DNA of 43,217 bases, taken from a virus. Of this stretch, positions 1 through 43,217 are shown one piece after another (the first letter of the stretch is position 1; each line of letters begins with the position of its first letter). The stretch lies in IMG/VR virus record IMGVR_UViG_3300028030_000002, positions 1 to 43,217 of that record. The stretch is one strand, 5' to 3'. The translations under genes and the position numbers were made by a program. Below the pieces are notes generated by a model. It ran no database searches, was not told the origin of the DNA, and saw nothing but the letters and a program-made list of their open reading frames with translations.

Positions 1-127
1 AGCTATCTATAAAGAGAGAGGATGCTCCAGATAATAAACCGCCAGTAAGAGGGATTGCGTAAAGCTCATCTTAACCCGACCGTGAAGACAGCTGAGGTAA
101 GGAGGTCCTGTATTAATTATTTTTTTT
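1..127. repeat. Terminal overlap, left copy
   Basis: Bases 1-127 are identical to bases 43091-43217; base 128 is the first past the shared part. Positions 2-34 are the last codons of the gene at 42627-43124 and the rest is the intergenic stretch after it. A perfect overlap of exactly 127 bases equals a common assembler k-mer length, so it most likely marks a circular assembly and not a biological terminal repeat. The real genome ends, if any, are not shown by this. Confidence 0.95.
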
Positions 128-170
128 GTACGAGAGCTATTAACTTGATAGCTCTTACCTAGGAGATAAA
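35..170 (+). other. Intergenic leader before the VRR-NUC gene
   Basis: This 136-base stretch has no gene. It is GC-richer at first (about 35-110), then has a run of eight T at 120-127, then a hairpin at 133-155 and the ribosome site AGGAG of the gene at 171. I found no clear hairpin directly before the T run, so I do not call a terminator there. A short helix is possible between CTTAACC (about 70-76) and GGTAAG (about 96-101), but this is weak. Its base composition differs from its surroundings, so it may be a structured leader RNA. Confidence 0.45.
133..155 (+). promoter_or_regulatory. Hairpin upstream of ribosome site
   Basis: AGAGCTAT (133-140) pairs perfectly with ATAGCTCT (148-155) around a 7-base loop. 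It ends about six bases before the AGGAG of the gene at 171 and is not followed by a T run, so it is more likely an RNA-processing or translation-control element than a terminator. Confidence 0.5.
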
Positions 171-449
171 ATGAAAGAGCAAGATTATCAAAACAAGATA
201 ATAAAAAGATTAGAAGCTAAAGGTGCATACGTAGTTAAAGTAGTCTCTGCATCTAAGAAAGGAGTACCTGATTTACTTATATGTTATAAAGGTAGATTTT
301 TAGCTGTAGAAGTTAAAACTCCTTTTACTAGACAAAATACATCAAAGTTACAAGAGTATAACTTAAACCTTGTAAAAAGGGCAGGTGGGTATTCTGTGAT
401 AGCTACAGAATTTGATGATTTAACGCAGATACTAGATAGGATAACATAA
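171..449 (+). CDS. VRR-NUC domain nuclease
   Basis: This 92-residue protein matches the VRR-NUC branch of the PD-(D/E)XK nucleases, a family with stand-alone phage members that act on branched DNA such as Holliday junctions. The core is visible: GVPD at residues 31-34 supplies the catalytic aspartate, followed by a beta strand and EVK at 47-49. The N-terminal part is a short amphipathic helix, as usual for the minimal version. An AGGAG lies before the ATG and the stop overlaps the next start (TAATG). In the circular genome it closes the replication gene run, so a role in resolving recombination or replication intermediates is likely. The exact substrate is inferred. Confidence 0.85.
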   Translation: MKEQDYQNKIIKRLEAKGAYVVKVVSASKKGVPDLLICYKGRFLAVEVKTPFTRQNTSKLQEYNLNLVKRAGGYSVIATEFDDLTQILDRIT

Positions 450-643
450 TGAAGAAAAGTAATAAATATCTGTATGGAGAAGCTACACCTATGCCAGTAA
501 ACCAGGAGGTTATTGATGATAGAGTAGCTAAACTACAGTACGAACTCACTCAAGAGTTAAACCGTAGCTATAAAGTGCGGGACTTTAGCAGAGTAAAAGA
601 TTTACAATCTGCTATTAATTTCTGGCTTAAGATTAACTCTTAA
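449..643 (+). CDS. Small hypothetical protein, last gene of the plus-strand run
   Basis: A 64-residue charged protein of unknown function, probably mostly helical in its second half. Its start overlaps the stop of the VRR-NUC gene (TAATG), so the two are probably translated together. Its 3' end overlaps the end of the oppositely oriented lipoprotein gene by 11 bases, and a perfect hairpin spans both stop codons. I recognise no family. Confidence 0.7.
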   Translation: MKKSNKYLYGEATPMPVNQEVIDDRVAKLQYELTQELNRSYKVRDFSRVKDLQSAINFWLKINS

Positions 644-645
644 GC
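625..645. terminator. Bidirectional hairpin at convergent gene ends
   Basis: GCTTAAGA (625-632) and TCTTAAGC (638-645) form a perfect 8-bp stem with a 5-base loop. The stem and loop contain the stop codons of both converging genes (plus-strand TAA at 641-643, minus-strand TAA at 635-633). The T run that follows is short, so it may halt polymerase only partly or protect the 3' ends of both transcripts. The same design occurs at 23409-23433. Confidence 0.6.
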
Positions 646-875
646 TCAGTAACTCTAAAAGTATTTTTACCATCCGCAGTTATAATTCCACCGTGGACTT
701 TTTGATATTCTTTAGCTTCTTGTAGACTCATTGTAACACCACCTAGTTTAGTTTTTCTTAATTTTTTACTATTTAAAGTACCATTATTTAAAATAAAGGT
801 ACACCCAGTTAAAACGATACCCGACATAGCCACAGCTACACTTGATAAAAGTACAGCTAATATAATATTTCTCAT
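633..875 (-). CDS. Small lipoprotein
   Basis: This 80-residue protein starts with a lipoprotein signal: charged MRN, a hydrophobic stretch to about residue 22, then the lipobox LTGC with cysteine near 25. It should be exported, lipid-modified and held on a membrane facing the periplasm. It is the last gene of the virion operon, with AAGGAG before its ATG overlapping the end of the upstream gene. Outer-membrane spanin or superinfection-exclusion lipoprotein are the two main options. The mature part (about 55 residues, basic then mixed) is compatible with either. No separate spanin pair is obvious in the lysis cassette. Confidence 0.7.
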   Translation of the reverse strand: MRNIILAVLLSSVAVAMSGIVLTGCTFILNNGTLNSKKLRKTKLGGVTMSLQEAKEYQKVHGGIITADGKNTFRVTELKS

Positions 876-884
876 ATTACTCCT

Positions 885-3800
885 TTATTGATTTAGACCA
901 CCAGTTAAAAAGCTATTCATTTGCCCTTTAGCTGATGTGTTATTTTCTGAGCTTCCGCTCAGTAGTTTTTCTAGGTCTTTATCCTGAGAAAGAATAGCTA
1001 ATATTCCTGCCATACCTAGCATAGTTTGATTAGGCGACATTAATTTGTTTAAAAGTCTAATACTTTTTTTACCTAATCTATAATTACTATTAGAGCCTAG
1101 CTCTCTACCTGCTCTAGCTATTTCTTTGTTAGTCATATTGCCAGTTATTTCAACTCCAGTTCTACTTTTAATAACTCTAGCGAATTGTCTAACGAGTTTT
1201 CTGGCTGTTTCTCTAGTTAGAGGTTTACCAGTTAAATTTACGCTTCCTCTTCCTGCCGTAGCTCCTACTTGACTTCTTCCCACTAAAATATGTTTAGCAT
1301 CACCACTTCTTTGAGTCATATATTTAAGCATATTATATGTCATACGTACTGGATTAGCTGTAAGTAGGATATTATCTGGCTGATAAGTAGCACCTAAACT
1401 TTTAGCGTAGTCCCATAAAGCAGGATAAACTGTACCTCCTACACCGCTACCATTATTAAGTCCAGTAGTAGTAGCTGTTAATCTTTTACCGTCTCGACTT
1501 AAATGAACTACAAAAGATGAACCATCTATAGAATTACGTAAATATATATGTTTTTCATTATTCCCTCTTACATTATTTATTTTCCAGCCATCACCTAAAG
1601 ATGCAACAAATTTATTTGTCTTAGAAGCTATTTCTTTAGGTAAATTTTCTACTGTTTTAGGTAAAGTAGAACCTAGATTTCTAGCTCTCTGTACAACTAT
1701 ATCTCTTTCTGCCTCAGCTACTTCTCTATTAATTGAAGTTTCTAGCAGGTCACTTTCAGCCTTTTCTCGAGCTTCTTGTGTTGTAGAGTTAGCTTCTCTA
1801 TGTAGAGCTAGTCTAGCTCGTTCAGCTCTTTTTCTAGCTCTTTCTTCTTGCTGGCTAAGTCTATCAATTTTAGCTTGAGCAAGTTTCTCAGCTCTTTTTA
1901 TATTATTAGCTACTACCCTATCATATAAATCATCAATTTTTCCACTTGTTTCACTCATTCGTGACAAGTCACCTTGATGTTTAGCTTGTGTATAAGCTTG
2001 TCTTAGCTCGTTATACTCTTGCTTTAACTCAGGACTAAAACCGTGGGCTCTTGCCTCTGCTGTGATAGCTTCATTAGCTCTAGTATAGTCATTTTGAACT
2101 TGTCTAGTTTGAGCTTTAATCTCTTTATCTTCAATTTTAAGTTTTGAAGCTATTTCTGATTTAGGTTTTGTGTTCACCATATCATTAATATCTCCGTAGT
2201 CCTCTTTTTCTCTAGCTATACGCTCAATTGGTTTGACTTCTTCTATGCTATTTACTACTTTATTTAAGATATTTTTAGGGTCTTGAATACCAGTTTCTTT
2301 GAGTTCACCTTTTAGCTTCTCCATATTCATAGCGAGTTTAGCTTTATCTTTAGCTACTAAAGCTCTAACACTTTTTCTACTAACTAATAGGTCAGATGCC
2401 CATTCAGCCATACCTTTAAACCCATCTTTTACTGCCGCTCCAATGCGCCTCTTTTCACCTAATGCACCTAATACATTACCACCTGCTACGTCCGTATCAT
2501 ACTGCTTTCCTAATATCTTACCTACAGAAGCTATTAGCTGTAAATTAAGAGTTTCCTCGTTTCCAAATAACTCTTTCATAGTTCTAATATCCATTTTATC
2601 AATGTCTTTAGCTAAACCTGAAAAGTCAATTAAAGAACCTGCTGTAGTTTTACCTTTTTGAGTATGTTTTTGTAGTAAACTACCTTTAACATAATCTTGT
2701 AAATCTGTCTTTACTTGTACTGGTAGGTGAGCATCTATAGCTTTAAAAGTTCTAGGATTAGAGAATAAAATATCCATTACTTTATCTGGATTATCTTCTT
2801 TAATTAGCTTAGGAATATCCGAAACAACTGCTCCCGTTCTACTTTTATTAAAACCAAAAATGTCACCTTTTTCTTTAGCTAATCCACGAGCAAATTTAAG
2901 TTTATCCATAAACGTATCACTACCTTGTAGTTTAGCTAATTTTCCCATCCTATCCTCTAAATAACTAGACAAATTAGTATATGCAGAAGCTAAAGTTTTA
3001 TCATCTGTAGAATAAGCTAAGTTATTTACCGATTTCACAAGAGCGTAAAGATCAGATGGAGCGTAGTTTTTACCATCATCTAAAGCCAAACTTTCAGCAT
3101 TTTTAATTGCCAGTCTCCCTGCCTTAGTATTAGCTAATTCTGAATACGTAGATGATTTTCTATAATCTTCTATTAACGCATCACTAGGTAATGTAGCGGT
3201 TTTAGGGTCTGCATCTGCTAACTCTTTATAAGCTTGTGATATTTTATTATCATAATCTGTCTCTATATTAAGTAGTGACTGCTTTACATTATTAGCTACA
3301 TTAGGAGTTAGTTCTTTAGCATTAGCCATACTACCCATAATGTTATGTGTAACCTTAACTAAGCTATGTAAATTCTTTTGCAGTTCTCCTGACATAACAC
3401 TTGCTGTAGTAAAGTTCTTTTTAGACTCTTCCAAAAACATATTAGCTGTAGTATCAAAATCATTCACATCTGAACTAAGTAAGTCAATATCATTCTTTTT
3501 TGCCCAGTCATAAAGTGAAACTGCGTATGCCTTTTGTTCAGTTGTTGCATCATTAAAAGCTTTTATATCTGCATTTTCTAAACCTTTTGTTACCTCACCT
3601 TTAAACATTTTAGTAGCTAAACCAAAACCTAATAAGTTAGCTCCAATATTAACTGCATATTGACCTGCATCTATCTTATCTGAGCCTAAATATCTAGCTG
3701 TGTCTAGTGAAGATGTAGCCATAAAGTCAGCTAAAGCCGCAGTTCTAAGTGCTGTAGTAGGTAAAGAAGCTACAGCTCCAATAGTTGCATATGTTCCAGC

Positions 3801-4517
3801 CTCAGCTGCTCCACCTGCAACATTCCAAGGTCTGTCTATCTTACCATCTGCATCTAAGATACTGTTTTGATTTTTCCAAGCCGTCTCTTTATCTTCCATA
3901 GTTTTAGCTAAATTTATAGCTTTTTCGTGTAGTTCAGTTTCATTAGTTAAAGACGTAACACCTGCCGTAGCTTCTGCACCTATCTTAATCATCTCTTGCC
4001 CTGCACGTTGCCAAGGTGAAGTATCTGCTGTAGGTATATTATAAGAGTCAGCTACCTTATCTAACACTCCGTGCTTAAGTCCTACTTCAAGTAAAGAGTC
4101 ACGAATAGCTCCATCAGGTATCTGAAACCCTTTCTCTCTAAGTTTCTGCTCAGTTTGTTTAGGTGTAAGCCCTTTATCTCTACCTGCCTTACCTGCTTTT
4201 AACAGTAAAGTTTTATCTATCTTATAATTCTGATTACGTGAAAAAGCATCTATTTTAGCATTCTTTTCTGCCTTTACTTTTTCTGCATCTGCTTCCCAGT
4301 CAGTATTAGGACTAGGAACAGTATTAGGTGAAGGAGCTACAAGGTCAGCTCCGTGTTTATCTTCTACCTTATCTGCATAATCCATTAGCTGTTTATCTTT
4401 TGCTGTAAACTGAGCTACAGATGATGGTGTAGTATTATCAGTTTCTTCTGGCTGTGCTATGTCAGCAGGCTGTCCACCTATAGGAAGCCCACCAGTTATA
4501 AAATTTACTTTATCCAT
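885..4517 (-). CDS. Large internal virion (DNA ejection) protein
   Basis: A 1210-residue protein, the largest in the genome, rich in alanine and charged helices. A weakly hydrophobic segment lies near residues 230-300, long coiled-coil stretches around 700-900 (many E/K/R/A residues), and a C-terminal tail rich in G/S/N. Size, composition and position after the portal and another internal protein fit the large ejection proteins of podoviruses, which enter the cell envelope with the DNA. I see no lytic transglycosylase active site. A globular block near residues 950-1080, with the run GSGVGGTVYPALWDYAK, resembles a domain seen in phage large polyvalent proteins; this is tentative. The start overlaps the preceding stop (TAATG), with GGAG upstream. 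Confidence 0.7.
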   Translation of the reverse strand: MDKVNFITGGLPIGGQPADIAQPEETDNTTPSSVAQFTAKDKQLMDYADKVEDKHGADLVAPSPNTVPSPNTDWEADAEKVKAEKNAKIDAFSRNQNYKIDKTLLLKAGKAGRDKGLTPKQTEQKLREKGFQIPDGAIRDSLLEVGLKHGVLDKVADSYNIPTADTSPWQRAGQEMIKIGAEATAGVTSLTNETELHEKAINLAKTMEDKETAWKNQNSILDADGKIDRPWNVAGGAAEAGTYATIGAVASLPTTALRTAALADFMATSSLDTARYLGSDKIDAGQYAVNIGANLLGFGLATKMFKGEVTKGLENADIKAFNDATTEQKAYAVSLYDWAKKNDIDLLSSDVNDFDTTANMFLEESKKNFTTASVMSGELQKNLHSLVKVTHNIMGSMANAKELTPNVANNVKQSLLNIETDYDNKISQAYKELADADPKTATLPSDALIEDYRKSSTYSELANTKAGRLAIKNAESLALDDGKNYAPSDLYALVKSVNNLAYSTDDKTLASAYTNLSSYLEDRMGKLAKLQGSDTFMDKLKFARGLAKEKGDIFGFNKSRTGAVVSDIPKLIKEDNPDKVMDILFSNPRTFKAIDAHLPVQVKTDLQDYVKGSLLQKHTQKGKTTAGSLIDFSGLAKDIDKMDIRTMKELFGNEETLNLQLIASVGKILGKQYDTDVAGGNVLGALGEKRRIGAAVKDGFKGMAEWASDLLVSRKSVRALVAKDKAKLAMNMEKLKGELKETGIQDPKNILNKVVNSIEEVKPIERIAREKEDYGDINDMVNTKPKSEIASKLKIEDKEIKAQTRQVQNDYTRANEAITAEARAHGFSPELKQEYNELRQAYTQAKHQGDLSRMSETSGKIDDLYDRVVANNIKRAEKLAQAKIDRLSQQEERARKRAERARLALHREANSTTQEAREKAESDLLETSINREVAEAERDIVVQRARNLGSTLPKTVENLPKEIASKTNKFVASLGDGWKINNVRGNNEKHIYLRNSIDGSSFVVHLSRDGKRLTATTTGLNNGSGVGGTVYPALWDYAKSLGATYQPDNILLTANPVRMTYNMLKYMTQRSGDAKHILVGRSQVGATAGRGSVNLTGKPLTRETARKLVRQFARVIKSRTGVEITGNMTNKEIARAGRELGSNSNYRLGKKSIRLLNKLMSPNQTMLGMAGILAILSQDKDLEKLLSGSSENNTSAKGQMNSFLTGGLNQ

Positions 4518-6784
4518 TATAAACTCTCCAATATAGCTTGCTCCGCACTTTTCTCTTCATTTTGCGGTTTTACTTGTTCTCCATTAGATGGAGTAGTATG
4601 CTGAGTACGTGCATTAGCTATCTGCAATCTATCTTTAGCTGTTTTATACATTTTATTATCTTTAAGCCATCTAATGTCTTGTTGAAAATTTTTATCTATT
4701 TCAGATTGAAATGATTTCATAGTAGCTACACGTACACTTTCTTGGTCAGAAGCTAAACCAGTAACTTCCCTCATTTTATTATCGAACTCTTGGTCAGTAT
4801 ATTGTGAACCAGATAGAGCTTTGATATATGAAGACACTAACATAGATGTTCTAGCATCTAGCCCAGTTTGAGTAGCTATCTGCTTAGGCGTATATGTAGA
4901 TAATTCAGCTCCCGTTTTCTTAGACGCCCAGTTTACAAATTGGTCAATAGGACCTGACTTAAATGTGCCATTCTTAGCGGCGGCTAGAAAGTCTTGAGAT
5001 AACTCTTTTAATTGAGCTACAGTTTTAGCTGTATCTAAAGTAGCATCCACTCTAGCCTTAGAGTGGGAGTCATTCATAACTGTACTACGTGCCAGAGCTT
5101 CTTGTTTAGCTTCATAATCTGTAGTAGGTATACTAGGGTCAAATTTATACTCTTTAGGCGGTGTAGCTAAAGACTGTGCCATATCTCCTTGTTGGTCTTT
5201 ACGAGTGACATTCCCACCAGTAGATGTAACTTTAAGTAAAGTACGTTGAGCCATTTTAATTTTCTCAGGGTCGCCACTTTTCTTAGCTTCTTCTAAATCT
5301 TGTTGAGCTTGCCAAGTTTCAGCAGGTAAACCTTTAACTACTGAGTTTACAGCCATTCGAGAAGCTTCTGCATCTGTATATCTAGGAGAGCCGTCTGGTC
5401 TACGTTGCTGTAAAAAGAAGTTCTTTCTCTTTTGTAGTGTACTTTCTGAACCTGCCGTACCAGCTTTCCAATCCTCTCTTGCATCCTTTAGAGTACGTGA
5501 GCTATTAGCTGGGTCAGCTTTCCACTGAGTTAGAAAATCTTTCCAGTCAGATTTTTTAGGATTTTTAATTGCATCAATTCTAGCTTGAGCTAACTCTCTA
5601 TTAAGTTCTGCATTTTTAGAGAAGCTAGAAGTTTTACCGAGTAAATCATAAGCCATCTGAACTGAATTAGGTAAAGTATAACCGTGAGAAATTACATTAC
5701 CATCTGGCTGAACTGTTACAGAGCTACCATCTGAACTAATAGTAGTTAAATTGCCGTTAGCTTCTTTAATTACTCCAGTTCCATCTTTTTGTATAGTTGC
5801 CTTACTACCATTAGATAGCTTAATATCACTTTTACCGTTCTTATCCTCAGAAACTTTAGCATTTATCTTTGTTCCATCCTCAGTGGTAATCTCTGTACTA
5901 CCTACTTTAGTTCCATCTTCCTTAGTTTCAAGTTGAACAGGTTTAGTGGCAGGAGCTTGTGTAGTTCCATCTGTAGTAGCTTGTGTAGTTCCATCTGTAG
6001 GAGCTTGTGTAGTTCCATCTGTAGGAGCTTGTGTAGTTCCATCTGTAGGAGCTTGTGTAGTTCCATCTGTAGGAGCTTGTGTAGTTCCATCTGTAGGAGC
6101 TTGTGTAGTTCCATCCTCACCTTTAGCAAACTTAATAATAGCGTGCTTATTCTTTTCTATATCATCTATAATAGGAGTAGGCGCTGTTTTAGTTGTACCC
6201 ATAGCTTCACCAATAGAAAATAAATCTAAAGGTTTACTATTTTTATACATTACTGTCATTCCACTAGCCATACTTTTATCAGCTAGTTTATAAGCTGTAT
6301 CTGTGTCAATACCAGTACCTATATAAGATTTAGCTATTGTGTCTCTATCTAAATCAGGTACGGCTACTCTTAAATCGCCTTTATTTGCAGCTAAAGATTT
6401 TAAAGCTAATGGATTAGCCTCTATCTCTCTGATACTATCCTTTGTACTCTGTACATCTGGATTAGCTAAAGCATAGTTCACAGCTCTTTTAACTGTGTCA
6501 CCTGCCATTTGAGATTTTAGCTGGTGTAACTCTTGAGATTGCTGCTTTACTACATCTTGTAAATTGTTTTGACCTTGACTTTGTTCTATAGCTTGCTGTT
6601 TTTGTTGTTCAGCTAAAATAATATTTTGTTGTTTCTCTTTAAACTGAGCCTGTCTTTCAGCTCTGCTGTCTTGTCTAGTTTGTAGATAAATACCAGCAAA
6701 ATTACTAGCTCCTGCGCCAGCTCCCATTCCTGCATCGTAAGTCATAGGTGCTTGACCTATTAATTTTCTATGTAAATTAAACAT
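4517..6784 (-). CDS. Internal virion protein with 8-residue tandem repeats
   Basis: The open frame extends upstream to 6871, but I place the start at 6784. That ATG has GGAG six bases upstream and overlaps the portal stop, giving a protein of about 755 residues. The N-terminal third is glutamine-rich and helical. Then come seven copies of an octapeptide (DGTTQAPT), a block of short DG-containing repeats that looks like a beta-stranded rod, and a helical C-terminal half. Position between portal and the 1210-residue protein suggests an ejection or core protein. Function is inferred from position and composition only. The repeat region could change length by slippage. Confidence 0.65.
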   Translation of the reverse strand: MFNLHRKLIGQAPMTYDAGMGAGAGASNFAGIYLQTRQDSRAERQAQFKEKQQNIILAEQQKQQAIEQSQGQNNLQDVVKQQSQELHQLKSQMAGDTVKRAVNYALANPDVQSTKDSIREIEANPLALKSLAANKGDLRVAVPDLDRDTIAKSYIGTGIDTDTAYKLADKSMASGMTVMYKNSKPLDLFSIGEAMGTTKTAPTPIIDDIEKNKHAIIKFAKGEDGTTQAPTDGTTQAPTDGTTQAPTDGTTQAPTDGTTQAPTDGTTQATTDGTTQAPATKPVQLETKEDGTKVGSTEITTEDGTKINAKVSEDKNGKSDIKLSNGSKATIQKDGTGVIKEANGNLTTISSDGSSVTVQPDGNVISHGYTLPNSVQMAYDLLGKTSSFSKNAELNRELAQARIDAIKNPKKSDWKDFLTQWKADPANSSRTLKDAREDWKAGTAGSESTLQKRKNFFLQQRRPDGSPRYTDAEASRMAVNSVVKGLPAETWQAQQDLEEAKKSGDPEKIKMAQRTLLKVTSTGGNVTRKDQQGDMAQSLATPPKEYKFDPSIPTTDYEAKQEALARSTVMNDSHSKARVDATLDTAKTVAQLKELSQDFLAAAKNGTFKSGPIDQFVNWASKKTGAELSTYTPKQIATQTGLDARTSMLVSSYIKALSGSQYTDQEFDNKMREVTGLASDQESVRVATMKSFQSEIDKNFQQDIRWLKDNKMYKTAKDRLQIANARTQHTTPSNGEQVKPQNEEKSAEQAILESL
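5952..6115. repeat. 24-bp tandem repeat inside an ejection protein gene
   Basis: A 24-bp unit (plus-strand consensus begins GGAGCTTGTGTAGTTCC) is repeated six times with a seventh partial copy. It encodes an octapeptide on the minus strand. The copies are almost identical; the one at 5976 differs by a base (GTAGC for GGAGC), giving ATTD instead of APTD. A multiple of three keeps the frame open whatever the copy number. Confidence 0.95.
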
Positions 6785-8726
6785 TAGTTTCTCCATTATT
6801 AAATCTTGTAGGCACTTGAAGCTGTTGAGACTTTTTACCTTGTACAGCATTACTTCCGCCGTTGCTACCACCTAAAGCCGCACCCATAATAGCACTAGCG
6901 TCTCCGCCACTCATAGCTAAAGTAGGGTCTATTTGACCTTTAGATACCATAGCCGCTGTAGTGTTTAAAATCTTAGCTATAGCAGGAGAATTTTTAGTTC
7001 CACTTTCTTGTATCATCATAGCCGCTGTTTGCATATAACCTGCTGGGTTCATCTGTAACAGAGCTTGTCCAATAGGACCATTAACCACAGTCTCTAAAAG
7101 TAGCTGGTTTCTCTCTTCTGCGTTATTCGTATTAGTAGCTATAACTTTAAGTTGAACTTCTGCATACTTAACGTCTGTATCAGGGTCATTAAGAGGAGTT
7201 AAAATAATAGCTCCATCTTTATCTTTTAGATATTTTCCAGTTGCTGGGTCTTCTTCTGGCTCAAATATTGGAGTCATTTTAGGTTGTCCAGTTTTAGGGT
7301 CTATCTCTCCATTAGGCATAAGTAAAGGCTTATTAACCATTGCATATCTTAGCCCATTAACTGGGTCAGATACAGCAATTAGTCTCTCTGCTGTCCAATA
7401 CTGTTGAATGAGATTAACAATGTCCCATCCTACCATTTTATGTTGATATTTAACTCTATCAGTCAATACAGATAATTGACTAGCAGAGGATTGTTTCTGC
7501 ATTCCCACTTTACGTCCACTATCTGAAGCAAAAGCTTGACCTAAGAAGCTATCATTGATACCTAGAACAGATTTAATTCTTGTTAAAGCTTCATTTATAA
7601 TAGAGTATTGAGCAGCTATATCCTTGCTCATATCTTCAACTCTAATACCATCTAAATCAGTTACAGTAACTACTGCATTAACTGTATTAAACGTCTTTTT
7701 AAAGTCATCCAAGTTTTCTACAGCACTTTTTTCTACAAATGCTTTAGATGTATTAATTAACTGTTGTATTTGGATAATAGCTTGATTAATAGCTAACTGT
7801 GTTTCAGCTATTTCTCTAAATGCTCCATAGTACCCAGCTTTAACTGGCTCAAATAATTTAATAGGTCTATATGGAAAAGGTACTTTTTTGAAGCTAACTA
7901 CTTTCTTCTCTAATAATGTTTCACCTGACCATAGACATTCATATATCTTATTCTTGTATTTAACTACAGAATGTACAACTTGGTAGTTATTCCATTGTCT
8001 ATATTTACCTACTGCTTCTGAGCTATACTCTTCCCACCAGTCGGCTGTTGTATCTCCATCTAAAGCATTGTAATAAGCTGTTATCTCTTCTAGTTTAGCT
8101 TTACCCCATAGACGTATAACTTCTTCTTCTGGTAGCCATTTGTATCTATGTATGTATCTAGCATCCTCGTAATCATCACGTTTACTCATAGGGTCAATAC
8201 GAACTTGCCAGCTAGGTACTCTTTCAATAGAAATATCATATATAGGTCTTCCATAGTTGTCAGTTTTACCAGTATCTACAACTGTTTCATAAGTAACACA
8301 TAAACCAGTTAGTAAGCTATCTATCTGCAACTTTCTACGTAGTGTTTCGTAGTCATTAGTATCTTGGATATATTGTACCGCATCATTAACTATCATAGCT
8401 GACGTAGAAGAGTTCATATGTCTAGGCTCTATAGATATTTGATTAGCTACTGTATCAAAGTAACCTACCATAGCGTGAGTTAGCATTTTAACTACGTTAA
8501 ATGTTTCTGCTGGCTGACCTCTTGAAGTTAATACACGTAATTGGTTATTTGTCCATTGGTCATTATGGTAATAATCCAACATACATCTTCCCTCATTAAT
8601 AGAGTCTTCTAGTTCATTGTAAGAGATTTCGTATGTATCTTTACATAAATGCAGTAAAGTAGTATCTAGTTTACTCATATTTGTAATTTTCGTAGGGAGT
8701 TGTCCCGTAGCTGTTATTGTAGCCAT
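6777..8726 (-). CDS. Portal protein, P22 type
   Basis: A 649-residue portal, the dodecameric DNA gate at the capsid vertex. The order of elements is typical of the P22-like podovirus portals: an N-terminal helical region with a DYYHNDQW segment, a central wing, the long helix region with SVLGINDSFLG and a GRKVGMQKQSSASQLS segment, and a C-terminal alanine/glutamine/glycine-rich barrel. Length fits the family. The gene lies late in the virion operon, after the tail genes and between internal proteins, and far from the terminase, which is on the other strand. That order is unusual. The alternative of a different minor head protein is unlikely. Confidence 0.88.
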   Translation of the reverse strand: MATITATGQLPTKITNMSKLDTTLLHLCKDTYEISYNELEDSINEGRCMLDYYHNDQWTNNQLRVLTSRGQPAETFNVVKMLTHAMVGYFDTVANQISIEPRHMNSSTSAMIVNDAVQYIQDTNDYETLRRKLQIDSLLTGLCVTYETVVDTGKTDNYGRPIYDISIERVPSWQVRIDPMSKRDDYEDARYIHRYKWLPEEEVIRLWGKAKLEEITAYYNALDGDTTADWWEEYSSEAVGKYRQWNNYQVVHSVVKYKNKIYECLWSGETLLEKKVVSFKKVPFPYRPIKLFEPVKAGYYGAFREIAETQLAINQAIIQIQQLINTSKAFVEKSAVENLDDFKKTFNTVNAVVTVTDLDGIRVEDMSKDIAAQYSIINEALTRIKSVLGINDSFLGQAFASDSGRKVGMQKQSSASQLSVLTDRVKYQHKMVGWDIVNLIQQYWTAERLIAVSDPVNGLRYAMVNKPLLMPNGEIDPKTGQPKMTPIFEPEEDPATGKYLKDKDGAIILTPLNDPDTDVKYAEVQLKVIATNTNNAEERNQLLLETVVNGPIGQALLQMNPAGYMQTAAMMIQESGTKNSPAIAKILNTTAAMVSKGQIDPTLAMSGGDASAIMGAALGGSNGGSNAVQGKKSQQLQVPTRFNNGETNV

Positions 8727-8732
8727 AATAAA

Positions 8733-9506
8733 TTACGCAAACATTCCAGCTATAGATGCCATAGATGATGCATCCATACCGCCAGTTCCGCTAGCTCCTC
8801 CGCTTGATGTACTACCTGCTGCCATTCCAAAGCCATCCATAGCCATCTTCATATAACCTGCGGCATCTGCTGCATGTATACCTGCTTGCTGTTGATTTAA
8901 GTTAGCTTTTCCATTGTAAGCATTAGCTAAACTTGTTCCAGTGTTCATAGATAAAGAAGCTAAATTATTGTCAGCGTTTATTACTGAGCTATTAGCCATT
9001 GCTTTCTGTCCCATTCCAGCGTTTAAGAAACTGTTTTTCATACTGTTTACCTTATCTTCTGCATTTATGTCAGCTTGTGCCCCACCAGTAGCCTTAGCAA
9101 ACGCAGCTTCCTTAGCTGTCTGTTGTTGCATACCTGCTGTTTGTAAACCAGAAGCTGCCATAGTCTCATTCAACTGAGCTACTTGTTTATCTATGTTCAT
9201 ATTTAAGTCGGTTTTGTATGCCTGAGCGTATTTTTGAGGGTCTAAATTATTATAGTAATTAGACAGATTATCTTCTATTCCACCATAAGTATTTTCCCAG
9301 TCAGATACCATACTCTGTGCGTAATCTAAAGCATCCTGACCGTGGACACCTGCCTGCTCTGCGTAGTCCTTTAATGAAGCTATACCATTATCCATAGCAC
9401 TTCTAGCTCTGCTCATGCTTCCATCGGCTTTTTTGCCTTCTGAATATGCTCCTGCTAAACCTACTACTCCCGTTATTCCACCTAAAAGTGCTGAACCCGT
9501 AGACAT
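8733..9506 (-). CDS. Internal virion protein, T7 gp14-like in character
   Basis: A 257-residue protein with a short hydrophobic glycine/alanine N-terminus (GGITGVVGLAGAY), a long helical middle rich in A, Q, N and M, and a low-complexity G/S/A/M tail. This build is typical of the small ejection protein of podoviruses, which inserts into the outer membrane during DNA entry. It sits directly before the portal with a 6-base gap and directly after the GNAT-like gene. Sequence alone does not prove the role; neighbours and composition support it. Confidence 0.6.
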   Translation of the reverse strand: MSTGSALLGGITGVVGLAGAYSEGKKADGSMSRARSAMDNGIASLKDYAEQAGVHGQDALDYAQSMVSDWENTYGGIEDNLSNYYNNLDPQKYAQAYKTDLNMNIDKQVAQLNETMAASGLQTAGMQQQTAKEAAFAKATGGAQADINAEDKVNSMKNSFLNAGMGQKAMANSSVINADNNLASLSMNTGTSLANAYNGKANLNQQQAGIHAADAAGYMKMAMDGFGMAAGSTSSGGASGTGGMDASSMASIAGMFA

Positions 9507-9928
9507 TACACTCTCCTTAATTTATATACGTTAGCTACACGCTCGTGCCTCTTATCTAACACAGCTATATGCTCACTATTTATTTCTGTAACACCTAAAA
9601 TGTCACCATCTGGGTAATCTTTGAATAGTCTAGCATAGAACTCTGCGAGTAATCTACCTTTTCTATATTCTTTTTTAATATATATGCGAATACCATTATA
9701 TCTATGTAGTGTAGGAGCTATCTTCTCTGTCTCATCTCTTACTACAAAGAAGCCCCTAAATTTATCATCTAAATAGATTACGTCTCTTGGGTCATTAAAA
9801 TGTTCCACTATCTGAGATACGTAATCATCTGTATTAGATGAGGCATCCAAAGGAAATAACTCTTTATACATAGCTAATAACATCAAAGCTAATATTGGTA
9901 TGTGTTCTTTTTCAGCTTTTATAATCAT
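9506..9928 (-). CDS. GNAT-like acetyltransferase-fold virion-operon protein
   Basis: A 140-residue protein with the outline of a GNAT fold: an opening strand MIIKAEKEHIPIL, a helix, strands around VIYLDDKFRGFFVVRD, and a later strand IRIYIKKEYRKGRLLAEF where family members keep the acyl-CoA loop. The usual Q/R-x-x-G-x-G/A loop is only partly kept (YRKGRLLA), so activity is uncertain. Genes of this type often sit among podovirus virion genes, and their substrate is not known. The ribosome site is weak; the ATG was chosen because the fold starts there. Confidence 0.6.
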   Translation of the reverse strand: MIIKAEKEHIPILALMLLAMYKELFPLDASSNTDDYVSQIVEHFNDPRDVIYLDDKFRGFFVVRDETEKIAPTLHRYNGIRIYIKKEYRKGRLLAEFYARLFKDYPDGDILGVTEINSEHIAVLDKRHERVANVYKLRRV

Positions 9929-9951
9929 ATTATATAATACTCAAAAATTGC

Positions 9952-10161
9952 TTAATACCTGCTTAATATGTCTATAATATGATTAACTACTCTTTTCACA
10001 TCTTCTATATCATCTGAAGGAGTTAGCTTTTTAGGTAGCTGTATAGCTATTGTGCTATCTGTTCTTTCATTATCTGTTTTATTAGCATTATCTACAGTCT
10101 TAGCTTTGTTTAAAATATCTTGTACTGCTTTATTTTGAGCAGATAAAAATTCATCTTCCAT
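9952..10161 (-). CDS. Small hypothetical virion-operon protein
   Basis: A 69-residue, charged, probably helical protein with no recognised family. Its start overlaps the stop of the nozzle gene, so it is translationally coupled to a tail gene. It may be an assembly factor or minor virion protein. Confidence 0.6.
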   Translation of the reverse strand: MEDEFLSAQNKAVQDILNKAKTVDNANKTDNERTDSTIAIQLPKKLTPSDDIEDVKRVVNHIIDILSRY

Positions 10162-11855
10162 TATGGCAACTCCCTAGGTTTCCAACTGTATTGAATACTT
10201 TTAATATCACCTACACCAGTAATCGCAAAAGTAATAGAATACGATTTATTATTATTGTTAGGTATTCCTAAAATAACTACACTATCTTCTGTAAATAATG
10301 CACCGTTGCCGTTACTTAATTCTACTCGTTGTCCTACAGCTAAAGATGATATTTTCTCTTCTAAAACTACTTCGCCACTATCAAATATAACTTTAATAGT
10401 AAACTCACCATAAAAATTAATGCGTATCTTTTCGTACTCTTTTAATGTTGAGAAGCTACCATTTATATATTTAGGGCTAACATAAGTTAGCTGTTCCACT
10501 CCTGCATCTGCATAAACATTCATAGTGCTAAGATGTAAATCAGGGGAAGCTGTTATAGCACATACATTATCTTTAAGTACACCTACAGAAGTTACATCTT
10601 TATAGTTTAGTAGTTTATAACTATAGTTATTACCTCTTTTAAAATCTAATACTATAATTCCCTCTGATAAACTCATAAGATTAGATAAGCCTAAAGGATA
10701 TAACTCATTACTTGGATATAGAGTTTCAGTCGGTGTTAAAATAGGTCTATAATGTAGGTAATATACACTATTTAATACACACGCTGAGGAAGGTACTATA
10801 CCATTAATTAAGTCTATCTTATCCTCTGTCAAACCAACAATAGAATATCCGTTGGCTAAACATATACCAGTTTTACTTAGCCACAGAACATTATCTCCAA
10901 AATAAGCTATAGACTCTCTAGCTACGCATCCTATAATATTAGACATAACTTTAAGTCTAAAATTTTCTGGAGCTGTACCGATTAAAAGATACGTAAAGCT
11001 TTCTCCAAATATAATTAACCCAGCAGGTGACTTAGCTATACCAGTTATATCATCAGGCATAGTAAAGAAGTTAGAGCTATACCACGTATCTGGATTACCT
11101 AAAGCAGAATAATACAACTTTGCACCATAAGAGCCAAATAATCTACCCTTTAACTCAACAAAATCGTGTAGTCCTTCCATAGGTGGCTCAGTTCTAATAG
11201 TATGTAGTATTCTACCATCTATATCTGTATCATCTAAACTATCTGTATAAGGAACATTACCACTTTCTAACTCAGCTACTAATGTAAACTGAGGTAAATA
11301 GCCTCCAATTCTATATAATCTATATCTATTAGCTATATCATTACCTTCGCCATCTTTAGGGAATGGAGCAAAGCCATCTACTGTTATAGCTTTTTCATCT
11401 ACAATTAAATAAGGAGATAATCTAGCTGGTGCTGACTCTATTCCAGTATCAGTAGAGTAAAATGTATAAGTATATTTAAAGTCACCTTTATGCGGTCCCG
11501 AGCTACCTGCTGAAATAGATAAAGGAGAAGCAGGAGTAGCTATACCTAAAGGTAACTCTCTGCCGTCCCATAATACTTTACCAGAGCTTGAACCATCTGT
11601 CCAGTACATATTATTATTCATAAAAGCTACAGCTCTAAAGTTGTTATATGCGTAAACTCGCTGTCTAAATTCTATAAAGTGATTTCCTGATACGCTACGT
11701 AAAGCATTCAAAGATGGTACAGAACGTAATGACCCCTCCCTTACATTCACATTAACTAGAAGTAAAGCTTCTGTAGGATGAATTAGATGCGGGGCTTTAA
11801 CTGTGTCCATTCCAGATGAGAAGTTAATCACCTCTGTATTCATTACTGTTCCCAT
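10161..11855 (-). CDS. Tail nozzle-like protein
   Basis: A 564-residue, beta-rich protein. The beginning, with NFSSGMDTVKAPHLI followed by NVNVREGSLRSVPSLNAL, is typical of podovirus tail needle-hub/nozzle proteins, which build a beta-propeller-like tube below the adaptor and form the DNA exit channel. Repeated short strands with Y/F and G/D turns continue along the whole length, for instance ELKGRLFGSYGAKLYYSALG and FGESFTYLLIG. It lies in the tail block between fibre-type genes and internal proteins. The start overlaps the stop of the previous gene (TAATG), with GGAG upstream. A P22 gp10 or T7 gp12 counterpart is the best reading. Confidence 0.7.
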   Translation of the reverse strand: MGTVMNTEVINFSSGMDTVKAPHLIHPTEALLLVNVNVREGSLRSVPSLNALRSVSGNHFIEFRQRVYAYNNFRAVAFMNNNMYWTDGSSSGKVLWDGRELPLGIATPASPLSISAGSSGPHKGDFKYTYTFYSTDTGIESAPARLSPYLIVDEKAITVDGFAPFPKDGEGNDIANRYRLYRIGGYLPQFTLVAELESGNVPYTDSLDDTDIDGRILHTIRTEPPMEGLHDFVELKGRLFGSYGAKLYYSALGNPDTWYSSNFFTMPDDITGIAKSPAGLIIFGESFTYLLIGTAPENFRLKVMSNIIGCVARESIAYFGDNVLWLSKTGICLANGYSIVGLTEDKIDLINGIVPSSACVLNSVYYLHYRPILTPTETLYPSNELYPLGLSNLMSLSEGIIVLDFKRGNNYSYKLLNYKDVTSVGVLKDNVCAITASPDLHLSTMNVYADAGVEQLTYVSPKYINGSFSTLKEYEKIRINFYGEFTIKVIFDSGEVVLEEKISSLAVGQRVELSNGNGALFTEDSVVILGIPNNNNKSYSITFAITGVGDIKSIQYSWKPRELP

Positions 11856-12091
11856 TAGTTACTCCAAATTTTACCAGTTACCGAACCATCACTATTATGT
11901 ATAATCTGCATCTTAACACCGCCTAAAGTAGAAACAGAGGCAGAGGGTAAAACATAAGGATTAGTCTCTATAGCTTGTATAGCCTTTGTAGCTCTATCTA
12001 TTCCATCCTCTATATTTAATAGATTAGTGCTATTAATTGCCGGAGCTGTGCCATTTACCCAGTCAGTTTTATTGTAATTTTGTAGTGCCAT
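11855..12091 (-). CDS. Small tail protein
   Basis: A 78-residue protein beginning MALQNYNKTDWVNGTAPAIN and followed by a short helix and a small beta C-terminus with G/S. The opening run, with W, PAIN and NIEDGI, is common at the N-terminus of phage tail fibre-like proteins, so it may be a short tail spike or anchor. It is coupled to the nozzle gene by a 1-base stop/start overlap. Confidence 0.6.
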   Translation of the reverse strand: MALQNYNKTDWVNGTAPAINSTNLLNIEDGIDRATKAIQAIETNPYVLPSASVSTLGGVKMQIIHNSDGSVTGKIWSN

Positions 12092-12101
12092 ATTTTATCC
12101 T

Positions 12102-13427
12102 TTATGCGTTATTGCCGTTAAATGTTATATACATAGTAGTCCCACTACGTCTAGCTTTGCATGTTCCGCCTACAGTAGATGTAGCGTATTGGTCAGCTCG
12201 TATCTTGGAGTTAGCTAAAGCTTTATTACTTGCAATATTAGTTGTATTTGTAGTTATATTACTTTTATTTGTAGCTATTCTACTTTGATTTGTGTTTATA
12301 TAAGCAAGATTTGTAGCTATGTCATTTTTATTTGTAGCTATGCCACTTTTATTTGTAGCTATGCCACTTTTATTTGCCTCTATTTGTGTATCTTGTACAG
12401 AATTTAGTGAATTTGCTTCTGCCTTACTGTAAGCATAGTTAGCTATATCCTCTTCTGCTACCGCTTTTTTCCACGTAGAAAAAGACGAACCGTTGTAAAC
12501 TCTATGATACGCACCTAGATTTGTAGTAGCTCTTTGTGCAACTAGACTTACCGAACTTAGCCCATTTAGTGCTGTGTTTACATTCATCTGTTCTAAGATA
12601 AGATTTGTACCTGCATCAGCTGGAGGTAAATCTCCACTTATATTATCTACAGCTCCTACAAATATTCCAAAACCAGCAGTATCATTAATATCAGTTAAGA
12701 TATTAGTAGATAATCTCATTACCTCATCACTACTTGAAATACCCATAGGTGAAGAAAAGCTACCTATATTATCTGTAGTATATACAGCTTTACTAGCTGT
12801 ATCAGCATTAACAAAGGTAGCCTCAGCCATGTCACCTGCACCTATATCAACTACTTTATTATCCACATAACTTTTAGTAGCTGGGTGCATAGGAGCTGTA
12901 GGTGTATAATCTGCGTGTTCTACAATAGTATCTAAAGTAGTCAATTTATCAGCTTTTTTGTCTATCTGCGTTTGAGCCCTATCGTTAAACCAATCTTCAA
13001 AGTACCCAAAATTAAAAGTATCAGTTTTAGCAGGTTCAGCAGGATAGCTAGGTGAGGCTACTGTAAAAATTTCATTAGCGTTTCCATTTAACATAGCCCT
13101 TGTAGATAAATCAGAAACTAACTGACCTAAAGATGGCTTATCAGCTAATCCATCATCTACATATTGCTTAGTTGTAGCTGAGTCAGCACTTAACGGAGAA
13201 GCTACAGCAAATTCTTCGGACGCATCGCCATTTTTTAAGGCGTAGGTATTATCACTTTCTGATTTAGTAGCTTTAGTATCTAGCTCCTCAGCGATTGTAT
13301 TCGTGTTTGAATACGGTATTTTAGTAGCATTTATCTGGCTACCACCTCTACTGCCTATACTAGACCCCATTCCGAGGTCTAAATCTTCTATGACAGCTAA
13401 TTCTTTGAATATACTAACATTAGCCAT
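12102..13427 (-). CDS. Tail fibre protein with trimeric coiled-coil repeats
   Basis: A 441-residue fibre. Residues about 9-50 form an anchor domain also found in the genes at 14556 and 16567 (EDLDLGMG, RGG, INATKIPYS). A beta-rich shaft follows with repeats of the type KNGDASEEFAVASP. Near residues 350-410 the motif (I)ATNKSGIATNK repeats, as in trimeric coiled-coil stalks of adhesins, and a short globular end with RRSGTTMYITFNG closes it. Role: host recognition or fibre branch. The start has AGGAG upstream. Confidence 0.75.
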   Translation of the reverse strand: MANVSIFKELAVIEDLDLGMGSSIGSRGGSQINATKIPYSNTNTIAEELDTKATKSESDNTYALKNGDASEEFAVASPLSADSATTKQYVDDGLADKPSLGQLVSDLSTRAMLNGNANEIFTVASPSYPAEPAKTDTFNFGYFEDWFNDRAQTQIDKKADKLTTLDTIVEHADYTPTAPMHPATKSYVDNKVVDIGAGDMAEATFVNADTASKAVYTTDNIGSFSSPMGISSSDEVMRLSTNILTDINDTAGFGIFVGAVDNISGDLPPADAGTNLILEQMNVNTALNGLSSVSLVAQRATTNLGAYHRVYNGSSFSTWKKAVAEEDIANYAYSKAEANSLNSVQDTQIEANKSGIATNKSGIATNKNDIATNLAYINTNQSRIATNKSNITTNTTNIASNKALANSKIRADQYATSTVGGTCKARRSGTTMYITFNGNNA

Positions 13428-13446
13428 TGCTAACTCCTATTTAATT

Positions 13447-14223
13447 TTACCAACTTAATACCACTTTACCTGAACCACCGTTACTAGCTGAGACTAAAGC
13501 ACCGTAACCACCTGCACCACCGCCGCCAGTGTTAGCTCCTGCATTTAGAGGTGTTGTACTAGAGTATTTACCACCGTTACCAAAGCCACCAGCTCCACCG
13601 CCACCACCGTAGCTTTTTTGACTTGTGTTAGTTGTTCCACCTGAATGGTTACCTCCGCATCCTGAAGAATTACCGCCGTTTGTAGCAAAACCTTGTCCAT
13701 TTACAAAGTTATAACCACCTGAACCTCCTCCATTAACACCAGCACCACCTACACCTCGTTCATTATTAGTTGTACCACCTTTACCACCTACAGCAGACAG
13801 ATAACTTCCGAACTTAGATGTACCACCATCAGCTCCAGGATGAGCAGATTTTGCTGCTCCACCTGCACCTCCTGCTCCAATAGTGACAGCTACAGATGTA
13901 CCTTTAGGTAAATTAACTACCTTGGAAACACAACCTGAACCACCGCCTCCTCTTCCGCCATTCTCTTGACCTGAAATAGAGCGATAATCGGTAGCTCCAC
14001 CACCTCCACCCCCTGCCATACAAACTGTCACATTTGTATTGTGTGGAAAATCTGTTCCAGCTACTAATATTTTATTAGCTGTCACAGTTATCGGACTACT
14101 AGGTCCTTTATACCTCTGCCATACAATAGTGTCATCCATCATTACTGTATCTATAGCCACGCCATCCATAATTACATTGCCACCATTCTCAGGAATAGTA
14201 ACTCCTTCCATAACTAAGCCCAT
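13447..14223 (-). CDS. Glycine-rich tail adhesin
   Basis: A 258-residue protein with a small N-terminal domain and a C-terminal half dominated by glycine runs (AGGGGGGATDY, GGRGGGGSGC, GGAGGYGALVSA) with asparagine, serine and threonine between them. This pattern is typical of phage tip adhesins built from polyglycine-II helix bundles, in which variable loops contact the receptor. It lies between a fibre and a chaperone-like gene, consistent with a receptor-binding tip. The family fit is by composition and layout. Confidence 0.7.
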   Translation of the reverse strand: MGLVMEGVTIPENGGNVIMDGVAIDTVMMDDTIVWQRYKGPSSPITVTANKILVAGTDFPHNTNVTVCMAGGGGGGATDYRSISGQENGGRGGGGSGCVSKVVNLPKGTSVAVTIGAGGAGGAAKSAHPGADGGTSKFGSYLSAVGGKGGTTNNERGVGGAGVNGGGSGGYNFVNGQGFATNGGNSSGCGGNHSGGTTNTSQKSYGGGGGAGGFGNGGKYSSTTPLNAGANTGGGGAGGYGALVSASNGGSGKVVLSW

Positions 14224-14232
14224 ATCTTATCC

Positions 14233-14544
14233 TTACTCTATCTCTTTTATGCTATCTCTAGCTCCACATCTTCTTGTGAGGACATCAGGAGGAACTGGTA
14301 TACCCAATTCCATCTTTCTTATCTCTAACCAATCTGTAGAAGCTAAGTAATCTCTAGCCTCAGTGTTGATTTTATCCTGCTCTATTTTAGCTAGCTCCTC
14401 ATCTGTGTATTGTGGCTCTACCACTCCACCATCAGCTATCCATTCTTGTACTTCTTGATAATGTCTATTACTTTTATCATCTGGTACAGACACATTGCCA
14501 TTAACTAACCAACCGTTTTCTTGTTGTTTTACTGTATCAATCAT
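14233..14544 (-). CDS. Tail fibre assembly chaperone-like protein
   Basis: A 103-residue protein. The C-terminal half contains ARDYLASTDWLEIRKMELG, close to the conserved segment of phage tail fibre assembly proteins, in which ‘...YLxxTDWxxxR’ recurs. It follows the long fibre gene directly, the usual place for such a chaperone. The N-terminal part is acidic and partly beta. Role: folding or trimerisation of the neighbouring fibres. Confidence 0.7.
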   Translation of the reverse strand: MIDTVKQQENGWLVNGNVSVPDDKSNRHYQEVQEWIADGGVVEPQYTDEELAKIEQDKINTEARDYLASTDWLEIRKMELGIPVPPDVLTRRCGARDSIKEIE

Positions 14545-14555
14545 TTTATTTCCCT

Positions 14556-16565
14556 TTAAAGTCCCGCATCAATTTCATAAGTATGTAACTTAAATGTCGC
14601 TACTCTACCAGAAGAGCCTATATCTGAATTATTTGCGGCTACGAAAAAATCTAATGTTGCTCTATCAACTGGATAAGCTATACTTTTTATCTCGTCCGCT
14701 GTATTACTATATATTGCTGAAACAGTGGGCGTAGCTCTTTTTTTAACATTATATTTAATTATCAATCTATCCATGTTATATGACTCGTAACTGTATAATT
14801 GACTGTTATTATCCATGTGATTTTCATAATACCTCTGACATAAACTTAACTCTAAAACATAAGGTCTACGTTCAAATGGTGTAGCTACCAAACCTTCCTC
14901 TAATTGTAGTTCTGCTACTTCAAAAAAATTACCGGCTGTTGCTCCCCAGTTTACACTACTTGGAGCAGTTAAATAATTTCCTGTTTGCCAAGTATCTGTT
15001 ATATCTGTTGAAAAATCTCCTTGATTTAGAAAGCCTATTGCAAAATCTATACCAGTATTATAATCATTCAGTAATGCTGGACTAAAAGTATGGTTTAGCG
15101 GTATTTGAACTTCTACTTTTTGTGCTACATTAGCTGTCGTATAATTAAAAGTAGTAACGTAGCTTTCTATATTAGTTGTTGTGTCGGTATTATTTCTAAA
15201 GCATATAGGATATTCGCCAGCTACATTAGAGTTAAATAAAAATGACAACGTTAAAGTTTTACCTTGTTTAGCTATTGAGTATAAATCTTGTCCCTCAAAT
15301 CTATATCTAAAACCGTGACAATAATTTCTAGCTGTTAGGTCAGAAATAGCAGTATCCACTTTACACTTAATTGAGTTACTCCCATTTAATTCAGATTTTG
15401 ATAGAGTAAATTCTCCGTCTGTACTATTTGAACTATATATATTATCAGCAGTTCTGTATCCAGTTGCACCCCTAGCATAAGTGTAACTTGTACCTCTCTG
15501 CCATACATTAAACCCACCATTAATGATTAAATTCTTATACGCTGGGCTTCCCGTTTCTCCTTGTGGACCAGCTTCTCCTTGTGGACCAGCTTCTCCTTGT
15601 GGACCAGTTTCTCCTTGTGGACCTACTAAACTACCTATAGTAATCCACGTAGATGGATTATCCATATCTTGTGCTACTAATACATCATCTATAGCTACAC
15701 TTGTACCTTTACTATCTGTACCAGAAGTATTAGCTACATAAGCTTCTCCGATAACTGTAGCTTGTAATGTAGTAATAACTGCTGGGTCTTCATAACCTAC
15801 AAAAGTTAAACCAGTACCCTGCGGACCTTGTGGACCTACTGGACCTTGTGGACCTACTGGACCTGCTGGACCTTGTTCACCAGTTAAGTTACCTATATTA
15901 TTCCACACACCGTCAGCATTAACTACCAACATATCACCAATAGTTACTGGAGTTACACCATCTGGCATAGTGCCTGCTGTAGTTGATTGCCACATATAAC
16001 CTCTAACTTTGTCAGAGTTTAAAATATTATCTAAAGTATCCCTGCCCTGAAAAACAAAAGCTCCAGATATTCGAGTATCTACATAACCTTTAGTAGCTGG
16101 GTGATAAGGCTGAGAGGGAAAATACGTAGTAGTATTATCTAACTCTAAAACGTTAACTTTCTCAGCAAAAACAACTACTTGTCCAGATATTAACTCGTTT
16201 ACCTTTCTAACATTAACTGCATCATCATCTACATTACTATCAGCTACAGCAAAAGTGTTAGCCTTGTCGCCATTTGTTTTAGCGTAAGGTGCAGTATCTA
16301 GCTCTTGTTTTTGTACAGCTCTTTCAGGGTTTACACCTTGACCTACTACAAATTCTACACCAGAAGTTCCATTCTTTTTAGCGTAATTGCTATCTATAGA
16401 GGTTGATGTATCTCTGTCTTCTAAGGCTTCTGCTATAGACTGGCTAGGTGAGAATGGAATAGCACTTGCATTAAGCTTTGTCCCACCTCTATCTTGTTCT
16501 GTGTTTCCAAACCCCATCTCTATATCTTCTACTAGAGCCTTTGCTTTATGTAAAATAGTAGCCAT
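14556..16565 (-). CDS. Collagen-like tail fibre protein
   Basis: A 669-residue fibre. Residues about 9-50 are the anchor domain shared with two neighbours (EDIEMGFG, RGG, LNASAIPFS). A beta shaft follows, then two collagen-like G-x-y blocks (GEQGPAGPVGPQGPVGPQGP and GPQGETGPQGEAGPQGEAGP) that should form triple helices. The C-terminal domain starts at NLIINGGFNVWQRG and ends around FERRPYVLELSLCQRYY, a head domain found on many phage fibres and probably the receptor-binding part. Start has a weak but plausible ribosome site; the stand-alone anchor gene lies just upstream. Confidence 0.82.
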   Translation of the reverse strand: MATILHKAKALVEDIEMGFGNTEQDRGGTKLNASAIPFSPSQSIAEALEDRDTSTSIDSNYAKKNGTSGVEFVVGQGVNPERAVQKQELDTAPYAKTNGDKANTFAVADSNVDDDAVNVRKVNELISGQVVVFAEKVNVLELDNTTTYFPSQPYHPATKGYVDTRISGAFVFQGRDTLDNILNSDKVRGYMWQSTTAGTMPDGVTPVTIGDMLVVNADGVWNNIGNLTGEQGPAGPVGPQGPVGPQGPQGTGLTFVGYEDPAVITTLQATVIGEAYVANTSGTDSKGTSVAIDDVLVAQDMDNPSTWITIGSLVGPQGETGPQGEAGPQGEAGPQGETGSPAYKNLIINGGFNVWQRGTSYTYARGATGYRTADNIYSSNSTDGEFTLSKSELNGSNSIKCKVDTAISDLTARNYCHGFRYRFEGQDLYSIAKQGKTLTLSFLFNSNVAGEYPICFRNNTDTTTNIESYVTTFNYTTANVAQKVEVQIPLNHTFSPALLNDYNTGIDFAIGFLNQGDFSTDITDTWQTGNYLTAPSSVNWGATAGNFFEVAELQLEEGLVATPFERRPYVLELSLCQRYYENHMDNNSQLYSYESYNMDRLIIKYNVKKRATPTVSAIYSNTADEIKSIAYPVDRATLDFFVAANNSDIGSSGRVATFKLHTYEIDAGL
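15555..15623. repeat. 18-bp tandem repeat encoding collagen-like triplets
   Basis: Three full copies and a partial fourth of an 18-bp unit (TTCTCCTTGTGGACCAGC) encode the GPQGEx triplets of the fibre on the minus strand. A second, shorter block of related triplets is near 15820-15880. Confidence 0.9.
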
Positions 16566-16566
16566 T

Positions 16567-16782
16567 TTAGTTTCCTATTTTAGATAATAGCTCATCTAAC
16601 ACGTCTTTTACACTTCTTGTGCTATCATAAGGTATAGTAGAAGCATTAATAGCTGTCACAGCTACATTTTCACTACCTCTAATTTGTGCAACGATGCCAA
16701 AACCTAGTAATAAATCTTCTTCACCTGCTAATTGTCTTGTGAATACTAACTGTTCACCTTTAGCTAAAACTTCTGTACTCAT
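16567..16782 (-). CDS. Stand-alone fibre-anchor domain protein
   Basis: A 71-residue protein that consists almost only of the domain found at the N-termini of the fibres at 14556 and 12102: EEDLLLGFG, RG, INASTIPYD and a closing helix with SVKDVLDELL. It is coupled to the adaptor gene upstream (1-base overlap) and placed before the first fibre. It is complete, with a normal start and stop, so it does not look like a decayed fibre. It may form the docking ring for both fibres; that role is inferred. Confidence 0.7.
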   Translation of the reverse strand: MSTEVLAKGEQLVFTRQLAGEEDLLLGFGIVAQIRGSENVAVTAINASTIPYDSTRSVKDVLDELLSKIGN

Positions 16783-17765
16783 TATATTCTCCTGTATTCT
16801 GTTTCATTACGTACATTTGAACCTCTTGAGAAGTCTCTTGCACTTAATCCAGCTATTTTATTCACAGCTTCTGAAAACTTGTGAATTTCATTCTCGCCAC
16901 GAGCTATGTTATTAGCATCATTATCATCTTGTAAAGCTGTCCCGACTACATATCTTGTTATAATATCCTGCCAAATATCTGGTACTTGTAAAATATCACC
17001 TAGATTACGTAGTTTTCTAGGAGTAGCTATATAATATACTTTAAAAGTGTCCTTCTCTTTATTAATAGAAGCTACCAATCCATAGTTACCACTTACTATG
17101 TGACCTTTAACATCTGAGACAAACCCACTTACATTAGTTAATGTGTATTCTAAACCTAAAGTAACTCCATATTCACCATTTGAATACTCAGTTTCTATTT
17201 TATCTAAGGATGAACCAAACACGTCTCCAAAATCAGTAGGTTTAACTTCACTTAATTCACCGATTGTATCTACATAAGCTTCTGTAGCCACTCCAAAATA
17301 AGGAGCAATAATTAGACTCTCTTCACTAGATGAAGTAACTACTCCAAATTGCGGAGATACAGAAAAGCCATCATCTGTAATAATTTGTCCAGTTACAGTA
17401 ACGTAACTTTGTATATTTTTACCTTCAGGGTGTATTTCTAGTTTACGCATATCTAAATTACTTTTGTATGCTATAAACTCAGCTAAAGGAACAGTAGTGC
17501 CTTCTTGTACATCTCTTGAATATAAAGGAAGTAAACTGTTATTATATTCAACACGTGAAATAGCAAAACAGTCAGCAGGTAAGTTATAAATAGTAGAACC
17601 ATTAACCATAGGTATTAAAATAGATTTTCTAATATAGCCAGTTACTAAGCACATATCTATCTGTCCTTGACTAACTAAATAAAGAAGACGAGCATCTGTC
17701 CATCTATTACATTTTAAATCACCTAGTCTCTCTCGAGCTTGGTGAATTATGTCTTGTGCAGTCAT
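16782..17765 (-). CDS. Head-to-tail adaptor protein
   Basis: A 327-residue protein. The N-terminus, MTAQDIIHQARERLGD with a following helix WTDARLLYLVSQGQ, and the C-terminal helix with ITRYVVGTALQDDND are typical of the podovirus adaptor family that links portal and tail tube. A beta-rich middle insertion of about 150 residues separates these helical parts; in smaller relatives it is shorter. It heads the tail part of the operon. Confidence 0.7.
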   Translation of the reverse strand: MTAQDIIHQARERLGDLKCNRWTDARLLYLVSQGQIDMCLVTGYIRKSILIPMVNGSTIYNLPADCFAISRVEYNNSLLPLYSRDVQEGTTVPLAEFIAYKSNLDMRKLEIHPEGKNIQSYVTVTGQIITDDGFSVSPQFGVVTSSSEESLIIAPYFGVATEAYVDTIGELSEVKPTDFGDVFGSSLDKIETEYSNGEYGVTLGLEYTLTNVSGFVSDVKGHIVSGNYGLVASINKEKDTFKVYYIATPRKLRNLGDILQVPDIWQDIITRYVVGTALQDDNDANNIARGENEIHKFSEAVNKIAGLSARDFSRGSNVRNETEYRRI

Positions 17766-17767
17766 AA

Positions 17768-17893
17768 TTAATCCATCTTAGGTTTAGTTTTCTCTTTAGA
17801 TGGCTCAGGAGCATCTGGTTTACCCATATTTAGATTATCTTTAGTAACCTCTTTTTTATCACTTTTTAAATGTGTAGCTTTAATCATTGCCAT
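17768..17893 (-). CDS. Small basic protein between decoration and adaptor genes
   Basis: This 41-residue frame (start MAMIKATHLKSDKK, end KTKPKMD) was read directly from the minus strand. AGGA lies six bases before the ATG, and the stop is two bases before the adaptor start. The protein is lysine- and proline-rich and probably unstructured. Its place in a gap that would otherwise be empty, and its good ribosome site, support it as real. Function unknown. Confidence 0.6.
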   Translation of the reverse strand: MAMIKATHLKSDKKEVTKDNLNMGKPDAPEPSKEKTKPKMD

Positions 17894-17932
17894 AATGTAT
17901 CCTTTAATAAAATTGAGTGTAAAACTCTATAA

Positions 17933-17952
17933 AGGTAGCTAAAAAGCTACCT
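17933..17952 (-). terminator. Hairpin between decoration and adaptor genes
   Basis: AGGTAGCT (17933-17940) and AGCTACCT (17945-17952) form an 8-bp perfect stem with a 4-base loop. On the minus strand it is followed by TTTATAG, a weak U run, so partial termination or mRNA 3'-end protection for the abundant capsid genes is likely. The same two arms occur at 34597-34620. Confidence 0.55.
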
Positions 17953-17997
17953 CTAAGAACCTTTACTCATAAACTGTTAATGAATTTCTAAATCTCT

Positions 17998-18534
17998 TCA
18001 TTTTAACTCTTCTTGGTTTTCATAAACTGTCAAAGGGACTTTGTTTTGTCCATAATTACCGGTTTTTGTATCATAGTACACGTAATCCATTATTACTAAA
18101 AGATTACCTTTTGTAGGTGAAGTTGCACCACCTTGCCATTTAATAGCTATTTCTACGCCATCATCACCAGACCAAAGAGTCCCATTTTCACCCGTATAAG
18201 CTGAACCATCTGGATTATCTAATCCAGTAACTGGCATAGGAATAACTATGTTAGCTATAGGTTTAGTTAAGACAATACCAGTTGCAAAAGGTACAACCTC
18301 ACCACTATCAGCTACAAACCCTAAATCAAAAGCTGGAGCTGTGCCATCAAATTTCTCATTTACTAAAACTGTAATAGACTTTAACAGGCTTTTATCTGGT
18401 AAAGCTCCTATTTCAATAATGTCACCTTTAACTAGCCCATCTGTAAAAGATGAAGCATTTAAAGTCTTAACGGTAGCCGCGGAAGCTACTTCTTGGTCAT
18501 TACAATGTAATGAACCTTGCTTGTATGTTGCCAT
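17998..18534 (-). CDS. Capsid decoration-like protein B
   Basis: A 178-residue, beta-rich protein following the major capsid and the related 149-residue protein. Both share a strand order and the C-terminal signature KGxLxxxxDYxxxDxKxGxY (here KGNLLVIMDYVYYDTKTGNY), so they are probably duplicates. Position between capsid and adaptor genes suggests a head decoration or head-fibre protein. No known family is certain. Confidence 0.55.
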   Translation of the reverse strand: MATYKQGSLHCNDQEVASAATVKTLNASSFTDGLVKGDIIEIGALPDKSLLKSITVLVNEKFDGTAPAFDLGFVADSGEVVPFATGIVLTKPIANIVIPMPVTGLDNPDGSAYTGENGTLWSGDDGVEIAIKWQGGATSPTKGNLLVIMDYVYYDTKTGNYGQNKVPLTVYENQEELK

Positions 18535-18543
18535 TATAGCCTC

Positions 18544-18993
18544 CTAGTTTATTGGAGCAGTATATTTTCCGCTCTTATCATCTAAAGACGTATAATCAGC
18601 CACTAATTGTAAAACACCTTTACTTGATGTATCGCTAAATGTGACTGAAAAACCATCAACAGATGTGAATAAAGCATCTTCAATAGCTGAAACTGTATTA
18701 CCTGCTGTATCTAACGCAGCATTAGTAAGCAGAACTTCTCCATCTACAATAGTTTTAACTGTAGCTGTTATACCTGCATCAAAAGGCTCTCTAACAACTA
18801 AGCTAAACTTATCTACGATAGAAAAAGCTGGAATACTGTAAGCCTCATAAGTATCTGAAGCTGTAATAAACTGCGGTCCAGTTCCTAAACGAAAATCTCC
18901 ATCGGAGAGTTTCGCAGGAATAGAAACGACAGCAGCTTCAGTTACACGTGTTTGGTTATTTAGAAATAAATCTGTAACTTGTACTTTTGCCAT
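18544..18993 (-). CDS. Capsid decoration-like protein A
   Basis: A 149-residue, beta-rich protein right after the major capsid gene. The segment FSLVVREPFDAGITATVK aligns with SITVLVNEKFDGTAPAFD of protein B, and its end KGVLQLVADYTSLDDKSGKY with the end of protein B. A decoration or minor capsid role is inferred from the location. Confidence 0.55.
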   Translation of the reverse strand: MAKVQVTDLFLNNQTRVTEAAVVSIPAKLSDGDFRLGTGPQFITASDTYEAYSIPAFSIVDKFSLVVREPFDAGITATVKTIVDGEVLLTNAALDTAGNTVSAIEDALFTSVDGFSVTFSDTSSKGVLQLVADYTSLDDKSGKYTAPIN

Positions 18994-19003
18994 AATTTTA
19001 TCC

Positions 19004-20161
19004 TTACGCTACTGTTTTGAAGTACGTGTCTACAACAACTACACCATAATCATAACCAGCTACTTTTGCATCTTCATAATCATCTGTCTCAGCTAACAAA
19101 ATTGTTTTCTGTACATTCATATATGTAATCAATGCTGACTCAGACTTAATTCCGAAGTCATTAGATGGTTGCCATCTGTAATCTGGCATTTTACCCATAC
19201 CAATTTGTAATGCACCACGACCTAGAATAACTGAACGTGAAGCTATAACTGCACCAGAAGCTCCAAAGCCTTTTTCACCCTCAAATAAACCGTTACTGTC
19301 AACTTTACGTAGTCCACTTACTTCAACTTCAGTTTTACCGATTACTTTAGAGCTAGACACACCAAAGAAGTTTTGTGCTTCAACTACAATAAGACTACCT
19401 AGTTCACCAATAACGCCTTTAATAAGACGATTATCAACACCTCTGTAATCTGCATTAGCCATTACGCCAATAAAGTCATTTGACTTACGTACATCACGAG
19501 CGACTCGAGAGTCCACAATCCATAGCCATTTTCTTTGACCGTTAGCTAGCTTGAACGGCTCCATAGGTCTACGTTTGTCACCAACTGTAAAACCATCACC
19601 TGACTTAATTACGTCTTCAACATCCAGCATAAAGTCATAACCAGCTACATCTGTAGCAGTCAAGTCACCAATAGTAGCTTTACCATTTGGACGTAGGATA
19701 TGTGTAGGTCCATTCGCAGATAGGAAGCCTTGAGCCGCGTCAAACAAAAATTGGTCCTTTGAACGTACAAATAAATCAGCTAGTTTAGCTCTTGAGTCTT
19801 CGTGAGTAGTTAAATCTAAGCTATCAATATTAATAGCATCAAACTCATCACCATTATCAACTGACCAACGTAGTCTACGAACACGTAACTTGTCAGAAAA
19901 CTTTTTCTTTTGCTCAGAGTTACCAAAAGCTACCTCTTTATCTACGTGAGCTTTACTTGTTAAGTTCCCATCATAATCGAAAACTACCTCGTGACCTTGT
20001 CCTTTAGATAAGTCGTTCTCTTGATAAACAATCGCATCTTGCCCACCAGTTAATCCTTCCCAGAATGATGTAGCTCTAGCTTGCACTAAACCTTTAACCA
20101 TCCAACCTTTTCTTACTAAATCTGAGCCGTATTTAACAACTCCAGTAGCTGTATTAGCCAT
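19004..20161 (-). CDS. Major capsid protein, N4-gp56-like
   Basis: A 385-residue protein with the features of the N4 gp56 (DUF4043) capsid family, an HK97-type fold. It begins with a helical arm (GVVKYGSDLVRKGWMVKG), then SFWEGLTGGQDAIVYQENDL and KGQGHEVVFDYDG, the segment typical of this family. The P-domain-like middle contains DFMLDVEDVIKSG and KRRPMEPFKL, and the end has QPSNDFGIKSESALITYMN and VVVVDTYFKT. No protease cleavage site is obvious. It follows the scaffold gene, as expected. Confidence 0.85.
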   Translation of the reverse strand: MANTATGVVKYGSDLVRKGWMVKGLVQARATSFWEGLTGGQDAIVYQENDLSKGQGHEVVFDYDGNLTSKAHVDKEVAFGNSEQKKKFSDKLRVRRLRWSVDNGDEFDAINIDSLDLTTHEDSRAKLADLFVRSKDQFLFDAAQGFLSANGPTHILRPNGKATIGDLTATDVAGYDFMLDVEDVIKSGDGFTVGDKRRPMEPFKLANGQRKWLWIVDSRVARDVRKSNDFIGVMANADYRGVDNRLIKGVIGELGSLIVVEAQNFFGVSSSKVIGKTEVEVSGLRKVDSNGLFEGEKGFGASGAVIASRSVILGRGALQIGMGKMPDYRWQPSNDFGIKSESALITYMNVQKTILLAETDDYEDAKVAGYDYGVVVVDTYFKTVA

Positions 20162-20180
20162 TTGTTTCTCCTAGTTAATT

Positions 20181-20978
20181 TTAAAACTTCACGTTAGCAT
20201 AGTCGTCCACTATACTATCATATCTGTTCTCTTTAGATGGTGTAGTACCACCAGTAGCCGTAGATAAATCAGTTACATTAGTCACGTCTTCTTTTTTACC
20301 TAGTGTTTTCGGAGTATCTAAATAATCAGCTACGTTGTTCAAAAATTCCTCGAAGCTAACTTCATTAGCCTCTAATTGTTTGAAAAACTTTGCAGGTACT
20401 TCGTTTTCGATAACATCTTGAGTAATCGGTACTTCACGCTTTGCATTAAAGTCTTTTACGTATCGCTCTCTTCTCTCTATCTCTAACTCTGCCTCTGTCT
20501 TCTTACGTACATCTTGAAGCTCAGAGTTAAACTGATTTTTAGCCTCTCTTTCATACTCTGTTCTTTTTTCAAAGTAAGCTTCAGGGTCAGATGCTTTAAG
20601 TTCATCTAGCTCTAACTTCTGCTCAGGAGTAAATGCTGATAATTCAGCTAATTTAGCTCTTAAAGTATCACGTTCAGCTTCTATGACTTTTCTTTCCTGA
20701 GCTGTCTTTGTAAAAGCAGATTGCGTATCTCTAAACTTTTTCTCGTTAGCGATAGCTACCTTTGCCCACGGAGGTGTGTCCGCAGGGTATTCAAATTTTC
20801 CATCCTCAGTTACTTTAGTCGCTTTTAAAAGACGACCTAGTTCACTTTGAAGGTCCGCTGACTCTTTAGGTTTCTCTACTGCTACTTGTTCTAAGCTAGC
20901 TACATCATAACCTAAATAATCTTGGGCTGTTTCAGGTTTCTTTGTTGCGGTATCTGTTCCAGTATTACCGTTTTCCAT
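20181..20978 (-). CDS. Scaffolding protein
   Basis: A 265-residue, acidic, almost entirely helical protein with a long coiled coil around residues 80-180 and an unstructured N-terminus. It is the first gene of the virion operon, directly upstream of the major capsid gene, the normal place for a podovirus scaffold. AGGA lies before its ATG. It should guide procapsid assembly and leave before or during packaging. Confidence 0.8.
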   Translation of the reverse strand: MENGNTGTDTATKKPETAQDYLGYDVASLEQVAVEKPKESADLQSELGRLLKATKVTEDGKFEYPADTPPWAKVAIANEKKFRDTQSAFTKTAQERKVIEAERDTLRAKLAELSAFTPEQKLELDELKASDPEAYFEKRTEYEREAKNQFNSELQDVRKKTEAELEIERRERYVKDFNAKREVPITQDVIENEVPAKFFKQLEANEVSFEEFLNNVADYLDTPKTLGKKEDVTNVTDLSTATGGTTPSKENRYDSIVDDYANVKF

Positions 20979-21011
20979 TGTCTATCCTTTGTTAAATTTT
21001 ACTCTGATTAT

Positions 21012-21040
21012 ATTTTAGCTGATTTCTTGCAATTTGTCAA
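21012..21040 (-). promoter_or_regulatory. Sigma70-type promoter of the virion operon
   Basis: On the minus strand TTGACA (21040-21035), 17 bases, then TAAAAT (21017-21012) lie 34 bases upstream of the scaffold ATG. The -35 box is perfect and is followed by AATTG, the same as at the lysis promoter (24777-24749). Confidence 0.8.
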
Positions 21041-21118
21041 GGATTATGCTATCATATCACTACAAATATTCACTTTTAGCATACTATATATATAGGAGCT
21101 AAAAACTAAGGACAAATT

Positions 21119-21637
21119 ATGGCAAAAATGACACAGATGACACGAGAAATGCGAGCTAGAATAACTGTAGAGCTAGAAAACGGTGTTCCTACAAAGGACA
21201 TCGCAGAAGAATATGGTGTAAGTAGGTCTTCTGTACACAGAATTTACGGAACTTTGCAGAGAGAAAAATCTAGGGCAGCTATTGTTGATTTATCTAGGGT
21301 TAATAACCCTGAAAAACGACTAACACAGGCTATCGAAGATATGAAAGTCATAGCTCCTAAAAGCTCAATTCGACAACTAGACAAAATTATTGATACAGCT
21401 AAATCTTTAGAACATTTAGAAGCTGGCTATCACGAAGCATTTGAGAATATTCTTTCTACAGCTAATGAAATGTTAACTAAACCTGACCTATCTATTATTG
21501 ACTGGCAAATTATAACTAATACACTAGCTAATGCTTTTAAATGTATCTTTAACACTTCTGGGACAACTATCAATCTAAACCAGAGTGGTCAAGGTGAGAG
21601 CAAACTTACAATGTTTCAAGCTAGAATGAGAAACTAA
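21119..21637 (+). CDS. terS: Terminase small subunit
   Basis: A 172-residue protein. A helix-turn-helix is visible around residues 20-45 (GVPTKDIAEEYGVSRSSVHR), the DNA-recognition part; a helical oligomerisation region follows. It overlaps the large subunit start (TAATG). It is read from the plus strand, unlike the genes on both sides. AAGGA lies upstream of the ATG. It should recognise the packaging site and load the large subunit. Confidence 0.85.
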   Translation: MAKMTQMTREMRARITVELENGVPTKDIAEEYGVSRSSVHRIYGTLQREKSRAAIVDLSRVNNPEKRLTQAIEDMKVIAPKSSIRQLDKIIDTAKSLEHLEAGYHEAFENILSTANEMLTKPDLSIIDWQIITNTLANAFKCIFNTSGTTINLNQSGQGESKLTMFQARMRN

Positions 21638-23424
21638 TGAGTAAGCTAAAGCAAGGTAAAGCTAGAATAGCTGAAAGTATCAAACACGAGATGGACCGAG
21701 AAAAGGTAAGCTACGAAGATGAGGTTATACCTGATGTAGTCATTCCTTGTAAAGGTAGTCTAGCTAAGACTGACCACTCTAACTGGTACTTAGGCATAAC
21801 AAGAGAGCAGTTCAAAGAGATTTACGCAGGTACTTCAGTAGTAAATGACATATCTATATTTGACAGCTATCCTAACTCAGATGAAGAAACGGTAGAAAAA
21901 TATCTTCCATCTAAATTATGGAGGCTGAATAACCTTTACTTTATTATTAATAAAGATGGTTACAAGACTCAGTTTCTTATGAACTACGCACAGCATAAAG
22001 TTTACGCGGCTAGTTTACACCATCCACGTATTATAATTCTAAAGTCTAGGCAACAAGGTATATCTACTTTCTGGTTATTGTCCTATGAAGATGATGCTAT
22101 TTTCAATCTTGACTATAATATAGGTATGATGGCTCAAGGACTTGAAGAAGCTGGTACTCTATTGACTAGAAGTAAATTAGCTTGGGACAATTTTCCAGAA
22201 GCTATTAAGAAAACCTTTGACATTCAACTTGTATCAGATAATACAAAACAGATGGGTTTCAATAACGGTTCAACTATCTTTATTCGTACATCGTTTCGTT
22301 CAGCTACACTACAGAGACTTCACGTATCTGAGCTAGGTAAAATAGCTAATAAAGACCCTAAGAAAGCTAGAGAGCTAAAGACTGGTACTCTGCAAGCTAT
22401 TGCTTCAGGTCATACAGTTGTTATTGAGTCTACTGCTGAAGGTAGCGATAATATGTTTTCTACAATGTGGGACGAAGCAGTAAACTTTACTGGAGAGAAT
22501 AGACCACCTAAAGCTTTCTATCCAGTCTTCTTATCTTGGACTGGAGACCCTGACTGTAACTTAGAGCTTGACCAATATATCGATAAAGATGCAGAGGACT
22601 ATTTTCGTAAGATAGAGCAAGAGCTTGGTATCAAACTAACGAGAAGTCAAAAGAACTTCTGGGTACAACAAAAAGCTGAGCTTGGTGAAGACATTGGACA
22701 AGAGTATCCAGCTACTCCTGAAGAAGCTTTCGCAGCTGTACGTGATGGTGCTTACTATGCTAGACAGTTTAGAAAAGAAGTGCTAGAACAAGGACGTATG
22801 GTCCCCGATTTATATGACTCTTCTTTACCTGTCTATGCTTCAATGGACTTAGGTATGGATGATGCTACAGTAGTTATCTTCTTTCAAGTTCTGGGTAAAG
22901 AGTGGAGAATTATAGATGAGTACCATAATAGTGGTGAACATTTAGGTCACTATGTTAATGTGATTACCTCTAAACCATATAGAGTTACAAGAGTGTTCTT
23001 ACCTCACGACTCACGAGCTAAGTCTTTACAAACTAGAATGTCAATTCTTGGACTAGTTAGAAAAATGGGTCTATCTGCTGTAGCTTTACGTAGGACAGCT
23101 GTTTCAGATGGTATAGAGAATGTTAGAAAACTAATACCTAACTTATGGATTGATGATAAGCTAACTTATATACGTGATACATTTTTATCTTATACAAAAT
23201 CTTGGGATGATAATCTAGGTAAGTGGAAGGATAAGCCTCTGCATAATAAGTGGTCTGACCCTGCTGATGCTATTCGTTATATGGCTGTAAGTGGTGTAGG
23301 TGATTTATCTTCTAGCTTTGATGATGAGATGCGTAAAGCTACATCTGAATGCGGCGATGATGATTTTCCTGATGCTGATGAAAATACTTATGCTAATGTT
23401 ATTGTGGATGGTTTAGCTCTTTAA
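21637..23424 (+). CDS. terL: Terminase large subunit
   Basis: A 595-residue packaging motor. The ATPase N-terminus has a Walker A variant SRQQGIST at about 138-144, a SE pair in HVSELGKI (229-236) as expected after Walker B, and the coupling segment VVIESTAEG (261-269). The nuclease domain has MDLGMDD with D404, HDSRAKS near 458, and KWSDPADAIRY with D541 and D544, the three acidic groups of the RNase H-like fold. The variant Walker A with RQQ/RQ is usual for this class. The gene is convergent with the lysozyme gene, with one base between stops. Confidence 0.95.
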   Translation: MSKLKQGKARIAESIKHEMDREKVSYEDEVIPDVVIPCKGSLAKTDHSNWYLGITREQFKEIYAGTSVVNDISIFDSYPNSDEETVEKYLPSKLWRLNNLYFIINKDGYKTQFLMNYAQHKVYAASLHHPRIIILKSRQQGISTFWLLSYEDDAIFNLDYNIGMMAQGLEEAGTLLTRSKLAWDNFPEAIKKTFDIQLVSDNTKQMGFNNGSTIFIRTSFRSATLQRLHVSELGKIANKDPKKARELKTGTLQAIASGHTVVIESTAEGSDNMFSTMWDEAVNFTGENRPPKAFYPVFLSWTGDPDCNLELDQYIDKDAEDYFRKIEQELGIKLTRSQKNFWVQQKAELGEDIGQEYPATPEEAFAAVRDGAYYARQFRKEVLEQGRMVPDLYDSSLPVYASMDLGMDDATVVIFFQVLGKEWRIIDEYHNSGEHLGHYVNVITSKPYRVTRVFLPHDSRAKSLQTRMSILGLVRKMGLSAVALRRTAVSDGIENVRKLIPNLWIDDKLTYIRDTFLSYTKSWDDNLGKWKDKPLHNKWSDPADAIRYMAVSGVGDLSSSFDDEMRKATSECGDDDFPDADENTYANVIVDGLAL

Positions 23425-23433
23425 GCTAAACCA
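23409..23433. terminator. Bidirectional hairpin between terminase and lysis genes
   Basis: TGGTTTAGCT (23409-23418) and AGCTAAACCA (23424-23433) form a perfect 10-bp stem around a 5-base loop. It contains the terL stop (TAA at 23422-23424) and the lysozyme stop (minus TAG at 23428-23426). No long T run follows either arm, so termination may be partial. Confidence 0.7.
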
Positions 23434-23830
23434 CACTCTCTAGGATGCTACAATTTTCTTTGCATCTGCTTCCGACCTGCTTACACCATTTACTATCTCT
23501 AGCTTCTACTGAGGCTAATTTATAGTCACCAGCTTTAACTGCTTTGATCATCTTCTTAAACCCTACGAACCTATGATACCCCATATTGAACATCATATCT
23601 GTCATAACCATTTTAACCTCATCTGGATACGTGTCAAACTTAGGAAAAACATCTACAAGCTCATCCTCTGCTGTATTTATATCCTCAGCTAATATAAACT
23701 CTGCCGTTGCATTACTTATACCATTGTCGTCTAAATTATGTCCAACACCTATTGTAAGCTTACCTACTGTATCTTTGTATGGATACAGCTTCTTATCCTC
23801 GTGTTTTATAATCAGCTCTCTTGTTGTCAT
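23426..23830 (-). CDS. Endolysin, T4-type lysozyme (GH24)
   Basis: A 134-residue muramidase that should cut peptidoglycan glycan strands. The catalytic triad has exactly the spacing of T4 lysozyme: E11, D20, T26 in HEDKKLYPYKDTVGKLTIGV. Helical C-terminal half with FNMGYHRFVGFKKM is also conserved. There is no signal peptide, so release needs the holin. It is somewhat shorter than T4 lysozyme (164) at the C-terminus. Two cysteines near the end may be paired. Its start overlaps the preceding gene (ATGA). Confidence 0.92.
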   Translation of the reverse strand: MTTRELIIKHEDKKLYPYKDTVGKLTIGVGHNLDDNGISNATAEFILAEDINTAEDELVDVFPKFDTYPDEVKMVMTDMMFNMGYHRFVGFKKMIKAVKAGDYKLASVEARDSKWCKQVGSRCKENCSILESVV

Positions 23831-24288
23831 CTTTTAATATCCTCCAATTCTTTGTGAAGTACAGCTACATCTGTCTTTAATGTGCTAATCTTCTCTACAT
23901 TTTGTCTCTGTTCTGAAATACAAAACTTCATATCTTTATATATGTAACCAAAAACAATCGTAATAACTGTCATACCTATACCTAAGAACTTGTATGCTCT
24001 AGCTAGTCCTTTCTTTTCTAGGTTAGTAAATTCATCTGAGAGCTTATCAAACTTATGACTTGTAGACGAAGCTACACTATCGTTTACGTCACGTATCATC
24101 TGAGCTAGACTTTGCATATCTTTCTCGAGTCTGTCTGTTCTGCTATTTAATAGAGCTATAGAATTAACCAGCTCATTTATTCCAGTCATGACATTTGAAA
24201 TTGTTGTAATTTTCTCGTTTAGGTTAGATACAGTAGCTTCAAGTTTTATAGTCAAAATCTCTAGCTTCTCAATTCTATTTTCCTGCAT
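23827..24288 (-). CDS. Coiled-coil membrane protein of the lysis cassette
   Basis: A 153-residue protein: a long N-terminal coiled coil (about 1-95), one membrane segment AYKFLGIGMTVITIVFGYIY, and a short C-terminal helix. It sits between holin and lysozyme, overlapping both. It may be a second holin or antiholin, or an Rz-like inner-membrane spanin in reverse order; a typical spanin has its membrane segment at the N-terminus, so that reading is weaker. A link to the lipoprotein at 633 is possible. Confidence 0.65.
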   Translation of the reverse strand: MQENRIEKLEILTIKLEATVSNLNEKITTISNVMTGINELVNSIALLNSRTDRLEKDMQSLAQMIRDVNDSVASSTSHKFDKLSDEFTNLEKKGLARAYKFLGIGMTVITIVFGYIYKDMKFCISEQRQNVEKISTLKTDVAVLHKELEDIKR

Positions 24289-24718
24289 TTGTAGCTCTCT
24301 CTTTTACAATTTTTTCAACTGAACGTCCTATAACATAACCGCCTAGACCTAGTTTTAACAGTTGCCACATATCTGGTGGAATAGCTAATGGTGTAGCAGT
24401 CCCACCAAACAAAGTAATATATGGGAATAGAATATAGTTATTAGCTATAATAAACACAAATACTAACATTGTTAATGGTCTCCAGTTCTTTGTCAGCCAG
24501 CTATCACTATTTGTTTCAGCTTGTATGATGTTGCTTTGTTCAGTTATTACTGCTTGTGAATAATCGTTCATCTGTTTACTCATAGCTAACTTATAAGCTT
24601 GTATTCCTTCTTCTAACTTTGCTTTTTGTTCTGGTGTCAAGTCTGGTGGAAAGTACGACTTAAGTACGTTCACTCCACTGTCTACCACTTTTCCAATTAA
24701 GCTATCTATAATTGGCAT
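24275..24718 (-). CDS. Holin, 3-TM superfamily
   Basis: A 147-residue protein typical of the 3-TM holin group (PF11351 type). An amphipathic N-terminus (MPIIDSLIGKVVDSG) and a helical linker precede the conserved segment SWLTKNWRPLTMLVFVFIIA, then ILFPYITLFG and IPPDMWQLLKLGLGGYVIGR. It forms pores in the inner membrane to let the lysozyme out. It is first in the lysis cassette, with its own promoter just upstream and AAGGAG before the ATG. Confidence 0.88.
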   Translation of the reverse strand: MPIIDSLIGKVVDSGVNVLKSYFPPDLTPEQKAKLEEGIQAYKLAMSKQMNDYSQAVITEQSNIIQAETNSDSWLTKNWRPLTMLVFVFIIANNYILFPYITLFGGTATPLAIPPDMWQLLKLGLGGYVIGRSVEKIVKERATNAGK

Positions 24719-24748
24719 TATAACTCCTTATTTTATGGGATGATTAAC

Positions 24749-24777
24749 ATTGTAACATAACTATTACAATTTGTCAA
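24749..24777 (-). promoter_or_regulatory. Sigma70-type promoter of the lysis cassette
   Basis: On the minus strand TTGACA (24777-24772), 17 bases and TACAAT (24754-24749) lie about 30 bases upstream of the holin ATG. Spacing and -35 are ideal. TTGACAAATTG is shared with the virion promoter at 21040. Confidence 0.82.
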
Positions 24778-24846
24778 TGATGTAATACCGCAGAATTACT
24801 ATGCTCAAAAATATAGTGAAAAATTTTTTAGAATTTTTTTTGCTTT

Positions 24847-25064
24847 GCTACTAAGTTATTCAACTACTCTGCGTTTAGTCTATCCAATAGTCAAAATTTC
24901 GTACGTTTGACATTAGCTGCTGAGCTATTTAACTACTCTGCGTTTAGTCTATCAAGTAGTTAAAATTTCGTACGTTTGGGACATTAACTACTAAGCTATT
25001 TAACTACTTAATGTTTACTCTGTCTAGCTATTCTATAGGCTAAAAATTTCGTGCGTTTGGGACA
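24847..25064. repeat. Three tandem ~70-bp repeats
   Basis: Units start at 24847, 24916 and 24987 (spacing 69 and 71). Common core: CTACTAAGCTATTTAACTAC, then CTCTGCGTTTAGTCTATC, then AAAATTTCGTACGTTTG and GGACATTA. The first two are closest; the third is diverged in the middle. In unit 2 TTTAACTACT (24928-24937) and AGTAGTTAAA (24955-24964) form a perfect 10-bp stem with a 17-base loop. Confidence 0.9.
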
Positions 25065-25109
25065 GTCCTTCCATACGCATACTAGGTATCTGAAAAGCTA
25101 CCCTTGACC

Positions 25110-25157
25110 CTCTCGACAATTAGACAGCTAGAAAACTCTCGACAATTAGACAGCTAG
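25110..25157. repeat. Pair of identical 22-bp direct repeats
   Basis: CTCTCGACAATTAGACAGCT plus AG occurs at 25110-25131 and again at 25136-25157, with four bases between. Two helical turns and a half (26-bp period) separate them. Protein-binding sites are a reasonable guess. Confidence 0.9.
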
Positions 25158-25270
25158 CTATAACCAATGCCGCCACTATTCAACATCAGCTAACTATAAT
25201 CAACGCCTAGCAGCTACATTGGCAGCCGTCTTGTTAGCTAATCCATTCAGCTACGAAGCTACATATTAAC

Positions 25271-25440
25271 CTCAATTCTGTCAATCACAAAACTGCTTAA
25301 AATCTGCTTAACTCAATTCTGCCACGTTCGATGCACAAAACTGCTTAAAATCTGCTTAACTCAATTCTTCCACTCATAAGTTAGCTTAAAATCTGCTTAG
25401 TTCAATTTCATTACTTTTAACGCATAAAATAGCTTAAATA
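25271..25440. repeat. Four degenerate 41-48-bp repeats with CTGCTTAA
   Basis: Units begin at 25271, 25312, 25360 and 25401. Each opens with (C/T)TCAATT and ends with GCTTAAAATCTGCTTAA or a decayed form. The first two share AACTGCTTAAAATCTGCTTA exactly; units 3 and 4 are progressively diverged. The doubled GCTTAA suggests binding sites of a dimeric protein. Confidence 0.85.
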
Positions 25441-25513
25441 TAGATAAAACTTGCCTCTCTAGCATAAAATTTGTTCTTTGTCAATGTTTCAAAAAGTAAC
25501 ATTTTGCTTATAT

Positions 25514-25567
25514 GGCACGAACGGCACGTGGTCAATAGTAAGGGTAGCCTAGACTACTAAAACGCCT
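25514..25567 (+). promoter_or_regulatory. GGCACGAACGGCAC leader element, copy 1
   Basis: GGCACGAACGGCAC (25514-25527) recurs exactly at 30463-30476. Both copies continue with TC-ATAGTAA at the same distance and end with ACGCCT 48 and 47 bases from the start. The element lies upstream of the promoter of the gene at 25690 on the same strand. GCCT(25564-)…AGGC hairpins are possible here. Whether it acts as DNA or RNA is not known. Confidence 0.6.
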
Positions 25568-25632
25568 CAGAGGCTATTTAAACTGTGTTTTACAGCGGTA
25601 TTACTGATTTTGTACTTTTAGCTACCTAATAC

Positions 25633-25661
25633 TTGACTTGTAGAGCTAGATAAGCTATACT
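25633..25661 (+). promoter_or_regulatory. Sigma70-type early promoter
   Basis: TTGACT (25633-25638), 17 bases, TATACT (25656-25661), then AAGGAGCTATAAAATG at the gene at 25690. Start of transcription near 25668. This is the first promoter of the rightward early region. Confidence 0.85.
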
Positions 25662-25689
25662 TACACCATCAAAATTAAGGAGCTATAAA

Positions 25690-25926
25690 ATGCTATACAT
25701 ATTAGAGACGAAAGACAACCACACAATTAACGACTGCGAAAAGGTAGCTATGCAAGAGCTTGATAACTTGGATGAGCCGTTTATTTTTTATGCGGTGCAA
25801 GTTGAAAGTGAAGTAATAGATAAACTTGTCAGTTATAAAGATGAAATAGAGCAGTTAAACAACTCAATAGCTTATCCATATCCAAAGGTAGTGATTGAAG
25901 CGTGTAAGCTACGACTAAAACGCTAA
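25690..25926 (+). CDS. First early protein, unknown
   Basis: A 78-residue acidic protein with AAGGAG before the ATG and a near-ideal promoter 29 bases upstream, so it should be made at once after infection. Helices with charged heptad-like spacing (IDKLVSYKDEIEQL) are visible. It is the only gene in the 2-kb repeat and RNA region. Early small proteins of phages often target host factors; nothing in the sequence shows which. Confidence 0.75.
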   Translation: MLYILETKDNHTINDCEKVAMQELDNLDEPFIFYAVQVESEVIDKLVSYKDEIEQLNNSIAYPYPKVVIEACKLRLKR

Positions 25927-25994
25927 ATTTGGAGTATAATAGCCTAATTAACAACTGCAAAGCTCAATCCCTAGCGACTAAATAGAAAGGACGT

Positions 25995-26059
25995 GAGGGC
26001 AATAAAATCTTCAGTGACATATTTTATCACGTGACAAATAAAAATGTCTTCTTGCCCTC
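25995..26059 (+). ncRNA. Stem-loop I
   Basis: GAGGGCAA (25995-26002) pairs with TTGCCCTC (26052-26059). Inside, TGACAT and ATGTC can extend the structure and the palindrome TCACGTGA lies near the tip. No ORF crosses it. Confidence 0.6.
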
Positions 26060-26196
26060 TCAAAAGCTTAAATTTCGATATACTAGAAGCTAAAATTATT
26101 TGCCTCGTAATATCGGTCATTTTGAAGATTTAATCTGCTTAAGCTACAGCTAAGATTTAGTGACAAAATTGTAGTATTTACAATCCAGCAGTTTCC

Positions 26197-26330
26197 GCCG
26201 ACATTTTTAGGGGGTCGCCCTAGAATTTAAAACAACTAGCTAAATTGACTTACAGCTACCTAGTCTAGGCTACCTAGAGCTAAATTTCTGAGTTGTTTTA
26301 AATTCCAGAAGAAACTTCAAAAAAGTCGGC
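26197..26330 (+). ncRNA. Nested long inverted repeat (stem-loop II)
   Basis: Outer stem GCCGAC (26197-26202) with GTCGGC (26325-26330), followed by TTTTT/AAAAA pairing. Inner stem is a perfect 15-bp match: GAATTTAAAACAACT (26223-26237) with AGTTGTTTTAAATTC (26291-26305). A mini-hairpin AGGG/CCCT at 26209-26221 sits on the left side, and CCTAG/CTAGG near the tip. Such length and nesting are far beyond chance. Confidence 0.75.
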
Positions 26331-26512
26331 AGCCATCCAATATTGTAAAAACAGCATATTTTTAACGTAGTTTAGGGCTAAAAGTGACATCAATCTAGGT
26401 AAAAAGTTGGCAGGCAATATGCACGATTGTGCTTTTCGCTCCAGCTAGAATATAAGTTGGAAATAGCTCCTCAAATTTTCGCCAGTTTTTCCACAATCTA
26501 GCATTAAAATAT

Positions 26513-26553
26513 TACAATTCAGCACTGCGAAAAAGTTGCTGTGCTGAATTGTA
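26513..26553 (+). ncRNA. Stem-loop III, 13-bp perfect stem
   Basis: TACAATTCAGCAC (26513-26525) pairs with GTGCTGAATTGTA (26541-26553) around a 15-base loop. It is separated by a single base from the next hairpin. Confidence 0.75.
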
Positions 26554-26554
26554 T

Positions 26555-26602
26555 AAAAGTTGGTCAAAATAAAATTCACAGAAATAAATCTGACCAACTT
26601 TT
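26555..26602 (+). terminator. Terminator-like stem-loop IV
   Basis: AAAAGTTGGTCA (26555-26566) pairs with TGACCAACTTTT (26591-26602), then T. The right arm ends in a short T run, so it may end the leftward part of the early transcript, in either direction. The loop is 24 bases. The first TTAAGCGGTA promoter follows 80 bases on. Confidence 0.6.
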
Positions 26603-26683
26603 TATCAATCTAGTGAATAAGTTAGCCACCTAAAACTTTAAGAAAATCAAAAGCAGAACCAAAGCAGTAGTTAAGATTAGATT

Positions 26684-26703
26684 AAGCGGTACTACGTTAT
26701 ACT
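26684..26703 (+). promoter_or_regulatory. Phage-type promoter, AAGCGGTA box, copy 1
   Basis: AAGCGGTA (26684-26691), six bases, TATACT (26698-26703); preceded by TT. The same box with the same six-base spacing recurs at 27138 and 34521. The usual -35 is lacking. The gene at 26732 starts 28 bases on. Confidence 0.7.
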
Positions 26704-26731
26704 ACCTCTATCAAAACAAAGGAGACACACA

Positions 26732-27139
26732 ATGAAAGACATAGCTACAGCAGATAAGCAATTACAAGAACTACACGATAGATTTTCTCGTGAATATGAG
26801 GATGCTAAATGGGCGAGAGCTATAGCTTTAACTTTAGCTAAACAAGATTTTGAAAACGAAGAAAGAAATTTCAGCGCCTATCTCAAAAACTATACAGATA
26901 TTAACGTATCTGCCGCTCTTAGAGATATTAGAGCCCTAGATATTTATGAGGAGTACGCCGCTATAGCTCACACACAAGATGATAAGGAGATATTAAGAAA
27001 AACATCTGTAAGTTACTTTTATGTTTTGCCTAGACATTTCCCATACCAAACTTTTATGTACTTAATTAGACAAGCTAAAACTCAAGTAGAGTTTACTAAG
27101 CTAGTGAATGAAGAAAAACAGAAGTTAAGGATACGTTAA
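26732..27139 (+). CDS. Early protein of unknown function
   Basis: A 135-residue helical, highly charged protein with AAAGGAG before the ATG. No family recognised. It has its own AAGCGGTA-type promoter, and the next such promoter overlaps its stop, so it can be expressed apart from the genes that follow. Confidence 0.75.
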   Translation: MKDIATADKQLQELHDRFSREYEDAKWARAIALTLAKQDFENEERNFSAYLKNYTDINVSAALRDIRALDIYEEYAAIAHTQDDKEILRKTSVSYFYVLPRHFPYQTFMYLIRQAKTQVEFTKLVNEEKQKLRIR

Positions 27140-27157
27140 GCGGTAACACGTTATACT
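27138..27157 (+). promoter_or_regulatory. Phage-type promoter, AAGCGGTA box, copy 2
   Basis: AAGCGGTA (27138-27145), six bases, TATACT (27152-27157). With flanks it matches copy 1 over TTAAGCGGTA and CGTTATACTACCT. It drives the duplicated genes at 27186 and 27447. Confidence 0.75.
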
Positions 27158-27185
27158 ACCTATACAAAACAAACAAGGAGAGATA

Positions 27186-27398
27186 ATGAAAGATGAAGCA
27201 ACTGAAATTATGGAAGACATAGCTGATACATTTTATGCTGGTCAGGCTACAGCAGGAGTGCAAAAGCTTAAATTAGCTGGACTAAATGCAAGCGACTTCT
27301 TAGCTTACATAGAAGATTTAGAAGCAGAGACAAATACAGAAAACACGGTTTTTAATCGTAGATTTTTTATTAGATTAGCTGGAGATATGAGGAGCTAA
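27186..27398 (+). CDS. Small early protein, paralogue 1
   Basis: A 70-residue acidic protein, with most of its sequence matching the next gene: MEDIADTFYAGQ, AGVQKLKLAGL, DFLAYIEDLEAETNTEN and NRRFFIRLA. AAGGAG upstream. Helical; no known family. Confidence 0.78.
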   Translation: MKDEATEIMEDIADTFYAGQATAGVQKLKLAGLNASDFLAYIEDLEAETNTENTVFNRRFFIRLAGDMRS

Positions 27399-27446
27399 GT
27401 AATGGAAGTAGCAATACCTATACAAAACAACAAACAAGGAGAAGTA

Positions 27447-27647
27447 ATGAATGAAATTATGGAAGACATAGCTGATACATTTTATAATGGTCAGTTTACA
27501 GCGGGAGTGCAAGAGCTGAAATTAGCTGGACTAGGTGCAAGAGACTTCTTAAGTTACATAGAAGATTTAGAAGTAGAGACAAACACAGAAAACACGTTTT
27601 TCAATCGAAGATTTTTTATTGAGTTAGCTGAAGATATGAGGAGCTAA
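27447..27647 (+). CDS. Small early protein, paralogue 2
   Basis: The open frame runs upstream to 27402, but the start MNEIMEDIADTFYNG at 27447 has AAGGAG before it and matches the copied leader of paralogue 1, so I choose it (66 residues). It matches paralogue 1 closely over almost its whole length. Two copies kept under constant reading frame suggests a useful dose or separate roles. Confidence 0.78.
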   Translation: MNEIMEDIADTFYNGQFTAGVQELKLAGLGARDFLSYIEDLEVETNTENTFFNRRFFIELAEDMRS

Positions 27648-27650
27648 GTA

Positions 27651-27896
27651 ATGGAAGTTGTAATACTTATACTATTAATGATAATAACATTTGCGGTGCT
27701 GGGTTCAGCTAACATATTTAGGATTGTAGCTTTTCTATTGAAAACAACAGTCAAGCTTAGTATCTTAGCTGTAGTTGTAGTAGGAGTATATTTAATTCAT
27801 ACAACTCATCCAGATGCAGATGTAGCAATTATTGGAGTTGCATTTATTTTATTCTTTGTTTATATGTTAGACAAAGATACAGAGCAAGTTAAGTAA
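27651..27896 (+). CDS. Small membrane protein
   Basis: An 81-residue very hydrophobic protein with three likely membrane helices (about 3-22, 30-50, 57-73) and a charged C-terminus. It is in the early region, away from the lysis cassette, so host envelope modification or superinfection exclusion is more likely than lysis. RBS GGAG before the ATG. Confidence 0.7.
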   Translation: MEVVILILLMIITFAVLGSANIFRIVAFLLKTTVKLSILAVVVVGVYLIHTTHPDADVAIIGVAFILFFVYMLDKDTEQVK

Positions 27897-27901
27897 GCTC
27901 T

Positions 27902-27921
27902 AAGCTTGCTTACTATATAAT
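27902..27921 (+). promoter_or_regulatory. Possible promoter, degenerate box
   Basis: AAGCTTGC (27902-27909), six bases, TATAAT (27916-27921). The -10 is perfect and the first half of the box (AAGC) and its spacing agree with the AAGCGGTA promoters. A hairpin GTAAGC/GCTTAC (27893-27898/27908-27913) overlaps it and the stop of the previous gene. Confidence 0.5.
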
Positions 27922-28003
27922 TACATATATAAGATTTGATGAAGAGATAAAGAGCTAGACACTATTTACCTTTTCACAAAATTTTACATAAGGAGTGTTC
28001 AAA

Positions 28004-28663
28004 ATGAATACTATTAAAGAAAGAGAAGAAATCGCAGGAAAACCTGTTAAGGTGGCACTAGAGCCAGTATATATAGCACTTAAAGCTAACGAGTCAAAAA
28101 CAGTAGCTGACTTGCTTCAAGATGATAGCTTCACAGGTTTATTCACGGTTAATCGTGGCGGTGGTGCATCTACAGCAGAACAAAATTGGTTAATTGTTGA
28201 TGGTAAGAAAATTGGTCGTTCTTGTGCTGTTCTTGGTGCATTCTATCCACACGACAATGAAGACAAAGACCTTAGCCACTTCTATAAAAATGGTTCATAC
28301 CATATTGTTATTGAGAAGCTTAAAAACATTAAAGCTAAAGCTTTTAAAGTTGCTACAGAGCAAGAACTTAAAGCTCTTGAAGATGCTATGATGGAAGGTG
28401 AGATTTCGCCGAAAGAGTGGAAATCTCAAAAAGATGAAATTCTTGGTATTGAGTTTAAATTCTCTATTGATGATGAGACTAAAGCTCACCTTATCGAGCT
28501 TACAAAAGGTTATCCAACAAAAGAGGCACTAGCTGAAGCAATTGCTGACCCTGACACAGACGTTAGCTTCAAAGCTATTGAAAAGGATGTTAATGATTAT
28601 CTTGTAGCTGTAGAAGATGAGATGAGAGCAGAAGAAGAAGCCTCAGAAGCAGAAGAAGCGTAA
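28004..28663 (+). CDS. Early acidic-tail protein
   Basis: The start is ATG at 28004 with AAGGAG 8 bases before; the frame opens nine bases earlier at a GTG without support. The 219-residue protein has a globular N-terminal half (NRGGGASTAEQNWLIVDGKK), a lysine-rich stretch, and ends in an acidic tail (EEEASEAEEA). An acidic tail and position ahead of the replication genes would fit an ssDNA-binding or other DNA-associated protein, but no fold is recognised. Promoter upstream and strong terminator downstream make it a single-gene unit, so it is probably made in quantity. Confidence 0.7.
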   Translation: MNTIKEREEIAGKPVKVALEPVYIALKANESKTVADLLQDDSFTGLFTVNRGGGASTAEQNWLIVDGKKIGRSCAVLGAFYPHDNEDKDLSHFYKNGSYHIVIEKLKNIKAKAFKVATEQELKALEDAMMEGEISPKEWKSQKDEILGIEFKFSIDDETKAHLIELTKGYPTKEALAEAIADPDTDVSFKAIEKDVNDYLVAVEDEMRAEEEASEAEEA

Positions 28664-28669
28664 CAACAT

Positions 28670-28708
28670 AGCTCTATAGAGGTTAATCTCTATAGAGCTT
28701 ATTTTTTG
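28670..28708 (+). terminator. Strong intrinsic terminator
   Basis: AGCTCTATAGAG (28670-28681) and CTCTATAGAGCT (28688-28699) form a perfect 12-bp stem with a 6-base loop, followed by TATTTTTTG. It ends the unit of the acidic-tail gene. Confidence 0.92.
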
Positions 28709-28723
28709 CTTTACTTTATAGTT

Positions 28724-28743
28724 CAGCAGTAATACAACATAAC
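28724..28743 (+). promoter_or_regulatory. Possible degenerate promoter after the terminator
   Basis: CAGCAGTA (28724-28731), six bases, CATAAC (28738-28743). Both parts deviate from the AAGCGGTA/TATAAT form, but the spacing is the same, and a promoter is needed here because of the terminator just upstream. Confidence 0.35.
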
Positions 28744-28758
28744 ATAACAAGGAACATT

Positions 28759-28980
28759 ATGCAGATAATAAATGGTACCGTGACAACATACGTAAGCTTT
28801 AATGAAGATTACACGAATGCTACATTATCAAGAGCTAAAGGAATAGTACATACGGTGATAATACCAAAAGACAAGTTTGATATGCCTACTCTTGATAGGA
28901 TAATAAACTTGGATGATGATAGCTTCATAGGGTTAGCTAGGATACAACAAAGACGTAAGGAGTTAAGTATTGAAGATTGA
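28759..28980 (+). CDS. Small early protein, unknown
   Basis: A 73-residue mixed alpha/beta protein, opening with a beta hairpin (MQIINGTVTTYVSFN). Ribosome site AAGGAA. It overlaps the next gene by 11 bases. No family known. Confidence 0.7.
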   Translation: MQIINGTVTTYVSFNEDYTNATLSRAKGIVHTVIIPKDKFDMPTLDRIINLDDDSFIGLARIQQRRKELSIED

Positions 28981-29164
28981 TGACAGAGACTTATATAAGT
29001 ATATGAAGTCATTAGGCTTTGTATGCAATGGGACGACAAAACATTGTCTTATTTTTTCTAATGGCACACATAGAGTTAGAACAAGTAAGACCACGAGTGA
29101 TAGGAGACGTAGATTAAAAAACTTAAAAAGTGAACTAAAAAGGATCGGATATGGCAGTATATGA
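28970..29164 (+). CDS. Small basic protein, HicA-like in outline
   Basis: A 64-residue basic protein. TTG start at 28970 with AAGGAG eight bases upstream. The core LGFVCNGTTKHCLIFSNGTHRV resembles the small dsRNA-binding-like fold of HicA (G near the start of strand, then a histidine before the next strand), but the partner HicB is lacking and the basic C-terminal helix SDRRRRLKNLKSEL is not typical. An RNA-binding role is a guess. Confidence 0.55.
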   Translation: MKIDDRDLYKYMKSLGFVCNGTTKHCLIFSNGTHRVRTSKTTSDRRRRLKNLKSELKRIGYGSI

Positions 29165-29327
29165 AGTAAATGTTAATTACGAAGAGACGGCAGTGGTAGT
29201 TGTAGAGGCTAAATCAGCTCAAGAAGCTGAAGAGATGGTACAAGCTATGATAAACAATAATAACTTAGACGACTTCCCAGACAGAGAAACGACAAACAGA
29301 GAATGGCAGGTGTACGCAGATGTATGA
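29151..29327 (+). CDS. Small protein, DpnD/PcfM-like in outline
   Basis: A 58-residue frame read directly: it begins MAVYEVNVNYEETAVVVVEA and continues with KSAQEAEEMVQAMI. The beta hairpin followed by a helix with A-E-E spacing resembles the small DpnD/PcfM-like family of phages and plasmids. AGGA before the ATG; overlaps both neighbours. It is tentative by length. Confidence 0.6.
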   Translation: MAVYEVNVNYEETAVVVVEAKSAQEAEEMVQAMINNNNLDDFPDRETTNREWQVYADV

Positions 29328-29499
29328 TTTTGATGCTACAATAGAGGCGGCGGTGAAAGAAGCACTGGTTCTGAACTACGGTTATAGCTTCAAGCAAGCC
29401 TTATATTTCTGGAACAAGAACGGTGAGCAGATACTCAAAGAAGTTACTATTAAAACAAGTAGCATATTAGAGAGGTACATAAGCAATGAAGTACGATAG
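29320..29499 (+). CDS. Small early protein, unknown
   Basis: A 59-residue frame (MYDFDATIEAAVKEAL at the start), overlapping the gene before it by 8 bases and the next by 14. Helical, aromatic patch YSFKQALYFWNKNG. The ribosome site is weak (CAGG), so coupling to the gene before is likely. No family. Confidence 0.55.
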   Translation: MYDFDATIEAAVKEALVLNYGYSFKQALYFWNKNGEQILKEVTIKTSSILERYISNEVR

Positions 29500-29563
29500 C
29501 TTTGAATACTATCTACTTAGCATAGCTGTGTTAGCTATACTATATGTACTAATTTTTAGATAA
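29486..29563 (+). CDS. Very small single-span membrane protein
   Basis: A 25-residue frame, MKYDSFEYYLLSIAVLAILY followed by VLIFR, with one membrane helix. GAGAGG is upstream and the stop is used in the next ribosome site (TAAGGAG). Its tight fit in the gene chain supports it. Confidence 0.5.
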   Translation: MKYDSFEYYLLSIAVLAILYVLIFR

Positions 29564-29574
29564 GGAGATACACA

Positions 29575-29775
29575 ATGGCAAGAATAGTTAAAGTGACAGT
29601 AGGTTTGACAGAGAGTGTTAATACAGCACCCTATACATATGTTAAACCAGAGATTAGCTTAACGGCTGAAGTGGGAGCGAAAGAGAGCTACGATGAGGTT
29701 TTCAAGGCTCTTAATGAGGAGCTAAAAGAACGAATGCATAAGATGATAGCTCAGATAGAAGCGGATAATGTATAA
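29575..29775 (+). CDS. Small early protein, unknown
   Basis: A 66-residue protein: beta N-terminus (RIVKVTVGLTESV) with a C-terminal helix (EVFKALNEELKERMHKMI). AAGGAG overlaps the preceding stop. No known family. Confidence 0.7.
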   Translation: MARIVKVTVGLTESVNTAPYTYVKPEISLTAEVGAKESYDEVFKALNEELKERMHKMIAQIEADNV

Positions 29776-29995
29776 TAAGTGGATGGCTCGACATCTATAT
29801 GATGGCGATATTAAGCTTACCAGAATAACAACCTTAGCTATTTATAATAAGTTAGCTAGGGCAATATATACCACAGATGAGGGGATAAGATACAGCGTAC
29901 AATATATAATTAAACAAAACAAATACGTAGATAGCAGAGGAGTAGTTTTAACAACACATAAAAAGGAAGCTAAAGATGAAGATAAGCCAGTTTAA
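29768..29995 (+). CDS. Small basic early protein, unknown
   Basis: A 75-residue basic protein, overlapping both neighbours by 8 and 20 bases. Start ATG within the end of the preceding gene, with a weak ribosome site. No family. Confidence 0.6.
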   Translation: MYNKWMARHLYDGDIKLTRITTLAIYNKLARAIYTTDEGIRYSVQYIIKQNKYVDSRGVVLTTHKKEAKDEDKPV

Positions 29996-30353
29996 AGATG
30001 GGCTACGATATACAAATTCCGAGTTTCACGGTTTTGTATATTTGGTAAAGGAGGAAGGCAAAGTACAATTATTGGATGGTGAGACAGATAACCCTCTGAT
30101 GGTTATTGAAGATGATAGCTATATGCACAGTAAAACTAATTTTGTATGTATAGATAGGATTAATATGCCTAAATATCTATACAACAAGCACGAGATGTTA
30201 CTTAAAATAGGTAAAAAAGAACTTAAAGGTACATTAATGACAGCTGTGTATAAAGATGAGACTGGTAATAATATTACAGTAACTTGTGATGTACGAGCTA
30301 ACACATTTAAAACTGATAAGTTTGTAGCTTTATCAGAATGGAGATTACAATGA
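29976..30353 (+). CDS. Early protein, unknown
   Basis: A 125-residue, beta-rich protein with no recognised family. GGAAG before the ATG, and overlap with the preceding gene suggests coupling. It ends the small-gene run; its stop overlaps a 10-codon frame and a hairpin that follows. Confidence 0.7.
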   Translation: MKISQFKDGLRYTNSEFHGFVYLVKEEGKVQLLDGETDNPLMVIEDDSYMHSKTNFVCIDRINMPKYLYNKHEMLLKIGKKELKGTLMTAVYKDETGNNITVTCDVRANTFKTDKFVALSEWRLQ

Positions 30354-30382
30354 AGATTAAAAGTAGAAAGATAGCTTATTAG
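30350..30382 (+). CDS. Ten-residue coupled peptide (possible leader)
   Basis: MKIKSRKIAY, with GGAG six bases before ATG and ATGA overlap with the stop of the preceding gene. Its stop lies within the left arm of the hairpin at 30371-30411. Whether it is translated usefully is uncertain; it may be a leader peptide that links ribosome movement to the hairpin. Confidence 0.35.
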   Translation: MKIKSRKIAY

Positions 30383-30411
30383 ACTCTTTTCGGAGGGTCT
30401 AGGTAAGCTAT
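30371..30411 (+). terminator. Long hairpin after the small early genes
   Basis: ATAGCTTA (30371-30378) pairs with TAAGCTAT (30404-30411), and TAGAC with GTCTA inside. The loop side can pair AGACTC/GGGTCT. Only a weak T-rich stretch follows (TGCTTAATTT), so attenuator or partial terminator is the better call. Confidence 0.55.
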
Positions 30412-30462
30412 TGCTTAATTTAGTAAATAGCTCAGAGTTTAGCAAAATTTGGTCTCTCACAA

Positions 30463-30515
30463 GGCACGAACGGCACCTACTCCATAGTAATGTGTGTCTA
30501 AGAGAGTTTACGCCT
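30463..30515 (+). promoter_or_regulatory. GGCACGAACGGCAC leader element, copy 2
   Basis: GGCACGAACGGCAC (30463-30476), ATAGTAA and ACGCCT match copy 1 at 25514. Here it is embedded in a clear structure: ACAAGGC (30459-30465) with GCCTTGT (30512-30518), and TCTCTC (30453-30458) with GAGAGA (30550-30555). It precedes the promoter for the PrimPol gene group. Confidence 0.6.
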
Positions 30516-30556
30516 TGTACCCCCTCTTAAAAGCGTGTATATAACGTGTGAGAGAA

Positions 30557-30600
30557 TTTGCACAAAATTTAAGTGCAAAATAAGGCAAATTAGCTATAAT
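30557..30600 (+). promoter_or_regulatory. Hairpin and -10 box upstream of replication genes
   Basis: TTTGCAC (30557-30563)/GTGCAAA (30573-30579) forms a 7-bp stem; then TATAAT (30595-30600), 25 bases before the ATG at 30625. No normal -35 and no exact AAGCGGTA box are present, though TAAGGCAA lies at a similar distance from the -10. Confidence 0.5.
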
Positions 30601-30624
30601 TATAAGATATTTAAAAGGATTAAT

Positions 30625-30843
30625 ATGCCACTAACAGAATTAAACAATATTTTTACAGAAGAACATAATGCTACCTATTATGATGATTTGCTAGCTAACC
30701 ATAAGCTAATTATCAGAACAGTTCGCAACACTAACCAAAAGACAGTAGCTAAAGCTATAAATATGAGCGAACCTAAATTCTCAGCTATTTATAAGTTACT
30801 TTTAGCTTATGCAGATAAAGAGGTGGCTAAAGATGACAATTAG
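30625..30843 (+). CDS. Small HTH DNA-binding protein
   Basis: The frame is open further upstream but ATG 30625, with AAAAGGA before it, is the good start (72 residues). The segment TNQKTVAKAINMSEPKFSA has a helix-turn-helix look, similar to CII-like phage regulators. It is upstream of and overlaps the PrimPol gene. It may regulate replication genes or help load the primase at the origin. Confidence 0.65.
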   Translation: MPLTELNNIFTEEHNATYYDDLLANHKLIIRTVRNTNQKTVAKAINMSEPKFSAIYKLLLAYADKEVAKDDN

Positions 30844-33220
30844 CGAGGGATATGAAAGTAAAGGGATAAAACTATCACCTGCTGGAATTTGGGAAAGAGA
30901 CGCTGAAACTGGTAAAAAGCATCCAATAGTAGCTTATAGAAAAGATGGACTAGAATTTGCTAATTATCCAAAGGACAACATAGCTAAATGTAGAATAGAA
31001 GATATAATAGCTCCTGAGGGTTACAGAGTTATTGTTATAGATGCAGACAGCCAAGAGGGTAAAGAAAAGGTACTTAAGCTATTTCCACAAGCTGTAGATA
31101 CATTTAGTACACGTACAAGTAGCGATGCTAAACGACACTTTTTCTTCTATGTTCCTAAAGATAAGTTTGATGAACTGAGAGCTATTGGTATTTTTGTAGA
31201 GGTAGATTTATTATCTTATGGGATATTATTTGAGGCTCACTTCTTTAGAGAAGACGACTATGAAATGCCAGACTTTTCAAAAGACATACTTACACTAGAT
31301 GAAGCAGGACAAGAGCTATTATTAGAAAGCCTAGACACAAAGTCAGTTAGCTTCAAAAGTAATGGCGAACACACTAGCTTTGTTAATAAAGAAATGGCTT
31401 TTTTAGTTGAGAATTATGTAGCTGGTGAACTAGATATTATGAGCGACGACCCAGTAGCTAGATTAAACAGAAACAAGCTATTTAAACAATTAACTCCTAA
31501 ATCTCAAAAGAAGAAAGGACAGAGAAAGTTTGAAGCTCCTAAACTTAGCCACGACAGTTTAAACACAATGGCTTTACTTGTAGCTAAGAACTCTAAGATA
31601 CCTAATGAGGTAGCTATACAGTTTATAGAAAAGCTTTTAGTAGAATTATATGGAGTAGATTTAAACTCTAAGGAAACACATAACCATTGGTATAATAGTA
31701 TCTTACCTACGTTACCATTCTTTGAGCGTATTTTTAATTCTTTAGAAGATTTTAGAGAGTTCGATGAGGTATTAGAGCAAAACACTACAGATAACACGAA
31801 AGACGCTAACTTTAAATGGGCTCTGTTTACGACAGCTAAAAATGGAACGACTAAGTATTTTCAAATTAACAAGTTTACATATAGGTTACGTAGTATAAAC
31901 GGCTCTGTGTTCTTTGACGAGTCTTACATACGTAAACTATATCCTAACTTAACTAAAGATGACTTAGAAGACATACCTCATCTAGCTCTAATGACAGACC
32001 CATACAAAGAAGTAGTAGAATTTGATGAAGATAACGATATATATCTGTTAAATACAATGCACCCCAGTAGGTATAAAGCTAATGCTATAGCTAGAAAAGA
32101 TAAGCCAGATAATGTACTAACTAAAATGATTAATAAGTTCTTTGATAATCAACTACACGAAGAATTTTATTACCATTGGTTAGCTCATCTAGTTTATGGT
32201 GACAAGCCAGTTAATGTAGTAGTTTGGTTTTGTAGTGATGCTAATGCTAAAGCTGGAACTGGTAAGACCTTACTGTCCGCGGCTTTGCCTGCTCAATTAA
32301 TGGGAGATGAACAAGCTACTACAGTTGATAGCTCTGTAGCTGATGCAGGATGGGGTCAGATGTATGATACAAGATTACTTAGCTACAATGACCTTAACAA
32401 AATGAAAGATAGCGAATGGGCTAGAATGTACGCTAAGATTAAAGATGAAGCTAGTAACTCTACATCTAAGATTAGAAATAATAAAGGTGGAGACGTAGTT
32501 AAATCTAGTGTTGGTATCTGCCAGAGTGGTAGTTCTAACTTTATTCCGAGTGTGGATGCTTCTGACAGACGTTTCTTTATTGTTAGCCCTAAGCTACAGC
32601 TAGACGAAAACGGTGCAGATGAACTACATAGAATATTTGAGGCTGAACGTAATAAAGAACACGAAGAAGTGCAAGAAATAGCTGATTATCTAGCTTACTT
32701 ATATAAAAATGAAGCAGATACGTATAAAGAAGAGCTATTTACAAGAGCTATAAAAACAGAAGAGAAAATCTCAGCTACTCAGATGGGAGCGTACACACAT
32801 ACTATTATTAGTAGAATTAGTTACGCACCTAAAGAGTTATTTGACATATTTAAAGAGCCAACAAGCTACTCTGACACGTGGCAAGACTGGCAAATTATTG
32901 AGTTTATTAAAGTACAGTCTATTAATGGTAAAGTTTATTTACCTATTAAGTTTTTAAATATGCTTATTAATCGTGTAAAAGGTATAGATGAAGAAAGAAG
33001 TCCAGCATCTATTATGAGCATACTGGAAATGAAGAAAACTAGAATACGAGAAGATAATGCTAGATTTTTACAGCCACATAAACTTAAAAACTTCCCTAGT
33101 GAAGTAGCTACCTATAAATTATATGGTGTAGAAACAGACATTAATGAGGAAGCTTACAAGAATTTTATGCCTGAGAAGCTCTCACCTGAGGGAATACATA
33201 GATTAGTAGGAGGATTATAA
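30833..33220 (+). CDS. PrimPol-SF3 helicase fusion
   Basis: Start at ATG 30833, overlapping the HTH gene and with GAGGTGG upstream (795 residues). N-terminal archaeo-eukaryotic primase-polymerase: IDAD with D70 and D72, the S/RH motif at SDAKRHFFFY (H102), and third acid D125 in FVEVDLLSYG. C-terminal D5/SF3-type helicase: Walker A AKAGTGKTLL (K478), then the segment RLLSYNDLNKM with the Walker B equivalent, and the ending SNFIPSVDASDRRFFIVSP typical of this class (arginine finger region). It should prime and unwind DNA at replication forks. Confidence 0.9.
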   Translation: MTISEGYESKGIKLSPAGIWERDAETGKKHPIVAYRKDGLEFANYPKDNIAKCRIEDIIAPEGYRVIVIDADSQEGKEKVLKLFPQAVDTFSTRTSSDAKRHFFFYVPKDKFDELRAIGIFVEVDLLSYGILFEAHFFREDDYEMPDFSKDILTLDEAGQELLLESLDTKSVSFKSNGEHTSFVNKEMAFLVENYVAGELDIMSDDPVARLNRNKLFKQLTPKSQKKKGQRKFEAPKLSHDSLNTMALLVAKNSKIPNEVAIQFIEKLLVELYGVDLNSKETHNHWYNSILPTLPFFERIFNSLEDFREFDEVLEQNTTDNTKDANFKWALFTTAKNGTTKYFQINKFTYRLRSINGSVFFDESYIRKLYPNLTKDDLEDIPHLALMTDPYKEVVEFDEDNDIYLLNTMHPSRYKANAIARKDKPDNVLTKMINKFFDNQLHEEFYYHWLAHLVYGDKPVNVVVWFCSDANAKAGTGKTLLSAALPAQLMGDEQATTVDSSVADAGWGQMYDTRLLSYNDLNKMKDSEWARMYAKIKDEASNSTSKIRNNKGGDVVKSSVGICQSGSSNFIPSVDASDRRFFIVSPKLQLDENGADELHRIFEAERNKEHEEVQEIADYLAYLYKNEADTYKEELFTRAIKTEEKISATQMGAYTHTIISRISYAPKELFDIFKEPTSYSDTWQDWQIIEFIKVQSINGKVYLPIKFLNMLINRVKGIDEERSPASIMSILEMKKTRIREDNARFLQPHKLKNFPSEVATYKLYGVETDINEEAYKNFMPEKLSPEGIHRLVGGL

Positions 33221-34506
33221 TGAATGAAGTATGCAAAGCTTACGAGCAGAACATAAAATTTACAGTAGGTAGAGCAGGAACGGGTAAGAGTACAGAGCTA
33301 GTTAAGATAGCTAAATCTAATGCTCTAGTTCTTACACCTACTCATAAAGCTAAAGAAATACTAATTAGAAAAGGTGTAGAACACGCTCAGACTATACACT
33401 CTGTATTAAGTCTTGTACCTACGATTGACCAAAACGTTAGGCGAGGTAGAAAGATACGTAAGCTAAGAAAGGTAGCTAATGTAAATTTAGATGAGATAGA
33501 CATAGTAATTATAGATGAGTTTTCTATGATAAACACAAAAATAGCTGATTTATTACTTAGTTTATTACCTGAACATTGTACAGTACACTTTTTCGGAGAT
33601 GCTTATCAGCTACCACCTATAGATGGCGACCCTATATTTCCTTTAGATTACACAGACGAGGAGAATATTACTGTACTAACTAAACAGTATAGAGCAGATA
33701 ATATAGATATAGTAAATAGCTTTGAAAGATTTGCTAGATGGATAGAAGATGGTAGCTGCAAAGATTTAACACTAGATAATTTACCAAGAATAACTGAAAA
33801 GGAGCTAGCTAAACGATTTAATCCACAAACAGATAGAATACTAGCTTATACGAATGCTAGGGTAATAGAGCTAAATTCTTTAATTAAAACTCCCAGTTTA
33901 GCTAAGGATGATGACATTCTTATTAATGGAATAGAAGCTAAAGTATTTGAAATAGGTAATGATAGCGGATTACCTACGATTTTTCCTAAGATAATTAGCA
34001 AAGGAAGACTTAACTTAGATAAAATAAATGAAGTAAATGATGAGCTAACTAAATATAATGGCTGGGAGCTATTAAAAAATGAAGACGAATTAATAGTTAC
34101 CATAGACGGTAACTATTTTAATATATTCTATGACTTAGAACATTACTATAATAGTAAAACATTGGAGAAAGAAGTTATAGATGCACAAGAGCTAGTGATT
34201 AGAGAAAATAACCTAGACGAGAAAGAAAACTTAGCTAAATGGTGTAGGATTAATCAAAATGGCATGGGCGTAAAACGTAGAGCCAGAGCTTGGAGAGAGT
34301 ATTTAAGCCATAATAACTATGTTTTTGATTTACGTTACCCTTATGCTACAACAGTTCACAAAGCACAAGGCTCAGAGTTTGATACGGTTTACATAGACCA
34401 AGTAAATATGAAACTGGCTGTACGTAATGGTTATATAGAGCAGTATGCAAGATTAATGTATGTAGCTCTATCACGAGCAATAAAAAATATATTTATTATC
34501 GAATAA
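33220..34506 (+). CDS. SF1 helicase, RecD/Dda-like
   Basis: A 428-residue DNA helicase. Walker A GRAGTGKS (residues 17-24), motif Ia LTPTHKAKE, Walker B VIIDEFSM, motif III GDAYQLPP, then AYTNAR and the SF1B signatures TTVHKAQGSEFDTVYID and LMYVALSRA. The size matches T4 Dda-type enzymes. It is coupled to PrimPol by overlap. Likely role: origin melting or recombination-dependent replication with 5'-3' movement; direction is from the family. Confidence 0.9.
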   Translation: MNEVCKAYEQNIKFTVGRAGTGKSTELVKIAKSNALVLTPTHKAKEILIRKGVEHAQTIHSVLSLVPTIDQNVRRGRKIRKLRKVANVNLDEIDIVIIDEFSMINTKIADLLLSLLPEHCTVHFFGDAYQLPPIDGDPIFPLDYTDEENITVLTKQYRADNIDIVNSFERFARWIEDGSCKDLTLDNLPRITEKELAKRFNPQTDRILAYTNARVIELNSLIKTPSLAKDDDILINGIEAKVFEIGNDSGLPTIFPKIISKGRLNLDKINEVNDELTKYNGWELLKNEDELIVTIDGNYFNIFYDLEHYYNSKTLEKEVIDAQELVIRENNLDEKENLAKWCRINQNGMGVKRRARAWREYLSHNNYVFDLRYPYATTVHKAQGSEFDTVYIDQVNMKLAVRNGYIEQYARLMYVALSRAIKNIFIIE

Positions 34507-34520
34507 TTTAAGGAAAAATT

Positions 34521-34540
34521 AAGCGGTAATAGTGTATAAT
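34521..34540 (+). promoter_or_regulatory. Phage-type promoter, AAGCGGTA box, copy 3
   Basis: AAGCGGTA (34521-34528), six bases, TATAAT (34535-34540), preceded by TT. The start of transcription would fall near 34547, at the base of the first leader hairpin. Confidence 0.75.
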
Positions 34541-34546
34541 ATTACT

Positions 34547-34684
34547 TGTTAAGGGTTATTCCTTACCTTAACAAACATAGACTTCCTTGTGTTCTTAGGT
34601 AGCTTTTTGAGGAGCTACCTATAGAGCTTAAGTTATATAAGTTCTAATCAGCTAACGATTTAAAGGAGCTAGTTTGTCACTAGC
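34547..34684 (+). promoter_or_regulatory. Structured mRNA leader with three hairpins
   Basis: TGTTAAGG (34547-34554)/CCTTAACA (34566-34573), AGGTAGCT (34597-34604)/AGCTACCT (34613-34620), GCTAGT (34668-34673)/ACTAGC (34679-34684). The stems are perfect. It lies between promoter copy 3 and the gene at 34719. A 5' hairpin usually stabilises mRNA, as expected for an abundant protein. Confidence 0.65.
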
Positions 34685-34718
34685 GGGATAGCAAAATAAA
34701 TAGACAAAAGGTAAGACA

Positions 34719-35222
34719 ATGGCGTTATTTGAAACAGAAGAAGTAAGTGGAAATTCACCTTACAAAGACTTAAATATAGGTGATAAAGACAATGGTTATA
34801 CAGTTGGTTTTCTATTTTTAGCTAAAGACAAAGCGGTATCTGCTGAATATGGCGAGTTTAGTATCTGGCAGGGAGTATCATTTGACCCTGAGGCAACAAC
34901 TGAAAAACAACTATTAGATAGCTTAGAGCTAGCTAGTTTAATTCCTAACACTATGTTAAAAAACTTTGAGAAAAATGGTGCGTTCAAATTTGAAACTCCT
35001 TATATTCTAACTAAAGCTTGGAGTAAAGGTGACAAATATGAGGGAAACAAAAGAGCTAAAGGTCACGGCTGGAAAGTTGAAAAAGTTAAACTTCCTACTT
35101 CTATTCTTTCTAAAATGATAGCTTTTCACAATGATGCACTTAACATTGTTGAGAAAGCTGGTGATGCAGAAGATGTAGAAGCTCAACCAGAAGCTCCCAC
35201 AGCTTCAGGCGTTAGAATGTAG
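34719..35222 (+). CDS. Replication-region protein, possibly ssDNA-binding
   Basis: A 167-residue protein with beta strands and aromatic residues in the N-terminal part (DNGYTVGFLFLAKD, EFSIWQGVSF), a lysine-rich stretch with KAWSKGDKYEGNKRAKGHGW, and an acidic-then-neutral C-terminus. Own promoter, stabilised leader and double terminator suggest high expression. That and its place next to helicase, primase and polymerase make a ssDNA-binding protein the best guess, but I do not recognise the fold and the usual acidic aromatic tail is absent. Confidence 0.6.
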   Translation: MALFETEEVSGNSPYKDLNIGDKDNGYTVGFLFLAKDKAVSAEYGEFSIWQGVSFDPEATTEKQLLDSLELASLIPNTMLKNFEKNGAFKFETPYILTKAWSKGDKYEGNKRAKGHGWKVEKVKLPTSILSKMIAFHNDALNIVEKAGDAEDVEAQPEAPTASGVRM

Positions 35223-35292
35223 CAGGCTTTTTGAGCTTGCTACCCATTTTATAGAGCTACTATTTGTAGTTTTATAAAGTGGGTTTTTATTT
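35219..35292 (+). terminator. Two overlapping hairpins ending the 34719 unit
   Basis: Hairpin 1: GTAGCAGGCT (35219-35228) with AGCTTGCTAC (35234-35243), including the stop codon, loop TTTTG. Hairpin 2: ACCCATTTTATA (35242-35253) with TATAAAGTGGGT (35273-35284), then TTTTATTT. One G-U pair in each. Hairpin 2 is a good intrinsic terminator. The two share bases 35242-35243. Confidence 0.85.
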
Positions 35293-35332
35293 CTCACTAA
35301 TTTCAATACTACGGTATTACAAAGGACACAAA

Positions 35333-35545
35333 ATGGAAAAGACAAACAAAATTATAGCTAAAGTAGAAGGAGACCAGTTTACGTGGGATTGTAATGCTCC
35401 TGCTCCTCTTGTTTTGGTTATAGTAGTTAAGACAATTCAGTCAGCAGTTAAAGTATTTAAAGACATAGACGACAAAACTTTTTCCAATATATTGTTACAG
35501 ACATTGTCAGATACAGTTAAAAATGAGATAGGAGAAATTAAGTAA
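35333..35545 (+). CDS. Small protein before the polymerase
   Basis: The frame opens at 35279, but ATG 35333 has AAAGGA before it, so I use it (70 residues). It is coupled to the polymerase (1-base overlap). It has a strand segment KIIAKVEGDQFTWDC and a hydrophobic helix VLVIVVKTIQSAVKV. No family; a polymerase accessory role is possible from position. Confidence 0.65.
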   Translation: MEKTNKIIAKVEGDQFTWDCNAPAPLVLVIVVKTIQSAVKVFKDIDDKTFSNILLQTLSDTVKNEIGEIK

Positions 35546-37215
35546 TGCGTATATTTGAGGTAGTGCCTTTAGCTTACGCACTACGACAAATTGACCCTAC
35601 TAAACCTATCTTTGCAGATACAGAGACAATGGGTTTATATGGTAAGCTAAAGTTGTTACAAGTTATGCAAGATGGATGGGAGCAAGCCTTATTAATAGAA
35701 GACCCAGACTATAAAACCGTGCAGGAACTTGTCACTAATAGTCATACAGTATGGCATAACGCTAGCTATGATTTATCTGTACTAGATGTTATACCTAATA
35801 AGTTTGATGACACTTTTATAGCTTCTAAACTTGAGTATTTTAAAGAGGATAAATTAGACTTAGCTTCTGTTTATTCTTATGCTCTAGGCTATGACCCCTA
35901 TAAAGAGAGTGGAATAGATAAAAAGGTGATGCAAAAAACTAACTGGGGTGGACAACTTACAGATGCTCATTACTTATATGCATCTATAGATGTTTACTAT
36001 ATGCCTGAGTTATGGGCTAAACTAAAGCATTTAACAGAAGACCCTAATTACAAACTAGACATTATAACGATTAAACATTGTCAAGTGTTAGGTAAAAGAG
36101 GTTTACCTTTAAAATCTTTAGTGCCAGTTTTAAAAGAAACTACTGAAAAGCTGGAAGAGCTAGAAGCTATGTTACCAGTTAATCCTCGTAGCTCTCAACA
36201 AGTTGCGGTGTATTTAGATATGCAAGATGGAACTGGAGCTGATAAGTTAGCTAAGTTGGTAAGTGAGGGAGGAGAAAGAGGAGTAAAAGCTCAAAGAGTT
36301 AGAACTGCCAGAGAGTTAAGTAAGTTTAAATCTACTTATCTGTCTAAAATGGTAGGGCATTCAAAATGGTTTGGTCATTTTTCACCTAAGACAAAGTCAG
36401 GGAGACTAGCTTCAAGTGATAATAACTTGCAGAACTTACCTAGACAGATGAAGAAGTTTATAGGTTATGAAGCTATAAATGGAAGAGTTTTAGTTTCGGT
36501 GGATTATGCTCAACTAGAGCTTAGAACCATTGCGGCTATTACTGGTGATACACTAATGGTTAAGCTATTTAGAGATAACGTGGATGTTCACGGGTATGTA
36601 GCTTCTATTTTATTTGGTAAAGATTATACAAAAGATCAGAGGCAAATAGCTAAAACTTGTAACTTTGCGTTGTTGTATGGTGCAGGTGCGGCTAAGTTCG
36701 CTATGATACTTCTTAAAAATACTGGTATAGCGATAACAGAAAATGAAGCTCTTAAGCTTAAGAAACAGTGGCTAAGTATCTTTAAAGGTATTGCAGAATG
36801 GCAACAGACAGCTATTAAATCTTGGAGAGCAGGTAATTATTGGTTTACTCCAATGGGTAGAAAGTATAAAGCTAAGATGATGAATGACTTTATGAACATT
36901 CGTAATCAAGGTGCAGGTGGTGAGGTAGCTAAATTAGGTTTTCATTATATAATGCAAGAATTTGATTTTGAAGACAGTTATATGATTAACTTTGTACACG
37001 ATAGCTTTATAGCTGACTGTCCAAATGACCCAGCTATCTATACGAAAGTAGCTGAACTATTTGCAGATAGCTTACAAGAAAGCTGGAAACAATATAGTAA
37101 TGTGGTAGATTTAAGAGGTATTCCTATGCCAGTTTCAGTAGGTGTTGCACTTGATTGGGCTGAGGCAGATGGAATGACAGATAAGTGTCTATATAAAATA
37201 GAGAGAGTAGCTTAA
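35545..37215 (+). CDS. Family A DNA polymerase with 3'-5' exonuclease
   Basis: A 556-residue replicative polymerase. Exonuclease: ADTETMG with D25 and E27, HNASYDLSVL (about 71-80), and YASIDVYYMPELW (about 145-157). Polymerase motif A VSVDYAQLELR with D320, motif B RQIAKTCNFALLYG with R366, K370 and F374 (where E. coli Pol I has F762), and motif C NFVHDSFIA with D486. In motif B an alanine replaces the common glycine after the phenylalanine. No 5'-nuclease domain. It lies between the possible ssDNA-binding protein and the nuclease gene. Confidence 0.95.
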   Translation: MRIFEVVPLAYALRQIDPTKPIFADTETMGLYGKLKLLQVMQDGWEQALLIEDPDYKTVQELVTNSHTVWHNASYDLSVLDVIPNKFDDTFIASKLEYFKEDKLDLASVYSYALGYDPYKESGIDKKVMQKTNWGGQLTDAHYLYASIDVYYMPELWAKLKHLTEDPNYKLDIITIKHCQVLGKRGLPLKSLVPVLKETTEKLEELEAMLPVNPRSSQQVAVYLDMQDGTGADKLAKLVSEGGERGVKAQRVRTARELSKFKSTYLSKMVGHSKWFGHFSPKTKSGRLASSDNNLQNLPRQMKKFIGYEAINGRVLVSVDYAQLELRTIAAITGDTLMVKLFRDNVDVHGYVASILFGKDYTKDQRQIAKTCNFALLYGAGAAKFAMILLKNTGIAITENEALKLKKQWLSIFKGIAEWQQTAIKSWRAGNYWFTPMGRKYKAKMMNDFMNIRNQGAGGEVAKLGFHYIMQEFDFEDSYMINFVHDSFIADCPNDPAIYTKVAELFADSLQESWKQYSNVVDLRGIPMPVSVGVALDWAEADGMTDKCLYKIERVA

Positions 37216-37238
37216 AATAGCTAAATAAAGGAGATACA

Positions 37239-38252
37239 TTGAAAACGTGGGAATTTAAAGCATTAGAACAAGGTAAATATGAGCATAGCGACAATGGTGC
37301 AGGTGGAAAATATCAAAATAAATTGGTATTACGTCCATCAAGTATAGATAGCTTTATTAGATGTCCTTACAGCTTTTATAAACAACAGATTTTAGGTGAG
37401 TATGGTGCGCCTAACTCAGCAAGTCAAGTAGGTACAGCTTTACATTATGTTATGGAGAAAGCTATAGAAGCTAGGCTTAATGGTGAAGATATGTCAGTAG
37501 ATGATATGCAACGTGTAGGCGTAAAAGCTTGGAGAGATTACAATGAGAAAGCTAACATAGAGTATCATGGTGATCAGACTTATCAGTCAATGGCAGATGA
37601 TTTATATGCAGGTGTTCTAGGTTTATCAGAAGCCTTGGACTGTATAGACGCTGTAGGGTCAGAGAGTAGACACAGTGTAACTATTGAACCTGAACATCCA
37701 ATGTTTGGAGCTATTAGTGGGTCACTTGATGTTGAAATTCCTGATGGAGTCGTAGATTTAAAATTTACGGGTAGAAAGAAATCTAAGCCAGATGATTATA
37801 TCTTACAGCAGTCTAGCTATGCTATGCTAAGAGAGATAAATGACCACCCTACTGACCGCTTACAGATACTTAATATCGTAAGACCTACAAAAACGGCAAA
37901 AAAGAAAGCTGAAAAAACAGGTGATGAGATTGTAGCTGACTGGCACATTATGGAGATGAAGCCTAACATAGATTATGTAACGCATTGGATTAACATTATC
38001 TTAAACAAAACAGAGGCTTATGCACAGAACATAGATTATAATAATCAACAAGTTAAAGAGGGCAAGATTACTTCAGAAGAAGCAAGTAAAAATATAGCTG
38101 ACTTTGCAGAGCTATTATTTCAAGGTACAAGCCCTAGCAATAGTTTTTTATGTAATGATACTTGGTGTTCACATTGGGCTAGTTGTCCACACGTAAAGGC
38201 AATTAGAGAGCAAGATGGCTTTGATGAAGTCGAATTATTTGGAGGTAAATAA
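37239..38252 (+). CDS. RecB/Cas4-like Fe-S nuclease
   Basis: A 337-residue PD-(D/E)XK nuclease. TTG start at 37239 with AAAGGAG upstream. Catalytic set: GTALH (H69), GSLDVE (D164), VVDLKF (D173 and K175), then a QxxY-like QQSSYAM (190-196). Cysteines C42, C305, C310 and C316 are placed as in the 4Fe-4S cluster of Cas4/AddB-type nucleases. In phages such enzymes process DNA ends during recombination. It is not near CRISPR genes. Confidence 0.88.
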   Translation: MKTWEFKALEQGKYEHSDNGAGGKYQNKLVLRPSSIDSFIRCPYSFYKQQILGEYGAPNSASQVGTALHYVMEKAIEARLNGEDMSVDDMQRVGVKAWRDYNEKANIEYHGDQTYQSMADDLYAGVLGLSEALDCIDAVGSESRHSVTIEPEHPMFGAISGSLDVEIPDGVVDLKFTGRKKSKPDDYILQQSSYAMLREINDHPTDRLQILNIVRPTKTAKKKAEKTGDEIVADWHIMEMKPNIDYVTHWINIILNKTEAYAQNIDYNNQQVKEGKITSEEASKNIADFAELLFQGTSPSNSFLCNDTWCSHWASCPHVKAIREQDGFDEVELFGGK

Positions 38253-38253
38253 A

Positions 38254-38502
38254 ATGGGATTAGCAGAAATGGAAGCTTACGCTACACAAGCATTAAAAAT
38301 AGAAGCCTTAAAACGTGAAGTTTTAGAGGCTAAAAAAGAAGCGAAGAAAGCTAAAGAGTTAGCTAGCGACGGTACACGTTTTTCTTTTCTATTTACACAG
38401 TATAGAGGTGAAAGCATTTACCTTAACTCAGATTATGACAAAGCTGTTATGGATTGGATTAATGGCAAAGGTGAAATGCCTATTGAGAAAGGAAAACAGT
38501 AA
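38254..38502 (+). CDS. Small helical protein, unknown
   Basis: Start at ATG 38254, with GGAGG upstream; the frame opens at 38215 inside the previous gene but without a site. The 82-residue protein is a helix with many A/E/K residues, then a small end with SFLFTQYRGESIYLNS. Coupled to both neighbours. Confidence 0.7.
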   Translation: MGLAEMEAYATQALKIEALKREVLEAKKEAKKAKELASDGTRFSFLFTQYRGESIYLNSDYDKAVMDWINGKGEMPIEKGKQ

Positions 38503-38870
38503 TGAAAAAAGTTAGCTTACAAGAAGCTATAGACATAGCTTTACAAAAGGTAACACCTACAGAACTTAGCCACGAGCTAGGTTTTCAAGATACAAGTATG
38601 GTGTATAGATATAAAAAGGGTATAACTAAGAGTACCACAGCTACTCGAGCTAAGATTTTATATGATGATTTTGGACTACTTTTAGATGATTACGTATCGG
38701 TAGAACATCTTAACAGTTTAGCTGAAAAAGAGCAGAACAAAGATAATAACAAAACTGTAGATGCTTGCGGACACGTTATGGATAAGCTATTAATTGTAGC
38801 TTCTTATAAAGGCAAAGACCTTAGACAAAAGTTACTTAGATTTATAGCTGACTACGATAAAAGGAATTAA
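38502..38870 (+). CDS. HTH DNA-binding regulator
   Basis: A 122-residue protein; ELSHELGFQDTSMVYRYKK is a helix-turn-helix of the Cro/CI-like type and a C-terminal helical part may be for dimers. Possibly a regulator of the AAGCGGTA promoters or of the switch to late genes. That is inference. Confidence 0.7.
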   Translation: MKKVSLQEAIDIALQKVTPTELSHELGFQDTSMVYRYKKGITKSTTATRAKILYDDFGLLLDDYVSVEHLNSLAEKEQNKDNNKTVDACGHVMDKLLIVASYKGKDLRQKLLRFIADYDKRN

Positions 38871-38871
38871 G

Positions 38872-39249
38872 ATGCAAAAGTTTACTAAAAATGATAAAGA
38901 TAAGGTTAGAATGGAATTACTAGACCCAGATTTTATAATCGGTACAGCGGAGGTTCTTACGTTTGGAGCTAAAAAGTATGAGGCAGAAAACTGGAAAAAA
39001 GCTACAGGTAAAGACATCGCACGTTATGAGGGTGCTATACTTAGACATTTAATGGCGTACAGAAAAGGTGAAAAGATTGACCCTGAAACTGGATTAAGTC
39101 ACCTTTATCATATTAGCTGTAATACTATGTTTCTAGCTTACTTTGATAGACACAGAACAGAAAATATAGGACAGACACATATAAAATTCTCAGACAATGA
39201 TGATGGGGATATTAATGCAGGATGTAGTGTGTGGGGTTGTTTAAAATGA
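38872..39249 (+). CDS. dATP/dGTP pyrophosphohydrolase-like protein
   Basis: A 125-residue protein of the phage dATP/dGTP diphosphohydrolase N-terminal family (PF18909-type). Signature: KDKVRMELLDPDFIIGTAEV, LTFGAKKYEAENWKK, and ILRHLMAYRKGEKIDPETGL with SHLYHISCNTMFL. Helical all-alpha NTP pyrophosphatase fold with acids and a histidine for metal binding. It probably trims dNTP pools. Related enzymes occur in phages with modified (2-aminoadenine) DNA, but no PurZ- or DatZ-like gene is seen here. Confidence 0.78.
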   Translation: MQKFTKNDKDKVRMELLDPDFIIGTAEVLTFGAKKYEAENWKKATGKDIARYEGAILRHLMAYRKGEKIDPETGLSHLYHISCNTMFLAYFDRHRTENIGQTHIKFSDNDDGDINAGCSVWGCLK

Positions 39250-40577
39250 AGCCTTACGATTATCAAGAGGAGCTAGCTAGAGAAGCTCTCAAGATAATTA
39301 AGAGTTATGGGTTAGTTTATCTAGGTATGGAGGAGCGAACTGGAAAAACTCTTACAGCTATTCGTTTGGTGGAACTCTCCAAAGCTAATAGATGCTTAAT
39401 TCTTACAAAGAAAAGGGCTCTTATGGGCGAAAATGAGAAGACTTTTGAAAATGCTACTAAAGGGTGGGCTGGCACTTTAAATGCTTATATCGGCGGTTTT
39501 GATGGTGATAGAACGTGGAATAAAGGTGATAAATTTTATACTCTAGTACATTATCAAGGACTGTACAAACAGTACAAAAAAGAGAAGCGTATAAAAGGTA
39601 AGCTGGAAAAGTTTACTACGCAGGAGCTAAAATCTGAGTTTAAAGACGCTAAATTTGATGTAGTAATACTTGATGAGAGCCACGCATTTTTAAGTGCGTA
39701 TCCTAAGCTAGGTGTAATAGCTAAATTAACACAGCAGATAACTTATGATAAACCTATTATTTTATCTTCTGCTACACCTAATGCTCAGAGTTATGCACAG
39801 CTATTTCACCAGTTTAATATGAGTAAGTACAGCCCATTTGATAGCTTCCCTAACTTTTATAAATGGTTTAATAAGTATGGAATACCTGAAGTAGTATATA
39901 CTGGACACGGGCAAGCTATTAAATACGATAAAGTAAAAGATGAAGTTTGGCAGATGGTTAAGCATCTATTCATTACTAAAACTAGAAAAGAATTAGGGTT
40001 TAAACACGAGCCAGAAGACATTATACATTGGGTAAAATTAAGTGAAGACACTTTAAATTTATATGATGAATGCGAAGCTACTGAGATGCTAGAAGTGGAT
40101 GGTGAAGAAGTGCCACTTGATAGCTCTATGAAGTTGCGTACTACTCTACATCAAATAGAAAGTGGTGTGTATAAAAAAGTTGATGGGTCAAGTGGATTAC
40201 TAAAGAATGCAGAAAAGATAGAAGCTATACTTAGAGATTTTGGAGATACTAAAGATTTAGTTATTATGTATCATTACCAAGCTGAACTTATCAAGCTACA
40301 AAAATACTTTAAAAATGCTTTACTACTGCAAGGTACTAGCTATGCTGAAGGTGTAGATTTAAGTGATTATCAACATCTAGTTATACTTAGTCAAGACTTT
40401 AGCACAGCAAAACATAGTCAAAGAAGAGCTAGACAAGCTAACAAAAATAGAAATAGTAGTATAAAGGTACACTTCTATTTAGTTAAAGGTGCTATTTCTG
40501 AGCAAGTTTATACAACCGTAAGCGTAAACAAAAAGAACTTTATAGATAAAATGTATCATAGGAGAAACAAACAATGA
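39246..40577 (+). CDS. SF2 DNA helicase
   Basis: ATG 39246 overlaps the preceding stop (ATGA); the frame opens slightly before at a GTG with no site. A 443-residue enzyme: Q-motif-like DYQEELAREA, motif I MEERTGKT (GKT 33-35), motif II VVILDESHAF, motif III ILSSATP, and motif VI SQRRARQANK. Size and layout fit phage SF2 helicases such as T4 UvsW or T5-like ones, used in replication restart. Confidence 0.88.
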   Translation: MKPYDYQEELAREALKIIKSYGLVYLGMEERTGKTLTAIRLVELSKANRCLILTKKRALMGENEKTFENATKGWAGTLNAYIGGFDGDRTWNKGDKFYTLVHYQGLYKQYKKEKRIKGKLEKFTTQELKSEFKDAKFDVVILDESHAFLSAYPKLGVIAKLTQQITYDKPIILSSATPNAQSYAQLFHQFNMSKYSPFDSFPNFYKWFNKYGIPEVVYTGHGQAIKYDKVKDEVWQMVKHLFITKTRKELGFKHEPEDIIHWVKLSEDTLNLYDECEATEMLEVDGEEVPLDSSMKLRTTLHQIESGVYKKVDGSSGLLKNAEKIEAILRDFGDTKDLVIMYHYQAELIKLQKYFKNALLLQGTSYAEGVDLSDYQHLVILSQDFSTAKHSQRRARQANKNRNSSIKVHFYLVKGAISEQVYTTVSVNKKNFIDKMYHRRNKQ

Positions 40578-40708
40578 CTATTATAGTAGAAATAAAGATG
40601 ATAGGTACTGAATACGTAGGTCTCTATTTAGGTAAAGAAGTGACAAGAAGTAAAAATATAGTTAAAGTAACTGAGAAGCTACACAAATATATTAAAGGAC
40701 AGAACTAA
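40574..40708 (+). CDS. Small protein between helicase and ligase
   Basis: A 44-residue frame read directly (MTIIVEIKMIGTEYVGLYLG at the start). ATGA overlap with the helicase stop, TAATG overlap with the ligase start, and AGGAG upstream support it. No family. Confidence 0.65.
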   Translation: MTIIVEIKMIGTEYVGLYLGKEVTRSKNIVKVTEKLHKYIKGQN

Positions 40709-41835
40709 TGATAAATATTATACATAAATTGAGAGCTACAAATTCAACAAAAGTAAAAGAAAGAATTTTAGAAGCTCACAAAAATGACAATGACTGGACT
40801 AACTATTTAATAGCTGTATATAATCCATATATTACCTATAACAAAACTGGCGATAAGAACAATGGAGAAGATGATTTACTTAACTTGAAACTATGTAGAA
40901 GTATTAGAGCAGGTGTCTCAGCTAAAACTATTAACAAAGTTTACGGCAAACAGATTATACCGCAGTTTGGTATGCAGAAAGCATTAGACTTTAAGAACTT
41001 TAAAAAGAAAGATAGGATTAATTTTCCTTGCGTAGCTTCTATCAAATATGATGGGTTTGGAACTGTGTGTGTAGTTGATGGTGATAAGCCTAAATTCTAT
41101 ACAAGTGGCGGACATCTGTTTGAGATGGAGAGTTCTATATTTGACAATATGGCTGAGGGAGCTTATATGTTTGAGCTACTAGGTAAAGGTGTTCAAGGTA
41201 AACTTGGAGATAGAGTTAAATGTGGAATACAAACAACTCTCAGAACTAATACAGCTAAAGGAGTTAAAAATACAGCTGAGTTTGATGTACGCATCTTTAA
41301 CTATGTGCCATTAGATGATTTCTATAAAGGAAAGACTGATAAACCTTTTGAAGATAGATGGTATGCTATGTTTGATGATAACTTAGACTTAGATTTTGAG
41401 CTGGCTGATGTTACAGCAGATGGTAAACTATGTAATAGTATGGATGAGCTAACTGACTTCTATTACGCTACTTTAAATGATGGATGGGAAGGAATTGTAG
41501 TTACTCAACTTGACCACAAGTGGCACAGTGATGGTAAACGTACAGCAGGATTATTTAAACGTAAAGGCAGACAGACTGCTGATTTACTTTGTACAGACTG
41601 GAAAGCAGGACAAGGTAAAAATCAATACAGGATAGGTAGCTTAAAACTTGAAGACAAAGAAGGAAGAGTAGTTTGGGTAGCACCTAGAACAGATGCCGAC
41701 AAAGAACGGGGAGCTTCATACTATTTAGATAACATCATAGAGATAGCTTATGAGCAGATACTTAAAGATGGAACATACGTACAGCCAGTTTTTATGACTG
41801 TAAGAACTGATAAAGCTAAAGGAGATTACCAATGA
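40708..41835 (+). CDS. ATP-dependent DNA ligase
   Basis: A 375-residue ligase. Motif I SIKYDGFGTV with the adenylated lysine K113, then motif III-like YMFELLGKG, motif IV GWEGIVV, and motif V TAGLFKRKGRQTADLLC. OB-fold C-terminal domain with KLEDKEGRVVWVAP. It should seal nicks during replication. AGGA before the ATG; the stop overlaps the next start. Confidence 0.92.
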   Translation: MINIIHKLRATNSTKVKERILEAHKNDNDWTNYLIAVYNPYITYNKTGDKNNGEDDLLNLKLCRSIRAGVSAKTINKVYGKQIIPQFGMQKALDFKNFKKKDRINFPCVASIKYDGFGTVCVVDGDKPKFYTSGGHLFEMESSIFDNMAEGAYMFELLGKGVQGKLGDRVKCGIQTTLRTNTAKGVKNTAEFDVRIFNYVPLDDFYKGKTDKPFEDRWYAMFDDNLDLDFELADVTADGKLCNSMDELTDFYYATLNDGWEGIVVTQLDHKWHSDGKRTAGLFKRKGRQTADLLCTDWKAGQGKNQYRIGSLKLEDKEGRVVWVAPRTDADKERGASYYLDNIIEIAYEQILKDGTYVQPVFMTVRTDKAKGDYQ

Positions 41836-42176
41836 TTGATGTAGCTATGATACTATTTACTATTATTAATATAGGTCTAGTATCATTATTTATCTACAAT
41901 AAACGTGATGAAGAAGACTACATTAGTGAAGCTAATCCACTTAGAGAGTACGATAAAATTAAAGAAGCTGTAGAGTATAAAATTCAAGAAACTGTAGAGG
42001 ATAAAATAGCTTCTTTACAGAGCCAATATAATATAAAAGCTACAGTTATTTTACTTGACACAGCCAGCTGGAAAATTGTTGTGGAAAATTCAAAAGATGA
42101 CAATTATTTAACTTCTTGGTTAGGATGCGTGTTAGCTTTAGTTGCTACAGATGAGATTTTTATAGAGGTAGCGTAA
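41832..42176 (+). CDS. Membrane-anchored protein, unknown A
   Basis: A 114-residue protein with one N-terminal membrane helix (MIDVAMILFTIINIGLVSLF) and a charged cytoplasmic or periplasmic part. It forms a pair with the next gene, which has a similar plan and a similar C-terminal part. Confidence 0.7.
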   Translation: MIDVAMILFTIINIGLVSLFIYNKRDEEDYISEANPLREYDKIKEAVEYKIQETVEDKIASLQSQYNIKATVILLDTASWKIVVENSKDDNYLTSWLGCVLALVATDEIFIEVA

Positions 42177-42508
42177 TGGGCTTCTCTATATTTATCTTTT
42201 TAGGTGGTGTAGCAGTCGGTTTACTTATAGTAGTTATTTTTTATGAAATGGCTAGACTTATAGATTTAGTGGGGTATAATACGGAAGATGAAATAAAAAC
42301 ACTTGAGGATGTTATAGAGTATGTAAGATACGAGCAGGACAGACTTAAAAACACATTTGGAAAAGGAGCTGAGTGGTTAATTATGGATAATAATAGCTTC
42401 TTTAAGATTTTATCTGCTACCCATACAGATAAAAATGGCACACTTACTTGTCTAGGCTTAAAGGTAGCCTTAGTAGGAAGTAAACAACAAATTATAGAGG
42501 TATTATAA
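42176..42508 (+). CDS. Membrane-anchored protein, unknown B
   Basis: A 110-residue protein with one strong N-terminal membrane helix (IFIFLGGVAVGLLIVVIFYE). Its last 50 residues match the preceding protein loosely: a strand with ATHTDKNGTL, then a closing LGLKVALVGSKQQIIEVL beside LGCVLALVATDEIFIEVA. The two probably arose by duplication. Confidence 0.7.
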   Translation: MGFSIFIFLGGVAVGLLIVVIFYEMARLIDLVGYNTEDEIKTLEDVIEYVRYEQDRLKNTFGKGAEWLIMDNNSFFKILSATHTDKNGTLTCLGLKVALVGSKQQIIEVL

Positions 42509-42627
42509 TGATAGAAAAATTTAGTAAATGGTTTGTGGCTACTCCTTTGCGTAGGGAGCTATTTGGTCTTATTGTTTCTTTAATAGCGATTACAGTTATT
42601 ATACTTTCAACTGAGGGACTACAATAA
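42508..42627 (+). CDS. Small single-span membrane protein
   Basis: A 39-residue frame read directly (MIEKFSKWFVATPLRRELFG then a membrane helix). TAATG overlap at both ends fits the gene chain. Confidence 0.65.
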   Translation: MIEKFSKWFVATPLRRELFGLIVSLIAITVIILSTEGLQ

Positions 42628-43124
42628 TGATTGATATTAACTCATTTTGCGATATTTATGAAGTTTCACATAATCTAGTTTATGTAACTAAGGGACAGAA
42701 ACCTAGCATAGCTAAATTTTTTCATAAAGTCAGCGAAAGAGAGATGTACATAGATGATAAAGCTATAGCTAGACGTAAAAATTTTGGGTTAAAAGTGATA
42801 AATATTTCACGTGATAACTACTATAAGCTAACTGAAGAACATACAGATACGCAAATAGCTAAAATTCTATCTCATTATTCTGGCAGTAGTGTAGCTAGCT
42901 GGAGAATGTTTTTGCGAATTGCCCTATTTAGTTTTAGCTACCAAGAACACTCTGTTTTACAGTATGAAATAACAGATAAAATGTGGCAATTTTTTAGGTA
43001 CTCTACGTTTTTAATTAGAGGGTTAGAGAGACAGCAAGCTCACAAAGAAAGAAGACTTAAATATCTGCATCCTAATAGAGATAACTATGAAGCTATCTAT
43101 AAAGAGAGAGGATGCTCCAGATAA
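42627..43124 (+). CDS. Early-region protein with possible HTH, unknown
   Basis: A 165-residue basic protein. Residues about 90-115 (HTDTQIAKILSHYSGSSVAS) look like a helix-turn-helix, suggesting DNA binding. It is the last complete plus-strand gene before the join; its final codons are repeated at 2-34. Confidence 0.6.
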   Translation: MIDINSFCDIYEVSHNLVYVTKGQKPSIAKFFHKVSEREMYIDDKAIARRKNFGLKVINISRDNYYKLTEEHTDTQIAKILSHYSGSSVASWRMFLRIALFSFSYQEHSVLQYEITDKMWQFFRYSTFLIRGLERQQAHKERRLKYLHPNRDNYEAIYKERGCSR

Positions 43125-43217
43125 TAAACCGCCAGTAAGAGGGATTGCGTAAAGCTCATCTTAACCCGACCGTGAAGACAGCTGAGGTAAGGAGGTCCTG
43201 TATTAATTATTTTTTTT
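43091..43217. repeat. Terminal overlap, right copy
   Basis: Identical to bases 1-127. In the circular map 43091 is base 1. Confidence 0.95.

Follow-up and report, generated by a model that had tools for sequence, protein, structure and literature searches.

The DNA analyzed here, a phage record of 43,217 bases that we call the window (that is, the whole stretch), raises the question of why a viral genome should carry one palindromic tetramer, AGCT, at about every 63 bases. A sequence-only reading had drawn attention to this excess and had offered both a host-based and a function-based account of it. We counted AGCT against several expectations, compared the window with its relatives, unrelated viruses, and hosts, and weighed the possible origins of the bias.

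The phage record and its relatives

The window, whose GC content is 35.4%, is a complete-looking phage record with a direct terminal repeat of 127 bp (1–127 = 43091–43217). Its minus strand encodes the portal protein (6777–8726; phrog_156, E = 4.7e-68) and the major capsid protein (19004–20161; phrog_334, E = 1.3e-49), and its plus strand encodes the terminase large subunit (21637–23424; phrog_2, E = 1.8e-22), a probable primase-helicase of 803 amino acids (30809–33220), an SF1 helicase (33220–34506; PF13245, PF13604, and PF13538), and a phage-encoded family A DNA polymerase (35545–37215; PF00476, E = 5e-41). The 803-residue protein matches Prim-Pol weakly, at a level below the Pfam cut-off (PF09250, E = 0.003). 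ARAGORN found no tRNA genes in the window, and a DNA comparison of its first 25 kb with named phages gave no near match.

Homologues of the capsid, portal, terminase, and DNA polymerase are present in Edwardsiella phage KF-1, Pseudoalteromonas PH1, Vibrio VPMS1, and Dickeya Amaethon, as well as in two Manatee Spring podoviruses. With 32–50% identity over 81–97% of the query in the 12 records listed, these four proteins place the window among the KF-1/PH1-like podoviruses (Kafunavirus group). The terminase and the portal protein are 44–50% and 38–42% identical, respectively, to those of KF-1/PH1-type phages, and the polymerase is 32–39% identical to those of the siblings. The major capsid protein served as the query for relatives and as the basis of the tree, in which the window's clade is monophyletic (support 100/98), with the warning that long branches meet at this clade.

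Several repeats were observed along the genome. About seven near-identical 24-base units lie within a 784-residue ORF (5951–6115), and a small gene is tandemly duplicated at 27203–27672 (249 bases). The stretch 24719–26731 contains no ORF of at least 80 residues, and one shorter ORF was spotted by eye near 25691–25926. This 2-kb stretch, which separates the lysis genes from the rightward gene block, harbors 69-base repeats (24848–25060) and is, at that place, possibly control or origin DNA. The 14-mer GGCACGAACGGCAC occurs in exact copies at 25514–25527 and 30463–30476, a pair of matches seen in none of 100 shuffles; genes are sparse around both copies, which may have a regulatory role. In another contig, L013 (9288–11701), the DNA polymerase gene is interrupted, past the codon that corresponds to residue 376 in the window, by some 750 bases with an HNH-like frame. 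The interruption, for which Rfam gave no match, resembles an intron that carries a homing endonuclease.

AGCT excess in the window

AGCT occurs 686 times in the entire record (1–43217, no strand assigned), compared with 141 expected from base composition (4.86-fold) and 354 expected from dinucleotides (1.94-fold); 100 dinucleotide shuffles of the window gave a mean of 353 and a maximum of 402. It ranks first among the 256 tetramers by observed count over composition, and its density is even along the window, at 8 to 22 sites per full kb. The local counts made by the sequence-only reading were accurate, namely 12 in 1–660, 19 in 24721–25690, and exactly 11, where about 11 had been given, in 29161–29760, compared with 2.01, 3.00, and 1.87 expected from local composition, respectively. 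The genome-wide excess that it had claimed for both coding and non-coding DNA was confirmed, being 4.98-fold in coding DNA and 5.28-fold outside ORFs, where, owing to the cut-off of 80 residues, some short genes (probably most of 29161–29760) are counted among the 6,293 "non-coding" bases. The cleaner stretch 24719–26731 contains 33 AGCT, compared with 18.1 ± 3.3 in dinucleotide shuffles.

Two simpler accounts, which had been named beforehand as capable of undoing the claim, both failed. Trinucleotide content predicts 576 sites and leaves a 1.19-fold excess (z = 10.5); this test is partly circular and understates the excess, because AGCT itself supplies most of the AGC and GCT in the window. 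T follows AGC in 686 of 1,036 cases (66%), versus 41% after TGC, 49% after GGC, and 32% after CGC. Nor is the value equally high in all phages of the same composition, since the 83 unrelated viral contigs listed with 30–45% GC have a median of only 0.92-fold.

Codon use, longer motifs, and spacing

The view that codon use alone does not explain the excess was upheld. AGCT exceeded the synonymous codon shuffles in each of the three phases (ratios of 2.58, 2.28, and 1.62; z = 12.0, 8.2, and 14.7, respectively), and this result, together with the excess outside ORFs, refutes codon use as the only cause. Among control palindromes in the same shuffle, TGCA and GTAC stayed at about 1, AATT fell below 1 in all phases, and ACGT was raised in two of the three phases.

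A search for a longer motif around AGCT found none: enrichment extends to all flanks, without any 5- to 10-mer as a clear driver. The spacing of the sites peaks at 9, 12, 21, 24, and 33 bases, which, judging from helix geometry, fits alanines in amphipathic helices and no DNA period. Adjacent AGCT pairs exactly 57 bases apart were observed 23 times, scattered over the genome.

AGCT across relatives and unrelated viruses

In all nine members of the window's clade (the window and eight close contigs), AGCT reaches 4.08–5.65 times the composition and 1.94–2.46 times the dinucleotide expectation; the eight contigs come from four metagenomes and some are maybe pieces of one genome, so that the counts exceed the number of independent cases. 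The 83 more distant relatives have medians of 2.3-fold over composition (1.33–3.89) and 1.27-fold over dinucleotides (0.90–1.59), the list of relatives being the best 80 of 140 and containing near-duplicates. One distant contig (L101), related by its terminase only and with a 1.87-fold value, was placed in neither group. Among the matches listed, the 105 unrelated IMG/VR contigs (of 120, those shorter than 4 kb having been dropped, and with a bias from the 14-base probe) show a median of 0.89-fold, a 95th percentile of 1.81, and a maximum of 3.14.

The ranks follow the same pattern. AGCT is the first of the 256 tetramers in 50 and among the top five in 67 of 80 listed relatives, versus a median rank of 149 and a top-five place in 5 of the 105 unrelated contigs among the matches listed. 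The window, with AGCT at rank 1, thus shares a lineage-wide signature. Across 86 relatives, the excess is uncorrelated with GC content (rho = 0.12, P = 0.25). The relatives also have AG and TA values of 1.19 and 1.03, compared with 1.00 and 0.81 in the unrelated contigs, and further tetramers stand out in them (TAGC/GCTA, AGTA/TACT, and more); since these features are common to the relatives, AGCT marks the top of a wider signature. Dinucleotide content accounts for almost the whole excess in KF-1, VPMS1, and Amaethon (o/e1, 1.13–1.26), whereas the window's clade adds 1.9–2.5-fold on top of it.

Comparison with hosts

Members of the family were compared with unrelated phages of the same host genus, one control phage for each genus. 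The AGCT value is 2.47 in KF-1 (whose host is taken from its name) versus 0.66 in MSW-3 for Edwardsiella, 2.58 in VPMS1 versus 1.11 in VP93 for Vibrio, and 2.07 in Amaethon versus 1.29 in BF25/12 for Dickeya. The contrast is weak for Pseudoalteromonas, with 2.74 in PH1 versus 2.08 in H105/1, where AGCT ranks sixth; given this small gap, the host signature may be a contributor in the case of PH1. A 50-kb segment of E. coli K-12 gave 0.80. With the family member clearly above the unrelated phage in three of the four genera, the AGCT excess is not simply host-derived. A search of 84,980 genomes for capsid relatives returned only four distant contigs (47–49% capsid identity) in unrelated MAGs, which did not name a host, and the clade's extra factor of two could include a host part. 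The proposal that the host lacks an enzyme cutting AGCT is compatible with these data but accounts only for the absence of avoidance and not for the enrichment.

Turnover of AGCT sites

Fourfold-degenerate third bases are 52% identical between clade members and near saturation. In 183 aligned pairs of a fourfold codon followed by an alanine codon, taken between the window and the clade contigs, A|GCT was kept in 54 of 83 cases (0.65), compared with a stationary value of 0.63. As retention equals the frequency in relatives, sites are remade wherever codons allow, and their positions are not conserved beyond equilibrium, which is not the behavior of a functional site with conserved positions. 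The suggested role of AGCT as a methylation or protein-binding site accordingly found no support in its positions, and no methyltransferase was recognized among the matches of the 42 ORFs, many of which match nothing.

In pairs with at least 90% identity, AGCT retention was 0.905, compared with a median of 0.886 for tetramers of two G/C and two A/T bases (rank 8 of 52). This near-average retention indicates that the excess comes mainly from gains, which seem weightier than protection of existing sites. Within the clade, at about 20% divergence, retention was 0.63 versus 0.48 for comparable tetramers (rank 3 of 51); such a higher value is also what selection would give, and the bias may stem from mutation or from weak selection. 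Taken together, the AGCT bias acts on DNA as such, and neither on codons nor on fixed sites.

Avoided palindromes

Other palindromes had been described as avoided, and six are indeed nearly missing from the window: GATC (5 copies), CATG (9), GGCC (0), GCGC (5), CCGG (3), and CGCG (4), at 0.00–0.12 of the composition and 0.00–0.27 of the dinucleotide expectation. This depletion beyond dinucleotides fits that of a restriction-avoiding phage. In the eight other clade contigs, GATC is absent, but four of them retain CATG (L005, 0.43; L007, 0.56; L008, 0.74; and L096, 0.69). We also observed strong depletion of five of the six palindromes in an H. cinaedi prophage, with CGCG less affected (0.32). 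The depletion of the six palindromes is an effect separate from that of AGCT and is most simply explained by restriction avoidance.

Origin of the bias

On balance, and with modest confidence, we regard the AGCT excess as a lineage-intrinsic, DNA-level signature of the KF-1/PH1-like podovirus family, with a gain pressure that would arise from phage replication or repair. The family overall favors AG/CT and GC steps, leaves TA unsuppressed, and has AGCT as its commonest tetramer relative to composition, and the bias appears to have climbed sharply on one long branch, that of the window's clade. The putative cause is a context-dependent gain pressure in the phage's own replication or repair. This origin is the most likely one because the signature tracks the phage family and because a polymerase, helicases, a ligase, and nucleases are all phage-encoded in the window as well as in its siblings. 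Candidate sources of the bias are the family A DNA polymerase and the 803-residue probable primase-helicase, and a contribution from the window's host is possible. The 803-residue ORF occupies the same place as the sibling primases (DUF5906/P4-type), before the SF1 helicase, and was unalignable with them using shallow two- and four-row profiles. It has no PHROG match, and it carries what we take to be DxD, sxH-like, and GTGKT motifs. Its predicted structure has a mean pLDDT of 32.8, and a search against solved structures gave chance-level matches only.

Other origins were weighed against this one. That alanine GCT codons following A-ending codons produce the excess is barely credible: xxA|GCT accounts for 441 of the 581 coding AGCT, but the excess over synonymous shuffles appears in all phases and is bigger in the other two, and it is equal outside ORFs. 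It is highly improbable that AGCT is a by-product of palindrome avoidance, or of methylation with repair of the very-short-patch type. The six nearly missing palindromes would suit such an account, but their simulated removal lifts AGCT by only 4–9% (145 to 158, or 358 to 371), AGCT and avoidance are uncorrelated in 86 relatives (rho = −0.08, P = 0.45), and AGTT and AACT are enriched where T-to-C repair at AGCT would need them depleted; a methyltransferase was likewise not recognized in the 42 ORFs. Amelioration of the phage to an AGCT-rich host genome is unlikely, although phage tetranucleotide usage usually tracks the host (PMC1360066) and the clade's own set of avoided palindromes suggests a host group of its own. 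The trait spans a family whose named hosts belong to four genera. Moreover, when 150 Pseudomonadota genomes were surveyed for a 10-mer that contains AGCT, 20 stretches came out, of which 19 were long enough and none AGCT-rich, the segments from these 19 genomes, picked for richness in the 10-mer, reaching only 0.74–1.77-fold. Campylobacterota, a host group guessed from the avoided palindromes of the H. cinaedi prophage, were rejected as well, since six sequences (phages, prophage, and plasmids) had no comparable AGCT (1.00–2.24-fold).

Selection for AGCT as a ubiquitous short DNA element, such as a priming site for primase or a protection against host nucleases, is improbable. The sites are spaced slightly more evenly in the window than in third-order Markov simulations (P = 0.013–0.047, 150 simulations), Prim-Pol type primases read template motifs of 3–4 bases (GTG and GTGA; PMC8718748), and a palindrome is usable on both strands. 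However, the evenness is weak or absent in the three other clade contigs tested, the window's probable primase is unalignable with those of its siblings and yet all are AGCT-rich, and AGCT loss in close pairs is near average. A more specific version, in which AGCT would be a genome-wide working element preferred by the replication machinery (e.g., the primase) on either strand and the extreme clade would have changed both its primase and its AGCT density, is quite doubtful.

Comparison with known systems

In the open-licence literature, as represented by titles and abstract openings, AGCT enrichment in these phages was not found reported, and the word AGCT is absent from the available text of PMC6286503, PMC4841201, and PMC1360066. 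As in the restriction-site avoidance of phages (PMC6286503), the window has GATC, CATG, GGCC, and others nearly absent; that phenomenon is one of depletion, whereas AGCT in the window is the opposite. The tetranucleotide usage of phages studied by Pride et al. 2006 (PMC1360066) is also a genome-wide tetramer signature with phylogenetic signal, but it is tied mainly to the host, whereas the signature found here tracks the phage family.

The nearest precedent that we found is that of the subcluster B3 mycobacteriophages, in which GATC and GGATCC are over-represented (Siranosian et al. 2015, PMC4841201). As in the window, a restriction-type palindromic tetramer is present at about 4 times its expectation, genome-wide, in one lineage, and with an unexplained cause. 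The B3 tetramer is GATC, its phages belong to a single host group, and a 6-mer stands behind it; here, the tetramer is AGCT, the hosts belong to several genera, and no longer core was found. The family of the window has a broader phylogenetic reach than B3. Within that family, KF-1 (Kafunavirus), PH1, VPMS1, and Amaethon resemble the window in their homologous proteins and in the rank of AGCT (first of 256 in three and fourth in Amaethon), but their excess is milder (2.1–2.7-fold) and mostly due to dinucleotides, and they avoid none to two of the palindromes. A family with the same top tetramer across hosts would mislead the guessing of phage hosts by tetramer signature, which assumes likeness to the host, and the isolates KF-1, VPMS1, PH1, and Amaethon provide a system for measuring directly what causes a phage-intrinsic signature.

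Follow-up and report, generated by a model that had tools for sequence, protein, structure and literature searches.

Gene-free regions of the window

The window, meaning the whole stretch of DNA analysed here, is a viral record of 43,217 bases. Two gene-free regions, gap A and gap B, lie on either side of a short leader ORF, and the early operon starts at the downstream edge of gap B. The features of this locus and the candidate initiator gene are as follows, with repeat copies taken from the motif count:

24719–25689, unstranded: gap A, the first gene-free region, with tandem repeats
25690–25926, plus strand: leader ORF, 78 aa, no known family
25927–26731, unstranded: gap B, conserved gene-free region between ORF ends, at the same position in 21 genomes; candidate origin region
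25995–26059, unstranded: hairpin just past the leader gene, 8 bp, GAGGGCAA ... TTGCCCTC; no T run
26223–26305, unstranded: core stem-loop candidate, 15-bp perfect arms GAATTTAAAACAACT / AGTTGTTTTAAATTC, 53-nt spacer
26321–26328, plus strand: repeat copy AAAAGTCG
26391–26398, plus strand: CAATCTAG, first of three copies (others 26494–26501 and 26606–26613; none elsewhere in the genome)
26402–26409, plus strand: repeat copy AAAAGTTG(GC)
26513–26553, unstranded: 13-bp perfect hairpin, loop of 15, extending with one mismatch; the loop holds AAAAAGTTG
26531–26538, plus strand: repeat copy AAAAGTTG(CT)
26555–26602, unstranded: inverted pair of the repeated motif, 12 bp, AAAAGTTGGTCA ... TGACCAACTTTT, 24-nt AT-rich spacer
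26555–26562, plus strand: repeat copy AAAAGTTG(GTC)
26595–26602, minus strand: repeat copy AAAAGTTG(GTC), inverted
26686–26703, plus strand: operator-like GCGGTACTAC, then a -10-like TATACT, at the start of the early operon
30809–33220, plus strand: candidate initiator, an 803-aa primase-helicase-like protein with Walker A AGTGKT; N-terminal part Prim-Pol-like, below the cut-off

Bases 1–127 are identical to 43091–43217, and this 127-bp terminal repeat makes a complete genome probable. The closest phages are Pseudoalteromonas phage PH1, Vibrio phage VPMS1, Edwardsiella phage KF-1, Dickeya phage Amaethon and two spring-water podoviruses; the terminase of the window is ~44–50% identical to theirs over the matched part and its family A DNA polymerase 32–39% identical. 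Judged by these protein comparisons, the window is a distant KF-1-like podovirus.

Gap B fills the exact interval between an upstream ORF that ends at 25926 and a downstream one that starts at 26732, and tRNA and Rfam scans of it gave no matches, in agreement with an earlier note on this DNA that had described 25927–26731 as gene-free. Gap A of the window contains 69-bp tandem repeats and an 84-bp direct repeat at 24848–25008 and 25266–25438. It also holds TACCCTTGACCCT (25099–25111, plus strand), which is conserved exactly or closely in gap A of the nearest relatives (L005 at 2093, L006 at 7858), with a similar sequence in L008 at 7103; its distance past the terminase is alike among the nearest relatives, and it is perhaps a packaging or replication site. 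Palindromes of AATAAATTTATT, in inverted pairs just past the terminase, occur in gap A of KF-1, PH1, MW202665 and Amaethon.

The genome has four perfect copies of GCGGTANYAC and no more (24782–24791 on the minus strand; 25595–25604, 26686–26695 and 27140–27149 on the plus strand), each upstream of an early gene. The motif is also found in L007 and L008 and is a candidate operator or activator site. The operator-like and -10-like unit of 26686–26703 is repeated at 27115–27193 with 80% identity, and a 249-bp tandem duplication at 27203–27672 gives two similar small early proteins (27186–27398 and 27402–27647; 81% identical), of which L005 3357–3617 may encode a relative.

Inverted repeats and repeated motifs in gap B

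Across the 43-kb window there are only five perfect stems of at least 12 bp (loop up to 80), and three of them, of 15, 13 and 12 bp, are the perfect inverted repeats of that length inside gap B. The cluster of strong stems that the earlier note had pointed out is thus real, with three members rather than the five or more perfect stems of 12–15 bp that it had counted. For the best inverted repeat in gap B the score is 15; shuffled sequences average 8.5, and 0 of 25 and 0 of 100 of them attained 15. With its 15-bp stem and 53-nt loop, the structure at 26223–26305 has the size of a pRN1-type element (a single large stem of ~13–26 bp with a loop of ~50–90 nt). The AT fraction of its spacer, 0.60, does not exceed that of the genome, 0.65, and its 15-bp arms are not themselves tandem repeats.

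The hairpin at 26513–26553 has a DNA fold z of -7.3. An alternative 9-bp pairing joins 26530–26538 with 26595–26603, that is, the loop sequence AAAAAGTTG with the 3' arm of the hairpin that follows, and is accounted for by both sites being copies of one motif, AAAAAGTTG(G), in opposite orientation; the second pairing of a loop with a downstream site that the earlier note had described is real. As RNA, the whole of gap B folds with z = -4.9 on the plus strand and -7.2 on the minus strand (20 shuffles each), the local signal being concentrated at 26450–26600 and, on the minus strand, at 26000–26150. One hairpin resembles the leader ORF over 31 nt, but a whole-window blastn did not report the match, which was treated as chance.

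Five of the six genome copies of AAAAGT[TC]G lie within 282 bp of gap B (26321–26602), a count that is suggestive only because the motif was chosen after inspection. AAAAGTTG is the top local 8-mer outside coding tandem repeats, and an unbiased 9-mer repeat test of gap B in the window was not significant (3 of 40 shuffles). The hairpin at 25995–26059 is a possible terminator or border: KF-1 and Amaethon have a similar hairpin past the stop of the leader gene, where L052, L089, L095 and L098 have classical terminators. A promoter and terminator scan of gap B returned no strong promoter and no consensus terminator pair bounding a transcript. The window has a sharp GC skew minimum, which tracks gene direction.

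Position and layout of gap B in related phages

Terminase-based searches yielded 80 viral contigs and, in GTDB genomes, no match. All 21 tabulated genomes have two gene-free gaps past the terminase in the order gap A, one to three small genes, gap B, a proportion that is not an unbiased frequency since these genomes were picked for showing the layout; the table was made with a crude gene caller, and some boundaries were set by hand from its output. The inverted repeat score of gap B is at least 13 in 15 of the 21 genomes, as opposed to 0 of 21 length-matched terminase coding stretches, and that of gap A is at least 13 in 9 of 21. In those 15 gap Bs the repeat is much stronger than shuffled sequence gives. 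No significant inverted repeat was detected in gap B of L067, L073, L089 and L093.

Most KF-1-like relatives keep a stem of 13–26 bp and a spacer of 51–90 nt with unrelated arm sequences. Stem and spacer are 15 bp/53 nt in the window, 13/51 in L005, 18/55 in KF-1, 26/52 in VPMS1 and 14/77 in Amaethon; in further relatives they are 16/89 (L030), 16/87 (L033), 17/85 (L052), 17/68 (L082) and 21/77 (L095). The arms in most relatives consist of pairs of 8–9 bp direct repeats, mirrored across the spacer and almost limited to gap B. All 11 exact copies of AAATCCAA in 12 kb of L052 lie in the gap, six forward and then five reverse. The same holds for the L098 repeat, all seven of whose copies in 21.6 kb fall in the gap (three forward, four reverse), and for the six exact copies of CATTCTAGT in L005, while AATTATGG of L033 has four of its five locus copies there, two in each orientation. 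Outside gap B these loci carry scattered single repeat copies only. Since stem sequences recur in the relatives as unpaired direct repeats, the repeats are better read as DNA sites for a protein than as RNA stems only.

The spacer in most relatives has an AT fraction of 0.71–0.85, richer than the locus. Third-position GC skew of the genes on either side of the gaps gave no replication signal in the 21 genomes (pooled -0.004 vs 0.009), and within the Edwardsiella phages KF-1, IW-1 and ETP-1 a search for covariation found the arms invariant. A run of three to five G lies inside or near the right arm, at the right end of the spacer, in L030, L033, L058, L098 and L103 (BIP-1), and is possibly a directional element. 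In Amaethon (L022), gap B has a second, duplicated long hairpin (TGATTTATAAAGATATT...) flanking the mirrored-repeat stem-loop.

Closer relatives of the window were sought by several routes. The flanking small ORFs found none, the 222-aa protein found L005 as sole relative, and the initiator found L099, a contig that begins beyond gap B; among the contigs reached in these ways there was no alignable gap B. A blastn search of 25927–26731 against phages gave no match, and the exact arm pattern of the window was absent from viral contigs.

The candidate initiator

The gene for the candidate initiator starts 4.1 kb downstream of gap B. Its product has a weak Prim-Pol match (E 0.003, below the cut-off) and is a probable remote primase-helicase replication protein. 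The family profile matched no solved relative, and no winged helix was seen; AlphaFold2 runs with 2 and 5 sequences gave poor models, with mean pLDDT values of 33 and 47, which were left unused. Initiators of the KF-1-like phages bear DUF5906, P4-type primase C-terminus and helicase signatures, and the profile of this group matches the NrS-1 primase/helicase with E 4e-15. Two distant primase-helicase types occur among otherwise related genomes (initiator genes of L019–L024 and L026–L099): the KF-1 type and the window type, the latter common to L026, L032, L033, L040 and L099.

A replication origin and its alternatives

Several observations suggest, with moderate confidence on our part, that gap B is the origin of phage DNA replication, a stem-loop/iteron element of the pRN1 type that would act as DNA. 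The position and layout of the gap are conserved, the mirrored repeats of the relatives are nearly confined to it, and the geometry resembles that of BIP-1 and pRN1; additional support comes from the concentration of AAAAGT[TC]G in gap B and from the match of the group initiator to NrS-1. From the repeats, their statistics and their conserved position and layout, all of which are observed, we infer on positional and architectural grounds that gap B serves replication, is bound by the initiator and is where the strands open and priming takes place. Counting against such an origin are the non-tandem arms in the window, the null 9-mer test, a spacer that is not AT-richer, the null GC skew, the repeats in gap A, the four relatives lacking a significant inverted repeat, the weak initiator assignment and, unlike in pRN1, a gap that does not adjoin the initiator gene.

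The origin would belong to the stem-loop type that serves replication proteins combining an archaeo-eukaryotic-type primase with a superfamily 3 helicase. The initiator that the phage itself encodes (ORF 30809–33220) would bind the repeated sites in gap B, forming two rings on the mirror-image arms that flank a spacer of ~50 nt, and would open the duplex at the spacer, possibly aided by extrusion of the stem-loop. The exposed single strand could then serve as template for the primase of the initiator, after which the family A polymerase of the phage would take over extension. The leader-gene hairpin and the early promoter at 26686–26703 bracket gap B and might keep transcription away from it.

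The earlier note had offered three functions, namely abundant RNAs acting on the host, RNAs acting on plasmid-like copy control, or an origin. The last is the best supported, by the conserved gap position, the long inverted repeats with 51–90 nt spacers and the likeness to pRN1; the abundant RNAs are left without positive support, with neither an Rfam match nor a strong promoter or consensus terminator pair. We regard it as rather unlikely that structured non-coding RNA, of a single species or several and perhaps minus-strand, is made from gap B and acts on host or phage genes. Folding beats shuffles on both strands, most of all on the minus strand (z -7.2), and the hairpins at 26450–26600 have local z values of -6.2 (plus) and -5.5 (minus), but arms that form perfect palindromes lend equal stability to the two strands and can be explained without RNA, and stem sequences of the relatives reappear as unpaired direct repeats. 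An Rfam search at gathering and permissive thresholds gave nothing credible, the weak matches including animal miRNAs and a snoRNA. Transcription could instead be governed here at the level of DNA, with gap B holding grouped operators through which a phage regulator would switch the early operon, rather than an origin. The repeats do lie just upstream of the early promoter at 26686–26703, single copies occur near other start codons in some relatives (L005), and the separate operator-like GCGGTANYAC precedes four early genes. This is nevertheless unlikely, as long mirrored arms with spacers of 51–90 nt are unusual for operators and the same layout is seen in BIP-1 and in pRN1, where replication experimentally requires the stem-loop.

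It is improbable that the hairpins as a set are terminators or insulators that separate the leader gene from the early operon on both strands. The first hairpin does follow the leader-gene stop, exactly where four relatives have classical terminators, and a terminator role likely holds for that hairpin only: the terminator scan of gap B found none, the loop of the main stem-loop is 53 nt long and a T run is missing there, and 800 bases are needless for one terminator. Finally, strong repeats in gap A of 9 of the 21 genomes mean that the origin could lie there instead (24719–25689), with gap B as an accessory replication or partition site. Several relatives have direct-repeat arrays in gap A (15 copies in PH1, 11 in L071, and L049), and the window has its 69-bp tandem and 84-bp direct repeats. 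Yet these repeats are mostly direct and not mirrored, they adjoin the terminase genes so that a packaging site is also plausible, and it is gap B that has the stem-loop layout of pRN1 and BIP-1; we give an origin in gap A only a slim chance.

Comparison with known systems

The origins of SaPI and SCCmec (Cch2) are likewise built of short direct repeats, to which an initiator of helicase type that loads itself binds, but those origins lie downstream of the rep gene and Cch2 binds independently of inverted repeats (PMC7581432). In the V. cholerae PLE, a noncoding region has repeats that contain inverted sub-repeats and act as iterons (PMC7145576), with an initiator of the unrelated RepA_N protein family. 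Phage NrS-1 resembles the KF-1-like group in its PrimPol-helicase and has one recognition site per strand in mid-genome as a suggested origin; its recognition sequence TTTGGTTA is not the motif of the window, and the passages considered describe no stem-loop (PMC7102993).

The closest parallel is plasmid pRN1, in which a ~100-bp stem-loop (21-bp stem, 58-nt loop) is required for replication and among whose relatives the structure is conserved with low sequence conservation (PMC4234260). Gap B shares with it a large stem-loop whose structure is kept without its sequence; a hairpin that may be a terminator lies nearby, as in pRN1, and the candidate initiator would be the counterpart of the primase-SF3 replication protein of pRN1. 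It differs in that the pRN1 stem-loop lies directly 3' of the replication gene, whereas the candidate initiator of the window is 4.1 kb downstream in another gene order.

The authors of the pRN1 study propose a similar stem-loop in phage BIP-1 (PMC4234260). In Bordetella phage BIP-1 we computed a 22-bp stem with a 60-nt loop at 26607–26710, possibly the stem-loop drawn in Fig. 6 of that study; each arm is made of two 9-bp repeats. BIP-1/BPP-1 (Rauchvirus) is thus like the window in having such a stem-loop in a gene-free gap, and its initiator is related to that of pRN1, but its arms are two 9-bp direct repeats, which the 15-bp arms of the window are not. BIP-1 is unrelated to the group of the window and nonetheless has the same geometry as the KF-1-like phages.

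We tentatively propose, at somewhat less than even confidence, a widespread class of phage origins in which two mirrored sets of 8–9 bp direct repeats surround a spacer of 50–90 nt, each set serving as an initiator site and both together forming the 'stem-loop' of pRN1. Lineages would have rewritten the repeats and kept the geometry, with two types of primase-helicase, and the window would be a member with decayed arm repeats. If true, this would provide predicted origins for the KF-1-like phages, a group for which a literature search found no origin description. The pRN1 stem-loop is known to be required, and whether an initiator reads structure or repeats in such an element is a question that these phages make directly testable, since they show the same geometry with visible arm repeats and independently changed sequences.
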